A stretch of 64,000 bases of DNA from Sipunculus nudus (lineage: Eukaryota; Annelida; Sipuncula; Golfingiida; Sipunculidae): contig CM049306.1 in assembly GCA_026874595.1 (NCBI GenBank), positions 44,082,019 through 44,146,018 of the forward strand, given 5' to 3'. The position numbers and the translations under genes are program-made. This document shows, piece after piece, positions 1 to 64,000 of this stretch. Every line of letters begins with the position of its first letter. Position 1 is the first letter of the stretch. Below the pieces are notes generated by a model. The model saw only the letters and a program-made list of their open reading frames with translations, made no database searches and was not told the DNA's origin.

Positions 1-55
1 AGATTGGACTGATGAGATCTTTAGCTCCCTGAACACTGTCTGCCATAGATTTTAC
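1..55 (-). CDS. MFSD10: MFSD10 fifth coding exon, cut by window edge
   Basis: The acceptor TTCACATTCAG is followed by VKSMADSVQGAKDLISPI, which matches the segment after the ETLP..KR motif in MFSD10. It is open to the window edge. Confidence 0.85.
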
Positions 56-3000
56 CTGAATGTGAAGAATGTGAACAAAGATAATTGCATTAAAATACTA
101 CTGAACATTAGTTTATCATGAATAGCAATACCTTAGATGCATTTACTGACATGCACTCATAACAATGATGGAACTCAGTTGTATATTTTAAATGCAGATA
201 AAAGGGTACCAAGTACACAAAAAGTTATAAAGATAAAGGGTAAGTTACATTAATTTTTTTAATTTTGAGGAAACCTTCAGCCTCAGTCTATTTTGATGTA
301 GTTTTAGATGACATCAAAAGTACCAATAAATCTGGGTTGTTTTACTGAAGGAAGAGGACAGAATTATAAAATGCATACCAAATTTGTACTGACCATTTTT
401 AAAATGTAGAAAACAAAGTCTACACATTAAAGTATTTACTTTCCACAAAGCATTAATAATTTGTTTATTTAGAAAAAAATTACTGGGGAAAATATAAAAG
501 AAAATAACTGAACATACCCTCTTATTGACAGGAAGTGTTTCTTTGAGCATTGTGGCAATAAAGATGATATCTATCACAGCTAGGAAGAGAGCAAACAATG
601 CCGGAGCCAGGAAAAACACTTCTCCCTTGTCACGCAGCATCTTGGAGAAGCCGGCACCAATCAGTGGACCAATCAGGAAGCCCACAGAGAAGGCCGCACC
701 TACCAAAGCCTAAAAATATACACATAATAGTAGAAAACTTGATTTAAATAACATTATTAAAGTTAAGAAAGTCATGTGTAGTCTGCACTGTCACTGGAAT
801 ATGTAATTAATTAGTTTTCACCCTGTAATCAATTACAAGTTTAATTTACAATCTGAGACTGTTGTTAGGACAATAGAATGATGGGAGCAGGTTAAAATTA
901 GTGGTTGATCACTGAATCATCTGCCTTACATGGCATTTCTTATGAAATCTGAAACTGATCATTAAAATCAACTTGAATTGTTTAATAAAAATAAAAAAAG
1001 AATAATCAGTTTCACCAATCTAAGCTTATGAAACAATTTTATATGCTATGGGCATAAATGGATAACTGTTATGACATGATTTACAACCAAGCATTCCCTC
1101 TGACATTTAATGAAGTCATGGAACCATTACCATTCAATGCAAAGTTCCATCACCTGTGACTGAACCCTTACCATTCCGCGGCCTCTTTTTTCCTGTGGAA
1201 GGATATCTGCTACAATAGCTGAGCTGATGCTGACATTGCCCTTGCTGATGCCTCCGATAACACGAGCCACAACAAACAAGGTAAAGTTTGAAGAAAAGGC
1301 CCACAGGATGTATGAACAGGCCACACCAAACTGCAAGGAAATAGGAAACCTACTACATTCACAGAATGAGAAATGATGGCTCTGAAATAAACAACCAGGA
1401 AGTAGATGATATGGAAGAGTAACCATGTGATGATCAGGGATCTTGTCACTTATTCTTTAAAATTAAATTACATACATATTTAATAAAAATTTCTAAAAGT
1501 GTACATGATCTAAAATATATATTTATTACCAAATTTTTTTAATTATCTATAGTATGGTACAATGGAATCACCTTACAACCTTTTCATGACAAGTTGTGAC
1601 TAAAATTGGCAATTATATTAATCATTTAATGGGACTGAAACTTATGGAAAACTTGATACCGGTACTTAAAACATCTGACTCTATTTAAACATAAGCTATT
1701 ACGCTGCACTTGAGTAGGAGGAAAGATTCCAAGCTAGAAACATATATTGATCTATAGGGTAAGATTTAAAGACAACATAATAAGTTTTTTAACACATCGG
1801 CCAAGTGTAGTGAACTGGGGTTGGCCCAGCCCGCTACTGCATGGGTCTGTTGTCCCAAATAAAAAAGGAAAGGATATATATATAGTAACACAGACAATCC
1901 TACTAATGACACCATCAGTGGAGGATAACAGATAAGAAAGTAAATCTTGTTTGCTTACAATAGTTATTATCAAAAATAATACAAAGAAAAAGGTTTCATG
2001 ATACACAGGTCTCCATATACACGTCCACAATGGGGAGTATGGGGCCACCGACTGGCCTCAATTGGCCGGCCACCATGTTGATATTCGACGGGTCCCCATC
2101 AGAATTCTAGAACTGCCCTAGCCACCCAGCAAATGTCTCTAGAAGCGTCACAAACAGGAACAACGTTCTCACCCTCCGGACAATTCAGTCAGCATCCCCA
2201 TCAACTACTTCCACACTTCTTTCCACTCCCTTCTTTGCTCTTTCTCTCTGTTAGCTTAACTGGCACATCCATTACTTTTCTATCTGATGTCTTGTTCTCT
2301 AACCAACTCAACTCCCCCCTACCGGACAACTTCGCCACACCGTCTCATGCCAGAGCAAACCCCACCTTGGGCGGATTTGCCACACAAGTATGCACAATTC
2401 AAACTCATGCAATGTATTAGAAAAACTCCAAGAAAGGGAAGGAATTTTGAATAAGCATTTGTAAAACTAAGCACAAGGGAATTCAAACATTTAGTCAATA
2501 TTTAAGTGTGACCTCAGTAAAATAATGACTGTCCTTACAGTTGATAATAACAGCACTGGTTTTCTACCACAGACATCTGATGCTGCACCAGTCATTGGTG
2601 ATGAAAGGAACTGCAGGAAGGAGAAGAGAGACCCAATTAAACCTGAAACAAAAGAATATGAGTCAGAGCAAATTAAATAAAATCTGAAATAAAAGAATAA
2701 AAGTCAGACCAATTAAAGGTGAAACAAAAGAATATTAGTCAGCCAAAACTAACCCAAAATAAACCTGAATCAAAAGAATAAAAGTCAGACCATGTTAACC
2801 TTAAACAAAAGAATATAAGTCAGAGAAAATTAAATAAAATCTGAAATAAAAGAATAAAAGTCAGACCAATTAAAGGTGAAACAAAAGAATATTAGTCAGC
2901 CAAAACTAACCCAAAATAAACCTGAAACAAAAGAATAAAAGTCAGACCATGTAAACCTTAAATAAAAGAATGTAAGTCAGACCAAATAAACCATAAACAA

Positions 3001-3744
3001 AAGAACAGAAGTCAAACTGAGTAAGCTTGTAACAAAAGTATAGAAGTACATATGAAACGAAATAATAAAATTCAGACCGTATAAACCCGAAACAAAAGAA
3101 CAGAAGTCAAATTGAGTAAGCTTGTAACAAAAGTACAGAAGTACATATGAAACAAAATGATAACATTCAGACCGTATAAACCCGAAACAAAAGAACAGAA
3201 GTCAGAAAAAAAGACTTTCAAGTATATATCACATGGTGCTAAAAGAAAAACAGAAACACAGGTACAGCCAAGGTTTAATACAAGCTGCTTCGACATCAGT
3301 TTGAACTTCTGGCTCTTGACTTCAACACACTAGATAAACGTCTTTAAATGAATTCAATTCGATTATATTTACCAAATATATGTGTTTGATGAATGGAAAA
3401 AGCAATGCAAGTCTTTGCTTACTCACCCCCAAATAACACCCCATTCCATCGAGGGGTGTCAGGTGCCCCTACGAGCTCCCTGAAAGCCCCGACAGAATCC
3501 CTGAGCACCGTGTAGAGGCCATCTGAGTCATGTTGTCCGTAATAATCCAGCAGCGCTGGCATCAGAGGCAGGATCATAGTGAATGCTAACAGGTCCAGCA
3601 GTAATGCCACAAACATAACCCCGAGGGTCTTGTTGGGACTTTGGTGTGATGTGGTGTTGTTGACTTCTGTAGAACTTGAGCATTTTGACTGAGTGGGTGT
3701 ACCATTAGAGGCTTGCTGGATGTCCATGGCTTGTGCAGGTTTAT
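1..3744 (-). CDS. MFSD10: MFSD10-like major facilitator transporter, 5' part (5 exons, partial)
   Basis: Spliced coding exons are 3727-3427 (from ATG), 2642-2539, 1330-1172, 709-518 and 55-1. They join in one open frame of about 270 codons and the gene continues beyond base 1. The protein has a first membrane helix rich in L, V and M (DLLAFTMILPLMPALL), the MFS loop motif SDVCGRKP, and the family stretch GGISKGNVSISSAIVAD. It follows human MFSD10 (tetracycline-transporter-like protein, TETRAN) in order: LLFGG, FLQFL, GMA..GAAFS, KETLP..KR, KDLISP. Family knowledge: a multi-pass membrane transporter of the MFS proposed to export organic anions; the substrate is not visible here. The start codon lies 17 bases after a splice acceptor, so at least one non-coding 5' exon lies upstream. 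An expanded minisatellite fills part of the first coding intron. About 180 C-terminal residues are missing because of the window edge. Confidence 0.93.
518..709 (-). CDS. MFSD10: MFSD10 fourth coding exon
   Basis: The acceptor TATTTTTAG precedes ALVGAAFSVGFLIGPLIG. The exon is 192 bp (64 codons, phase 0) and ends KETLPVNKR before the donor GTATGT. The order GM | A.VGAAFS..F..GP..GA matches the family. Confidence 0.92.
1172..1330 (-). CDS. MFSD10: MFSD10 third coding exon
   Basis: Acceptor TTTCCTTGCAG, donor GTAAGG; 159 bp, phase 0 on both sides. It encodes a membrane helix starting FGVACSYILWAFSSN and then the family signature ARVIGGISKGNVSISSAIVA, ending RGRGM. Confidence 0.93.
2539..2642 (-). 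CDS. MFSD10: MFSD10 second coding exon
   Basis: The acceptor is CTTTTGTTTCAG and the donor GTAAGG. The exon encodes G-LIGSLFSFLQFLSSPMTG and then the conserved loop SDVCGRKPVLLL. It is 104 bp, phase 1 in and phase 0 out. The acceptor tract is identical to the unit of the minisatellite that starts immediately upstream in transcript sense. Confidence 0.92.
2641..3215. repeat. Minisatellite in MFSD10 intron, about 36-48 bp units
   Basis: Some 14-15 degenerate copies of a unit of the form AAAC(A/T)AAAAGAAtA-AGTCAGACCA-TTAAACCTG follow each other. A higher-order period is visible: 2641-2797 recurs at about 2800-2955, and a longer pair of about 94 bp recurs at 3028-3120 and 3121-3200. On the minus strand each unit reads CTTTTGTTTCA followed by G/A, which is the real acceptor tract of the exon at 2642. 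Confidence 0.9.
3427..3744 (-). CDS. MFSD10: MFSD10 exon with start codon
   Basis: The acceptor TTTGTTTCAG precedes 3744; 17 bases of 5' UTR follow, then ATG at 3727-3725. The exon encodes a polar Ser/Thr/Asn-rich N-terminus and the first transmembrane helix and ends in phase 1 at the donor GTGAGTAAGC. The next base pair of the Gly codon (FGG) is supplied by the exon at 2642. An upstream in-frame Met at 3757 lies in the intron and is rejected. Confidence 0.9.
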
Positions 3745-6474
3745 CTGAAACAAACATATAACTGTGTACAAAGGAACCTACATTTACGAGAACCCCCTCG
3801 TTATGGGCACCTCTTTCTAACAGATGCCTGAGGTAGTATTTGTGGGATTAACTTTTTTTTTGATTAATCATTCCTGAGTAGTTTCTGGTGTTGCTTACCG
3901 ACTTTACTGATGAAGTTAATCTGTTGTACATTTGAACAAGATAAGCATGGCAAAATGACCTTTAATGAAGGCCGACATGATGTCTTCACTGAATGAATAG
4001 CAATGACTTACTTGCTTTTTTAAACTTCAATAATAAACTAAATAATTGTGTTTTTTTTTTAATTTCATGGAGAAAGTTCCCACAAATTCCACAAATATAA
4101 AAGGACCACAAACAATTCAGAATTTGCAGCAAGTGGCTGAAGTCCAGATGTTTGTAACCTGATTTTTTTACCAATTTCTCTGTTAGACACAGCAAAAATT
4201 GAGATGCTATCTGCAGTAAAATCAAGACTCCATTGTATTTTTCAAATAATGACAAGCATACTTCTCTTCCAAAATATAAAATAAAATTATAGTTGACACA
4301 ATGCCATGAATCTTTGAAAATTGTCAGGTAGTTTATACTGATTTTCTAGTTTAGCTCATATGTGATGTGAGAGAAAATACATGAAATTTCTTCCACAAAT
4401 ATGTTGCTTTGATAATTCATACAAATAAAACATCAAGTTGCTCATCTGATCCTTAAGTTATAAAAAAAATACTGAACCTTAAGGCCTAGAGCTCCATCTA
4501 CTTGTTCAGTTTACATGACTTATGCAAGTGTGCTCCCTCCAAACACATGTATATAATATTAAAGCCATTTGCTAACAGATAAACCTTGTTATAAAGACTG
4601 TTATTGTCATACTCTGCATAAGATATGTATGCACCATGCAAACCTGTCTGGAATATCTGTGGATGATAATGACAGACTGATCTCAGTGTGGCCATCTATT
4701 AACTCAGGCATGACCGGCAGTGTGTAAAGGTACCTGACTAATTTATATGCATCACATGTTCTATGGCTCATAATCATTGTTGTTACCATTTTTTTGGGAT
4801 GTAACAGATGATTTTATCCTACTGTGACTAAGATGTACTGTACAGACCAGAATTCTATTAATATTTGTTAGAAAGGTTTTGAATCTGTGAAAATGAGTTT
4901 AGCTATTTAGGGTGTCTGTGGGCCTAAATTTTAACTTTCTATGGCATATTTCCCCAATTATTAGATTTTAATATAAAATTATAATAGGGATGTTAGGCAG
5001 AGGAGATTTTAAGAGGGGTCTGTACTATTTTGGTATTTTGTCTGAACATTGGAAGATTTGTTCAACAGAAGTTCCACAAAGTATCTGGAATATCATTTGG
5101 GACATCCATATTAACTGTGAAAAGACTGCTTAAATAACATACATGATTGTATGTGTGATTGTAATGAAAGTTTTGAGTATATACTATAGTATGAGTAGCT
5201 ATCTGGTTACCACCGGCAAACACAAAATTAACTAGCTGTGTGTAGTGTATAGGACTATCTGGATACTAGCACCCCTGCCAGGACCCTCCTAATTAGGATG
5301 ATTTCTCATGTTTTACCACACTGTCATGTTTCAGTTACACAGGTTTACCTTATTAGTTGCTAGAAATAATGGCCCTTATAACTATGAATGGGATGGTCTT
5401 CCCTGTATCACAATGGTATGTAATCCTTGGAATTAAAAACATATTAATGGTGATCAACATTACCTCCTTAATTTAATGGACTGTTCCTTCTGTAACTTTC
5501 TGCATAAAGTAGCTATCAGTCAAATGAAGCGAAAAATCAAGGGAAAACAAAATTCCTGCCTGGGAGAGGTGTAATAACCAAATAGAATAACAACAGACAT
5601 ACGTACCTGTATCAACCTTTTCTTAGGTTTTGTTCTTACTGAGTTGTTCTACCTTTAACTGGGAATTTAAACATTCTTGTAGAAAGAATTCTTTTCATGA
5701 GCATGTGGGCACACACGTGGGATATCAGGCTGTTTGGCTGTCAATCAAATCAAATGTAACAACATTGGCTCTATTATTTAATAAGAGTATGCAGAGATAT
5801 ATGCATCTACATTGCCGCTCCAATTTTAACTTGCAAGATTTTAATGTGTAAGTGTAACAATGTAAGCAATGTTAAAACATATTAACAATTGGTTGTAATT
5901 TTAAGTGTATTGACTTCTGTATAAATTACACATTATAATGATTAATGGTACTACTTTTCCATTCATTTTACAGGTAAAGACCACAGTGGTTAATTATAAT
6001 ATAGTTTACAATACAGGCCAGATCTACAGGTTAAAAGCAGTACACATGTTCAGGTAAAGATAAAGTTCTAAGTGTACCATGATAAGGTTAAAATTAAGTA
6101 ATATTACAAAAGCAGTGCTGTACCTAAATCCGTGATATCTTCCGTGTTCCTGCAGTAACGTTTGACTCAGCCGGGATCTGTCAGGTCCCACCCACGATTC
6201 AACAACCAGCTGACAACTCAGGCGTGGAAACCGTGGGAACCAGCAGATTGACATTACCGCTAACATGCGGTAAATCATTGACAGGTGTCAAATTGAACAC
6301 TACTGAAACAACATTGAATATAACCTAGATTTACACAATAATAAAAAAAATGAGTCTTACATTTTAACATTTATTATTGATATAAAACGATAGCTGGTTT
6401 AAAGAGTTTAATTGTTATATCCATTGTGTTAAGATATGTTTGGGTTTACGTTTTCTACTATCTTTCCGGTAGAC
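3745..6474. other. Upstream region of MFSD10, no coding exon seen
   Basis: AT-rich sequence without a coding exon I can support. The segment 6124-6260 is noticeably richer in G+C and, on the minus strand, ends at a possible donor (GGATTTAG|GTACAGC). It is a candidate non-coding first exon of MFSD10, but only composition and one weak splice site support it. A second possible donor, GATACAG|GTACGTATG, lies near 5605. Confidence 0.3.
6466..6474. repeat. Target-site duplication, left copy
   Basis: CCGGTAGAC abuts the left tip of the TIR element and recurs exactly at 8619-8627 beside the right tip. Confidence 0.85.
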
Positions 6475-8618
6475 GGCAATAAATAAAACTCGGAAGTCGG
6501 AAGTCGGAAGCCTTCGGAAGTCGGAAGCCGTTTTAATTTTTAGTATAATGTTAAAAATAACGATCATACCAACACTTATTCGTGTTAAAATGTAAGCTAT
6601 AGACCCCCCTTTGCAAAACCAGGAAGTTGCACAAACGTATATTCCCATATATAAAAAATTAAAGCATTTTTTATGCGTCGGAAGCCTCTCGGAAGTCATC
6701 CTGAGGTGTCAGATGATGCTCAAAATGCATAAAACTCGGAAGTCAAGACCATAGCAACAACCGACAATGAGGGAGAAAAAGTCTTGCATAATTCCTGATT
6801 TTGATTAGAGTGATATTTATGTATTAGAATAAAATCATAATGTATATTACTAATTAAACATAATGATATAAAAAATATATAAAAAAATAAATGTTGAAAT
6901 ATACATTCAAATGTAATACATTATATATCATATCATGACGTAATATTTTAATATGGAATTTTTTTTTATAAATAAAATATAAAAGCATTTTAAATTTCGT
7001 AATTTTATCAAAATGGTGTAATAATTCTTTCAGAATAGAATATTATATCATATAAAAAAATTAAGTATAACTTAAAAAATATTATTTGTATTGTAATAAT
7101 TTTACATATATAATACTATTCAAATATTCGATAAAATACATAAATTTTTATATTAATGTAAAAAAAAGTATCAAACTGTCGCATCCCTTCAGAAACTGGT
7201 AAAACCGTAAGAAAAGTCCATTCAGTTTTGTAATAATAAAACTTATTTATTTCATCCATTAGGGTGCTATATACAATATAAATGAAACTGAATTTTATCC
7301 ATGCATTAGGATGCTTTATATGGAGCGCATATAACACTCCAAGGCTTGCTGAATACTGATCACCCAACGTATCAGGAAACATTTTTGGAACATTGCACAG
7401 ACAATTTGCATTAAACATTATAAAAACACTTCCAAAATATTTCGAAAATTTAAAAATATGTAAAACTGCATATAACTGTGAAAGATTAAAAAAAAAAGGC
7501 ATGTGATGTTGCAAAAAAAATTTATATAAATTATAACAGTATCTTTATATTTTAATTTTAGCTTAATCAAAATAATTTATGTAGGAAGGATATTACATTA
7601 TTATATGATTCCATACAACATTTTTTTTAAATTTTACACTTTAAAGCCACATTTTGTTTTGGAAACATTTTAAGAACAGCTTCATAAAATGTTTATGCTA
7701 ACTAAAGATCAGGCAATAAGAACAAGGAAACGCGTGTGCCTTTAAGGTAATGTAATGAAATATTACATAGATTGTAATCAGTTACAAACAAATAGGAGGA
7801 ATCGCCACCTAAATCTTTTCCGCCATCTGTTATCCATTTTATTTGTTAGAATAACTCGCTAGGTGGAGGGGATAAATTATCACATAAATGAATGTATATA
7901 TAAATACTCATATTATATACAATTTAATAATTTCATATATTAATTTATATTGACTTATATAACTTTGTCTTACTTAATTTAGGAATATTGATTATATTGT
8001 ACTTTTATAATATTTGATATTTTATCATATAATATAATTTGATATCAAATTATATCGCTGTTGAATGAATATATAATCATATCGTCATATATATATGTTA
8101 TTTAACACATTGTGTAAACATTTTAATATACTTGTTATTATGTAATTATATTTTGCATCATGTATGTATTTGCTCAATGAAAAAAATAGAGAATACCAAA
8201 ACAAATCTGTTTTGTATTATACTGTTTTTTTTCAATGGTTTTTATAGTATTTTATATTCATGTTTTACATTTCAATATCAATTTATATATTATTTTGTTA
8301 TTTATATACATTTTGATTTTATTCAAATACTTATATAAATATTACCTATTACTGTGGCTTGACTTCCGAGTTTTATGCATTTTGAGCATCATCTGTCACT
8401 TCAGGATGACTTCCGAGAGGCTTCCGACGCATTAATTATGCTTTAATTTTCATATATGTTAAAATATATCTTTGAAACTTTCTATTATGAAAAAGGGTGT
8501 CTATATCTTCCGTTTTACCACGAAAACTTGTCGATTTGTTCGTTATTTTTAAAATTATACAAAAAAATAAAACGGCTTCCGACTTCCGACTTCCGACTTC
8601 CGAGTTTTATTTATTGCC
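6475..8618. mobile_element. Non-autonomous TIR element, Mutator-like by its 9-bp duplication
   Basis: The left arm 6475-6747 and right arm 8358-8618 are imperfect inverted repeats of about 265 bp. Both tips are GGCAATAAATAAAACTCGG followed by GGAAGTC repeats. The element is flanked by a perfect direct repeat CCGGTAGAC at 6466-6474 and 8619-8627. The interior is very AT-rich with no transposase; ORFs inside are low-complexity. Long terminal inverted repeats with a 9-bp target duplication are typical of the Mutator superfamily, but without a transposase the assignment is inferred. The insertion sits between the oppositely oriented MFSD10 and BBIP1 genes. Confidence 0.85.
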
Positions 8619-8627
8619 CCGGTAGAC
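8619..8627. repeat. Target-site duplication, right copy
   Basis: CCGGTAGAC abuts the right tip of the TIR element, matching 6466-6474 exactly. Confidence 0.85.
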
Positions 8628-8644
8628 GTCAAGATAGTTTTCTC

Positions 8645-8657
8645 GTCGCTGGGCAAC
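8645..8657 (+). promoter_or_regulatory. Candidate X-box (RFX site) upstream of BBIP1
   Basis: GTCGCTGGGCAAC fits the RFX X-box form RYYNYY-N-RRNRAC exactly. RFX factors control many ciliary genes, including BBSome genes, and the next plus-strand gene is BBIP1. About 13 bases downstream is AACGAAG|GTATAG, a possible donor of a non-coding first exon. The site is 4 kb from the BBIP1 coding exon and could be chance. Confidence 0.3.
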
Positions 8658-9050
8658 TTAGAAACGAAGGTATAGTATTTAATGATTTTTTCCGCCAGCA
8701 CACGATGTTATTGAAGGCTCTGCAATATGTATCAGGGATATAAATTCTATCTTCAGTGGCTGCTAGGCTTATTTTATTAATATCTGCATACTAGAGGTAG
8801 ATTCATGTCACAGTATTGCAAAAACTTCAATTATCGCTCACTGTTTTTCTCATACCTCGGAGCTTACATTTTTTTCTAGCCCTAGCACCCGTCCTCTCTT
8901 ACTACGCTACGCTGTGCGAGAGCCCTAGAAGATAATTTGAGAAAACTAGAGACATTCCACTTGACAATTAAATTCTTATATTTCGTCTGAAAATGTCGTA
9001 TTCGTTAAGAAATAAAGATATTCTTATCAAATACGCATATAACGTACCAC

Positions 9051-10294
9051 CACAGGCGCTTGAATCGCTATTTTTGTTGATATTGGCTTAAATAGTGTTC
9101 AATTTACCTTAACAACAATCCCCTACCGTTTTATGAGCTGTAAACCATGATATATAGCTTGCCGGTAATTGTTTACTTAATAAATACACAAGGCAGGCGT
9201 CCAAGTCTACAGCTCATTAAACGGCAGTGTGTAAAACCCGGACCCCACGGACCCTGGATCCCAAGAAAAATTTATAATTCTTAAAACTTTCAGGGTAATT
9301 TGTCGAGATATTTAGCAGAATGGTATCTAAAGATGTATTTTATATTATGTGTGTTGAAAATCCATAAAAATGGCAATTATTGCAAAAAATTTATAATTAA
9401 CACTTACGGACCCTGGCGCACTGACCTCACGGATCCCCGGGACCCTTAAGCTTGCTTTTACTCGTTGTTTTACCATTTCTTTAGGACATATTTAACATCA
9501 CGTTTAGGCATAACACCCATGTGATTTAGTAATTCTGTTTTTATTTCTTTATATATTTTCATGTTGTCTTACTTTTTCTTCATATTCTTATCATATTCAT
9601 GTTTATCGTAATAAAAAAATAATAACATTTATAAAATCATTATGTTTGTACCTGGAGTTTCTTACAATGCAAGTAATCAACAATTCCTTTGGGTAATTAT
9701 GTTATTACCAACTTTAGATCGGATGGTTGTTCATGAATGAAACACGAAACCTGTATTATGTGGAAGAGCTCTTATATCGATATATACTATCAGTCTCAGG
9801 TCCGCATGCAATGACCGCTGGCGCACTTCAAATAAATCTCTCCGAGTGTGCCTGCACTATATAATATTTTCACGTAAAATAACAAATAATCATATTTAAT
9901 GTTTGACACAAGTGTTTATCCCTTCTCATGGAGTCATAAATGAAAATATGAGCGGCGTTTACTAGGGTTCGTCAAAATGTAACATTCACCTAAGTCAAGC
10001 AGTTGGGGTCCGTCTCCAGCAAAATATTTTGTATACTTAAATCTTTCATTGAAATGGTTATTTACAAAGTTTTAACATTAGGGGACTTTACTTTGTTCTT
10101 ATATCAGCAACAGGGGTGCTTTTATCTGTATATAAAATCGACAGTGTGGAAATAGGTTTTGGGGGTCCGGGGTCCGGGATCTGTGGGGTTTGGGTTTTAC
10201 ACACTGCCTCATTAAACGGTAGGGGATTGTTGTTAAGGTAAATTGAACACTATTTAAGCCAATATCAACACATATAGCGATTCAAGCGCCTGTG
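9051..10294. mobile_element. Foldback DNA element with nested hairpin, possibly hAT-like
   Basis: The outer inverted repeats start CACAGGCGCTTGAATCGC at 9051 and end with its complement at 10294. They extend about 85 bp inward (9051-9139 and 10207-10294). TACCAC occurs at 9045-9050 and 10296-10301, a likely remnant of the target duplication. The left arm is interrupted near 9125-9226 by a smaller inverted repeat (CCGTTTTATGAGCTGTA against its complement). Further inward a second pair of GC-rich arms begins GTGTGTAAAACCCGGACCCC. No coding sequence is visible inside. Confidence 0.7.
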
Positions 10295-10615
10295 ATACCA
10301 CATAGACAGTGTTTATCTACTTGAAATGCTGATTAGAAGAATATGTATTATCCTAACAAACGGTGATAAATGGGGAAAGATGTCTGCTCTGGGTTTTCCC
10401 CCAGCCACGGCTGGCTGGCAGCCGCCTGTGTAACCAGTGGTAACAGGCCGTGTTGGCTCAGTGAGCAAAGGTCACGCAGTTCATTCGAATAAAGTACTAT
10501 ATCTCCCTTAGATTACTTAAAGTTTCCATGTCATAAACGCACCTTTTGATTTTACATGATCTTTTTTCCGACAAGGGTTTGAAGTTCGCCAGTTTACTCT
10601 GAAGCTTTTTATGTG

Positions 10616-10641
10616 GCGGTATCCAGGACCCTGGATACCGC
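10616..10641. repeat. Perfect 12-bp stem-loop
   Basis: GCGGTATCCAGG and its exact complement CCTGGATACCGC are separated by two bases. It stands alone in AT-rich sequence and no associated gene is visible. Confidence 0.6.
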
Positions 10642-11097
10642 CGCATTTAATGCAGTTAATATTTTACATGTTCTAGTCATACACTGGAACAATCATTGAT
10701 TAGTCTGCCTTCTAGTCTGAAATAACAGTCAAAGTTACACTTTAATTACAGATTTATCCTGAAACTTTTCACACCTACGTCATGAACATAAAAGGGTATA
10801 TTTCTTTTCATTTACTTAGTACAAAATATCATATTGAATTAACAATAATTTCTTTCTTTCAATATGAAGCCATTGAAGGAGACTCCATTTAAGTCTATAA
10901 AGTATACTAATATTTTAACAAATTTTAGCATTGGGATTTTTTAAATTTTGTAAATAAAATCCATTTAAAAACATAAGTTCTTTTCACAAACATCATCAAC
11001 AGAAAAAATATTAGAGTGATAGTTTGTCTGAGTGAGCTGTGTCTCTGAGTCATAAATGTCCGCTGCCCATTGATAACTAGGGACACGCCCCATTATT

Positions 11098-11875
11098 GAT
11101 TGGTATACTACCAAGTATGAGGCAGCTACACTTTCACAGACCTTGATTAAACTGGCCAACTGTGGCATCTATTTCATGAATAATAATCAAGGCAATAGGC
11201 CAAGTCAGATAACTTATGCACTTGTGTTACTTTGCCTGAGGATATCTGGTGCAAGTTCAAGACCAAACATTTAGCATTGCTGGCATTGAGAATTTTACCA
11301 CTTTATCAAATAAAGCCATAAACATGTCCATTTTCTGGTGCATGTGTTTTAGTGCAGATGGCATGTGAACATTATATTGTTGCCTCAGCAAGGAAGGTAT
11401 GTTTTCATCCCCATTCATGTGTGTGTTTATTCACAAAATATAACATAACAGCAAAACTCACACAATCATGAATGGAATCTCATGAAACTTTCAGGGCATT
11501 TAGGGAATGGGGCCAATAAAAGAATCAGTTTGATTTTAGTATTGATCAAGCTCATAATCTGGATTCAGAAATGTCATCAAGGAATATTCACAAATGTACA
11601 GTCATTTATGCATGAATTAACCGTGGAACATGGGCCAAATAAGTGAATGGGAACAAAGTTTTGGAAGCATCTCACAATAGGCAATCCCCCCCCCCCCCCC
11701 CACATGATTGAGGTTTGCATTCCTTAGAATTCAGATTTCGATATGTTTGTTGTACTTGATTTGCATTTTTTTAATATCAGCCTGGACACTTGTAGGCTTG
11801 TTTATTATTCATGAAATAGATACCATGATGGCTTGTTGTATCAAGGTCTATAAAAGCATGGCTACCACAGAGCAG
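11098..11875. repeat. Inverted repeat pair around an interspersed repeat
   Basis: The segment 11098-11190 read on the minus strand resembles 11790-11875 on the plus strand, sharing TTATTATTCATGAAATAGAT and TCAAGGTCT, at roughly 75% identity by eye. Between them lies an interspersed repeat containing CATGAAACTTTCAGGGCAT, related to the copy near 47300. A 15-base poly-C tract is at about 11687. No coding sequence is visible. Confidence 0.5.
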
Positions 11876-12697
11876 CAGAGCAAATAAGAATTAATAATTA
11901 AGGAAAAAAATAATATACTTAATTTGTATAACAGAATGAGTGTTGAAAGGTGTACTTTAACAGGCCTGCCTGATTGAGACTTTGTGATTTCCAAACCATG
12001 ACTCAGGTTAAAAATCTGGACTCCGTTAATTGGTTAGGCATTGGCTAATTTAGTGATTCATTACAGCTCAACAAAAAATTTGGTCTACATATCAAATGGG
12101 ACAAAACTGGAAAAAATCAAGCTAAAATTATTTTTTAAATGGAATCTCTGAATTTCTGTTTCTTTTTTTCATTTTATTCTATTGTTTCACAATATCCAGA
12201 CATTTTGTCCCTTTCACCCAGGAGTCTACACCTGTTTATGGTGGAAATATAAAATAAAAAAACTGTACATGTCTCTGTCTAGTAAATGAAAATGTAAATC
12301 CTTTGGTGGTATAAATTGGTCAGGTACATGTAATCCACAAATTGTAATTTGTAATAAACTGGTCATGTAATCCACTAATGGCACGTTTGGTTTTATGGCT
12401 ATATGGGCTTTTCATTGAGATGTTTTAGTTTCCATTTCATTGTGGATTTTTTAAAAATGAAAAAAGTGTCAGATTATTGAAATAACTAAGAGTTAAAACC
12501 ACTTGTAAAACAATGGTCATTGTGGTGTCTAATGGGCACCCCATCAAGAACAGTCATATAATAAGTAAGCACTCACAAGTAGACTTATAAAAGTGAGGGT
12601 AAGCTCAGATAGATTTCAAACAAATACACTAAAACATACCTGATTAAATGGATTCATCAGCCCATTTTTTCTACTTTATATTTTATTCTATTTTCAG

Positions 12698-13344
12698 TGT
12701 ATTCATCATGAGTAACATCAAAGAAGTGATACCTAAAGGTGGCCAGCTGTACCAGGAGGATAACTTCAATATGGTCCTCTGTAAACCTAAGCTGCTGCCA
12801 ATGAAATCAGTCACACTAGAGAAACTGGAAAAGATGCAGAAAGAAGCCCAGGAAACTGTTAAACAGCAGGAGAAAGAGGAACAAGAGAAACAGATGATGA
12901 TGATGAGCAAGGGAATAGCCCCTGACCCATTCTCATGAATATTCATGAATTAATAGACAGTTTGTATTAAGAACTCATCATGTGAATAAGTTACTCATCA
13001 TTTGAATAAGGGAGAGATGCGAAAGGCTTAGGAGTCATGATAAGATTCAAGATGGACGCAGAAGATGAGACAGTGTTGTTGTGCCAGATGGTTGGACCAT
13101 AATTTAGAACATATGGAAGTCTGGCACTACATGCATGCAATGTGTCAACTTTGGGTATCTGATGGAGTACTTTGACATGTTCTCATGTGGTTCAAGTCTT
13201 GATTATGTTAACTTACGCTGGGCTTATGTGATGATGTAAAAGATCTGAATGTTACACTTATAGTTTCAACTTCAATTTTGTACACAATGAAATCACCATG
13301 GCACCAATTCCAGATACTCGCATTTGAATGTCATGTATAATAAA
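12698..13344 (+). CDS. BBIP1: BBIP1-like BBSome-interacting protein (coding exon and 3' UTR)
   Basis: The acceptor TATTTTCAG ends at 12697, the ATG is at 12708, and a TGA ends at 12938, giving 76 residues. The protein runs [18 protein letters not shown], then the family core [13 protein letters not shown] and [12 protein letters not shown], then a charged Gln/Glu/Lys/Met coiled tail. This matches human BBIP1 (BBIP10), the smallest BBSome subunit, which is needed for BBSome assembly and ciliary membrane traffic. An in-frame Met at 12648 lies in the intron and is rejected. The 3' UTR reaches a poly(A) signal AATAAA at 13339-13344. At least one upstream non-coding exon is expected and is not located with confidence. 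Confidence 0.9.
12708..12938 (+). CDS. BBIP1: BBIP1 open reading frame
   Basis: This is the coding part of the exon above. It is short, acidic/basic mixed, and has no signal peptide or membrane segment. The C-terminus is longer than in vertebrates by a Met-rich run ([15 protein letters not shown]). Confidence 0.9.
13339..13344 (+). terminator. Poly(A) signal of BBIP1
   Basis: AATAAA lies 400 bases after the BBIP1 stop codon on the same strand. Confidence 0.6.
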
Positions 13345-15330
13345 GTATATCACGTATATTTCATGTTTTGAGTTTTAATGAATCTAGAAAAAAAATTATA
13401 TAAGATTGTTTTTCCTGCTTAGTTTAGTTTAGTTATTAGGTAGTTCTTCTTAAATGTAGCAGAATTATAAAACAGTAGATTATACTATTTAGCAATCTGG
13501 GAGAGGGGTCGCTAGTTAAAAATGCCAGTGATTAGCAATGAGAACTATTGTTCTTTGAGGAAATTAGCTTTGCCATGATTTACATTTAGTAAAATTTCCT
13601 GTAAAGTTACAAAATTGCAGTAACCGAATATAAGAGATAAAAAGCTGACCTGAGTTAAATTTCATTCCTGTGAAGCTGGAAATTAAACTATATATACGAG
13701 AACATTACATATATTTTAGACTGTATCAATAAGCAGGTCTTGGAGTCCTGGAACATGGGAGTCCATTTGCCTTACTGAAAATCGAATTTCAGGTTTTATA
13801 TATATTACGGAATAACCAATAACATACCAACTGGATCTCCCAGATTAGCATTTCGGTGTGTATACCAGTATTATACTGATTACACTAGCATAATTCGCGG
13901 TGGTATGAAATTTAGTGTATTTTCTTATTTTGTGCTGGCAATTTGGTAGTTAATACATATAAAATAAATCCATAAATATATCAGATGGTGAACTGATGGG
14001 CAAAATCTTGAGTTCCTTAAATGAGCAAACTCACTGAAAAGGCCATTTTTTCCGGGTTTTGTCTGCACGGAACACGTTAAATGCAGTGGCTTTTCAATAT
14101 GCGATAAATTAGTACAGGGTAAGCTGTCTTCCGATTTGTCTGTGCGGAATTCGTTACCTTTACAGGGCAAATTCACCTTTGATGTCATGTAGTTTGTTTA
14201 TTCTGGTGTATTTGGTTTTTAGCTTGGTAAAGTAAAATCATTTCCACGGCGATCTTCCGTTTACCAAATTTGTCGCATGTTGAAACACCAGTGCATCAGA
14301 TAACGTGAAGTGATTTTAATAAAATCCGCCCCTTCCGCCTCCGCCAAACCCCCCTGAAAACAGGCGCCGTTGAAACAGCTTATTTAAAAACGCAGAGCTA
14401 AATCGACCAGATAATATTGCGTGATTTTCAAGCAGACTCTTTTTAAGGGTGTGGACTAATATATTAGGCCTGGACTCCCCTTTACCCGACCATGGGACAT
14501 TTGTTAAGGTTTTCCATTTTGGGTTGGACCCCTCCTTTTCCTAAATCCTGGATCTGTCCCTGACCAGCACGCAAAAACGCACATGTATAAACCTTATCTT
14601 GTACAAAGACGTGGCCCATTTCTATGACCGCTTTTCTGTACGCCTAAATACTATGGATATATTCGAGAATGCATATACGTGTCTAGGGGCAAGGGGTAGG
14701 AATTATATTAAAATTTCTATAATTTCTATAAAAAGCCTATCTTTCAGCCATACTCCCTTTTACAATTATCCTTGTTGATAGGATTGCAGACACGAAGTGC
14801 TCTTCAAAGTACGCAAGTTTTCGGTTTTGATATTTAAAATCTAACCCATACCTTTAATTTTTTGCAATTAACGGTAATGAATATCAAGAAAAGTAGTGGA
14901 AATGGCTGTGCAAAAGATGTCCCTAGAAGGCGGAATACGCTTTTTTCGCGCAGATAAAAAGCTCTGTTGGAGGCGTTTCTCCCGCGCATGTACCGTGATC
15001 ACAGAAAATGGCCTTATAATAATCCTATGAGATGTGCGTTAACGTTTATGATGTAGGTTTGTAAATTTGAAAATAATAAAAAAAAAAATCCTTTCAAATT
15101 AACATAATTTGTATAAACCGTATTCAAGAAGGAGCCAACCCAAACCTAGCTAAGGATCTAATAATGAGACGGCTGCATGCCTTTGAATTGGCGTGGTGTG
15201 TTCGCCGTGTGGAATTCCTGTCTTTCACGGGTAGAACCTTTCCATTGACTCGATTTTTCCGCAGGACGATGGTTCTGAAACCCGGGTCAATGGGAAGGCT
15301 GCGTTACGGAACCCGGGAGACGACATGGTC
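13345..15330. other. No gene seen; MITE remnants only
   Basis: Both strands lack an exon I can support. 14456-14566 is a degraded member of the GCGGATCC MITE family (gggttggacccct..ttttcctaaat then cctggatctgtccctga). Near 14848-14872 the end motif CCATACCTTTAATTTTTT recurs, as in the element at 19511. Confidence 0.5.
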
Positions 15331-15339
15331 AGAATATTT

Positions 15340-15552
15340 ATTAATCCATGCGCACGAATTACTAATCCGTGTGCACTAATTAGTAATCCATGGGCACCTT
15401 AATTGCGCACGGATTACTATGCCGTGCCCACGAATTAGTAATCCGTGCCCACGGAGTAGTTATCCGTGCGCACGAATTACTAAACCGAAGCTATCAAAGA
15501 TGGCAGACCGATAGGCAGACATATATTAGTAATCCGTGCGCACGGATTAATA
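15340..15552. repeat. Array of near-palindromic 21-bp units
   Basis: About eight copies of TAATCCGTGCGCACGAATTAC and close variants (CCATGCGCACG, CCGTGCCCACG, CCGTGTGCACT) run in alternating senses from 15340 to 15475. One further copy lies at 15529-15552. Each unit is itself nearly palindromic around GTGCGCAC. Confidence 0.8.
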
Positions 15553-16001
15553 ACTATTTCGACATTGTCGTCTCTTGGGCCCCGTAATGCAGCCCCCCCC
15601 CGATCCCCTTCCGGGCTGCGTGCTGCATGGATAACTCATTATATTGTCTGCTAATCAAACGCAGAAAATTCGCGTCAATGGAAAGGTTGACCGCTCGGGT
15701 GAAAAATGGGTGGGTGATTAAATATTATTAAAAGATAAGGGGAACAAAGTGGGAGCGGAACATGACCTACAGCATTTCATCAGAGAATGTCGGGATGTTC
15801 TTGTATGTACAGATCTTCACTTGGAGAATTTCTTTGCGGGAAGTGTTCGATTTTATATTCTTAAGGGAGGAAATAAGAAGAAACGGATAAAATCTATAAT
15901 TTTGTCATCTCCTTAAAGATTCTTGGTCCTTATTTCTTAAATGAAAGGTCAAACAAGGAGCCAAAATCCGTCTTCTAAGGGGTAATTTATAATATTGGTA
16001 A
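15553..16001. other. No feature seen
   Basis: A poly-C tract at 15593-15602 is the only notable element. No exon, inverted repeat or array is supported. Confidence 0.4.
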
Positions 16002-16021
16002 CATGATAAAAGGGTTTGGTT

Positions 16022-16137
16022 CAGCGCATTTAAATGCAAATGCAAATTTTTTAATTCATTCTAATGTAAATGCAAATGCAAATAGAACCAAATGCAAATG
16101 CGACAAGAATATTAAGTGCAAATGCATTTGCAAATTG
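16022..16137. repeat. Cluster of ATGCAAAT octamers
   Basis: ATGCAAAT or its complement occurs at least four times here. It recurs at 16280 and twice at 17795-17840 in the opposite arm. The octamer is the consensus site for POU-domain factors; whether it acts as such here is unknown. Confidence 0.75.
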
Positions 16138-16307
16138 ATCCCGGATTTGTTACATATAATACTCAACAGGACAATACTAACATTTCTGTAACTGTGAAAA
16201 ATAAGTTTATACAATTTATAAAGATATATCATATTAATCAATACCGAAATAAAACTTCTACTTACACACTCAAATTGAGATGCAAATGTAGAGTTACTTG
16301 AAGCTCT

Positions 16308-17784
16308 CAGTGGCCGATCTAGAGGTGGGCGCCCGCGGCAAGCGACCCCCCTCCCCCGTTAAGCTGTAACATCTCCCATTTTATCAATATAAATCTGTTA
16401 CCATTTATAAGTGTTTTAGTTTCAGTTTTAAGATTTTGTCTTTCAGATTATAAAGCTAATCTATCAGTTTATTACTATCTAATGCATGAATTAAGGATAT
16501 TAATGAATAAGTTTAGCTCCGTTAAAGGGGCCCATTCACCTACAATAATTTATGTCATTTCTGGCTTCCTCGGTTTTATATTAATGATCTTAGGGTAATT
16601 TTGGTCGTGAAAATTTCTTATAACGACTTCGTGAAGGATATATAAACTTGTTTATCAAGGACATGTTTGTAAACAAAGCAACGTTGACAAACGGGAAAAA
16701 CATGTAACCTAAGGTGGTAGGTTGATGCATGTATGCGGAGGTAGAAAGGTCACTTGTTGCAAAATGCCATTTGCAAAGCTCTGGCTTATCTGACTTGCTG
16801 CAAAATACCCTTGTTGAATCTGTTTTGATTATTTTCGTGGCCCCAAAATTATAAACACGTTAATATAAACAAAACAAGCAGCCTGTTTGCGGTGATATCA
16901 ACGTTCTTTTGCCTATTTTCATAAAAGCTCCAAGGGATTACCTTTAGTTTTTCAAGGTCAGATAGGTGATTCGCCTCCTTTTAATATTGCGTCAAAATAA
17001 TTCTATACTGAGGAAGGGTGTCTTTAGATTGTTAATCTCTTGTCATATAATAAGGAGGTATCCCCCCTCCCCCAATCGCTCTCGGCCTTCCCTTTAGCAT
17101 GTAAAGCACACATGCAGGCTGGGGGAAAATCTCAGCACTCCTCGGGTTATATTCGAACTCCTGATTAATTTTTACCGAGGATGAATTTTAAAGACGATAT
17201 TTTGCATGATTTTACCGTAGATGAACATTTACAGCATTGATATCAACATTTTACAAACGACTGAATGGTATGATATTTAAGTTGATATTCAAAGTTTGAA
17301 GAAACATCAGTATTTAAGCCAGCCACACGTTAATCTCACACCCCAAGTTTGACCACATTATTCAAAGGCATTCAACAGAATATTAATCGGGGATAAGAAA
17401 ATCCTCATATTTTCTTGAAAGGTGCCTCATACTGGCATCAATACATTGCATATTTTAATTTTCTTCCAGTACTTGAACGGGTTACCCCTCCTATACGATC
17501 CCCCATATATACCTGTATATCCATAACTTTTAAAATAAACATAAAGATAATTTTTTAGCTGATTATATTATACGTACATAGTAATGATATCTATAGGACA
17601 ATATAATATCACACAACATACTATGTTAGCACATTATTTTATATTTATTTAAGATTAACATAATTTTTTTGCACTAAATAATTACATGCACAATTTATAG
17701 AACTTAACTTATACTTCATAATATCCGTCAACCGCCAACCCAGCATTAGCGCCCTCTGTTCTCGTATTTCTGGATCCGCCACTT
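16308..17784. mobile_element. Nested DNA element with GTGGC(C/G)GATC ends
   Basis: The left end reads CAGTGGCCGATCTAGAGGTGGG and the right end, on the opposite strand, CAAGTGGCGGATCCAGA. These are the ends of the widespread hAT-type MITE seen elsewhere in the window. It interrupts the octamer element. A clean target duplication is not visible; only CTCT is shared. Confidence 0.5.
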
Positions 17785-17879
17785 GCTCTGCATTTAAATG
17801 CAAATGTGATATTTTTAAATGCAAAGCATTTGCATTTGAACCCAACCCTGCATGATAATTATGATAATAAAATTCATAC

Positions 17880-17958
17880 CTGTCCTCATTTGGAGGATAT
17901 CCATGTGGGAACTTCTGGATTTCAAATTTCTTGACAGGAAATGAGAAAAAACTGGTGT
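17880..17958 (-). other. Possible isolated exon
   Basis: A 79-bp segment lies between the possible acceptor GTTTATAG and the donor GTATGAATT. One frame reads TSFFSFPVKKFEIQKF then PHGYPPNEDR. I do not recognise a family, a second frame is also open, and no partner exon was found. It lies 22 bases from the target duplication of the hAT-like element. Confidence 0.2.
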
Positions 17959-18872
17959 CTATAAACTGTCCGGATGTTTAAAGAAGTAAATGTATATAAA
18001 TAAAGTTTGTAAATTTTAAAAGTATTGTTAAACATTATAATGATTGACTGGTGAACTGTTTTAATAGACATATTATATTATTTTTCAATAAATAATCTTT
18101 GTACATTTTTTGGACATTCTCACTGTTTAATATAATAAATCCAAACAATAAAAAAGTGAAGGTCTTATAGCTTCACTCTTATCAGCTTAAGAAACTCAAA
18201 CAACATGGGCATGTTCCACTTGCCAATATGAATGAAATGACTCTAGCGTGATATTAGAGCCAAGAGATCGGGTTTGCATTTACCAGGAACACTTGATCAG
18301 AAACCCAAATGAGCAGTAGGGGACAAAGACTATTTGGCTAATCCACGTCATAACTGGCTAACTTTGGGGCTTGGTAAGTTGACAGAACTCAGAGGTCGGT
18401 GGAAAGTTCCCCTATCCCACAAGAAAGCGCTGGCGGGGGTGAAGCATGACAGAGGTTCTATTACTGACTTCTGTTTGGATAACATATTGTGCAGGTCTAT
18501 CATGTCAGCAGCGGCCCATTCATTCCGTGTTTGTGGTAGATCCGTGGATTATAGTGGTTGACAAGGGACTGTAGTAGGTAGCAAATAAATACACCGACCA
18601 ACAGTAGTACAGGCCGAGTTCAAAACCTACCAGTCACGGTTACTACTGTTGCGCCGCGACCAATGTGCACGAGATATCATGGTAACTACAATTATGCTTT
18701 GATTCCTTCTTAATTATTCTTTGAATGATTCATATAGTATTTGAGTATGACTGTGAGTAATTAAATTCAATCAATTTTCCTTAACTCATACCAATTCAAA
18801 ACAAGGTTATCCATATACATACTGGTTTTTCTGAACCAGTGGTACTTTTGTGTTTTGATATTACAATTATAC

Positions 18873-19060
18873 AGAAGCGGATCCAAGGGGGGGGGGGGGA
18901 GTCCAGGGGGTCCGGACTCCCCCTTATTTTTAGCCGATGCAACCTTTTTAAGGGTTTTAGACCAATTTTGTGGCCTGGACATCCCCGGGGACCTAATTTT
19001 TAGGTTTATCATAGTCCTCCTGGGTTGGACCCCCCCCCCATTTTCCTAAATTCGCCTCTG
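18873..19060. mobile_element. Short MITE, GCGGATCC family
   Basis: It begins AGAAGCGGATCCAAGG with a poly-G run and ends, complementary, in ..TAAATTCGCCTCTG. TTATAC flanks it at 18867-18872 and 19061-19066. The interior has paired motifs (gggtccggactccccc, gttggaccccc). It is non-coding. Confidence 0.75.
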
Positions 19061-19510
19061 TTATACTGTGTACACAAGTCAGAATCGGCTTGACATTAGA
19101 AAATTTCCCCCCAAGTGATAGCAGTAAATATATAATCGTTATATTCAAAATACTGAATGTGAACCATGATTATATTTATATATTTCAATATATATCAACA
19201 GGATATCTTATTCAGCAAATGCTGTTTTTTAAATGAGGTCCTGCTAACAATTTAAAACATGAAACATTTAAATATATATGATTAGTTGTTTCCATTGCCT
19301 CAGCACAATATTTCGTGACCCTTTAAAAGCCAATGTTTGGTTCATATACTAAATCTGCTATATGTTGTCATAAAAATATAATGCTGGAATTAAGAAAGGA
19401 GGAAAACCGAAAGGGCTGACCATTTTTTTAAACACATGCCTTCGGATCATTCTCAGATCAATGTCAGCAATTTGACTCCCTGATTCAGAATTCAGTGTTG
19501 TAAGGCTAAA

Positions 19511-19802
19511 AAAGGTATGGTTCTTAGGCACTTTCTTTCAGAAACCAGTGCAGGCGGGCGATATTTAATTTTACCTTTTTTGTATGTTTCTGTAAAAATG
19601 TCATAATATCAGGGAAAAACATAAAAATAAAAGAATTGGTTTGCTTAAAAGGCAAAAGCACTACATAACAAAGGTTATCTTATCAAATTGTATTATTTTA
19701 TCTTCTTGAAAAATGAAAATCGAAATAAAAATTTTTGATGCGGGGGTGGGGGGGGGGGGGGTGTTAAAATTGACGCGAGCGGTGCCTGAGAACCATACCT
19801 TT
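19511..19802. mobile_element. Short MITE with AAGGTATGGTTCT ends
   Basis: Terminal inverted repeats AAAGGTATGGTTCTTAGGCAC (19511-19531) and its near-complement (19782-19802) enclose about 290 bp with a poly-G run at 19747. The same terminus occurs alone near 14848. Confidence 0.65.
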
Positions 19803-20163
19803 AATTTTTTGGCCTTGTATACTGGAATCTATGAATGAGAATGGGAAGAAAAGAATGAATGCAAACATTTGATGATAGTATTGTATGTCTAGAGTGTCAA
19901 TATGACTAATTGTTAAATGTCATCAAAGGTTAGTTACGTTGACACAAGTCGAAATCAATGTTCTACGTGTGATGGGACACATTTTGTGATGCCATAACTC
20001 TTATATTATTCACGCCTAAGAATTGAGATATTGAACATTATCAGGTGTGTCTGTATACATGTTTATGTCTGTCCGACCCTACAGCTGAAAAGCACAATAT
20101 AATTCCGCTTTGAAATTTTACGTGGGATAGGTTGCTACTATATCTCGGTTTGATTATTTACAG

Positions 20164-20275
20164 GACGAAGGAAACCAGGTTGTTATAGAAGGTGAGGTTA
20201 AAACAGATGAAGCAGAGACCGAGACTGTCAAAGAACACCAAGAACAAACGGAGCTTGATGATGCAGTTCTGGCAG
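20164..20275 (+). CDS. Calmodulin-like gene, acidic N-terminal exon
   Basis: The acceptor TTTACAG and donor GCAG|GTGAAG were chosen because only this donor keeps the frame open into the next exon (G|AG, Glu). It encodes DEGNQVVIEGEVKTDEAE and then TETVKEHQEQTELDDAVLA. Confidence 0.75.
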
Positions 20276-23097
20276 GTGAAGAACAGGTTTATGTCTTCCT
20301 GTACAAATTCTATTGAGATCATTCGGTGAAACATTTATCAACGTGCCATAAAAATGATCCAACTTTAATCTGCTATCAAAGAATAAAAGATAGGTTAGCA
20401 TTTTGTGTACCCTTAGAGTGACGTAACAGACCAGGAGACAATGTTCCCTTCAGTTTCTCTGAGCCGTGTAGCCTTTTCACAGGCGACCGAATCTCTGTAT
20501 CTTCAATTTGAATGTACAGTATTATGTTAATAAAAAATGAACTCGTGTACACAAGTAGCATGCAACAGGGCAAATACATAATAGTACTTGATAAAACCAA
20601 TATATACAATATAAATAGTAGTCTGCGTCTGGGATTTATACAGTTTTACAAAACTACAATAAAAATTTGATTTAACATAGTTCGGTGAAGCCTCACTTAT
20701 AAAGCACAATTGGTTCCATTTGATAGCAACTGAATGTATTAAGTTAGGGTCGGAATAGCAAATAAGCAGAGATTTATATTAAGCGAATTTCAAATTATTT
20801 TAAATAACGATAAGTCTGTTGGTTGTTACAGAGATGAAGACAGCTTTCCGGATGTTTGACCGTAATGATGATGGGAACATCAGTCAGACCGAGCTGGGGA
20901 CAGTGATGCGCGTGCTGGGCGGCAACCCGACAGACGCCGAACTCAACGAGATCTTCAGTCACCTTGACGAGGACAGTGAGTAGTCTCTAACACAGAGACA
21001 CGAAAGCGCTAAGCTATCCAACCCCCCCCCCCCCCCCCCCCACCAACACCAATCCCAGTTAGTTTATGGAAGAGGTCATGGCAGCACATTCTCTCGAATT
21101 ATTACTTAACCTTGTGAAAATGTTATTACTGTTACTTATCTAGGCTGCCTTAATAAACGCTTTTCAAATGATATATGCCCTTTATTGTTCCAGATGCATA
21201 TATGGCGCCATATAAACTCAAAGAAATGGGATCTGCAGTTTTCAATTTAAACCTGGTATCAGACGCACCTATCAGCCACCATCAAACAAACCAACAAACC
21301 AACCTACAAACTTGCAAAAAACAAACTAAGAAACAAGATGGCACTTATCTGAGCGCATATGCTTCCGTCAAAGGAAAACATATTCTTACTAAGCCGCCCC
21401 TTTCTATTTATCCTTACCTACATTTAATGGAATCTTTCCATCCAAACAATACTGTGTTCGCGGTTAAAAGAATTCTTTTAGAGTACATTTTCCACTGAGA
21501 TTTTATGGATGGCTCCAAAGTATCTCTCCTAGTTCTCATTATCATCCTGTATTGTTTTTCTTAATTGAACCATGAATTAGGATGCAGTTGAATTCTGTTC
21601 TACTAATATATTATAAACATAATATTTGGAATAAAAACAGAAAACATTTATTTAAATTCAAGATCATTTTCCTCTTCATGTTGCTTCAAACCTTTCCTTT
21701 TTCTCTGGTTGCGCGTTCACTTTCGCATATGAAAGGCAAGTCAGCCTGTTTTCTTACATTCTTAAACGTAAGTAGGAATATTAAGCTGTAAAATAGCTTA
21801 ATCCTACTAGAATTTGGTCATGGTCCAGAAAATCGTTATTCCACCCTAAACCTTGCCGATAAATGTCCCCGTGCCATCAAACACTGGATTCTAAACTGGA
21901 CTGTCTACTTTTGTGTCGAATCTCCCTCCCTCGTCGAATCATGACAGGTTTCTTTCTCCAAATTTCTCGAAACAGCTCATGGGGGGGGGGGGGGGGGGGG
22001 GTGTGCCATTTACCGCAAACACTAAAACTTGCATGTCAAAGGTCGAATGTCGAAATTATGGATATACTGAGGATATAAAGTAAATATTAATAAATATTCT
22101 GTTTTCACAGATAACGGCCAGATTGAGTTTACGGAGTTTGTGGCGATCATGGAGAAGCATTTAAAAACACCCGTGGATGAAGAAGCGGAGATCTTGGACG
22201 CTTTCAAGTTATTTGACCGTAATGGTGACGGATACGTGTACGCTGCCGACCTCAAATACGTCATGCATGGGCTGGGGAATGAAATAACGGACGAAGACGT
22301 CGACAGAATATTAGCTAAAGGAGACATTGACGGAGATGGAAAGTTAAATTATCCAGGTAAATATCAACTATTTCAACTTCAATATTTAAATTACCACTAT
22401 ATTATATATTATACTAAATGATGCTACATGCAATTTTTTTCAAAATTGATAAGAATTTATCCTCTTTTCAAATGAATCTTATATTGTTATAATAATAAAA
22501 ATTATCATTATTATTATTATCTTTTAAAATGAATCTAATAATAGTGATTTTATTTTGTTTACAAGCAGTTATTGCAGGAGTTTAGTCAACAGCTTTGGCA
22601 TAAAATCCTATAGGCGGAATAAATAAAACGTTTGATTATGAATAAAAAAGCTTATGTTTTCAGCAACTTAGCGACGTGTGATCACTTTAGCACTCTCTGG
22701 CCGAGAAAAAGTAGATAAAAGCAGTAACTATACACGGTAGCAGTTTATATTATATGAAGGGAATGAACTAAAGGGGGAATTTAATTGGCGGGTCAAAAAA
22801 ATCGATTTGTTTAAAAAAAAAGTTCAGAGAGTGCTGGCAGATTTCATATAATATGTTAACTCTCGTATGTAGAGGTACAGGGAATAATTCAACACGAAAA
22901 ATCTTAAGCTGCTTTTCGGTATTACGTAATAGCTTACTTTTTGAGCATTAACGGTATTTTTTTTAAAATTTCATTTGACTTTCAGTATAATTACAATTAC
23001 AAAGTATAGTGACGTACACAGATAAAAATATATATATTTTTTCCAGTAATTTCACTATTTGTTTTCAGAATTTGTGAAACTGATGTGTGAGAAATGA
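20164..23097 (+). CDS. Calmodulin-like protein with four EF hands, 5' end unresolved
   Basis: Exons 20164-20275, 20832-20975, 22111-22356 and 23069-23097 join in one frame ending CEK-stop. The first exon encodes an acidic region rich in Glu, Thr and Gln that calmodulin lacks. Four EF-hand loops follow: DRNDDGNISQTE, DEDNNGQIEFTE, DRNGDGYVYAAD and DIDGDGKLNYPE. Loops 1, 2 and 4 have the standard acidic residues and Glu at position 12; loop 3 has Asp at 12. The third exon has a central linker EKHLKTPVDEEAEI like the calmodulin linker. The role is a soluble calcium sensor by family; targets are unknown. The first visible exon is in phase 0 with no start codon, so an upstream exon is missing from this annotation. 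It resembles calmodulin and troponin C, but I cannot place it in a named subfamily. Confidence 0.88.
20832..20975 (+). CDS. Calmodulin-like gene, EF hand 1 exon
   Basis: It encodes EMKTAFRMF, loop DRNDDGNISQTE and helix LGTVMRVLGGNPTDAEL, then the start of loop 2. The donor is GTGAGT. 144 bp, phase 1 in and 1 out. Confidence 0.92.
22111..22356 (+). CDS. Calmodulin-like gene, EF hands 2-4 exon
   Basis: The acceptor GTTTTCACAG and donor GTAAAT enclose 246 bp. It completes loop 2 and encodes loop 3 (Asp at position 12) and most of loop 4. The Glu at position 12 of loop 4 spans the next junction. Confidence 0.92.
23069..23097 (+). CDS. Calmodulin-like gene, last coding exon
   Basis: The acceptor GTTTTCAG is followed by EFVKLMCEK and TGA. 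The short final exon is typical of calmodulin-family genes. Confidence 0.88.
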
Positions 23098-23323
23098 TGG
23101 TGCAGTTTTACTGATCCACCATACGGAAGTGGAAACATTCAAGAGGATGGATTTAGGCAAGAGATATCGACATTGATGCTCTATGAGCGTTTGTTTGTCA
23201 GTTATATTAATGTCTCAAAGATTGTCATAAAAAGCTAAATTATTTTCTGAAAACAGGAGATCGAAGTTAATATAACTAATTTTGACAAGCAATATTCGTT
23301 CTTTGTGGTCATTTTTTTTTTCA

Positions 23324-23329
23324 AATAAA
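23324..23329 (+). terminator. Poly(A) signal of calmodulin-like gene
   Basis: AATAAA lies 227 bases after the stop codon on the coding strand, after a T-rich stretch. Confidence 0.55.
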
Positions 23330-23339
23330 TCCGATAAAT

Positions 23340-26206
23340 GTTAAGTTGAAGATTGTCTCCTTGATTAGTTTATCTTCTTGATTTGTCTCCTTGATTAGTT
23401 CATCTTCTTGATTAAATCTACAAGTGCAAAGGAGGAAGATGAAACAAAACAAAAATAATTCGCTTGCCAGGTTTAGCACGTTCTCCCCAGTGGGAAGGAA
23501 GAAATACCATCCTCTCAATTTCTTTCCAGGGAAGATATAGTTATTAAATACAGGACATTTATTTTGTTTCAATGACATGTTATTCATGTTGTTCAAATGA
23601 CATTTTGGCTATCAGTACAAAAACTGAGATAGGTAGTAAATGTATGTTATAAACGTGCGTTGTGCGACACTTGCGTGAAGGTGCGTTATGTAAATGGTGT
23701 GCAAACAGACTGCATGGTTGTCTATTACATGCGTTATATAAAGGGCGTGCACTTAAACTTGTTGTCTAATGACACACCTTCGTGCGACTGCTTTTCCATG
23801 GGTGTGATTTGGACCTTAGGGATCCACAGAGGTATTCTTTAGTCGAATTATCAATGTGAACTTCCAGGTTTCTTCCAGTATTTGTATCGATCAATCCCAA
23901 ATCCTACCAACTAATAAATAATGATGTTAAACAATATTCCCCGTGAAGGAATATGAGGCTGACAAAATTGGGGGGGGGGGGGGGCATGGTGTGGATACCT
24001 GACAAGCGAATTAAAAATCGCAGGAAATGTGGGCGATACTTAAAAGGCGATAACACTAATAATCGCCCAGTTTTTTAAAAAGAAATATTTTTGTAGCCTC
24101 AAATTTAGACTATACCCCCCCTAGCAATAAGATTTTGAGTAAAAAAACCCACTTGCGTGCATTATCTCCCAAAAACAAATTGCCAAGAACCAAATTCTAC
24201 CGTAGACTACGGACGTAGGTGGATGTGCGAATTCGAAATGACAGGCACATTTAAATCTTCACATGCATCAAGGAAATCAGGAGATTCCACACTACAACTG
24301 TTAAGATGGGGACCAGATATTTTGCAGCGAAACATAAGACAAGTGACAATGGGGCCCTTACTACTGGAAGACCTTTGGGGCCAAATCAAGGACCATTAAA
24401 AAGTTAAGAGGATTTAATGGTAGGAGTCTGTAACAATAACATGTGGTAAAGGGGAGGGAGGCTATATTTTTATAATGGTGTAGGTTCCCTTAAAAATCTA
24501 AGTGATATCCCAGCTCAAATTTCCCCATGGGATTCCCCTAAGAGACCCAACAAGTGACCTATGGGCCATGACGCTCAGCCGAATCTAAGAAACCTTTAAC
24601 AAAGGGCAACAAGACCCCCCACAGAGTGCTCAAAATCATGCATTTTGCCAGATGTTTCAGTGACCTTATTCTACATCCAGCTAGTATCATTTGTGACAAT
24701 CTTGTAATAGAATTACAAAATCATGTACTTCCACACAGCTATCAGAATACAGGTCACAGTAACATTTCAGGTTTCCAAAATTTTTTTTTTACAGGAATCT
24801 CCCTGGATCAAATTAGAAGTTACTGGGTCCAGCTGTAACCAATCATGCAAGTCTGTCCTATAGTGTACTCAAATGATTTTACAACATTCTGCAGAGTTTA
24901 GGTCACTATAGTGTACTCAAATGATTTTACAACATTCTGCAGAGTTTAGGTCACTATGACCTAATTTCAGGTTTCCAAGGAGATTTGCCTAGGACTTTCC
25001 TGGATGTACAGTTAGATTCTAGGTCCAAAGTTTTTAGTTTTTGCCCTATGAACAACTAGACTGCTTCATTTGAAGGTCTCAAAAATAGAGAAAAATGCGT
25101 AAAAAAATAAAGATGACGCCATTAGTCTACAGGAACTGATGAAACACCATGATTATTAATGCATGCAAAGAAAAATGATAGAATCGACGCAAATCGTCGA
25201 TTCTGAGCTTTTATATCAAATTTTAAGGGGGGGGGGGTAACCAATGAGCCTCATAGCTCCGAGGATGTGGTTAACAGCCTTATATCTAGACTCCAAGGAG
25301 ATTTTTCGTGGGCATCACTGAAGTTCAAGATACAAGGTTCTACGTCAAATGGTTACGATTTGTGCCCAGTTTATTGGCCGCTTCATTTTGACAGTCTCAT
25401 AAGTAAAAGGAAAAATGCGAAAGAGAAAAAAAATTCGTAAAAAAAAAAAAAAAAAATACAGATGGCGTCACCAGTCAGCAGCAATTTTCATAAACACTCC
25501 ATGAACAGCTCAGATGACCGAAAGTCAGAGCTAAAAACCTAGAATCCCCCATGAACGAGCCTTCTGCTGGTCTAATAATCCCCCTCTAATACCGAACAGA
25601 TTTATGCAGAATTCTTACAGGAACAAGAAACAGATTAAAGCACTACTATTGAAGGAAGATTGCACGAAGGGAGGGAATACGCATGGTTAATATCTCCTTC
25701 GAATCCGAAGACCTGCACACTTTCGCACACCCAAATCTTCACACCTTATAGCACACTCAAAGACTTTACACCCCAAGTCTTCGTAAAGAAGATTTTTTTT
25801 TCTTCCGTATCATCAGATTTAATGTAAAATACACAACATACAACGCATCTCTCAACAAACAACGCATGCAAGGTGGACAATGAAAACCACGCAACATTTA
25901 TAATTCAACAACACGAGAACTATCCGTAGTCCGTTATGAAAGCAGATATGAACAGCAACCGGCAGGCCTAGCGACTTCAAAAACGTTGCATGGGATGCTG
26001 AAGAGAAGATTCACGTCTAGAAAAGTAATGAGTTGCATGAAAATCCCGGAATGAACTAAAGGTTTTGGCACAATTTATCTAAGAAAAATTTACCAGACAT
26101 TTTTGATTAAGTAGACTTTTATGGTTATATGCTTTTGGGTCAGGTTTGATATCATTTGCAGGTTAGGGCTTCAATTTTCAAGGTTTCATTTATCAGATTT
26201 TATAAT
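23340..26206. other. Intergenic region and gene A 3' flank, repeat-laden
   Basis: No coding exon is seen. Poly-G occurs at about 23970. 24540-25080 and 25250-25400 are copies of the interspersed family also found at 29640, 38280 and 50190. A 48-bp exact tandem duplication lies at 24859-24954. On the minus strand ATTAAA at 25818-25823 is a possible poly(A) signal for gene A. Confidence 0.55.
24859..24954. repeat. 48-bp tandem duplication
   Basis: Two essentially identical copies of a 48-bp unit beginning TAGTGTACTCAAATGATTTT follow each other inside an interspersed repeat. Confidence 0.85.
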
Positions 26207-26820
26207 TTATATGCAACATTGCGCGCCATCTCCGGTGTTGTCCTCCGCAATGCGTCTGTTCTGTAGCATCTTCATTATCACGTCCAGCATGGGCTGCCCG
26301 CACATGGCCCTAGTGGGGAGATCACAAACTAACGACAGCTTGTTGAAGTGGAGTCCGGTGGGGCATCTCTTCAGCGTGGCCTTGTCGTGCACGCAGTGGT
26401 AGAACTTCGTGCAGTCTTCGAAATGAGCGAAAAGACCGTACGGTTTGGGACACCTGTACCCTTGCTGACCCACTATATCACAGTTGGCCCTGTTGGGGAA
26501 ATCGCACGTCAGAAGCACCTTATTGAAGTGAAGATCTTTTGGACATTGCATGTGTTTTGGTTTGTTCTGGAAGCAGATCCAGTAGCCGATGCAGTCTTTC
26601 TCGTGTGGGAAGATCCCATTTGGTTCTGGACAGTGGTAGCCGGCTGTCGCGTCCTCCACTGCACACTGGACGTTGTATGGCTGGTCACACATCTGGGTCT
26701 TGTGGTTGTAATAGAGACCTTTGGGACAAGCCACCAGTTGCTCTTGACACTGACACTGGTAGAAGCGCCGACAGCTGGTTGGGTCAACACGACGTTTACC
26801 ATCACAACTGGAGCCCTCTC
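26207..26820 (-). CDS. Gene A exon 17: three CBM14 chitin-binding domains and stop
   Basis: The acceptor ATTCTTCCAG starts a 614-base coding exon. Domain 1 starts CDGKRRVDPTSCRRFYQC, domain 2 CPEPNGIFPHEKDCIGYWIC and domain 3 CPKPYGLFAHFEDCTKFYHC. Each has six cysteines in the CBM14 spacing; domain 1 has the compact QCQC variant. The tail ends GDGAQCCI-stop. Frames open on the plus strand across this exon are shadows. Confidence 0.95.
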
Positions 26821-29800
26821 CTGGAAGAATTATTATTGAACAGATAGACCGCTCCGAAACCACAACAGCAAAATTATTGAGAGCAGAAGAGCGACGACAG
26901 TTTAACGATCTGCCAAGGGCCACAAAAATCCCCATCTCTTCTCGTACTATCAAGTTTAATAAAAATTAACAGGAAATTTCAGCAGGAAATGTACTTAAAA
27001 AAATCGACTTCTTAAATATATTTAAAATTTTAAGAATTTTTCTATAGTGTTAGATGAATTTTAAAACTGCGACATTCTTGTTCATGCAAAACTTGCGTAA
27101 ATTTTAGTGTGAATTGTATAACACCCTTTATTACGTTTACTTTTATAAAACATCTTACCTGGAACGATCGGGTACTTTGTAGATTCTTGGTAAATGCCAG
27201 CGTCTGGTGAAGGTCTTGGCACAATGCCAGGTAGAGTTTGTACAGTCCCGTCGATAATGATCAGCATTTCTGAAAAAAAAGCTCATTACTGGAAAAGCAC
27301 ATTTAAAGAGACATTTTTAGGTAACGAGGTTCAAATAAAATTGCCTTGGCAAAAGCCATGTATATAAACAAACTAAAGTAATATGAGAGTGACAGATTGG
27401 GTTTCGACCAACACAGGTTAATTTTACGCAACAGCCACATCAAATGAGATTATTTCTCTGTCGGGGAGCAATATTTTCAAAACTGCACCATACAACATGT
27501 GCACTGTACAACATTCCCTAAATATAACATTTAGATTATAGTTGCAGATCTTTTTCAAACCCAGGACGTTCCTACATCGCATAAAAATAAGTTTAGACCA
27601 ACTACCAAACCTTATCGGCCACAGCAACTATACTCACGTGGATGAGCGCACATGCGTTTCCAAAGGTTTCCAAATACGGGCCAGAACCGGGTAAGTGTGG
27701 GACAGGTTTTTACTTCATTCATACAGGAAGTCAGGGAATTTATGTTCCTGTAAGGAGGTACACAAAAGTCATTTTTAAAATCACAGATCTGGTTTACATA
27801 GATCATGTAAACGAAACTATAAAATTCTTAATGTAAACGAAACTATAAAATTAAGAATTTTAAACTTATAACACTTATAATACCCGTTAACTAATTGTTT
27901 ATTAACACGAGGTTTCTAATTAGACGAGGTTTCTAATTAACCTATGTTAAACTAACCAATGATACCTAGGTTTAGGTTAATCTAAAATTTCATAAAACCA
28001 ATATTAGAAAACATTATGAAGCTAACTAAAAGTACTTAAGTTTACAAAACAATAGCATTTTATTTCCCTTTTAAATCCCTGCCTTTTTATTCACTGCAGG
28101 AAATGCCGAATTAATTCCCATACGAAACAAATTCACCACAAATAGTAAAATAGGTTGTCAAAATATTTTTTAAGATTTATACCTGCATGTAAAGGCCATG
28201 TTACCCATGTTGAAGCACTTCGACACTCCTACCACACATTTCATATCGATCATGGCGGCATTCAGAAGATCTGTCACGAGATTTTCCCCTTTGACGACAA
28301 CTGAAAAATAGGCTAAAAATATTCAGGCTAAAAATATTCAGACATTATCTAAACAGAAAATTTTCCCCCTCCCCGTATGACAGTTGGGCCCGAGATTGTC
28401 GTGTATTAGCAGATTGCCTTATTTGCAAGATTAATATTTGGTAGTTTTTTTGCAAGATTAATAATTGGTAGTTTTTATGTTACCATAGAGAAATGTACAG
28501 GGCCATATTTTAAGTACTATTCCAGGCAGCCTTTGGGGGAAAAGGCAGGAGGCAAATTAAGGCACGAGACTTGCTTTGAAAACACTTCTAAATGGTATAG
28601 TTCCAAGGATAAGTATAGCGCGAATTTCTAATTCCAAAAAGATTAAATCCTGGATCTGGTCAGGTTAAAGTCAATGCTGTGCCACTATGTCGGGGTTTTA
28701 CAGAAAAAAATGAAAAGTTTCACCCTATTACAGACCAGCATGTGAACAGGAGATTCTGAGCCAGGATTCCATGCGAGTCCAGTAATTAATCAGTCCTGAG
28801 CAGCCATCTGTCTGAGCGACACAGTGGAACACTTCCTGGGCATTACTGCAAACAAATAGACACTTCGGCTACAAGGGATCCAAGAAAAGAAAAGTTTATG
28901 ATCCAGGAAGAGAAAAATTGCCCTTTAGATCCCTAAGACCACTTAAAAAGACTTCCAAGCTAATTGAAATTGCTATCCAAAATAACAAAATTCCCCAAAG
29001 AACTTAAATGTGGCTAAGGCATATATGGCCCATTCGTGGGCAACATTTTTTGGTAATTCCCCCCCCCCCCCAAAAAAAAAAACCCTCGTCAAACAACCAA
29101 GAAACAAATATTTCTTACCAGTAAGAGTTCCTTACCTACAGATATCAATCACCGTGCGCCCTTCGATACATTTCTTCACATTCTTCAAGCATACTTGGTT
29201 GTCCTTCTCCACATCTTCAATGATCGCCATCAGAGATTCCGTGTGTACCTCAGTCTGGGATGCCTTGTATTTCCAGACCACAATCTTGCCAACTACAAAG
29301 AAATAAAAAAGTACTGTATTTTAAGGTTTCATGGATTAAGCCCTATGTTATAGGTTCTTTAAGGACTAAGAACCCAAAAGTAAACTAGTCAAGAGCTCTG
29401 CAGCATCCTAAGTAAACCTGATCTACTGATGGAAATTTAATATCTTATCCCATTCTGCTAGTAACCTGAAATATTTAAGGCAAGGTTAAATTAAGTTCCA
29501 CTAAATACCATATTCTATCAAATACAAAATTTCTGAAAGTTTTCGCGTGACTTTATGAAAAAAGACGCTAGCCCATACCATACACTAGCCCATACCATAA
29601 CGAGACCAGTTTCATACCATAATGATACTAGTAAAAACAAGTGGCCCATAGACCATAACGCTCAGCTAAATTCAAGGGGCCTTCAACAGGGATAAAATTA
29701 CTCCCCCCCCCCCCCCCCTCCCCCTATGCGCTCAAAATAATACATTTTGCTAATAAACTTTCGATATATAGATTACAGTGACCTTAGTCTACATCCAGCT

Positions 29801-32067
29801 GCTACCATTGATGCCCATCTTAACTAAAAGAATGGTAAAATAATGTTCCTGCATAAAGCTTTCAGAAAACAGGTCAGAGTGATATTTCGGGCTTTTCAAA
29901 GATTCTTATAGACCAGACCTCCTTGAAGGTAATGTCTGAGGATTCTGGGCTAAATGGATACAATTTGTGCCCCACCTGACTCATTAAAAATGCTTTTCTC
30001 CCCTTACTGGCAAAATATAGGTCACCATGACCTTATTTTGGGTTGGCAGAAAGGTTTTTCATTGACCTCCTTGGATGTACAGTTAGAAGTTTCTAGGTCT
30101 TACGGTTATGAATTGTACCCTGTTAACGGACGGCTAGATGGCTGGACTGACAAATGACTGCTAGATGACTGACAACTGAAAAGGTTGATCGCTATAGCTA
30201 AGATTACTTAAGTCATCAAGACTTAAAAATGCCGGAATTTGCTAAAACAAATTGTGTAAATTTGCTAAAAATTATGTAAAATTTACTATAGTAAAATGCA
30301 CGGTCATGGTTCAAATTTACAATAGTAAATGTAATGTCAATGTCATCGTTTACGTTTTTGGCTCTTACCTGGGTAGCAGCAGAATTCTCTTAGAAGACCA
30401 TCCAGCATTTCAGCGTGCTCAGATATAGTTGGACAAGAAGTCATTGAGCCAATGCACTCCTTTACCATCCACCTGGTCCTTCTGTAAATTGGCATTTTGT
30501 TAATCGATTACCCTTCTTGCTGCTTTCCTTATTTACCTTCATTCACAGAATTAAATTACTGGCAAGCATTTACAAGTGCTACAAAATCTAAGCTTTAATC
30601 CTGCCTCAAGATCAAAACAAACATTTCCCCCCAATATTTACCATAGTAACAAACGCCTCAGTATATACTCATCCTTATTACTCACTACTACATGCTCTAA
30701 AATTTACTCTTCCCCAAACCTGTTAAAATAATCCTAATGTATTCTTAAAATTCAAATAATCCTAATGTATTCTTAAAATTCGATGTAACACATTTTTTAT
30801 TATTATTTTAATATTACTCCTTTTAAACTGCTCTTAAGATTTTCTTTATCTAAAATAATAAGTTAAGGTAAAAGGATCCCAATTACCTTTTAGGATATTC
30901 CCATTAACTTAAGATTGGATAATACATTCGGTAATTAACGAAATAGACACATGGTAGCTTCGACCAACTCACCCGCATCCCTTGTCCACGTTCTCATAGT
31001 TAAAGCATCTCTTCAGCTGGTCCAGACAAACTGGCGCGTTGGTACGGAAATGTCCGAAGTGTTCGATCAACGTCTTGCCCACGTATCCAACTAAAAAGGG
31101 GTTCACCACAGTAAGGGTTTGTATACAACAGATCTAGGCTTTAAGATGACAAACTATTCACCTTGAAAAACAAACCAAGCTTAAGGCAAAATCATGACAA
31201 TTTGATACACTAATTACAAACTTCTGCCAGCATTGCTTCATGCAGAACTACAGTTTTGAAATGTTTGGTCCTCTAGGTTTGATCAAACATTTTGGTTTAT
31301 GCATTGAACAGAAGACAGGTTTAGGTTTAGGTTTAAAAGAGGCTTAAAAAGGTGGGTTTACTCCAAACTGAAAGTCCACCCCTTCCTCCGAGGTTATGTC
31401 AGTCATTGAGAAGCGACCAAACCCAGCCATAACTAATGTACCTGGGTGGTAGCAGTAGTCTTCCATTGCCTTCTTCAGATGGGGCCAGTACTGGAGGAGA
31501 CTTCGACAGCCTCTTGCCTGTGCAATACAGTAAGTCATATCTGCCGCGTGACTACAAAGACAGAACGAAAATATAGGACTACAACTATAGGACTTCAACT
31601 GGTCACACTGACAAATTGTGGCCAGTTTCTTTTCTACCGGGGTAGTTCTATCTAAAGTTTTTGCTTTGAGTAACGAGTTTATTCATGCAGTGGCCCCAGC
31701 TTATGCATGCAATGGTTCCATAAAGGTAGAATACAAAATTACTAAGAAAATTAATCGTGTACTCAAAGCTGACATTGTATTGTAAATTGTTAATCTTATT
31801 AGTAAAAGCGCAGTTACGGCCAATTAGTACCTTTGTTTTGGATATTTATGATGGACAATTATAGATATACCTGTATGCTGGAGTCAGATCGGTCACAAAG
31901 TAAATTAAAAAAAAAAAAAATCCCGGTGCATGGGTTGTTCATCAACCAATGAGCTACTCGCGTGAAAGTGAACCCTACCCATCCCCCACATACACCCCCA
32001 ACCAGGGGCGTAGCCAGGATTGAGGGAGGGGGCCGAAATATTTGGCATATTTAATCTAAGCGTTTAA

Positions 32068-32105
<38 letters not shown>

Positions 32106-35100
32106 TTTATATTATATATAATTATTTATATATATATAATATAACACCTCATGTTTAACACCTCATGTTTAATTACAATAAGAAATATCAGTTGTACAAG
32201 ATGAATAAAAACAAAATTTCAGGCTCAATTTTATTAAATTAATAATAATAATTAATAATTAATAATAATATTTTTAAATTATCAATTAACATACATTATC
32301 AATTAAATTACATTAATTACTGCATGTGCAATGCTTTATATTAAAATGCATCCTAAATCTGCTAATACCAGTGAGAAATTTCATGATTTTGTTTTAGGAA
32401 ATTTAATCACTGTTAAAGCGAAATTCCGGGAGGATGGGGAGTACTGGATTTGACCCCTCCCCCCTTGGCTACGCCCATGGCAGCGCCCGTTCAAGCCCGA
32501 CTTACGTGCATTTCCTCTCCATGGGGTACTTGACGAGGCAGGTCATGAGACTTCTAGTACAGACGCTGTTCCCCTTCTCCAGCTGAAGGATTTCGTCCAG
32601 CAGGGACAGACGTTTTGTTTGATCCGTTTCCACCCCGGGTACGTCTGTAGGCCTGACTGCCAATTCCCATTTTTTACCGATCAGAAAGTAATTGTCTACG
32701 GACGGAAAAATTAACATAATCAAGATTTTTCTCCATGGAAATTTCAAGTGTATGAAATTTTTCAGCAGTGGTTGAAAAAGGAATGTAAGCGGGAAAAAGG
32801 AAACTAATCGTTAAAGATTTTGAAAAGTGATTTTTGTTAAAACCATCTGATATATTAGCATTTACACGAACATTGACCATTTGCCAAATAATTCTTACGC
32901 GGTTCCACTGTTTATGACAAATGCGTCAAGAGATTTTTTCTCCAGGACTAGATTGAACTGCCAGGCTGCGTTGAACAAACGTTATAAGCGAAACGATTGG
33001 AGTTTTCTTTTTGTGGTAGTTTGTGGCAGAAAAAGCGAAAACCAGGCTTACGTGGCCTTAAACGTAACCTTACGCATGCCCAGCCAAGAACCTAATTAAC
33101 ACGACTGGTTTACCCTTTTCTCGGCACACTTTGAAGAGCGTGTCTATGATCACAGGAATATGGCGTTTTATTTCTTCACATGGCTTCTGGAGACATCCGA
33201 CAAGGTCATTCAGTTTTCTGAAATAGAAAGAATTCACATTTACACGTCCCGTTCCAATTTATAATTGAATGCAAATCTAACGACCCAAGATGGCCGAATG
33301 CAGCTCTGACCAACCATTAAAACCCAGAAAGACATTTCCACACTGGAAAGCTAAACTAATTGACATTAACATCCTTTTCGATTTTTCAAGCTGAATGTTT
33401 CGATATTTCAAGCTGAATGTTTGGCAAACGTTCTAAAGGTCCCATTTACCGACTACTGTACAGTGGTTGTCAATGTCGCCGCTAACCAGCGTTTAAGAAA
33501 CCCAAAATGCGTGCAAGCCTTTCGGGTTAAAATAATTAATTTAAGTGCGAATGACTACAATAAAACCAAGTGCGTTACATCCTGTTAACATAAAAACAAT
33601 TTACATCCTGTAAATTATAAGTCAAAACAAATACAAATATATGGCACTAACTGCACACCCTTTCAAAATAGTCCCAAAACAAGTTAAGGCCGCCTTACCC
33701 ACAAGTGGCCAGAGGATTGTTGACATCAAGACATGCATGGACGGCTGAGGCACATTGAAGGTTGGTGCGGAGCTTCAGCATGATCTGGACCAGCTCTTTT
33801 CCTACGATCTTTACTGTAAAATATACAAGTGAGAAAAAGTCCCATGAATAGGGTTTTTGTTTTCACGTCTGACGCGAGTAATACGAAGCGCATTTTCGAA
33901 GCAGTATTAGACAAGATAAAATCTAAAAATTTAAAAATTCTAGAAATTCAGTTTCCTGAATTTTAAAGCTATGTTATTTCAAACTTACTGAAGATAACAT
34001 TTATAACGCTACATTAATAACCTTCCAGTAAAACGCTACATTAATAACCTTCCAGTAAACAACTAAAAGGCAAACCCCCGCAATTAAGTTAAACAGCTCG
34101 TAAATCATACTGGTGTTTTTCAAATACCCCCCCCCCCCATATTTTATACACAGGACCCCCACGATTGTGTGAACAGTTGAGAACTATTCAAAATGCCTTT
34201 TCAAGCGTTCAAAGAGGAGAAGGTTACCTTGATTCGGGCATGTTTTAAGGAAGGCGTCATGAATAATCGGCCAGTACTGGGTCAGGTATTGGCACTCTTG
34301 TGACGCTTCAATACATTTCACGAAGTCCTCTGGTTTACTAAATAAATACAGAAGCAATAAATACAGAAGCAATTTTTATAAGTAGGTTTACTAAATAAAT
34401 ACAGAAGCAATTTTTTATTACTCATAACATGATATGGTAAACAAATAAGCAAAATAGAGTAAACCATATAAATATAGAACCAAACCCTATAAATAGGGAA
34501 CCGGTTTGACAAGCTAAACGCATCTCGCATACCACAACTCGCGTAATCTTATTTTAGAATCCAAGCAATTCCACACCTACCCCGTATTTTTTCAAACCTC
34601 TTAACCTTAAAAAAACGTATCCTTAAATGCCGCTGTTATACACGTCCAAAGATTCATTGACTAGGAACAGATTACAATTCACATATAAAATGATATTTCA
34701 TATAAAATGATATTTTATATTCAAATATTTAAGTGCGGATTATCCATTTAAATTAAAATCATGCGAAGGATTTCAAACAGCAAAATAGAGGTTACCTGCA
34801 GTAAGTATTCCTTGCGTTCTGATGGCATTGCTGGATTTTTTCAATGCACACGTGATTTTCCTTTGTCAAATCCAGGACAGATCTCAGCAAATACGGCCTT
34901 TCACCAAGGACAACTGGAAGTGGTACATCAACTGGTACAGATAAATGGCCAGTGAGAATGCGTGTAACGAGACGAATTAAGTTGTGTTCACTAAAACGTA
35001 ACACAACACGTAACTAGCTAATACTACAATTGACCAATTTTGAATTTTGTTTATTCAATACCGTGTTTTATGCATTTTATTCTAAAATCTGGGTGTAAAA

Positions 35101-37991
35101 AAAAGTAACACAAACCCACCTTTTTTACGCAGTTTCAAGTTAAAATATTCTGACAAGGCATACAATTCCTAAGCATTTAAACCTTTTAACCTTCCAAGCG
35201 TATTATACCTTTCAACCTTCCGAAGTGTATATTTAAAGAGTATTGTAAATATGTGGCTTTGGCTATGAGAAATTAATTACGATTCTAGTGAAATAGAATT
35301 TTTAGAATTAGCATTTAGAATTACCATTTTATGTTTATTATTTATCGTGTCGATTAATAAACGTATTCAATAATACAATTAACTGAAATAAGTTTCAGTG
35401 TACATTTTAGTCTTCAGCACTACCATCTGTAGTCCTTTTTACTTTCATACAATTAAGGAGTGTAAAGGAATTTGTATTTTGAATGGTTACCGGGCATTTT
35501 AGAACAGGGCGTAAATTGCTTCCATAAAAACATTCAGGTACATGTGTCCAAGTGTTGCGGAAACAGGGTTTACCATGAACATATGCTAAAGAGGGCACAA
35601 GTTTCTTTAAAAGCTTTTCGCGAGGTTACCCTACAGACCAAGGTTCGCCATAGTTATTTGGACTTCCAGATGGGGTGTGTGTGCGCGTGTTTGTGTGCGT
35701 GTGTGCGTGGGGGGGGGGGGGGGGGGGGCGCTTCTTGCGTTTCCCTTATGCGACGGGAATTTACCGCTTATAAAATTTCACACATATTCTATAAATCTTT
35801 TACCTCCTTCCTTGCACCTCACGAAAGATTCGTTGAACACCGTGTGAAATCTGTTGTCAAGGTCGCAGTTTCTACCAAAGGGATCAGACTTTATGCACCT
35901 TTTAACATCTGCCTCAGTCCTGCAAAATGCAATATCAAATTAAAAGCACGAATGCATCGCAAAACGTTGAAAACCCATTGTCAAAAACTGAAATTTTTGA
36001 AAAAAAATAGAATTCTTAAGTAAAAAAGTTTAAAGATCTTTAAAGTATATTTTTTACAGAGGATAAGGCGAGTTGGGGGGGGGGGGGAGATAGATTGCTA
36101 CTGATGTGGCATCAGGCATTCAAGACTTGTGTGACCAGGCCGCAAGTTTAAGGACTGATCAAGCTAAACAGACATTAATCAACACTGAAAATTCTTGCAA
36201 AGCAATTCTCGGGCCACTAGTCAGGAAATAACGCATTTAATATAACACATTTAATATTACAAGTTCCAAATCCCGTAGAATAACGTTAAATCCCGCACAA
36301 TACAATTTAAGAGGCAAGACTTCACAATCCCGCCATTTGAACCGTTTGCAAATTTGATCTATGTTTAACCAAGTATTTTCAGAAGCCTTTCATAAGCATT
36401 TTTTAAAACATTTTGCCATGGCAACGAGGATATTGCGATTAAAAGTGCGCCTTATTACTCTTCAATCAGAAATGACAAGAAAACTCGTGTCAGGCTCTGC
36501 GTGTCAGAGCTCTAATACAAAATATAAACCTTATGCTCTAATCGTTAAGCCTTATGCTCAAAAACAGTTATTTCCAAGGCCTCAAAATAACCGTTATAAA
36601 GTAGGTAAAAAAAAAGGCGTCTAGATAAAGTAAATTTCGAAATAAATTTCGAGGCAAGAAAAAACTGGGAGGAAAGGTAGGATTATTCGGAGTAGGGGGG
36701 GGGGGGGGGGTGATGGGTGGATGGGTTTTATTTATAGGATTATCCGGGGGGGGGGGGGTGGATAGATTCATAAATAAGAGTTCGAAAAATAGGACTTTGA
36801 ACGACGACACTGTTTTCATGATTATTTCCATGCTTAGCTACATTATTTTTGGCTTCAGGATCAGGGGCGGATCCAGGATTTAGGAAAAGGGGGGGGGGTC
36901 CAACCCAGGAGGATAAATTAAAACCCTAAGAAAAGGTCCTCAGGTCTGAAAAAGGGGGTCCAGGCGGCAAAATTTTGTCTGAAGCCCTTAAAAAACGTGG
37001 TTTCTGATTAAAAAAAAAAAGGGGGGTGGGGGGTCCTGACCCCCTGGACCACCCCCCCCCCCGATTCGCTTCTGGAGGATCATTTTCTTTTTTTCCATGC
37101 TAGGTTACATATTTCCATGCGCTTATGTCAAAGACCGGAAGGACAACCACAATTTCGGCCGGCCGTGACAGAGCTTGTAAAGCTGACATACTTAGACTTC
37201 CAAATTCTTACGTACAGCGACGACAGATCTACATTTCAAATTCTAACATACAGCGTCGACAGATCTACATTTAGAAATGTACTTTATGATATTACCTCTT
37301 CACGTTCTAAATTTAATATAGCTAAAGACTAAATTTAGTATCACTAAAGATTAAAATTGAATTTACATCTTCCTCATACGAAGTGCAATAATAAGCAGAC
37401 TGTACAGATTTATTGTACCGAGGTACTTACGTGCACAGCTCTGGCTTAAGAACACATTTTCGGATGACATTTGTACACTCATAGTCTGACAAGACCAGAT
37501 TGAATATGGTGGTTATTTTATCCCGTGTCAAGCCGACACCAAAATTCTGGGCATCTGAAACAAAGATATTTTATCAAGTAGGGTTGGGAATTTTCAACGA
37601 GATTTTATAAAATCATGCGGATTTCTCTATCATTGCTATGGACCCTCAAAAGTCAAGGTGACGTGAAACTTAATTGAAAGTAACCCTGCAAGGTTGCACG
37701 GCAAATACATAGTTATAAATATCTTCCATAACAGGGTATAACGATGTCTTGAGATTTTTCAAATACCCTCAAACTTTACCCAAATGTTAAAAATAAAGCA
37801 AACCAAGTTATTTTAATTCCTGCAACTACAAACCGTACTATCTTATGAAAGTGAGAAAAGATGTGACAATAACATCAATTATCAGTTTTACTTTTGATAC
37901 CCTTTCCTCGAAATCTTTCCGATACTCTAAAGCCTCACCTGCTACAGCGCAAATGCAGACCACTGCCACTGTCCACCACGAAAGTTCCATT
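26207..37991 (-). CDS. Gene A: secreted seven-module cysteine-rich protein with three chitin-binding domains
   Basis: Seventeen coding exons were placed by splice sites and by comparison with gene B. Their coding lengths sum to 2508 bases, an uninterrupted 835-codon frame. Residues 1-17 are a signal peptide (MELSWWTVAVVCICAVA). Residues 18-594 are seven modules with spacing C-x6-C-x6..9-C-x8..9-C-x4..9-C-x16..17-C. Residues 595-631 are a linker. Residues 637-684, 695-745 and 755-805 are peritrophin-A/CBM14 domains. A 30-residue tail ends CCI. CBM14 domains bind chitin in peritrophic membranes, cuticle and mollusc shell matrix. The six-Cys module is not a family I recognise; its second half is helix-like with a Tyr/Phe-Trp-Pro core. 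The likely role is an extracellular chitin-associated structural or protective protein. Other possibilities are a mucosal or immune chitin-binding protein. The paralogue lies 10 kb upstream in the same orientation. Confidence 0.92.
27159..27269 (-). CDS. Gene A exon 16: linker
   Basis: 111 bp, phase 1 on both sides, no cysteine. It encodes QMLIIIDGTVQTLPGIVPRP, then SPDAGIYQESTKYPIVP. It is shorter and less Pro-rich than the gene B linker. Confidence 0.85.
27638..27747 (-). CDS. Gene A exon 15: module 7, second half
   Basis: It encodes NINSLTSCMNEVKTCPTLTR, FWP and WKRMC. CMNEVKTCPTLT is identical in gene B. Donor GTGAGT. Confidence 0.9.
28183..28300 (-). CDS. Gene A exon 14: module 7, first half
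   Basis: It encodes VVVKGENLVTDLLNAAMID, then MKCVVGVSKCFNMGNMAFTC. 118 bp, phase 1 in and 2 out, donor GTATAA. Confidence 0.9.
28736..28845 (-). CDS. Gene A exon 13: module 6, second half
   Basis: It encodes SNAQEVFHCVAQTDGCSGLI, NYW and LRISC. The donor GTCTGT is unusual at +3; the gene B donor here (GTCGGT) shares the C. Confidence 0.88.
29136..29292 (-). CDS. Gene A exon 12: module 6, first half
   Basis: It encodes VGKIVVWKYKASQTEVHT, then NQVCLKNVKKCIEGRTVIDI and Cys 3. 157 bp, with the longest N-terminal lead among the modules except module 4. Donor GTAAGG. Confidence 0.9.
29640..30200. repeat. Interspersed repeat copy in gene A intron
   Basis: Shared landmarks with 24540, 38280 and 50190 are the GACGCTCAGCT-like start, CATCCAGCT, GGTCACC/AGTGACCT, CTTGGATGTACAGTTAGA and GTACCCTGTTAACGGACG. 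It ends with a run of GAC/GGAC tetranucleotides. A poly-C tract is at 29702-29718. It is non-coding. Confidence 0.7.
30369..30481 (-). CDS. Gene A exon 11: module 5, second half
   Basis: It encodes RTRWMVKECIGSMTSCPTIS and ends LLREFCC. The C3-C4 gap is nine rather than eight, and the Trp of the usual YW core is absent. Donor GTAAGA. Confidence 0.9.
30973..31090 (-). CDS. Gene A exon 10: module 5, first half
   Basis: It encodes VGYVGKTLIEHFG, then APVCLDQLKRCFNYENVDKG and Cys 3. 118 bp, phase 1 in and 2 out, donor GTGAGT. Confidence 0.9.
31442..31551 (-). CDS. Gene A exon 9: module 4, second half
   Basis: It encodes HAADMTYCIAQARGCRSLLQ, the core YWP, and MEDYC. 110 bp, phase 2 in and 1 out, donor GTACAT. 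Confidence 0.9.
31552..32505. mobile_element. MITE with GGGGCGTAGCCAG ends in gene A intron
   Basis: Within this intron, 32003-32479 begins CAGGGGCGTAGCCAGGATTG and ends in the complement (GGCTACGCCCATG). It encloses an (AT)n tract at about 32070-32102 and a TAA-rich stretch. A TSD is not clear. The rest of the intron has no feature beyond a poly-A run at 31907. Confidence 0.6.
32506..32695 (-). CDS. Gene A exon 8: module 4, first half, extended
   Basis: At 190 bp it is longer than the other first halves. It starts NYFLIGKKWELAVRPTDVPG and carries LDEILQLEKGNSVC then LMTC and KC (Cys 1-3). The matching gene B exon carries an extra Pro/Thr-rich insert. Confidence 0.9.
33114..33217 (-). CDS. 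Gene A exon 7: module 3, second half
   Basis: It encodes KLNDLVGCLQKPCEEIKRHI and ends TLFKVC. The C4-C5 gap is only four residues, shared with gene B. It is one of the exons best conserved in DNA between the paralogues (about 90% by eye). Confidence 0.9.
33699..33813 (-). CDS. Gene A exon 6: module 3, first half
   Basis: It encodes VKIVGKELVQIM, then LQCASAVHACLDVNNPLATC. 115 bp, phase 1 in and 2 out, donor GTAAGG. Confidence 0.9.
34228..34337 (-). CDS. Gene A exon 5: module 2, second half
   Basis: It encodes SKPEDFVKCIEASQECQYL and TQYWPIIHDAFLKTC, Cys 4-6 with the core YWP. 110 bp, phase 2 in and 1 out, donor GTAACC. Confidence 0.9.
34796..34931 (-). CDS. Gene A exon 4: module 2, first half
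   Basis: The acceptor CTGTACCAG was chosen over a second AG 18 bases on, to keep the full segment (VDVPLPVVLG). It ends LTKENHVCIEKIQQCHQ and TYC, Cys 1-3. Phase 1 in and 2 out. Confidence 0.88.
35804..35919 (-). CDS. Gene A exon 3: module 1, second half
   Basis: Acceptor ATTTTGCAG, donor GTAAAA, phase 2 in and 1 out. It encodes VKRCIKSDPFGRNCDLD, a possible N-glycosylation site NES, and closes with SFVRC. The C4-C5 gap of nine residues is shared with gene B module 1. Confidence 0.9.
35920..37430. other. Gene A intron 2, repeat-rich
   Basis: The intron holds poly-G runs near 36075 and 36697 and a MITE at 36862-37074. A local direct duplication lies at 37199-37270 (AGATCTACATTT twice). No extra exon is seen. 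Confidence 0.6.
36862..37074. mobile_element. MITE, GCGGATCC family, in gene A intron 2
   Basis: It starts CAGGGGCGGATCCAGGATTT with poly-G and ends ..CCGATTCGCTTCTG. AGGATCA occurs at both edges, overlapping the tips. It shares internal motifs (gtccaacccaggaggataaat, ggtctgaa) with the elements at 18873, 43683 and 45068. Confidence 0.75.
37431..37554 (-). CDS. Gene A exon 2: module 1, first half
   Basis: Acceptor TTTGTTTCAG, donor GTAAGT, phase 1 in and 2 out. It begins DAQNFGVG and ends SDYECTNVIRKCVLKPELC, giving Cys 1-3 of module 1. Confidence 0.9.
37939..37991 (-). CDS. Gene A exon 1: signal peptide
   Basis: ATG at 37990-37988 directly follows CATTCCAG|A, which resembles an acceptor and is shared with gene B (CATTCTAG|A). 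It encodes a Trp-Trp then Val/Cys/Ala-rich hydrophobic core and ends in phase 1 at GTGAGG. Whether a non-coding exon precedes it or transcription starts just upstream is unresolved. Confidence 0.85.
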
Positions 37992-38074
37992 CTGGAATGA
38001 GAAAAAATTGTTGAGCAACATTTAACAATGATGGAAGACTTCACAGAGCGCTCAAATCGGGCGTTCTTCATAGG

Positions 38075-38083
38075 CCTTAAATA
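38075..38083 (-). promoter_or_regulatory. Possible TATA box of gene A
   Basis: TATTTAAGG on the minus strand lies about 85 bases before the gene A start codon. It would fit if the 5' UTR is contiguous with exon 1. The acceptor-like sequence beside the ATG argues for an upstream exon instead. Confidence 0.2.
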
Positions 38084-38279
38084 GTATACAGCGACCTTAC
38101 TTAGGGTTTCAAGATTATCTGCAGGAACGTCTTTATCTTAATCAGAAGATTCTTGGTCTTAAATTATGTAAATTACCTTACAGGTTGCTGAAATATTTCT
38201 TCACATATCTTGCAGAATAAAGTTATTTTAGATGCTCTGGAGACTTACATGACCTCTCTTTTCTCGATAAGTTAGGGTT

Positions 38280-38460
38280 TAGGTGAGCAGTTAGCAGAAA
38301 AGAGGTCACCATGACCTAATATAGGTATCGAACAAGGTTTGCATATACTACTTCCGTTGACGTAGCAAACCTCCATGGATGTAGGCGATCTGGTACGATT
38401 CGTACCCTGTGCCGGACTGCCTCATTTGAAGAAATGCAGGTGGGCCCTACCAGTTTTGTG
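38280..38460. repeat. Interspersed repeat fragment upstream of gene A
   Basis: It shares GGTCACCATGACCTAAT, CTCCATGGATGTAG and GTACGATTCGTACCCTGT with the family at 24540, 29640 and 50190. Confidence 0.55.
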
Positions 38461-38499
38461 CCCTACCAGTTTTTACGAAATTAAACACTTCATGATCAA

Positions 38500-40302
38500 T
38501 ACTCATGGAAAGAATCATGGCAATCAAATGCATTTGTAATTGACATACTGGAGCTTTTTTTTTTTATCAAATTATCAAAAGGTTACCGTTAACCACAAGA
38601 GGGATGTATCCAGATAATTTAAGAATAACAAAACAGTATCTGCGTCTGGATAATTTTTTTTTGTACGGCGGAAAAAGGTACACGCCTTTTTAAAAACACC
38701 ACGACATGGTTACACCAAACGAAAAGATACAACAGCTCTTTCTCACCTCACTGACAGCCCGTACCGTCCACGTCTCCCCGAACCTCTGCTGTCCCCTCCC
38801 ACGTGCGCCCTCCTTTTTAAGGGGGCAAGGACCCCGGAAAACCTGTAGCAACAAATTGGTTCTTTGTGAGGGCACACAATGAAACTTTTCAAGTCTATTG
38901 AAAAGTGATGAATTGGGTGTGTCCGAGGTGAAAGCCTTAAACTGCTAAAGGATTAAGTTGACTTTTCTGGGTGGCTTGGACACGAAGGTCACCTCCTTTT
39001 TTAAGCACAAAAGATCACTGTGAGTGAATATAGGAAGGAGCGGGAATTAGGCAACTGCACTGATTAACCTCTTTAGGAACAATGCCGGGAACACGTGCAA
39101 GCGTTCGGGGTGTCATTGCATTAGTATTGCGTTCATATCTCAGTGTGTATGTGCCTGCATTATATCTATTTGGGATTTATTGCGTAAGTACTACACGCAT
39201 GTTATGTTCCGATACTATATCAAATGTATCAGTTGAAGGAGTTTTTTTAAACAAATTCTTGTTAATGACCAAAGGCGGCTCAAGTAAGCGGCTTTTAATT
39301 CTATAATACATTTGTGTGTGTGAGTGCATGTGTTAATTAAAACAGATAAATGCACACGGGAGCACGATGTAGGACAGCGCCGGCGAAGAAGTCCTTGAGT
39401 TTATGTCCCACGCGAACGTTGAACAATAGCATTTTTGTAGCGCGTTGAAATAATGTATGGTCAAAGATTAACTGGTCCATTCCCATAAAGTCCCACATCA
39501 TGCTGAAAATTTGAAATGATAAGTAACAACATATCTTTACACGAAAGTATAGCTTTTCATTCACAACACTTGACGGTATACATTTTACAAATCGTTACTC
39601 ACTTTCAGATGTTACTCATGTCAGATAGTCATGGCAAAGGTACCATCGGAGGAACAAATATCAACGAAACAATCGTTTGTAAAAATAAATTAATCATGGT
39701 TAAAACGGCAACTATACCACCCATAAAACTGCAAAAATACCACCCAAATAATGCCAAAATAAAACAAGTAAATATCTTCAGAAAGCTGTTTTTTAATGAT
39801 TTTAATAATTTTTACCTTTTAGCATATGTGCACAAATTTGATAAGAAAAAATGTCAACCTTTAATTCAAACGGATATGATTACTGAGGGGGTTTTATGAG
39901 CCCTTGTTTTTCTCTCTATGTCTGAAACAAGAAAGCTTTGGTCATTTAAGTCTGTAAAAATACTCAAGTCGCCATGGTAACGATATCTAAGACCTTTATT
40001 AAAAAAAAACCAAATAATTCATTAGTAAATTTTAAACCTAGATATTAATCATGCTTCATTAAACACCAATATTTCTAAAATGCAGCCATTTATCACTGGA
40101 AAGCAGGTGGAGCTAAGTGTCAACAGTTTCGGCATATGTATTACTGATAGTTTGGTATCATTGTATCTCTAAACTGATAGTCAACTAGAATACGGGTAGT
40201 CGACAAGCGACTACGAGTATCCGCCGAAATCAGAGTGGAACGGGTGAAGTGAGGCATGGATTGAGTGGCAAGGGAAAATAGAGTGAGGTGTGTTGCATAT
40301 TA
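38500..40302. other. Intergenic region, no supported gene
   Basis: Minus-strand 39505-39350 begins after an acceptor-like TTTCAAATTTTCAG and is open for about 50 codons, but I recognise no family and find no partner exon. The plus-strand frame at 39516-39899 is AT-rich low complexity. 38745-38880 is GC-rich with a possible donor CAGTGAG|GTGAGA and might be a non-coding exon of gene A. Confidence 0.3.
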
Positions 40303-41280
40303 GCATGGATGTCTGCAGCCAAAATGTATATGTAGGTTGCGCCACCTACCACAAATGCAGAAAGCTGTCACATAAATGTAGGTGGCACCACCTGCCAAGA
40401 AAAAATCGAGAAAGCAATCCAAGATGTATAAACACGCAAAATCTTTAGGCAGATAAGTCAAACTACTACAGAGATATGAGTGATTTTAGCCCACGGCAGA
40501 CAAACAGACAGACGCTGTGCAAAAATGGTTACAGGTGACCCCTCCAGTTTTGTGTATGATAAAGAGCTATGTGATATCTATACACATGCAAAATGTTGAC
40601 CTTATCGGTCAATCGGTTCCCGAGATATGAGCTTGGATGTCTGCACCGTAAACGTGAATGTAGGTGGCGCCACCTGTCATAAAATCCAGAAAGCTGTCCA
40701 GGATGTATAAACCTGCAAAATTTTAGGTAGTTATGTCAAACCACTACAGACATATGAGTAATTTTATCCTACAGCTGACAAACAGACGGACGCTGTGCAA
40801 AAATGGTTGCAGGAGGCGCCACCATTTTTAGTGTATGTTATAAAGGTATCCAAGGGCTACATTTGTATAAAATGTTTAGCCTGATTGGTCAAACGGTTCA
40901 CGAGATATGAGCTTGGATGTCTGCAGCGTAAACGTGAATGTAGGTGGCGCCACCTGTCACAAAATCGAGAAAACTATCCAGGATGTATACGTATGCCGAA
41001 TTTCAGGTGGATAAGTCCAACCAATGCAGAGATATGAGTGATTTTATCCCAAGGCAGATGAACAGATGGACGTAGTTCGATAAATGGTTGCAGGTGGCGC
41101 CACCATTTTTAGTGTATGTTATAAAGCTATCCAAGGGCTACATTTGTGTAAAGTTTTTAGCCTGATCGGTCAAACGGTTCCCGAGAAATGTGGGTTTATG
41201 TGTGGAAACAGACGCACAAATGGACGCAGGGCGCAGAGGAAAGGTCAGAAGTCAAAACAAAATTGGGGCGCAGCAGTTCA
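40303..41280. repeat. Tandem array of about 282-326 bp units with a palindromic core
   Basis: Unit starts (GGATGTCTGCA-CGTAAACGTGAATG) are at about 40303, 40629 and 40911, with a partial unit to 41280. Units carry AGGTGGCGCCACCT, a perfect 14-bp palindrome, at 40662-40675 and 40942-40955, and degraded forms at 40385, 40812 and 41094. Each unit also has GAGATATGAG and GACGCTGTGC. A 41190-41609 frame through the array end is not taken as a gene. Confidence 0.85.
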
Positions 41281-41355
41281 CATGTGACCCGAACATAATC
41301 CCGGGTTTCATAAAATTCCGCCCAGCGGTTACAGAGAAGTTCTCCGGACACCTAC

Positions 41356-41375
41356 GCGGCGGCGGCGGCGGCGGC
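41356..41375. repeat. GGC trinucleotide run
   Basis: Six tandem GGC/GCG triplets occur in an otherwise AT-rich region just after the palindromic array. Confidence 0.8.
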
Positions 41376-41639
41376 GTCCGACTGAAAACATGGTATCCGC
41401 AAAACTCTGTTTTGGCGGATACAATAATAATAGGGTTCAGTAGGGTCGCGCCGCCGCTACAGAGAATCCTTCGGAGCGAGATAACTCAAAAACGAACTCA
41501 AAACCTTTATTGGTGGCTGACCGTAACATTTGGTGATATACACACCAATTCTTTAATATTTCATGAAATGATTGGTCTGAATATCAGGTTGACTGAAGAT
41601 CTTGGATAGCTTTGGCTTGAACGGGAGACTGGTAGCACC

Positions 41640-42660
41640 TGCAGTCTTTATAAAGTTTTTAGCGCCTTTTAAAGTCCCAATCATTGCAAGCTGACAATAA
41701 TGTGAGCAATATAATTGAAAAAAAAAATTACGGACAAATTTCTAACATTGTGTACACATGCATAGATAAGGGGCAACAGAATGAAGATCTTTACATTGAT
41801 CTTCAACGTCAAATCAGCCGACATGCATGATAATTGTGAACATCGTGAAATTAAAATTGATACACAAATTACACAAATGGTTTCTACAAAGTTGAAACCT
41901 GGTGACCTTGATCTATATACTTAAGGTCAAATTCTTCGCATATATATACTATTTTTTGAAGCTCATAACATTTGAAATTCCGCATATTTTCCCCCTTAAT
42001 TTTGATGAAAATTCTTTTCATCAAGATCTCGAAGATGTTTGCCAATTGATAACCTTGATAATAGCTTGAAGGTCAAATCTGTGGAAACATACGACTTTTG
42101 TTTACCCCATCGTTTTTTTAATTTTAAGTACTGTGTATTCTCTCCTTAATTTCGACACATAAATTGTTTTCATACAGACCTCGAACAAGTTTTGCAGATG
42201 GGTGAACTTGACCTTTACGGCAAAAATTCTGTTAACCCTATCACTTATGAAGTAATTAATATTTTCCCCTCACATGTGACAATAATGATTTCAAGAAACT
42301 TGTCTAACAAGTCTGAAAAGTTTTAGCTTGATTTATTGGCCTCATAACTGTTGAGGTACTGCATATTTGTTTCATGTTATCAGGTCCTTTATTATATTTT
42401 TTCAAACATCACTCAGCCCGCACTGGAAGTCTATGAGCCTTTCATGGGGCACTTTCTGACCTGTTAATGTTCTAGTTCTGTCAAGAAATGGTGGATTGAT
42501 TGTTATGAAAATCAGAATGGTGTAAGTTAAAGGATAGTGAAGTCTCAGACTTTAAGGTCACAAGGTCAATGATCAAAGGACCCATTTTCTGAAAAAGCTC
42601 ATTCAAAGTATTCTTACTAATTCAGCTGAGCGTCAAGACCCCTGGGTCCCCAGTTAATCA
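41640..42660. other. Interspersed repeat sequence, no gene
   Basis: Repeating landmarks (CTTGA..TT..AAGGTCAAATTC, TCTCGAAGATGTTTG, TTGATGAAAATTCTTTTCAT) suggest diverged copies of about 150-200 bp. No open frame of interest. Confidence 0.4.
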
Positions 42661-42779
42661 TGTCTCTTTTTTTTCAGCGATATGGCTCTTGCATGAAGCC
42701 CAGCGTACATCTCATACTTTGGTTGGTCCACTTTTGTTCTCAATATTCTCTGAAACCTCATCGCAAATGGCACCTTTCC

Positions 42780-43990
42780 TCATACCTCATTTTAAAGATT
42801 GTTCTCGCAGTGACTCGCCGATATTAGAATAATTCTTTGCCTTCGACAAAGACCGGAATGCCGGCGTCGTCGCCTTCAACGCAGCATTAAAGCTTTTGTG
42901 CATATGAATAACCCCTTGTTGTCTGTGACGGACTTCAGCATGTTGGGCCTGACATTTGACCCACTCACTCACCCACGTGCATATTCTGTAAATGAGAAAA
43001 ACATATGACTCGGTCCGTTGGCATTCATTTCTTATGTAAGCATGCAACGATGGTTAATCCCCAAATTCATCCTGGTAATCAGTCTGCATAGTTTTGAAAT
43101 GGCCACAAGAAGTTTCGCTACACTATCACCTTGCATTACATCTTCAACAATTATGGAAACAGTTGTATCACGTAAACTATGCAAGGAAGCACGTGCATAT
43201 GTTTATGTTTATGTTTATAATTCCGCGTCATGGATATTAAACTGCAAAACAGATCGACAGGTTAATCAATATATAATGGGTTTCAAGGACAAATACCTAT
43301 TGTTATATTTTTCGCATGGATGTTGTCGATGCATACTCTATATTCGCTCAATTTACTTAATTTCTGTAATTAACTCTCCTCAGGTTTCCGGCTTAAAAGC
43401 GTGCTGGGTGAATGAATATAGGCAGGAGGTTTATCCTTCACATTCATAGACAGACCGTCTGTGTGGAGAATGTGACATATAGTCAACAATGACATTACCT
43501 GGCCAATAATCAGGAGAAACGGGTCTCCGTAACGCAGGCCTTCCATCAACATTTTATCAATTGAACTCTTTGTTTCCTTACTTTCAGTGACTTTCCACTT
43601 TAAATACATAATTTCTATTCACCACAAAAACATTATTCGTTGCTTTAAGTGATTCCGATCATAAATACAATATTTAGTCCCTAAAAAACCTACATAAGAG
43701 GACCCAAGGTCCGGAAAAGGGGTCAAATTGGTCTGAAACCCTTTACAAGTTGCGGGGGCTCCCCCCCCCCGTTTCTACGACTAACGAGGTATGCATAATC
43801 CCGTTTCATTATTCAGGAACAGCTTCCTTGCCTTTAAACGTACATTTAATTTATTTTCCCTACATCACTATCCTTTATACGTCTAACAAATATATGTAAC
43901 CAGTCAAAGATCTTCTAAAGTCTGAATGCCCCGACGTCCTATTCCGGTTCGCAAATGTTAACTTCAATCGTTACGTACCCTGTGTTTCAG
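42780..43990. pseudogene. Segmental duplication copy 1 with degraded ORF
   Basis: Minus-strand 43025-42787 resembles 45060-44830 (SYVFL start, CAAATGTCAGGC against CAAATGTTAGGC) but the match moves between frames, so the ORF is broken. Downstream in plus sense, 43683-43785 is a MITE and 43790-43990 resembles 45235-45400. About 620 bp lies between ORF and MITE here and is absent in copy 2. The gene family is not recognised. Confidence 0.5.
43683..43785. mobile_element. MITE fragment, GCGGATCC family
   Basis: Motifs GGTCCGGAAAAGGGG, GGTCTGAAACCCTTTACAAG and a poly-C run match members at 18873 and 45068. It lies in segmental duplication copy 1. Confidence 0.55.
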
Positions 43991-44223
43991 AATCTAATAC
44001 TAATAAAAGGAATTCAGTCCACCTTTGTTCGCGTACGATACTATGCGACACCTCATTTTAAAGGTTTAATCCCGCAGTGTCCTCGTCGATATGAGAATAA
44101 ATAATTTTTAATGTACACATCATTTGAGTGATTGTTTGCATTTTTATGCCCCGGCCGCTTATAGTTTTATCCATGTCCGTCTTTCCGTCTCACCGTTCTT
44201 CCGTCATTCCGATATCAAACAGT

Positions 44224-44660
44224 TGTACGGACTTTTTTTCGCAGTGCCTGCTGATATTGGCCAGATATTTGGTGTGTGGGCAGATAATGACCAGTTACAG
44301 ATTAAGTTAGCGTTTCGTCCCGATTGACCTACTTTTGATCGTATGACGGCTCCTCAGCATAGAAAATTTCAAGAAAATAGAAATTTTCATAATAAATGCA
44401 CATATACAGACTTTTTTTTGCAATGCTTGCAGATATTGACCAGATTTTTTGGTGTTTGGCCGGATCATGACCAGTTTACAAGTCGAATTCGCGTTTTGTT
44501 GCGGTTGACCTACTTTTGATTGTATGAAGGTTCTTGAACATAGAAAATTTCATGAAAAATGCCCGATTTTTGCTGGGTTTGTAGATTATGACCAGTTTCA
44601 GACCAAGTAAGCGTTTCGTCCCGGTTGGCTTACTTATGACGGTATCACGGTTCCTGAATA
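44224..44660. repeat. Tandem repeat of about 185 bp, two and a half copies
   Basis: GACTTTTTTTCGCAGTGCCTG at 44230 recurs as GACTTTTTTTTGCAATGCTTG near 44410. GACCTACTTTTGAT and CATAGAAAATTTCA recur in each copy, and a third partial copy follows at about 44575. Confidence 0.75.
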
Positions 44661-44825
44661 TTTCATGGAATATCTTATCCTCATCATCATCATTGGTCTT
44701 CATTAACTGTACATTGTTATATCATTAAGAGACAATGATAAAATTCTTGGTCCTTCAATATTGCTTCATTTACACCCAACCACTTTAACAAATAATTGTA
44801 ATTTGCACCAGGCGGGGGCATTTGT

Positions 44826-45400
44826 GTCGTTCCAACACATCTAGTTAATGATTTGGATGGAAGTTTCCTCCGAAAACAGCCGAGCTGCCTGCGGCAAAGA
44901 TCGGATTGCCCGTGTGGTCCAATGCAGCACCGGATAAAGGACTATATTGTACAAATGAATAACCAAAGCTTTCAGTGAGGGATTCAAGCATGTTTCGCCT
45001 AACATTTGACCCAGGCCCTGACCCACTTGCGTGGTCAGTAAATGTTAAAAACACATAACTCTCGCTTTATGAAAAGGAGGGGTTCAACCCAGGGGGATAA
45101 ATGACAAACCTAATACAAGGTTCCTAATTTCGGAAAAGGAGCTGGGGGTGCGTTGGGGGGGGGGGGGGGGTTTCCAGGACTCAAAATTGGTCTGATACGA
45201 TTAAAAAACGGTTTCGACTTCACTTGGGTCAGCTACTACTTCTAACGAGGTATGGATATTTCCGTATCTATTAAATTCATCGTTACGTCTTCCTCACATC
45301 AACCTTTTTTATTACGTCCAACGATAGTAACCAGTCAATGATCATTGAAAAAGTGAATGCTCTGCTTCCCACTCTGCTTCGCAAATCTGATCATCACTCG
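44826..45400. pseudogene. Segmental duplication copy 2 with intact ORF fragment
   Basis: Minus-strand 45054-44845 is open and reads FLTFTDHASGSGPGSNVRRN, then LDHTGNPIFAAGSSAVFGG, then a stop. It looks like the end of a real coding sequence, but it is cut on its 5' side by a MITE at 45068 and I recognise no family. 45235-45400 matches 43790-43990. Confidence 0.45.
45068..45230. mobile_element. MITE fragment beside ORF fragment
   Basis: AGGGGTTCAACCCAGGGGGA, poly-G at about 45154, CAGGACTCAAAATTGGTCTGA and AACGGTTTCGACTT match the GCGGATCC MITE family. Confidence 0.6.
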
Positions 45401-47890
45401 AGGGTATTCAAGGTAAAAATACCGGTATATTTGTTTCTTGCCGTGACAGCAGCGCTACTAAATAAATGCATAGAAATATTTGCACATATCCTATTATGAC
45501 TGTTTGCCACTGAAATCCTATATTTTCTTTTAACTTTTAAAATTAAAAAAAATGAGCCAACATTCCTCATATTAAATGTTTCATCTCCCAAAACTTGATA
45601 CAAAGTCCTGTAAACCGGCTTTATCAGCTATAGTATAATATAAATTTGATGCAAAAATAGAATCGATATTGCATTTAAATCATACATTATCAATGTGGTA
45701 TGGGGGGTGGGAGTGCGGCTGGTCCACCCGATTCTCTGTGTAAATTTCGTGTCGAGAACAGTGGGGCAGGCAACAGATGTTTCATTATTTTGCTCATTGG
45801 ATGCCACCATTGCTGTCGATTGAGGATAAGATCACAAAGTGGATGATTATAAAATGGGGTTACACCGACAAGTAACAGTTTGACAGTGGTAAATCACACT
45901 GGGACCATATGTCGAGCGCTACTCTCTACTTGTCAAACTCGTATTTACCATATTGCCCAGTGGTAACGAATGCAGCATTAACTACTTTAATCACGCTTTC
46001 TGCAGCCTCTTTATCCTGTCTTATAAATCTATACCAAGTGCCTCAAAATGTATAATGAATTAAATTTTTTTAAAATTCCGACACCTTGTTACGAGCACGT
46101 TCCTTCCTACTTTTTAACTTCCTGATACATGTAAACATTCAGTTAAATGTAAAAATAGTGTAGCACGGTTTAGGTGCGAAATAAAAAACACCTTTCTTCA
46201 CAGATATCAGATAATTATTTTCATAATATTTTATAATTATTCTTATTTTATAATTATTCTCATAATATTTAATAATTATTCTTAAAATTTTTTTACCAAC
46301 TAAGAATTGTTCCTCGACCTCTTCAGAAAATAATTCGATAATGCATCTGAAACTTAATATATCTGAAACTTAAACTTAATATGAATAGAATAGAATAAGT
46401 TTATTATGCCCCTGTAAGCCAATCAGATGCCGTTCAAATAGGTCTTCACCAATGACTTTTACATCTCGCATGCATTGTACTTCGCTCAGGTACTGTTACG
46501 AAATGTCATATATATATAGCTTTCCATGTAATGGTAAAATATGGACAACTTATCGATACCGTTCCATCTGTCTATAACGATTTTATTTGCTATCGTAATC
46601 TGCACCCGTGAATTGATATTTCCACCCCCAGTCCTGACCCAGGATTTACTGGTGAAAAAAAATTGGGCGTCAATTTTAATTAAACCGAAGTGACATGAAA
46701 CAAATCAGTTCCTGTTTGGTTACAGTGACAACCTAGATATCCGGTCATTAGACCTTATTTTTCTGGTAATTTGTTACCGGAAGGATACGGTAATTTGTAC
46801 CTCTTGATATCTGGTGATCACAAATCACACAGGTTACGAATGTAGCACAAGTTCACCTGTCCGCTATCCCCCCCCCCCCAAAAAAAAAACATAGATCTCC
46901 TCGGAAGTTTTGTTGCATGAGAAAGTTTATCTTAACGAGTGTCGTGAGATTTAGTTATAACTGAGGTCAATGCCAGGACGAGGAAATAAACGTTTTCTCA
47001 GTTGACCGTTATAAGTTTCAACAATAAACTGGTCTTTTACTGGGAAAGAGCGAAACCTCGTGATGTCACTTCTTGAGCACAATTTTCTTACTCGTTGGGG
47101 ACTACATATCCTCTCTCTGCTCAAACCTCTGTGACTGTGTATACCATATTGTACCCCCCCCCCGCCCGATATTTCCTCCTATACTATTATATAATATTTC
47201 CTCCTATACTATTATATATAGTGTTTGTTGTTATCAGCAATCATTACCTAAGCCAAGGGGCGGGGGTTATGTTTTTGCCGGGGTATGTTGGTCTGTGTGT
47301 CTGATGGCAAAATTACTAGTTAAATATTTATGAAATTTTCATGATAGCCCGGCAGTGATCTAAGGAACAATTAATTAAATTTTGGGGGCCGATCCTGATC
47401 ACAATCTGGATCCAGGATTTGTTTTAACATTGCCGCTTTTCCGACAATGCCATAAAGGGGTAATGGGAGACAGCAGCGGAGTGCTTTTCGAGTTACGAGT
47501 TCACTTAAGTCATTCAAAAATGCAGTTCAGAATACACTCCTTTTACAATGCAAGAAACCAGAACAACCAAGATACCAGGTAACAGCTTTATTCCCATCGT
47601 ATTTAACATTTGTAAATTTGGCAGTTAACAATTTTGGAGGCAGCGATTGTCACCGATAAATCGTCCAATCCACTTACTTCCAACGGGAATAAGTTATGAA
47701 CCATTAATAAACCATACAAAATGTTATAACGAGTTTTAACAAATCTCAAAAGAGAATTCTTAAACAAAATCAAGAGGCAACGCGATCATCAGTAAGGCAG
47801 CGCGAGTTTCGACAAATGGCTTTTCATTTGCAAAGTTTCAAACAACGAAAACAAGAAACAAGTTTCTTACAATGACATGCTGGAATGTTA
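45400..47890. other. Gene B 3' flank, no gene; interspersed repeat at 47228-47420
   Basis: 47228-47420 (GTTATGTTTTTGCCGGGGTA..ATTTATGAAATTTTCATGAT..CCTGATCACAATCTGGATCC) belongs to the family at 11450-11640. A 28-bp direct duplication (TTTCCTCCTATACTATTATA twice) is at about 47170-47220. Poly-C followed by poly-A is at 46868. Confidence 0.5.
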
Positions 47891-47899
47891 CGATTATTT

Positions 47900-47909
47900 T
47901 TTATTTATT
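47900..47909 (-). terminator. Candidate poly(A) signal of gene B
   Basis: Two overlapping AATAAA hexamers on the minus strand lie about 200 bases after the gene B stop codon. Confidence 0.5.
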
Positions 47910-48104
47910 ATTTTACTTAAACATCCATATTGAGTGGTATCCACTCTAGGGAGTTTTGTAGATATTATAAGGCTGTAAAATGTAAAAAAGTAGTGTAAAG
48001 GGTTTTAGTGTAAGGATTATCATTTCACATGGTAAGGCATTATGGTTACGCCAGAAAGTACAATTTTAAAATCCAATGAAAGCCATCCCCGGTTTTCTAG
48101 GGGT

Positions 48105-48715
48105 TTAAATACAGCACAGCCTGCCATCTCCCGTTTTATCCCCTGCAATGCGTCTGTCAGACAACATCTTCGCTATCACATCCATCATAGGCTGCCCGCA
48201 CATGGCCCTGGTGGGGAGATCACAAACTAACGACAGCTTGTTAAAGTGGAGTCCGGTGGGGCATCTCTTCAGCGTGGCCTTGTCGTGCACGCAGTGGTAG
48301 AACTTCGTGCAGTCGTCGAAATGAGCGAAAAGTCCGTATGGTTTGGGACACCTGTACCCACGATAATCCGGTACACCGCAGTTAGCCCTGACAGGGTAGT
48401 CGCATGTCTGGAGCACCTTATTGAAGTGAAGATCTTTTGGACACTGCATGTGTTTTGGTTTGTTCTGGAAGCAAATGTAAAAGCCGATACAGTCTTTCTC
48501 GCCTGGGAAGATTCCATTTGGCTCTGGACAGTTGAAACCGGCGCTGGCGTCCTCTGTTGTACATTTCACGTTGTATGGCTGGTCACACATCTGGTTGTCA
48601 TGGTTATAGTAGAGCCCCCTGGGACAGGCCGCTAGCAGCTCCTCACACTGACACTGGTAAAAGCGTCGACAGCTGGTTGGGTCAACCCGACGTGTACCGT
48701 CACACACTCTGGATT
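48105..48715 (-). CDS. Gene B exon 17: three CBM14 chitin-binding domains and stop
   Basis: The acceptor TTATTTTCAG starts the exon. Domains start CDGTRRVDPTSCRRFYQC, CPEPNGIFPGEKDCIGFYIC and CPKPYGLFAHFDDCTKFYHC. The tail ends GDGRLCCI-stop. 48190-48360 is about 97% identical in DNA to 26292-26462 of gene A. Plus-strand frames across it are shadows. Confidence 0.95.
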
Positions 48716-51700
48716 CTGAAAATAATCCTTACATTACAAACGTTTGACATATCAAAATTAACCATTCACTTGATTCTTTCTTTATCAATTAAGCATAAAA
48801 AATTGCGAATTTTCCAAGCATTATACGAAGCATTAACCTGGATTATCCCAGCAAGAGTAATATATGTGGCTCCATTAACTGAAGTAGCTTCTGTTAACCG
48901 AAATAGCTCCTGAACACTGACAGACTCCATTTTTATGCAAGATAAATCTTAAAAACACATAATAACATTTGTAAATATAAATCTACAATTGTAATAAAAA
49001 GTGTAAATGTAGTAATAAAAAGTGTAAATGTAATAAGTGTAAATGTAATAACAACAAAACCGTATAAGAGAGATGGCTCAACGTCCCCAAAATCTAAAGT
49101 TCATCAGAATTAGGTTGACGAGGTTTGCTAAAACAGTCCTTTGTCAATGTCCCAATGCCACCCCATGTCCCGAGGTCACCCGATTCTGATCACATTTGAA
49201 CATTTCGATATCTCCCTATGTCTCCCTGTACGACACTGAGCAGTCTTGTGTAGATAACCTCTTTAGGTTAATGCTACTATACTAACCAGGGGTAACTGGT
49301 GGACTGGTCGGGTAGGTAGGATAAGGACGAGGTCTTGGGGTCACTAATGGACCTTCAGTCACGGGTGGTGGAACAGTTGGAAGAGGTTTCAATACTGCAA
49401 CGTCAATCACGTACATCTTGTCTGGAAAAATAAAATAAAAATATTAGATTCAAATTTCACCGATCAGAAGTGAAATTAAATATTTTATCCTTAGATCCGT
49501 CGCTCCGAAATATTTTGGCCATAAGTTGACTGACCAAACCTTAATTGATTTAATCCATACGTCACATCTCAGCTTTTTGAAATAGTTGTACAATTACTTT
49601 ATCACTTTCACACTAATCTTAGAATGAAGGATTCAGTTTCCCCTGTATTGCTCTTCTAAATAGTTATGGAAACTGCACTGCTCTTCTTTAAAGTATCTCC
49701 GGAAGAATTATCCCGACATTTTATGTTTCATCGAATTTTAATCCTTGGCACGAGTGCCTTCGATAAAATTCTTCACAAGTCAGCTCTTAGATGTCCACAT
49801 CTTCAGACCCTTTACAGAAGCTTATAATTTGGATGTTTATATCTAATTCAGACACTCCGCACTGAAGGCTGCCAAGAAACATCGTCAAAATTATTGGACC
49901 ATTTTCTAAATATCATCCATTCCCCCCCCATAAGTTTGATCACCTACCTTTGTGTGCGCACAGGCGTTTCCAGACTATATCAAATACTGGCCAGAAGGGG
50001 GTCAGCGTCGGGCAGGTTTTTACTTCGTTCATACATTGGGACAAATTGTCAATTTTACTGAAATGATAACGTGATCCGTGAGATTAAGCGTGAGAGTCCA
50101 GGTTATTTACAATCATCTTATAAATCCTCCCTGGTCAGGCAAACAAGTTCTAGGTTAACGTAGGTCCGCTCAACTAACCAATGCATGCAACAGAAGGTGG
50201 AGTCCGTAGCCAAAGTAAAGTGGCCCTTGGGGGTCATGACGCTCAGCTGAATTTGACATACACGTGCTGCATGTATTAATTTTTAATGTCATTGTGAAAA
50301 ATTGTAAAAGAACCTTTATAAATGGATAGAATGACATGTCACAGTGACCTAATTTCATGCGTCCCTGGACATTTGCCAAGGACCCCCCTAATTATTTTTA
50401 AAGAAGATTTTCGGCCTAATCTATTATTAGAAATTATGCCCCATCTGACTGTCTGGGTACAACCTCCCAGGATATACAATTAGACGTTTCTAGGTCTAAC
50501 GGTTACGATTTGTGCCCTGTTAACGGCCGAACTGACGACTGAAAATGGGTGATCACTAAATCTTAGATGACTTATGAGCTAAAATAACACTGAATGGTTG
50601 CATATCCAACTAATGCAGTCCTGTCACAATAACATGACACGTGCTCCAATTAAACAAAAAAGCAGTTTGCTTTGAAATGTCAAGCAAAAAAGTGCAAACA
50701 TATACAGTCATCCCCCATCTTTCAACTGTTTGCTGCACTTTTTTAATACTTATACATATATACAGCCCCACATGCCGGATAAATAGGTCCGCCATCCACA
50801 AAGGGACATTGATGATCCACAACTTTGTATGCAAAAAGTAAATTTTAGGCTTCCACATGCCTTAACATGCATAGTTCTTGAACCTTTTTAAAAACATGCT
50901 TTACACTTTTACAAATTGTGGAAATTCTTGTCCTTGCTCGACTTTGCGGCATCATAGATATCATAGATAGATATCATAGATAGATATCATAAGTAATACT
51001 CTAGGTACATTTTCACTGAAGAAGAGAGGGAACCTGAAAAGGTCATTTCCCTTTAATCCTGACTATTTGGCAGGAATGGTAAAATCAAGCCATATCAACC
51101 TTTTGGTGGTAAATATTCACCCAAAATTTAGATCTCTAAGGCCATTTACCTGCATGTAACCGCCGGGTTCCTCCGGTCAAAGCAGTTTGACACTCCCCTG
51201 ATGCATGTTGTATCAATCATGGCTGCATTCAGAAGGTCTTCTACAAGTGCCACTCCCCTAATTATCACTGAAAAGGAAATATAGATGCAAAAGGAAGAAG
51301 AAAGGATCTAAATAAAAAAAATATAATGAATCCTTGTTAAAGAGATTGCTGCTACTTTGCGAAAATTTTTAAATGAATACTTAAAAATACTTCCATTCTT
51401 GCATGAAATTAAAATTTGTTACGTCCAAAAGGACTACAGTGACAATTTATCATTACTTTGATATTCATAATAAAAAGAAAGTTATGCGTGACATCCTCCA
51501 GTACAATACATTTGTTATGTTTCAATACAATCTGAAATTTGTATTTACGACCAAATACGACTAAATAACGAGATGACAGTATGACTGAACGACAAGGAAA
51601 TATGAGACAAATGATAAAATGATACGTTCAGAAATATGAGGCAAATGATAATCAAATCTCCCCCCCCCCCCCCGGGTAGTCTGATTATCAAATCCCCTAG

Positions 51701-54700
51701 TATTAGGAGGGAGAAACATTTAATATCATTTATGCCTGTTAACATGCATGCTAGCATTTGTATTACAATTTTGAGCCTTTTAACAAAAAAAGTTAACAGC
51801 AAGTCATGGGATTTTTTTTTCGGAAAAAAACCACAGTGCCCTAAGGTGACATATCTACCGACCAGGTTCTGGACAAGTCATATGGACCCAGCTTTCCATC
51901 ATCGTCCAGTAATGGATCAGTCCTGCGCAACCATCAGTCTGTGCAATACAGCGGAACACATCCCAGGCATTTCTGAAAGACAAGTCTCCCTAAATTTCAT
52001 TTCGTTTCAAATGAAAACTGAAGATTAGGCCTTATCTTATCAGGAGAATTAAGCCTTATCAGGAGAATTAGAGGAGAATTAGGCCTTATCAGGAGAATAA
52101 GGCCTTATCTGGAGAATTAGGCCTTATCTTATCAGGAGAATCTTCGGAAGGCATCTGTATTAAACATTTCGACAGCAATGATTGATATCAATACCTAGGC
52201 ATTTTAATACTGGCTAAAGGTTCAGTGATAACCGGAATAGTATTCGTTACAGGTTCCTATCATGTCTTACGTTTAAAATTAAATTTTTTTTTTTAAATAT
52301 GCTCGACTAAAACTATCAATGGTCAACCGCATGTATAAGCATGATTGAACTTTGCAGGAAGAATGTTTACAAGGTACTAGTAATCAATATTCCCGATAAA
52401 AATCCAGTGAACAAGAGCACCGCAAATGCGTGCATATTACGCCTTTCGCATATCTGGTGTCCTCTGACCTCCAGAAATAGGCCTTTTCGTATGATAGAAC
52501 TAGAAGCCAACCAAATGCTAGTTAAACACTCGACAGCACAGATCTTTGGGGGACCATTCAGCGATAAGATATTGGCCTGATCTCTCAACAATCACCTTAG
52601 CCTCGAAAAAGGAGTTTGTGTAAATGTTTGGGAGATCCTGTGCGCTCGTTGTGCGATCAAAAAATCCAATTTTCAGCAACTTTCATGGTGATCTACAGAG
52701 ATCTTTGAGCGACCTTGCCGATCATTGAGCGCTCATTGAAAGCTACCAATTAGAGTGTTGAGCGCTCGCAGTGGCGTTATTGTTTTTCAATGGGGGTATG
52801 ATCTTCGAAATAATTTAAGGAATTTCACAACACTGATTATGCCGTAGTTTTGTATTCCCCTCACTGATTTATCAAACTAATGTATTAAACTGTAAAGGTC
52901 ATACAAGAGAAGAATTCATTCAAACGTTGTCAGGAGGAGTGATAGCCAAGCTATTTCTTAATTTGCGACATATTGATATTGTTTGCCCAATGAAAGTGAA
53001 AATTCAAACTAAAACTAATTTTTCTAACTGATCAGTCATTGTTGGGTTACCAAATACTAGTGGCACCAACAGTTGTCATGTTAAGGCAAACAGCGACTTA
53101 CCATTGGATAAAAAAATGTGTCAAGGATAAATAAAATCTCATTTACCTATAAATCCATTTACCTATAATTCTGTAGAGTTTTATCTGATAACTCATACTT
53201 AACATTTCTAAGCAATGCTTGCAAATATTAACGTTGATCCTGAGTAACCTCTCATCTACTAAATTTTGATGTTTGCACATTTTTATTATTTTCAACGCTG
53301 TGAGATACTTAAGGTTGCCACAAACCACATCTAATAAATAGTTGCAATTAATCAGAAGTAATATTCAGGTAATCAGAACGGCTTCTGTTGCTCAGGGGTA
53401 GAGCGCAGGGAGATCGCGAGTTCGAATCTCAGCGGAGGCGGTGAGATTTTTCACGTCAACTCCACCCAGGGTGAGCTTGATCGGGAGACTGACAAATTTA
53501 TTTAAATTGTTGTATAGGTATCTTAGGAAGAAATATGCTACACTTATTACCGCAGGCTTGTCTATGAGCGGTCACCATGAACCTCGTTCTTTCTGACAGT
53601 TATCACCTACCCACATATCTGAGGGGTTGTACGGTTTGCGAAGCATTTTCTGACGATCCTGACGCACTGCTGGTTATTCCTTTCTTTTTCTTCAATGATT
53701 GATAGAAGTGAGAAGTCCATAGGAAGTTCCCCCGTGCCTTCGATGAACTTGTATTTCCAAACTACGATTTTACCAGCTGCAATAAAATAAACAGTTAAAA
53801 ATACATAGGTTCATGTTTAATATTCCTGCCATTCGGTACATGAAAGGCTTAAATCTTACTCTTAAAATTTAAGAGTTTTTGAGTACTCAAACCGCAGAAC
53901 ATCTTTCTACAGTAAAAACTTCTGCAACAATTCTCTGCGCCTCATCTACAGGTTTCTTTGCGAACCTTTTAAAATATTTGCATGAAGTTTCCGTTTATTC
54001 CCAAAACCCCAGCCATTCAAATAATAACAGTTTCAAATAATAACAGTTTTAAAAAGTTCCAAGGAGAAACATTCCAGATTCCTAGGAGTCTTGCTCTTAG
54101 GCAGCTAATAGACAAATTTGTCAGTCTCACGCAATGATCTATTGCTAGTTTCGCTCAACGCCCAGAGTCCTTTGACATGTCCGGTTAGCACTACACATTC
54201 AAAGAACACTACCAATATAATTACAGTATCATGTCAGAATATTGAGACAAATATGAAGAACAAACCTGGGTAATAGCAGAAATTCTTCAGTAGCGTTTGC
54301 AGTTCTACAGAGTGTTTCGCCATGTTGGGACATGTATTAATTCCAGCAATGCATTCCCTCACCTTCAACCAATTTGTTTTTCTGCAAATATAACAAAAAA
54401 ATCAAGGAAACTCAACAAAGAAACCCCCTTTTTGCCGCTAGACCAAGATCTCAATGGTGTAGCATAAAAAGGGGAAAGAATTTGAAAGGCAAGTCTAAAT
54501 ATGAAGGGTAAATCTAAATTATATCAAACAAAACAATTCTGGATTCAAATCTGTTAAGTTTTTTTTTCATTTTTGTTTTATTTATTTATGCTATTTTCTA
54601 AACAATATTTTCATTAATTTGACATTTTCAGTTCTCCTTAATTAACACTCAATTTCTTTAAAATATGCAACAAATTTCCATTCTCAGTTTTATTTCAGAT

Positions 54701-57700
54701 GTTCAGTAGTATTGGAAACAAAGGGTTATCAGACTTTTCAAAATCTCATAGCGATGTTGCGAAGTACTCACTGGCAAGATTGTGCAGGATAATCGAAGTT
54801 GAAACATCGCTTGAGGTTTTCCAAACAAACCGGCTTGTGCATTCTGACGTGTAAGAACTGTTCCATCAGAGACCTCCCGTCGTATACGACTAAAATACCA
54901 AAAGATCTATAGATATCATGTAGGAACTTTGACAGAATCAAAATTCTTAAATCATGTTAAAGGGTCAAGTGCATTCGCTTTTGATTTTACCGACAAGACA
55001 AATCTACTTTAAAAACTTTGAGAACCCCTCAAAGCAGCACCTTTTCAGCAAAACACTTAAAGCAGCATCTTACAGCCGATCACAAGGATAGGAATTACAT
55101 CCGCCATTCATTTTTATGTATGCGACAATCAAGCTGTTAAACTCCGCATTTCTGAGATGAAAATAAGTTTCACCCCACGTTCAGATTAACCCCCTCATAT
55201 CGATCAGGTGTTTGGGCTTTGTGTGCTGAGAAAATGCGAGGGGGACCAACCACACTACCAACTGAAGCCGCCCACCCACCTTCCTCCCCAGAAATATGGT
55301 CATCTGTTCGACCAGCCCCCCCCCCTCCCTCAGGCCAACGCAAGGCAAACCGTACAAAATTTCTCTAACAAGGTATAACCTTTCTTCATTCCCACCTCAG
55401 CTTTTATTTCAATCATACGAAAATAAATTTAACAAAGTTTTCAGCACTTTCATAAACATTTACTTCTGATCATTAATAATTCAATGAGACCATGCGTAGA
55501 TACAAAAATTAACAAAGCAATTGTAACAAGCAATTTCGTGGAATTAATGTCCTCCACTTCCGCTTATTGTTGTCATTCATGCTTGCCTTGTGTTTGTCAT
55601 TCATGCTTGCCTTATATATGTTTTAGTTTTTATTTTCGCCTGATGATGTCTCTACATGTCCTAGAGGCCGTTTTAGTAGTGCCCTGAGATGTCTCAACAC
55701 GTCGTGGTTTTGGTTTTGAAATAGGAAGAAAATTGAAGATTTCTTTTGTTTTGGAGCTGGTGGGAATACTATGCATGGAATGCATGAGAGCAATCCGCGA
55801 CCAAAATTTGAATGAAATCTGATAATATTTTGGGAAGCTATTGCACGGAAACGAAAATCTGATGGACTGACAGAGACAGCTAGAGAGACAGAAGGACAGA
55901 CACGACTGACATAGCCAAATCAATGTCCCCCGCTCAGAGGAAGCGGGGAACCAAAAAATGACTGAAATGAGTTTATAAAATATGATGAATGATCTTTAAA
56001 TTTTAAGGAAATAAAAACGCAACTTAAGTGAGGTAGGCAATAGTTACTTTGTGCCTATTCCTTTAAAATAGAGGGGCAAACGTCCCGTTTATGATTGTTC
56101 ATTTAAGCCACCGAAGTTTCCTTGCCAAAGGTCCCGAGTTGCTTTCATCCGATTTAAGTGTAACAACTGCATTTAACAAAGATTTATATGGTGATCTTTC
56201 TATTTGCAAAGGTCATCCATTGGTCTTCCAATATATTGGGAGTTGTGGGTACACCCACTTGTAAATTCTGCATTACCTCTAGCTTAAGGTTCGTAGGGGG
56301 ATGGGGCGTTGATTTTTTTTAAAAAATACGAAGGTGTAATTCGTGAACCGCCAAAAACTAATACGTTTGCAACAAAGTTTTACATCTCTGCACTCACCAG
56401 CACGGTAGCAGTAGTCCTCCATCACTTTGGATAGCGTGTACCAATATTCTAGCAGACTACGACAACCTTTAGCTTCCGCGACGCAGTAGGTCAATGCTGC
56501 GGCATTACTGCAAGGCAAAGTTAACCCATTATCCGAAGCAAAACATACTTATAAGTACCCTTGCACCCCCAGAAGAAAATGAAATAAAAAAGTTCTGGCA
56601 ATAAGAAAGTCACCTACAGTCAAAACCAGGGCTGACAGGTTTGCCCTTCCGGCAATTTAACAAAATAGTCTTAACGTACTGTTGGTACCGTTTTATAGTG
56701 TGACGGTGCCACCTGGCGGATAGATCTAATACCAAGCAAATATAACCGCCTGCAAAAAATTCTTCGATCCCTCTTACGACCAAAATATTGCTTTCTTAGA
56801 GTACGCAGCCACTAAACAGATTTTAGGAACCACCTGTGAAGGGTTTCACCGGCAGGCTTAGAAATTAATCCTCAGGGATTACACACTTACGTGCACATCC
56901 CGTCAGTTGGATGTTTAACCACACAGTTAAGCAGGTCCTCCCTGCAGACGCTGTTTTCTTTTTCCAGCTGGATGATTTCGTCGAGGATTGAGTGGCGCTT
57001 GGTTTGGTTCATCAGTCCTGTGGTTGGGGTAGGCATTGGAGTCGCGGCTACAGTGAACTCAGGCGTTTCAGTTGGCCGAGACGCCAGTTGCCATGGATCG
57101 CCGATCACGAAATAATTGTCTATAATTTATATAAACTGGATGAAAAAAAAATTAATTGGCAAATCTGGCATATATCTACATTTATAATTATAAAATTACT
57201 GTGCGGATTGCTACTGCTGACGAAATATTCCAGAGCAATCTTTCAACCTACACTTAAAACCATATCCGGGCAATCAGGTTGTTACTGAACTAAGTTTTCA
57301 AATGCAAATTAACAAATTGTTATCACGTTCAGAAAACGTTTACATTAATTCCAGAAAACTTTTACAAATCTAACAAACTAACAATTAGATCCCTAAAGTC
57401 GTCTATCCATGAGAACATTTAGTTAATAAATTACTTACATTGATCATAGCAGCATGCAGATCCACTCATTAGATCAATCCCAACATCCTAACAGCCCACC
57501 CCAGGTTTCAGGAATATATTAAAGAACCTTTCCTGTCTTATTCTGATTACAGATGGCGCGTGCTTACCCTTGTCTCGGCACACTTTGAAGAGCGTATCTA
57601 AGATCACAGGGATGTGGCGTTTTATTTCCTCACATGGCTCGTGGAGACATTCAGCCAGGTTATCTAGGTCACTGAAATATCAAACTACTCCCAACACAGA

Positions 57701-60700
57701 GAGGCTAGAGAAACCAATACAAAAGCACAGTACAAGTCCGCGAACAGATCAGATTTTACAGATCGGTACCACTTAGACTTATGATACACCAATGCATTAA
57801 ATGTTTGATCTGCATACGGGGTATAAGGTTTTAGAAATTACAAACATGGGTGGGGAAGTACAAACATGGGTGGATGCTCTTCCCCTTCTGTATGGGTGGA
57901 TGCTCTTCCCCTTCTATACAGAGCTAAGGACCTTGTAATATACAATACTAAAAACTATGACGTAGGGCTCATCTGGCATCATATTGAAAGTTGCAAAATT
58001 TGAATTATTAGTGAATTTCAAATTTCTGTATAGAAGTTTTCAATCCCAAAGGGCAATCTGTATAAATATCAGTCTTTTCTATAGCCTATCTCCAGTCATG
58101 ATCAGTGAGCCAAGACGTGGCCTCTGGCTAACCATCTAGTTTACATGAAATGCGTAGTTATTCCGCGGTTTTTTATTAAATCTGCCCCAGATATCATGAC
58201 CTCTGGATAATCCTGCCATCCTGATATAGATATAGTTTATCACTGGATAAAGCTTCCTTAATATTCAAATTGTCCTTATATTTTTTTGTTTGAAAGAAGT
58301 CACGTGAAAAAGCTTAACGAAAAATGAATAGCTGCTTTACCCGCAACTCGCCAGAGGGTTGTCGACATCGAAGCATCTCTGTACCGCCCTGGCACACTTG
58401 AGACTGGTCCGAAGGTTCACCAACAGGAGGACAAGGTCATCACCAAGAATCTTCACTGTAGCAATCAGATAAAACAGATTGTAAAACAAACTAGTTGTGG
58501 TCGGAAAATGGTTTCTCAGAGGGCCCCGCATTCCTGGTAGTGCTGGACTAGTTTACACATGGGTGAAAAGTTTCGGTTAAGGTTGAAAAATGTGACAAAC
58601 AGAAAAGGTTTTGATCCATATGCATGAGGGAATAAATCCTACTGGTTCAAATAATATTAAAGACGATATGTCTGAAATAATGTGTGCAACAGAAAATCAC
58701 CGATTGTACTCGTTGGCCATATTTGATTTTAAGCAAGTCTATATTTCAATATGTCGGAAGCCCTCATAGGCACCAATGATCCTATGAATCTGAGAAAGAT
58801 CAAGCATGTCCTTGTTGAGATTTCAGGTGCGTAAGAAAATTAGCTAATTGGGCTGTGTCGGCCATATTGGAATTCCGAGAGGGTCTGTAATTAAATAGGT
58901 CTGGAGTCCCTGTATGTACCAATCATCCCTGTGAATTTAGGAAAGCTGAAGAATATTGTTGTCGAGTTATCGAGCGTGACAAAAAGTATCACTGACGGAA
59001 TGACGGACAGACTGATCACTATAGGGCATGGCTTGTTAATTATTGTGAAACAATGATTGTTAAACAGCTTCGTTAGGTAAAAGTATGAAAGATATTGACT
59101 GTTTTAATTCCGTAGAGTATAACCCAGGCATATATAAAAGTAATACATTGTAAACAAAGGAAAATGCTAATCTGGTAAATATAATTGTAAGGTCTTAACA
59201 ATACACTAAAATATATTTTAACAAGTACAGTGACAAATTTATATACCCTCCATTTAAAACCTTACTATGTACCAACTTTATCGTCATATATCGTCAAATG
59301 AAAAAAAATCTAAAAATTAAGTTATTTGGATATTTGTTTTTGCAAAATCCACCCCTGGCACTCCGTAAAGGATTCTTAAACCGCTTCATGTATAAAGGAT
59401 TCTTAAACCGCTTCATGTATATAGCAGTTCCAGCTGTTAAAAGATTTGTTGGAACCCATACCTTGTTAATCGAAACCCCGAATGTAAAACTAAAATAACG
59501 ACATAATACCTACAGTGAGAGAATTTGAGCGCTCTATACCTTGGTAAGGGCATGTCCGGAGGAAGGCGTCATGAATCAGAGGCCAGTATCTGGTCAGGTA
59601 CGGACATTCATCTGACGAGCCGATGCAGTTGACCACCTCGTCCGGTTTACTGAATGATAAATTAGGATAAACACAAGGATGGTTGGAAATTAACGTATGC
59701 CTCACCGAAATTAAAAAAAAATCGAAATTAAAATAAAATCAAGAAATTTATGTCATTCGCTCTCGCCTTCCAAGTCTGGGATGACTTTAGTCTCTTGTAT
59801 GTACAAATAGTTTTAACTACGTTCAAAAGATGCCAACCCCTGGCAGTTACTGCAAAAAAAATATAAAAGGGCGTTTGTCCACCGCTAGCGACACCTGTTT
59901 TGTTATTGAAACTAATTGTGTTGATTAATCATATAAAAATGAAATTATTGTTATCTTGTAAGACAGACACTAAAACCAGTCTCAACGAAGAAAGCATGAG
60001 ATCGATCACTGATCCAAATTTGAATGAAAAATCCCAAAATTGAATGAAATTGATTTTTAGGGAAGTAATCACACGGAAACGAAACACCTGACGGACGGAC
60101 ACACAGAGGGACAGACAGACACCCGAAACAATGTCCCCAGTTCCTTCCAAGAAGCGGGGGAAAATCAAATTTACGAGAAACTTTAAAAAATGGTTTAAAG
60201 CCGTTAACGGTTTCCAAAATTTAAATTCATAATACAAATATTGGCTAGATGCAACAATTATTTTCTGAATCTACGGATTAACGGATTAACGAATGAAGAA
60301 TTCACAATACTTGTAATAAACATATTGAAAAATTAAACCTTTCCGTGTTAAAGCTCCTATATTTTAACCAGGTTTGCTCTAGCATTTAAAGTTCCAGATT
60401 TCTGCCTGGTTTGCTCTAGCATTTCAGGTTCTAGATTGTCATCTTGTTTGCTCTAGCATTTAAGGTTCTTAATTTCACCTGGTTAGCTCTAGTTGCCCCC
60501 CCCCCCCCCCCCAAAGAATCCTCACCTGCAGTGAAGTTCGTTGCCACCAGCGTCCTGGAAGCACTGCTGGATCTTATTAATACAGGTGTGGTTATCCTTT
60601 GTCAGGTCCAAGATCTGGTGAACTATGTATGACCTTGTACCAATCGACACTGAAAGGGTAGTGTTTTAAATGAGCTAGAACTACAAAGTCACCGCCGATT

Positions 60701-62820
60701 AAAAAAAATCAATAAAAGTGATGTCAAATACATATATTGTTTGAATTTAAATATACACTGCTGGACCGAAATTCGATGGAAAGAGGCAACTTTGGATCTT
60801 TTGCTGTCAAATTTCAATTTAATTTAAATTTGAATTAATTTAAACAGAAAGAACGTTTAGATCTCAGCACCACAAGTTTAAAAAATCACTGCGGCAAACT
60901 TGGTTGTGCAACAGCCATGGTTATGTCCATCCCACTTAGAGGTTTTAATAACAAGTTTTAATAACCATTTTTAACACTTACAACAAGCAAAACTGAGAGA
61001 CTTTATCTTCCAGACATATCCTTATTTTTATAAATAATCATACAAAATATTAAAACATTTGCACTGAAAATTAAAAATTATTTTTTGGCTCATATCACCG
61101 AAAAAAAGTTCTATCACTCACCTCCACTTTGACATTTCAGGAAAGCCTCATTAAACACTGCCGAAAATCTGGTGTCAAGGTCACAGTTCTTTCCCTCTGG
61201 TGTGGAAGATATGCACTGAATTACCTTTTGTCTGGTCCTGTAAACAAATGCCATATATTGACAAATATTCTTCGTATAGTTTTAAACAAAGCTCATTTCC
61301 GACAAAACTTCTTTCAATGCATTCAATATAAAGTATGTTACTGATGTGATGGATTTACCTTTCGTGAAAGTTTTTTATTTTTATTTTCAGTTTTCCAAAC
61401 AAAACGATCCCGGGAAAGTATTAGGTTCCGACATAACCCTACTTGGCATCTGGCTTACATACCTTTCCGACATAATCCTACTAGGCTTCTGGTTTCTATA
61501 ACTTTCCGATATAACCCTGCTCAATGACCCAAGTCAGCGTTATATTTTAACTGTTTAAATCTTACTTTGCATAAATTAAATGAATTTTAATAATTAACAA
61601 GTCTCATTGTGTTTCCCCGTCATATTTTCTCAACTAATCAACTATTTAAAAAAAAACTGGTTATGTTAATGAAAACCCCCATTTCAAGTAGGTTTTAATC
61701 ACAAAATCCCTTAAATCATTACGCGCAAAAATTAAAACCAGGTACATTATTTCATTCCAAAGCACGTCCCGTGTTGGAAGGCAGAATGCAAAATCTATGT
61801 ATAGGTAATACGTACCCGCACAGCTCGGGCGCTCGAACACATTTTCTGATTATTGTCGTACACGTGTAGTCTGACAGAAACAAGTCCAGCACATGGGTAA
61901 TACGCGTCTTCTTACCCTGAACGTCGGTCTGGGCATCTAAAATTCGTATATAAATTTTCAAATTACACAAAGAAATACGCTAGTATAAAAATACAAAATC
62001 TAAAACAAACCCATTCAGTCGGAAACCGATTACTTTGCTATATTTTCCCTTTCGCAAATTTGAATTATTTCATATATTATCATTTTAGTTTGCAATATTA
62101 TCATTTTAGTTTGCATAAGGTATATTTTTAGAGTGACCAACAGTTAAATTTTATATTGGACCTATTGTCGGGAGATTTCACTTTCCCATTATTAAAAACC
62201 TCTGATACTAAGTTATATTCGAATTCTTTTTCTATTCCAATTTCTACTCAAATATTCAAAATACTTAAGCTGTAATGAAATTGATAGTTTTCTTTTGTAG
62301 TATGAAAACTATCTTGACGACGTTTACAAATGTTTTAGTCCTCAAACGTTATAATATAAAGTGAAATTTTATAATAAAAGTAAAAATTATATATAATTCA
62401 GTTTTATATAGAACTTAATGGTTAAGAAACCGCAAATACTCCCCCCCCCCCTCATACATTTATAAACCCCCCATACATTTCTTTTTTTATCATTTCCATT
62501 AAAAATATTGGTTTGACAGGACCAGGCACATTTTGCACATCCATACAAAGCAGATACGTATACAAAGCAAACTTATACAAACGTTAACAAAGCAAACTTA
62601 TACAAAGCTAACTTCTCACCTGATAAAGCACCAAATAAATTTCCTCATTTAACATGATACATAATTATTTTTTTTACATATTTTACAAATATTTTCCGCA
62701 ATTGCCGAAACGTAAAGAGACTACTTCTCTTCAAATCTTTTCATTTTCTGATTAAATCGGTTACCTGTAACACCGGACAGGAAGAGCACTGCCACCGTTA
62801 TCCACCACAAAACCGCCATT
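48105..62820 (-). CDS. Gene B: secreted seven-module cysteine-rich protein with three chitin-binding domains
   Basis: Seventeen coding exons in one-to-one order with gene A sum to 2568 bases, an uninterrupted 855-codon frame. Residues 1-18 are a signal peptide (MAVLWWITVAVLFLSGVT). Residues 19-607 are seven six-Cys modules with the same spacing as gene A, apart from longer gaps in modules 2 and 5. Residues 608-652 are a Pro/Thr-rich linker that could be O-glycosylated. CBM14 domains are at 657-704, 715-765 and 775-825, and the tail ends CCI. Possible N-glycosylation sites are NHT in module 2, NQT in module 4 and NRT in module 6. Function is inferred as for gene A: a secreted chitin-associated protein. 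Exon phases and all Cys are conserved, so both copies look functional. Larger introns carry a SINE, minisatellites and interspersed repeats. Confidence 0.92.
49287..49421 (-). CDS. Gene B exon 16: Pro/Thr-rich linker
   Basis: 135 bp, phase 1 on both sides. It starts DKMYVIDVAVLKPLP and continues VPPPVTEGPLVTPRPRPYP, then PTSPPVTP. No cysteine; mucin-like composition. Eight codons longer than in gene A. The donor GTTAGT is weak. Confidence 0.83.
49948..50057 (-). CDS. Gene B exon 15: module 7, second half
   Basis: It encodes SKIDNLSQCMNEVKTCPTLT, FWP and WKRLC. 110 bp, donor GTAGGT. Confidence 0.9.
50190..50560. repeat. Interspersed repeat copy in gene B intron
   Basis: GTGGCCCTTGGGGGTCATGA, CACAGTGACCTAATTTCA, GGATATACAATTAGACGTTT and TTGTGCCCTGTTAACGGCCG match the copies at 24540 and 29640. 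Confidence 0.7.
51150..51267 (-). CDS. Gene B exon 14: module 7, first half
   Basis: It encodes VIIRGVALVEDLLNAAMID, then TTCIRGVSNCFDRRNPAVTC. 118 bp, donor GTAAAT. Confidence 0.9.
51863..51972 (-). CDS. Gene B exon 13: module 6, second half
   Basis: It encodes NAWDVFRCIAQTDGCAGLIH, YW and VHMTC. The donor GTCGGT is non-standard at +3, like the gene A donor GTCTGT. Confidence 0.87.
52020..52142. repeat. Minisatellite, TTAGGCCTTATC(AG)GAGAA units
   Basis: About six to seven imperfect 16-24 bp copies of AGGCCTTATCAGGAGAATT lie just upstream of gene B exon 13 in transcript sense. Confidence 0.85.
53381..53500 (+). repeat. tRNA-derived SINE-like sequence in gene B intron
   Basis: The first 61 bases have an A-box-like GCTCAGGGGTAGAGC and a B-box-like GAGTTCGAATC. 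The ends GCTTCTG and CGGAGGC can pair as an acceptor stem with G-U pairs. The anticodon arm region is shortened, so it is not a working tRNA. A non-tRNA body follows, which is the form of a SINE. Confidence 0.6.
53611..53776 (-). CDS. Gene B exon 12: module 6, first half
   Basis: It encodes AGKIVVWKYKFIEGTGELP, then QQCVRIVRKCFANRTTPQIC. GKIVVWKYK is identical in gene A. Donor GTAGGT. Confidence 0.9.
54266..54381 (-). CDS. Gene B exon 11: module 5, second half
   Basis: It encodes KTNWLKVRECIAGINTCPNM and LLKNFC. The C3-C4 gap is ten, one codon more than gene A; this module has lost the YW core in both genes. Donor GTTTGT. Confidence 0.88.
54772..54889 (-). CDS. Gene B exon 10: module 5, first half
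   Basis: It encodes VVYDGRSLMEQFLHVR, then KPVCLENLKRCFNFDYPAQS and Cys 3. 118 bp, donor GTGAGT. Confidence 0.9.
55560..55935. repeat. Interspersed repeat ending in GAAGCGGGG, copy 1
   Basis: 55665-55935 carries CCAAAATTTGAATGAAAT, GCACGGAAACGAAA, a run of GACAGA units and CAATGTCCCC..GGAAGCGGGG. The same order occurs at 59945-60165. A 25-bp direct duplication (TGTCATTCATGCTTGCCTT) precedes it at 55570-55615. Confidence 0.7.
56398..56507 (-). CDS. Gene B exon 9: module 4, second half
   Basis: It encodes NAAALTYCVAEAKGCRSLLE, YWY and MEDYC. 110 bp, donor GTGAGT. Confidence 0.9.
56891..57119 (-). CDS. Gene B exon 8: module 4, first half with Pro/Thr insert
   Basis: 229 bp, 13 codons longer than gene A. 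It begins NYFVIGDPWQLASRPTETP, then an added VAATPMPTPTTG segment and a possible NQT glycosylation site. It ends NSVCREDLLNC and MC. Confidence 0.9.
57568..57671 (-). CDS. Gene B exon 7: module 3, second half
   Basis: It encodes DLDNLAECLHEPCEEIKRHI and TLFKVC. The unusually short C4-C5 gap of four matches gene A. Donor GTAAGC. Confidence 0.9.
58341..58455 (-). CDS. Gene B exon 6: module 3, first half
   Basis: It encodes VKILGDDLVLLLVNLRTS, then LKCARAVQRCFDVDNPLASC. 115 bp as in gene A, donor GTAAAG. Confidence 0.9.
58680..59035. repeat. Two diverged copies of a 160-bp repeat
   Basis: TTGGCCATATTTGA..CCAATGATCCTATGAATCTGAGAAAG recurs as TCGGCCATATTGGA..CCAATCATCCCTGTGAATTTAGGAAAG, ending GACGGAATGACGGACAGAC. 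It lies in a gene B intron. Confidence 0.65.
59540..59649 (-). CDS. Gene B exon 5: module 2, second half
   Basis: It encodes SKPDEVVNCIGSSDECPYLT, core YWP and DAFLRTC. 110 bp, donor GTATAG. Confidence 0.9.
59945..60165. repeat. Interspersed repeat ending in GAAGCGGGG, copy 2
   Basis: AAATTTGAATGAAA, CACACGGAAACGAAAC, GACGGACGGACACAC and CAATGTCCCC..AGAAGCGGGG match the copy at 55665-55935 in the same orientation. Confidence 0.7.
60526..60649 (-). CDS. Gene B exon 4: module 2, first half
   Basis: It encodes VSIGTRSYIVHQILDLTK, then DNHTCINKIQQCFQ and HC. The C2-C3 gap is ten residues. Four codons shorter than gene A at the N-terminal side. Just downstream is a poly-C run at 60496. Confidence 0.9.
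61122..61237 (-). CDS. Gene B exon 3: module 1, second half
   Basis: It encodes TRQKVIQCISSTPEGKNCDL and FNEAFLKC. Same length (116 bp) and Cys spacing as gene A exon 3. Confidence 0.9.
61816..61936 (-). CDS. Gene B exon 2: module 1, first half
   Basis: It encodes DAQTDVQGKKTRITHVLD, then SDYTCTTIIRKCVRAPELC. It is one codon shorter than gene A exon 2. Donor GTACGT. Confidence 0.9.
62765..62820 (-). CDS. Gene B exon 1: signal peptide
   Basis: ATG at 62819-62817 follows CATTCTAG|A. It encodes MAVLWWITVAVLFLSGVT and ends in phase 1 at GTAACC. The WW motif is shared with gene A. Confidence 0.85.
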
Positions 62821-62823
62821 CTA

Positions 62824-64000
62824 GAATGAAACAAAACAAGTGGTCCATGAAGCACAGCTGAATCTATTCTTCCTACAGGACAACACAAGAGGGTCTAATT
62901 TTGTCTGATCAGCGAGTTCCCAGAAACTTTCTGCAAGTTAACTCCAAATCATTCATGGTTTACTTGTTTACACAATTTGTCCTGCTAAATATCACTGTTA
63001 TTAAAAGCTGTATTCCCATTTTTATGAAAATGTACGACAAACAGGAAATGTGAGAATAAAGCGACTGTTGGCCAGCATAAGTGGCGCCACCTATAGCAAA
63101 TGTTTACATTCAGCAATACTTTAAAGCAAAATCTGCAATAATCAAAATTCCATACAGGAGCTAATATGAAAATTTCAATTCGTATTTATTTGATCTTTAA
63201 GTTAATAGATGCGATGCAATATCAGTTCAATTCAGGAGAACCTATTGATTTGAAAATGCTTGTGCGTGAAGTCACGTTCATTATATCCATCTAGATCTCA
63301 CATGTAACATTAAAGCAGAATTTGTATCCACTTTTACACATACCGTTGACTTATTTCTGTTCAAACCATCTTCCAGGAGGTCAAACTAATGAATATGTCA
63401 AAGAAAATCAAATTTCCAATAAAAGAGGTTTTAACGAAATAGGTCATTAGATGGTCATCTGCCCAAGAATAGAAACAGCGATTTATGGGCAAAAGTGCTT
63501 ACGTAACGAGAATCCGACTGAAGTATATTAAAGCAAAGAGCAATTTGATCTTGTCTAAGGGTTCCTTTTTTTGTAAATAAAATCGTGAATATATAAACTA
63601 CTGAACCAGTAATTTTAAGATTTGCATCAAGTTCTGAATCAATTCTTATATTATTTCTTTTATATTATTTCTTATAGACCAGTCTTAACTGATACAATGT
63701 GTACATAGTAACGAACAATTGCCGGCTCCACCAGTCTTTAGCGCCTTTAATTTATTCCGTTATAAAATCCCAAGTAACTGGTAAATATCTACAACACTAT
63801 ATATATATTCATTAGAATCTCAAGGCTAACCATGCAGCCGCTACAGTTTTTAAAATTGTTTAGGATTTCACTCTGCAAATTGACATATTCCTTTGCCACT
63901 ATGCGACCTAAGGTTAGATTTTATTAAACTTGACAGTGATGAAGTAAAGGTTGATGCATGTGAAGGATATATTGTATCCCTTGGCTCCCTTTGTGGATAA
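62824..64000. other. Upstream flank of gene B, no gene seen
   Basis: No coding exon is supported. AGTGGCGCCACCT at about 63081 repeats the palindrome of the 40-kb array once. A possible non-coding exon end (CTCGTTAC|GTAAGCAC, minus strand at 63503) is the only candidate 5' UTR donor. Confidence 0.35.

Follow-up and report, generated by a model that had tools for sequence, protein, structure and literature searches.

A tandem gene pair in Sipunculus nudus predicted to encode secreted proteins with seven six-cysteine modules and three CBM14 domains

The two genes and their parts

The window, that is, the whole 64,000-nucleotide stretch of DNA that was analysed, contains two neighbouring genes lying in tandem on the minus strand, gene A (48105..62819) and gene B (26207..37990). 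Each was rebuilt from 17 exons that join into a single open frame with one terminal stop, giving products of 855 aa (A) and 835 aa (B), which bears out the complete 17-exon frames of 855 and 835 codons proposed earlier without database searches (hereafter, the sequence-only reading). The two products share one layout, in which a signal-peptide-like start is followed by seven six-Cys modules (Am1–Am7 and Bm1–Bm7), a linker and three CBM14 domains, and the exon number, exon order and intron phases are identical as well. An Rfam search of the whole window found nothing. In the genome, a search for the molluscan hemocyanin family, run with no positive control, came back empty, and one for COX1 yielded genes of bacterial type and a single short fragment interrupted by a stop.

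Exon 1 of gene A (62765..62819; all features are on the minus strand) carries the start codon and a hydrophobic, signal-peptide-like segment, and this N-terminal stretch is the most hydrophobic of all. It is followed by Am1 (61122..61936; exons 61936..61816 and 61237..61122), Am2 with a YWP core (59540..60649; exons 60649..60526 and 59649..59540), Am3 (57568..58455; exons 58455..58341 and 57671..57568), Am4, which has an N-terminal Pro/Thr-rich linker (56398..57119; exons 57119..56891 and 56507..56398), Am5 (54266..54889; exons 54889..54772 and 54381..54266), Am6 (51863..53776; exons 53776..53611 and 51972..51863) and Am7 with an FWP core (49948..51267; exons 51267..51150 and 50057..49948). 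Exon 16 (49287..49421) encodes a Pro/Thr-rich linker, and exon 17 (48105..48715) alone encodes all three CBM14 domains and a Cys-Cys tail.

Gene B repeats this order, beginning with exon 1 (37939..37990; start codon and signal-peptide-like stretch) and continuing with Bm1 (35804..37554; exons 37554..37431 and 35919..35804), Bm2 with YWP (34228..34931; exons 34931..34796 and 34337..34228), Bm3 (33114..33813; exons 33813..33699 and 33217..33114), Bm4 with YWP (31442..32695; exons 32695..32506 and 31551..31442), Bm5 (30369..31090; exons 31090..30973 and 30481..30369), Bm6 (28736..29292; exons 29292..29136 and 28845..28736) and Bm7 with FWP (27638..28300; exons 28300..28183 and 27747..27638). The linker lies in exon 16 (27159..27269), and the three CBM14 domains with the Cys-Cys tail lie in exon 17 (26207..26820).

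The core peptides to be joined were given to the splice search beforehand and only GT-AG sites were allowed; since both were imposed, neither the joining of the core peptides nor the GT-AG sites can count as independent evidence. Two acceptors, that of exon 8 in A (57119) and that of exon 17 in B (26820), were chosen by A/B homology and not by site score, the alternative models being 821 aa and 877 aa long, respectively; these two models and a B model of 891 aa were superseded. Such choices leave room for the view that the models are artefacts or decayed copies, with unrelated Cys-rich exons joined by splice-site choice. However, the two copies agree in exon count, exon order and every intron phase, 14 of the 15 BLASTN matches between the gene A and gene B regions fall on exons of the models (with no match for exons 9, 11 or 16), and Ka is well below Ks between A and B (0.28 versus 1.36 over all codons, with Ks saturated within the modules). 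An artefactual or decayed origin is already disfavoured on these grounds and seems very improbable, and judged from their sequence both genes look real and intact.

The two proteins are 62% identical. Modules at the same position in A and B are the most alike (45–65% identity), while those at different positions share 13–35%, therefore the gene that was duplicated already had seven modules. As the positions diverged from each other and the same position was kept between A and B, the comparison suggests that each module position has its own job rather than serving as an interchangeable spacer.

The six-cysteine module

All six cysteines are kept in the 14 modules of A and B, and the spacing described in the sequence-only reading was found in every one of them, with an invariant first gap of 6 residues followed by gaps of 6–10, 8–10, 4–9 and 16–17. 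Each module is encoded by two exons with intron phases 1-2-1, in A and B alike. Bm5 has an extra, seventh Cys. The YWP or FWP core, which had been said to occur often, does exist, but “often” was generous because only 5 of the 14 modules have it (Am2, Bm2, Bm4, Am7, and Bm7).

For the module alignment, the N-terminal linkers of Am4, Am6, Bm2, Bm4, and Bm6 were trimmed first and all modules were kept; the first-half alignment was trimmed likewise, again with all modules kept. Half-module profiles made from one gene and searched against the other recovered all 28 half-modules at E ≤ 7.3e-4, compared with 0.15 for the best unrelated frame. When a position was withheld from both genes, all full modules but one (13 of 14) outscored all 400 shuffled arrays in which the cysteines were kept, the exception being Bm1 (14.8 bits versus a maximum of 18.5 bits for the shuffles). 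The same left-out-position test was weaker with half-modules, where module 1 failed for all four halves and module 3 for three of four.

AlphaFold2 predicted two helices in each half-module when the halves were folded separately (pLDDT 83 and 77, pTM low at 0.42 and 0.39). The second half is thus predicted to be helical, as had been anticipated, and so is the first. With two helices in each half, these models make a compact unit of four helices probable for the whole module, and its six cysteines can be inferred to form three disulfides.

Further copies were sought by protein searches of the 1.43-Gb genome, with module arrays as queries from which the CBM14 part was excluded (624 aa of A and 609 aa of B). 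The 30 (A) and 29 (B) matches all lay within the window, as did the 5 matches of an Am4 query. Am7 gave 6 matches, one of them outside the window (C1:63097355, E 0.59), where most cysteines are missing, so this match reads as chance. No further copy of the module was found in the genome by these searches, which may miss distant relatives.

The CBM14 triplet and matches to known families

The C-terminal part matched CBM14/peritrophin-A (PF01607) in both proteins with 99.8 and 91.7 bits, compared with a gathering cut-off of 22.1, over three stretches per protein (E 9.4e-29 and 3.1e-26). Each domain has six cysteines, with a seventh in the first domain, and the fusion of modules to CBM14 domains noted previously is present in both gene models. 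A search of the genome for CBM14 gave 91 matches, 6 of which are within genes A and B. Among PDB entries, the CBM14 part matched tachycitin, chitinases and EHEP. With the third domain as the phmmer query, EHEP (8in3_A) ranked first (E 1.6e-8), with a score summed from three weak matches (0.023, 3.5, and 7.9), while tachycitin (1dqc) scored E 5.5e-7, with one single match at 7.8e-7.

Outside this part, the module stayed unrecognised, as it had been at first sight: CBM_14 was the only Pfam model to pass its cut-off in proteins A and B, and NCBIfam gave no match to modules 1–3 of A. Searched singly, the modules touched five Pfam families, namely, Feld-I_B (2/14) and ACI44, NODP, Paramecium_SA, and DUF3644 (1/14 each), of which Paramecium_SA reached 16.2 bits in a single module against a cut-off of 21.2. 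Nepo_coat_N, also below its cut-off in the whole proteins, matched on the CBM14 part. No account of such a module appeared in the titles and abstract openings of open-licence PMC texts among the matches listed.

The module could still belong to a known family of helical, Cys-rich proteins, such as DUF19, the GDNF receptors or the secretoglobins, and have diverged so far that sequence profiles miss it. The helix-rich prediction for both half-modules would agree with this, as would the weak matches to secretoglobin-like Feld-I_B (PF09252; best module E 7.2e-4) and to the Ascaris-type carboxypeptidase inhibitor ACI44 (PF15270; E 5.1e-5 in its one module), and the phmmer match of Bm1 to a carboxypeptidase inhibitor chain (PDB 3fju_B, E 0.0024). 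In the whole proteins, however, Feld-I_B scored 14.9 and 16.5 bits against a cut-off of 24.1, and ACI44 scored 18.1 bits against 27 in protein B and did not match protein A. A profile of all 14 modules retrieved no PDB chain at E ≤ 10, 3fju_B included. The DUF19 model (PF01579) had one genome match on contig C4 and the GDNF/GAS1 model (PF02351) two on contig C8, none at the locus, in searches where no control genome gave a match; both models were also absent from the hmmscan output for the proteins and single modules. Membership in a known family is therefore rather unlikely, though it deserves to be kept in mind.

Possible role of the proteins

The chitin-based layers of invertebrates contain secreted proteins of modular build, which often use CBM14 as their anchor and vary in the partner modules. 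Our preferred reading, to which we give a probability of roughly 55%, is that A and B are secreted modular matrix proteins forming a scaffold that is anchored to a chitin layer by CBM14 and presents the modules as a disulfide-hardened array. The CBM14 triplet would hold the protein in an extracellular layer that contains chitin (a gut lining, or a cuticle-like or shell matrix). The seven modules would project from this layer as a rod or docking surface, hardened by disulfides, and would bind other matrix proteins or luminal ligands. The Cys-Cys tail may serve to cross-link chains.

Having CBM14 domains is no guarantee of binding chitin: EHEP, with its triplet of these domains, and Der p 23, with a CBM14 fold, reportedly do not bind it, whereas tachycitin is reported to do so (PMC10619976). 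EHEP binds phlorotannin in the sea hare gut. According to PMC10619976, its three domains hold tannic acid at their centre. A and B might accordingly be soluble ligand traps whose CBM14 triplet and modules bind a non-chitin ligand (dietary polyphenols, microbial glycans); the presence of the triplet and the first rank of EHEP for its third domain would fit. Yet each of the three EHEP matches is weaker than the single match to chitin-binding tachycitin, and extracts of the source text describe EHEP as three domains and two linkers with no module array (PMC10619976). We regard such a trap as unlikely, though not negligible.

As for the preferred scaffold reading, the known kind would be the CBM14-tailed modular matrix protein, and the new part would be the partner module unmatched in Pfam. 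More tentatively, at somewhat less than even odds, this module may define a new domain family (four helices, three disulfides, and a fixed exon pair with phases 1-2-1), with the seven-unit array of individually conserved positions, tethered to chitin by CBM14, representing an undescribed class of matrix protein. A partner module unmatched in Pfam, with two conserved gene copies and a clean exon-to-module map, would be a well-defined new unit to express and solve, and proteomes of shell, gut or mucus may hold uncharacterised proteins that it could help to name.

Among related systems, tachycitin shares the CBM14 fold of the A/B tail but is a 74-residue chain without a module array. EHEP, a 25-kDa polyphenol-binding protein of Aplysia kurodai, has three CBM14 domains in a row like A and B (PDB 8in3; PMC10619976), but differs in consisting of domains and linkers only and in its reported lack of chitin binding. 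The Pif/BMSP shell matrix proteins are likewise modular and, in the extracts of the source, most have CBM14 downstream of other extracellular modules; unlike A and B, in which Pfam finds none of these, they have VWA and many also have laminin G or Sushi (PMC11291548). VWA gave no Pfam match at E ≤ 10 in either protein. The chitin-binding proteins of the limpet shell matrix resemble A and B in combining CBM14 with repeats of other modules or with Pro-rich spacers, and differ in the partner module, the examples including CBM14 with SRCR domains and ten CBM14 domains with Pro-rich motifs (PMC3374290).

Gene models and domain composition

The exon cores of genes A and B were taken as stop-to-stop frames and were joined by a splice search that used only GT-AG sites and kept the phase, and two acceptors were then fixed by A/B homology, 57119 for exon 8 of A and 26820 for exon 17 of B; with acceptor 57119, exon 8 of A starts with DNYF, the same as in B. 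The rebuilt gene A (62819..48105, minus strand, 855 aa) and gene B (37990..26207, minus strand, 835 aa) both consist of 17 exons with no internal stops, giving exactly the complete frames and exon numbers of the sequence-only reading. Hydrophobicity peaks at the N-terminus in each protein, as would be expected of a signal peptide. All seven modules are encoded by two exons each, the first entered in phase 1 and left in phase 2, the second entered in phase 2 and left in phase 1, and the phases of every exon are identical between A and B. No third gene was found in the genome by protein searches, which distant copies can escape.

CBM_14 was the sole Pfam model above cut-off, and its three stretches in each predicted protein agree with the joining of three C-terminal CBM14 domains to the module array. 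In the PDB, the CBM14 part matched chitinases, tachycitin, Der p 23, and EHEP, the polyphenol-binding protein of Aplysia kurodai; a weak match to PCNA was taken for chance. NCBIfam gave no match in residues 1-248 of A, and the 14-module profile found no PDB chain at E<=10. With CBM_14 alone passing the Pfam cut-off, the module was, as proposed, not assignable to a named domain there, and no published description of it was found among the open-licence texts listed.

Relatedness and predicted structure of the modules

In the module alignment, the six cysteines are invariant (14/14 modules) and no other column is. Their gaps (6, 6-10, 8-10, 4-9, and 16-17 residues) are those reported earlier, including the invariant first gap of six; module 5 of B has a seventh Cys. 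The YWP or FWP core said to occur often does exist, but in only 5 of the 14 modules.

With half-module profiles built from one gene, 28/28 half-modules of the other were recovered, none with an E-value above 7.3e-4; among unrelated frames the best had E 0.15. In a left-out test, one module position at a time was removed from both genes and the full-module profile was then scored, with 400 shuffled arrays keeping the cysteines in place as a control. Modules 2-7 reached 33 to 61 bits (12/12 above the shuffles) and module 1 of A (Am1) 21.4 bits, also above the shuffled maxima of 17.5 to 20.0 bits, while module 1 of B stayed below the shuffle maximum with 14.8 bits. The left-out test was weaker on half-modules alone, where module 1 failed in 4/4 halves (E 1.7 to 8.1) and module 3 in 3/4, and single halves of A modules 4 and 5 stayed at E>0.1. 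Modules 2-7 thus share a relatedness exceeding Cys spacing. The kinship of module 1 rests on position, phases, Cys pattern, and the 35% identity of Am1 to Am2.

AlphaFold2 was run on separate halves, with 14 alignment rows each and the partner half absent. The first half (Am7) was predicted to form helices at 4-17 and 19-28 of 38 residues (pLDDT 77.3, pTM 0.39), with cysteines within helix 2 (21 and 28) and at the end of the half (38). The second half (Am6) received helices at 2-10 and 16-32 of 36 residues (pLDDT 83.3, pTM 0.42), in agreement with the helix-like segment suggested there; its cysteines lie in the third helix (8), directly before the fourth (15), and directly after it (33). Since the halves were modelled without their partners, the models give no Cys pairing or packing.

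Duplication history and divergence of A and B

The same-position module was the best match at 7/7 positions, with 45-65% identity vs 13-35% across positions (compared within A and between A and B), and therefore a seven-module gene existed before the tandem duplication. In the module tree, which carries the program's long-branch warning, modules of A and B pair by position at 6/7 positions, four of these starred; Am2 and Bm2 are unjoined within one open fork.

Over 824 aligned codons, A and B share 62% identity (pN 0.23, pS 0.63); in the modules, Ka is 0.32 and Ks is saturated at 2.1. BLASTN between the gene regions (A, 16.1 kb; B, 13.2 kb) gave 15 matches, 14 of which lie on exons and overrun their ends by at most about 16 bases, and none for exons 9, 11, and 16. 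The remaining match, 68 bases long, pairs intron 14 of A (near 50528) with intron 11 of B (near 30131) and probably reflects a repeat common to both. A tandem array of 2.9 copies of a 280-base unit lies between the genes (40375..41190).

The CBM14 exon is more alike between the copies (84.5% of bases by BLASTN, Ks 0.55), differing at 19/61 4-fold sites vs 81/133 in the modules, and one stretch of the third CBM14 domain (A, 48332..48231; B, 26434..26333) is near-identical in DNA with 0/13 4-fold differences. Gene conversion between A and B is a possible explanation of this similarity, constraint on the exon being the alternative cause. Exon 7 is also more alike than other module exons (82.7%, BLASTN).

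Proposed working, known parallels, and surroundings

The C-terminal CBM14 domains may anchor the protein to chitin, and the module array would be its working part. Chitin binding is not to be presumed from CBM14, however, because EHEP and Der p 23 share the fold yet lack this activity, according to PMC10619976. In molluscan shell proteins, CBM14 is known in combination with VWA or Sushi (PMC11291548) or with SRCR (PMC3374290). Since such combinations already exist, the comparison supports ranking A and B as a likely variation on a known theme and not as a new kind of system.

Elsewhere, the window holds a coding frame of BBIP10 (BBSome subunit 10; 12648..12938, plus strand, E 2.2e-30) and an EF-hand pair exon (22071..22421, plus strand, E 2.2e-16), which would be calmodulin-like. 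A weak Major Facilitator match (1127..1456, minus strand; MFS_1, E 4.7e-8) falls just under the cut-off (32.8 vs 33.4 bits), and the frame 3419..3847, taken as part of the same gene, had no Pfam match. The assembly searched also contains nine bacterial-type COX1 genes with 577-578 aa open frames and nearly equal scores on eight contigs (C60, C61, C62, C66, C72, C74, C75, and C89), and contig C123 carries a different one. We read these contigs as a putative symbiont or contaminant, perhaps of several strains; of the 80 GTDB-genome relatives listed, none is more than 58% identical to the C60 gene.
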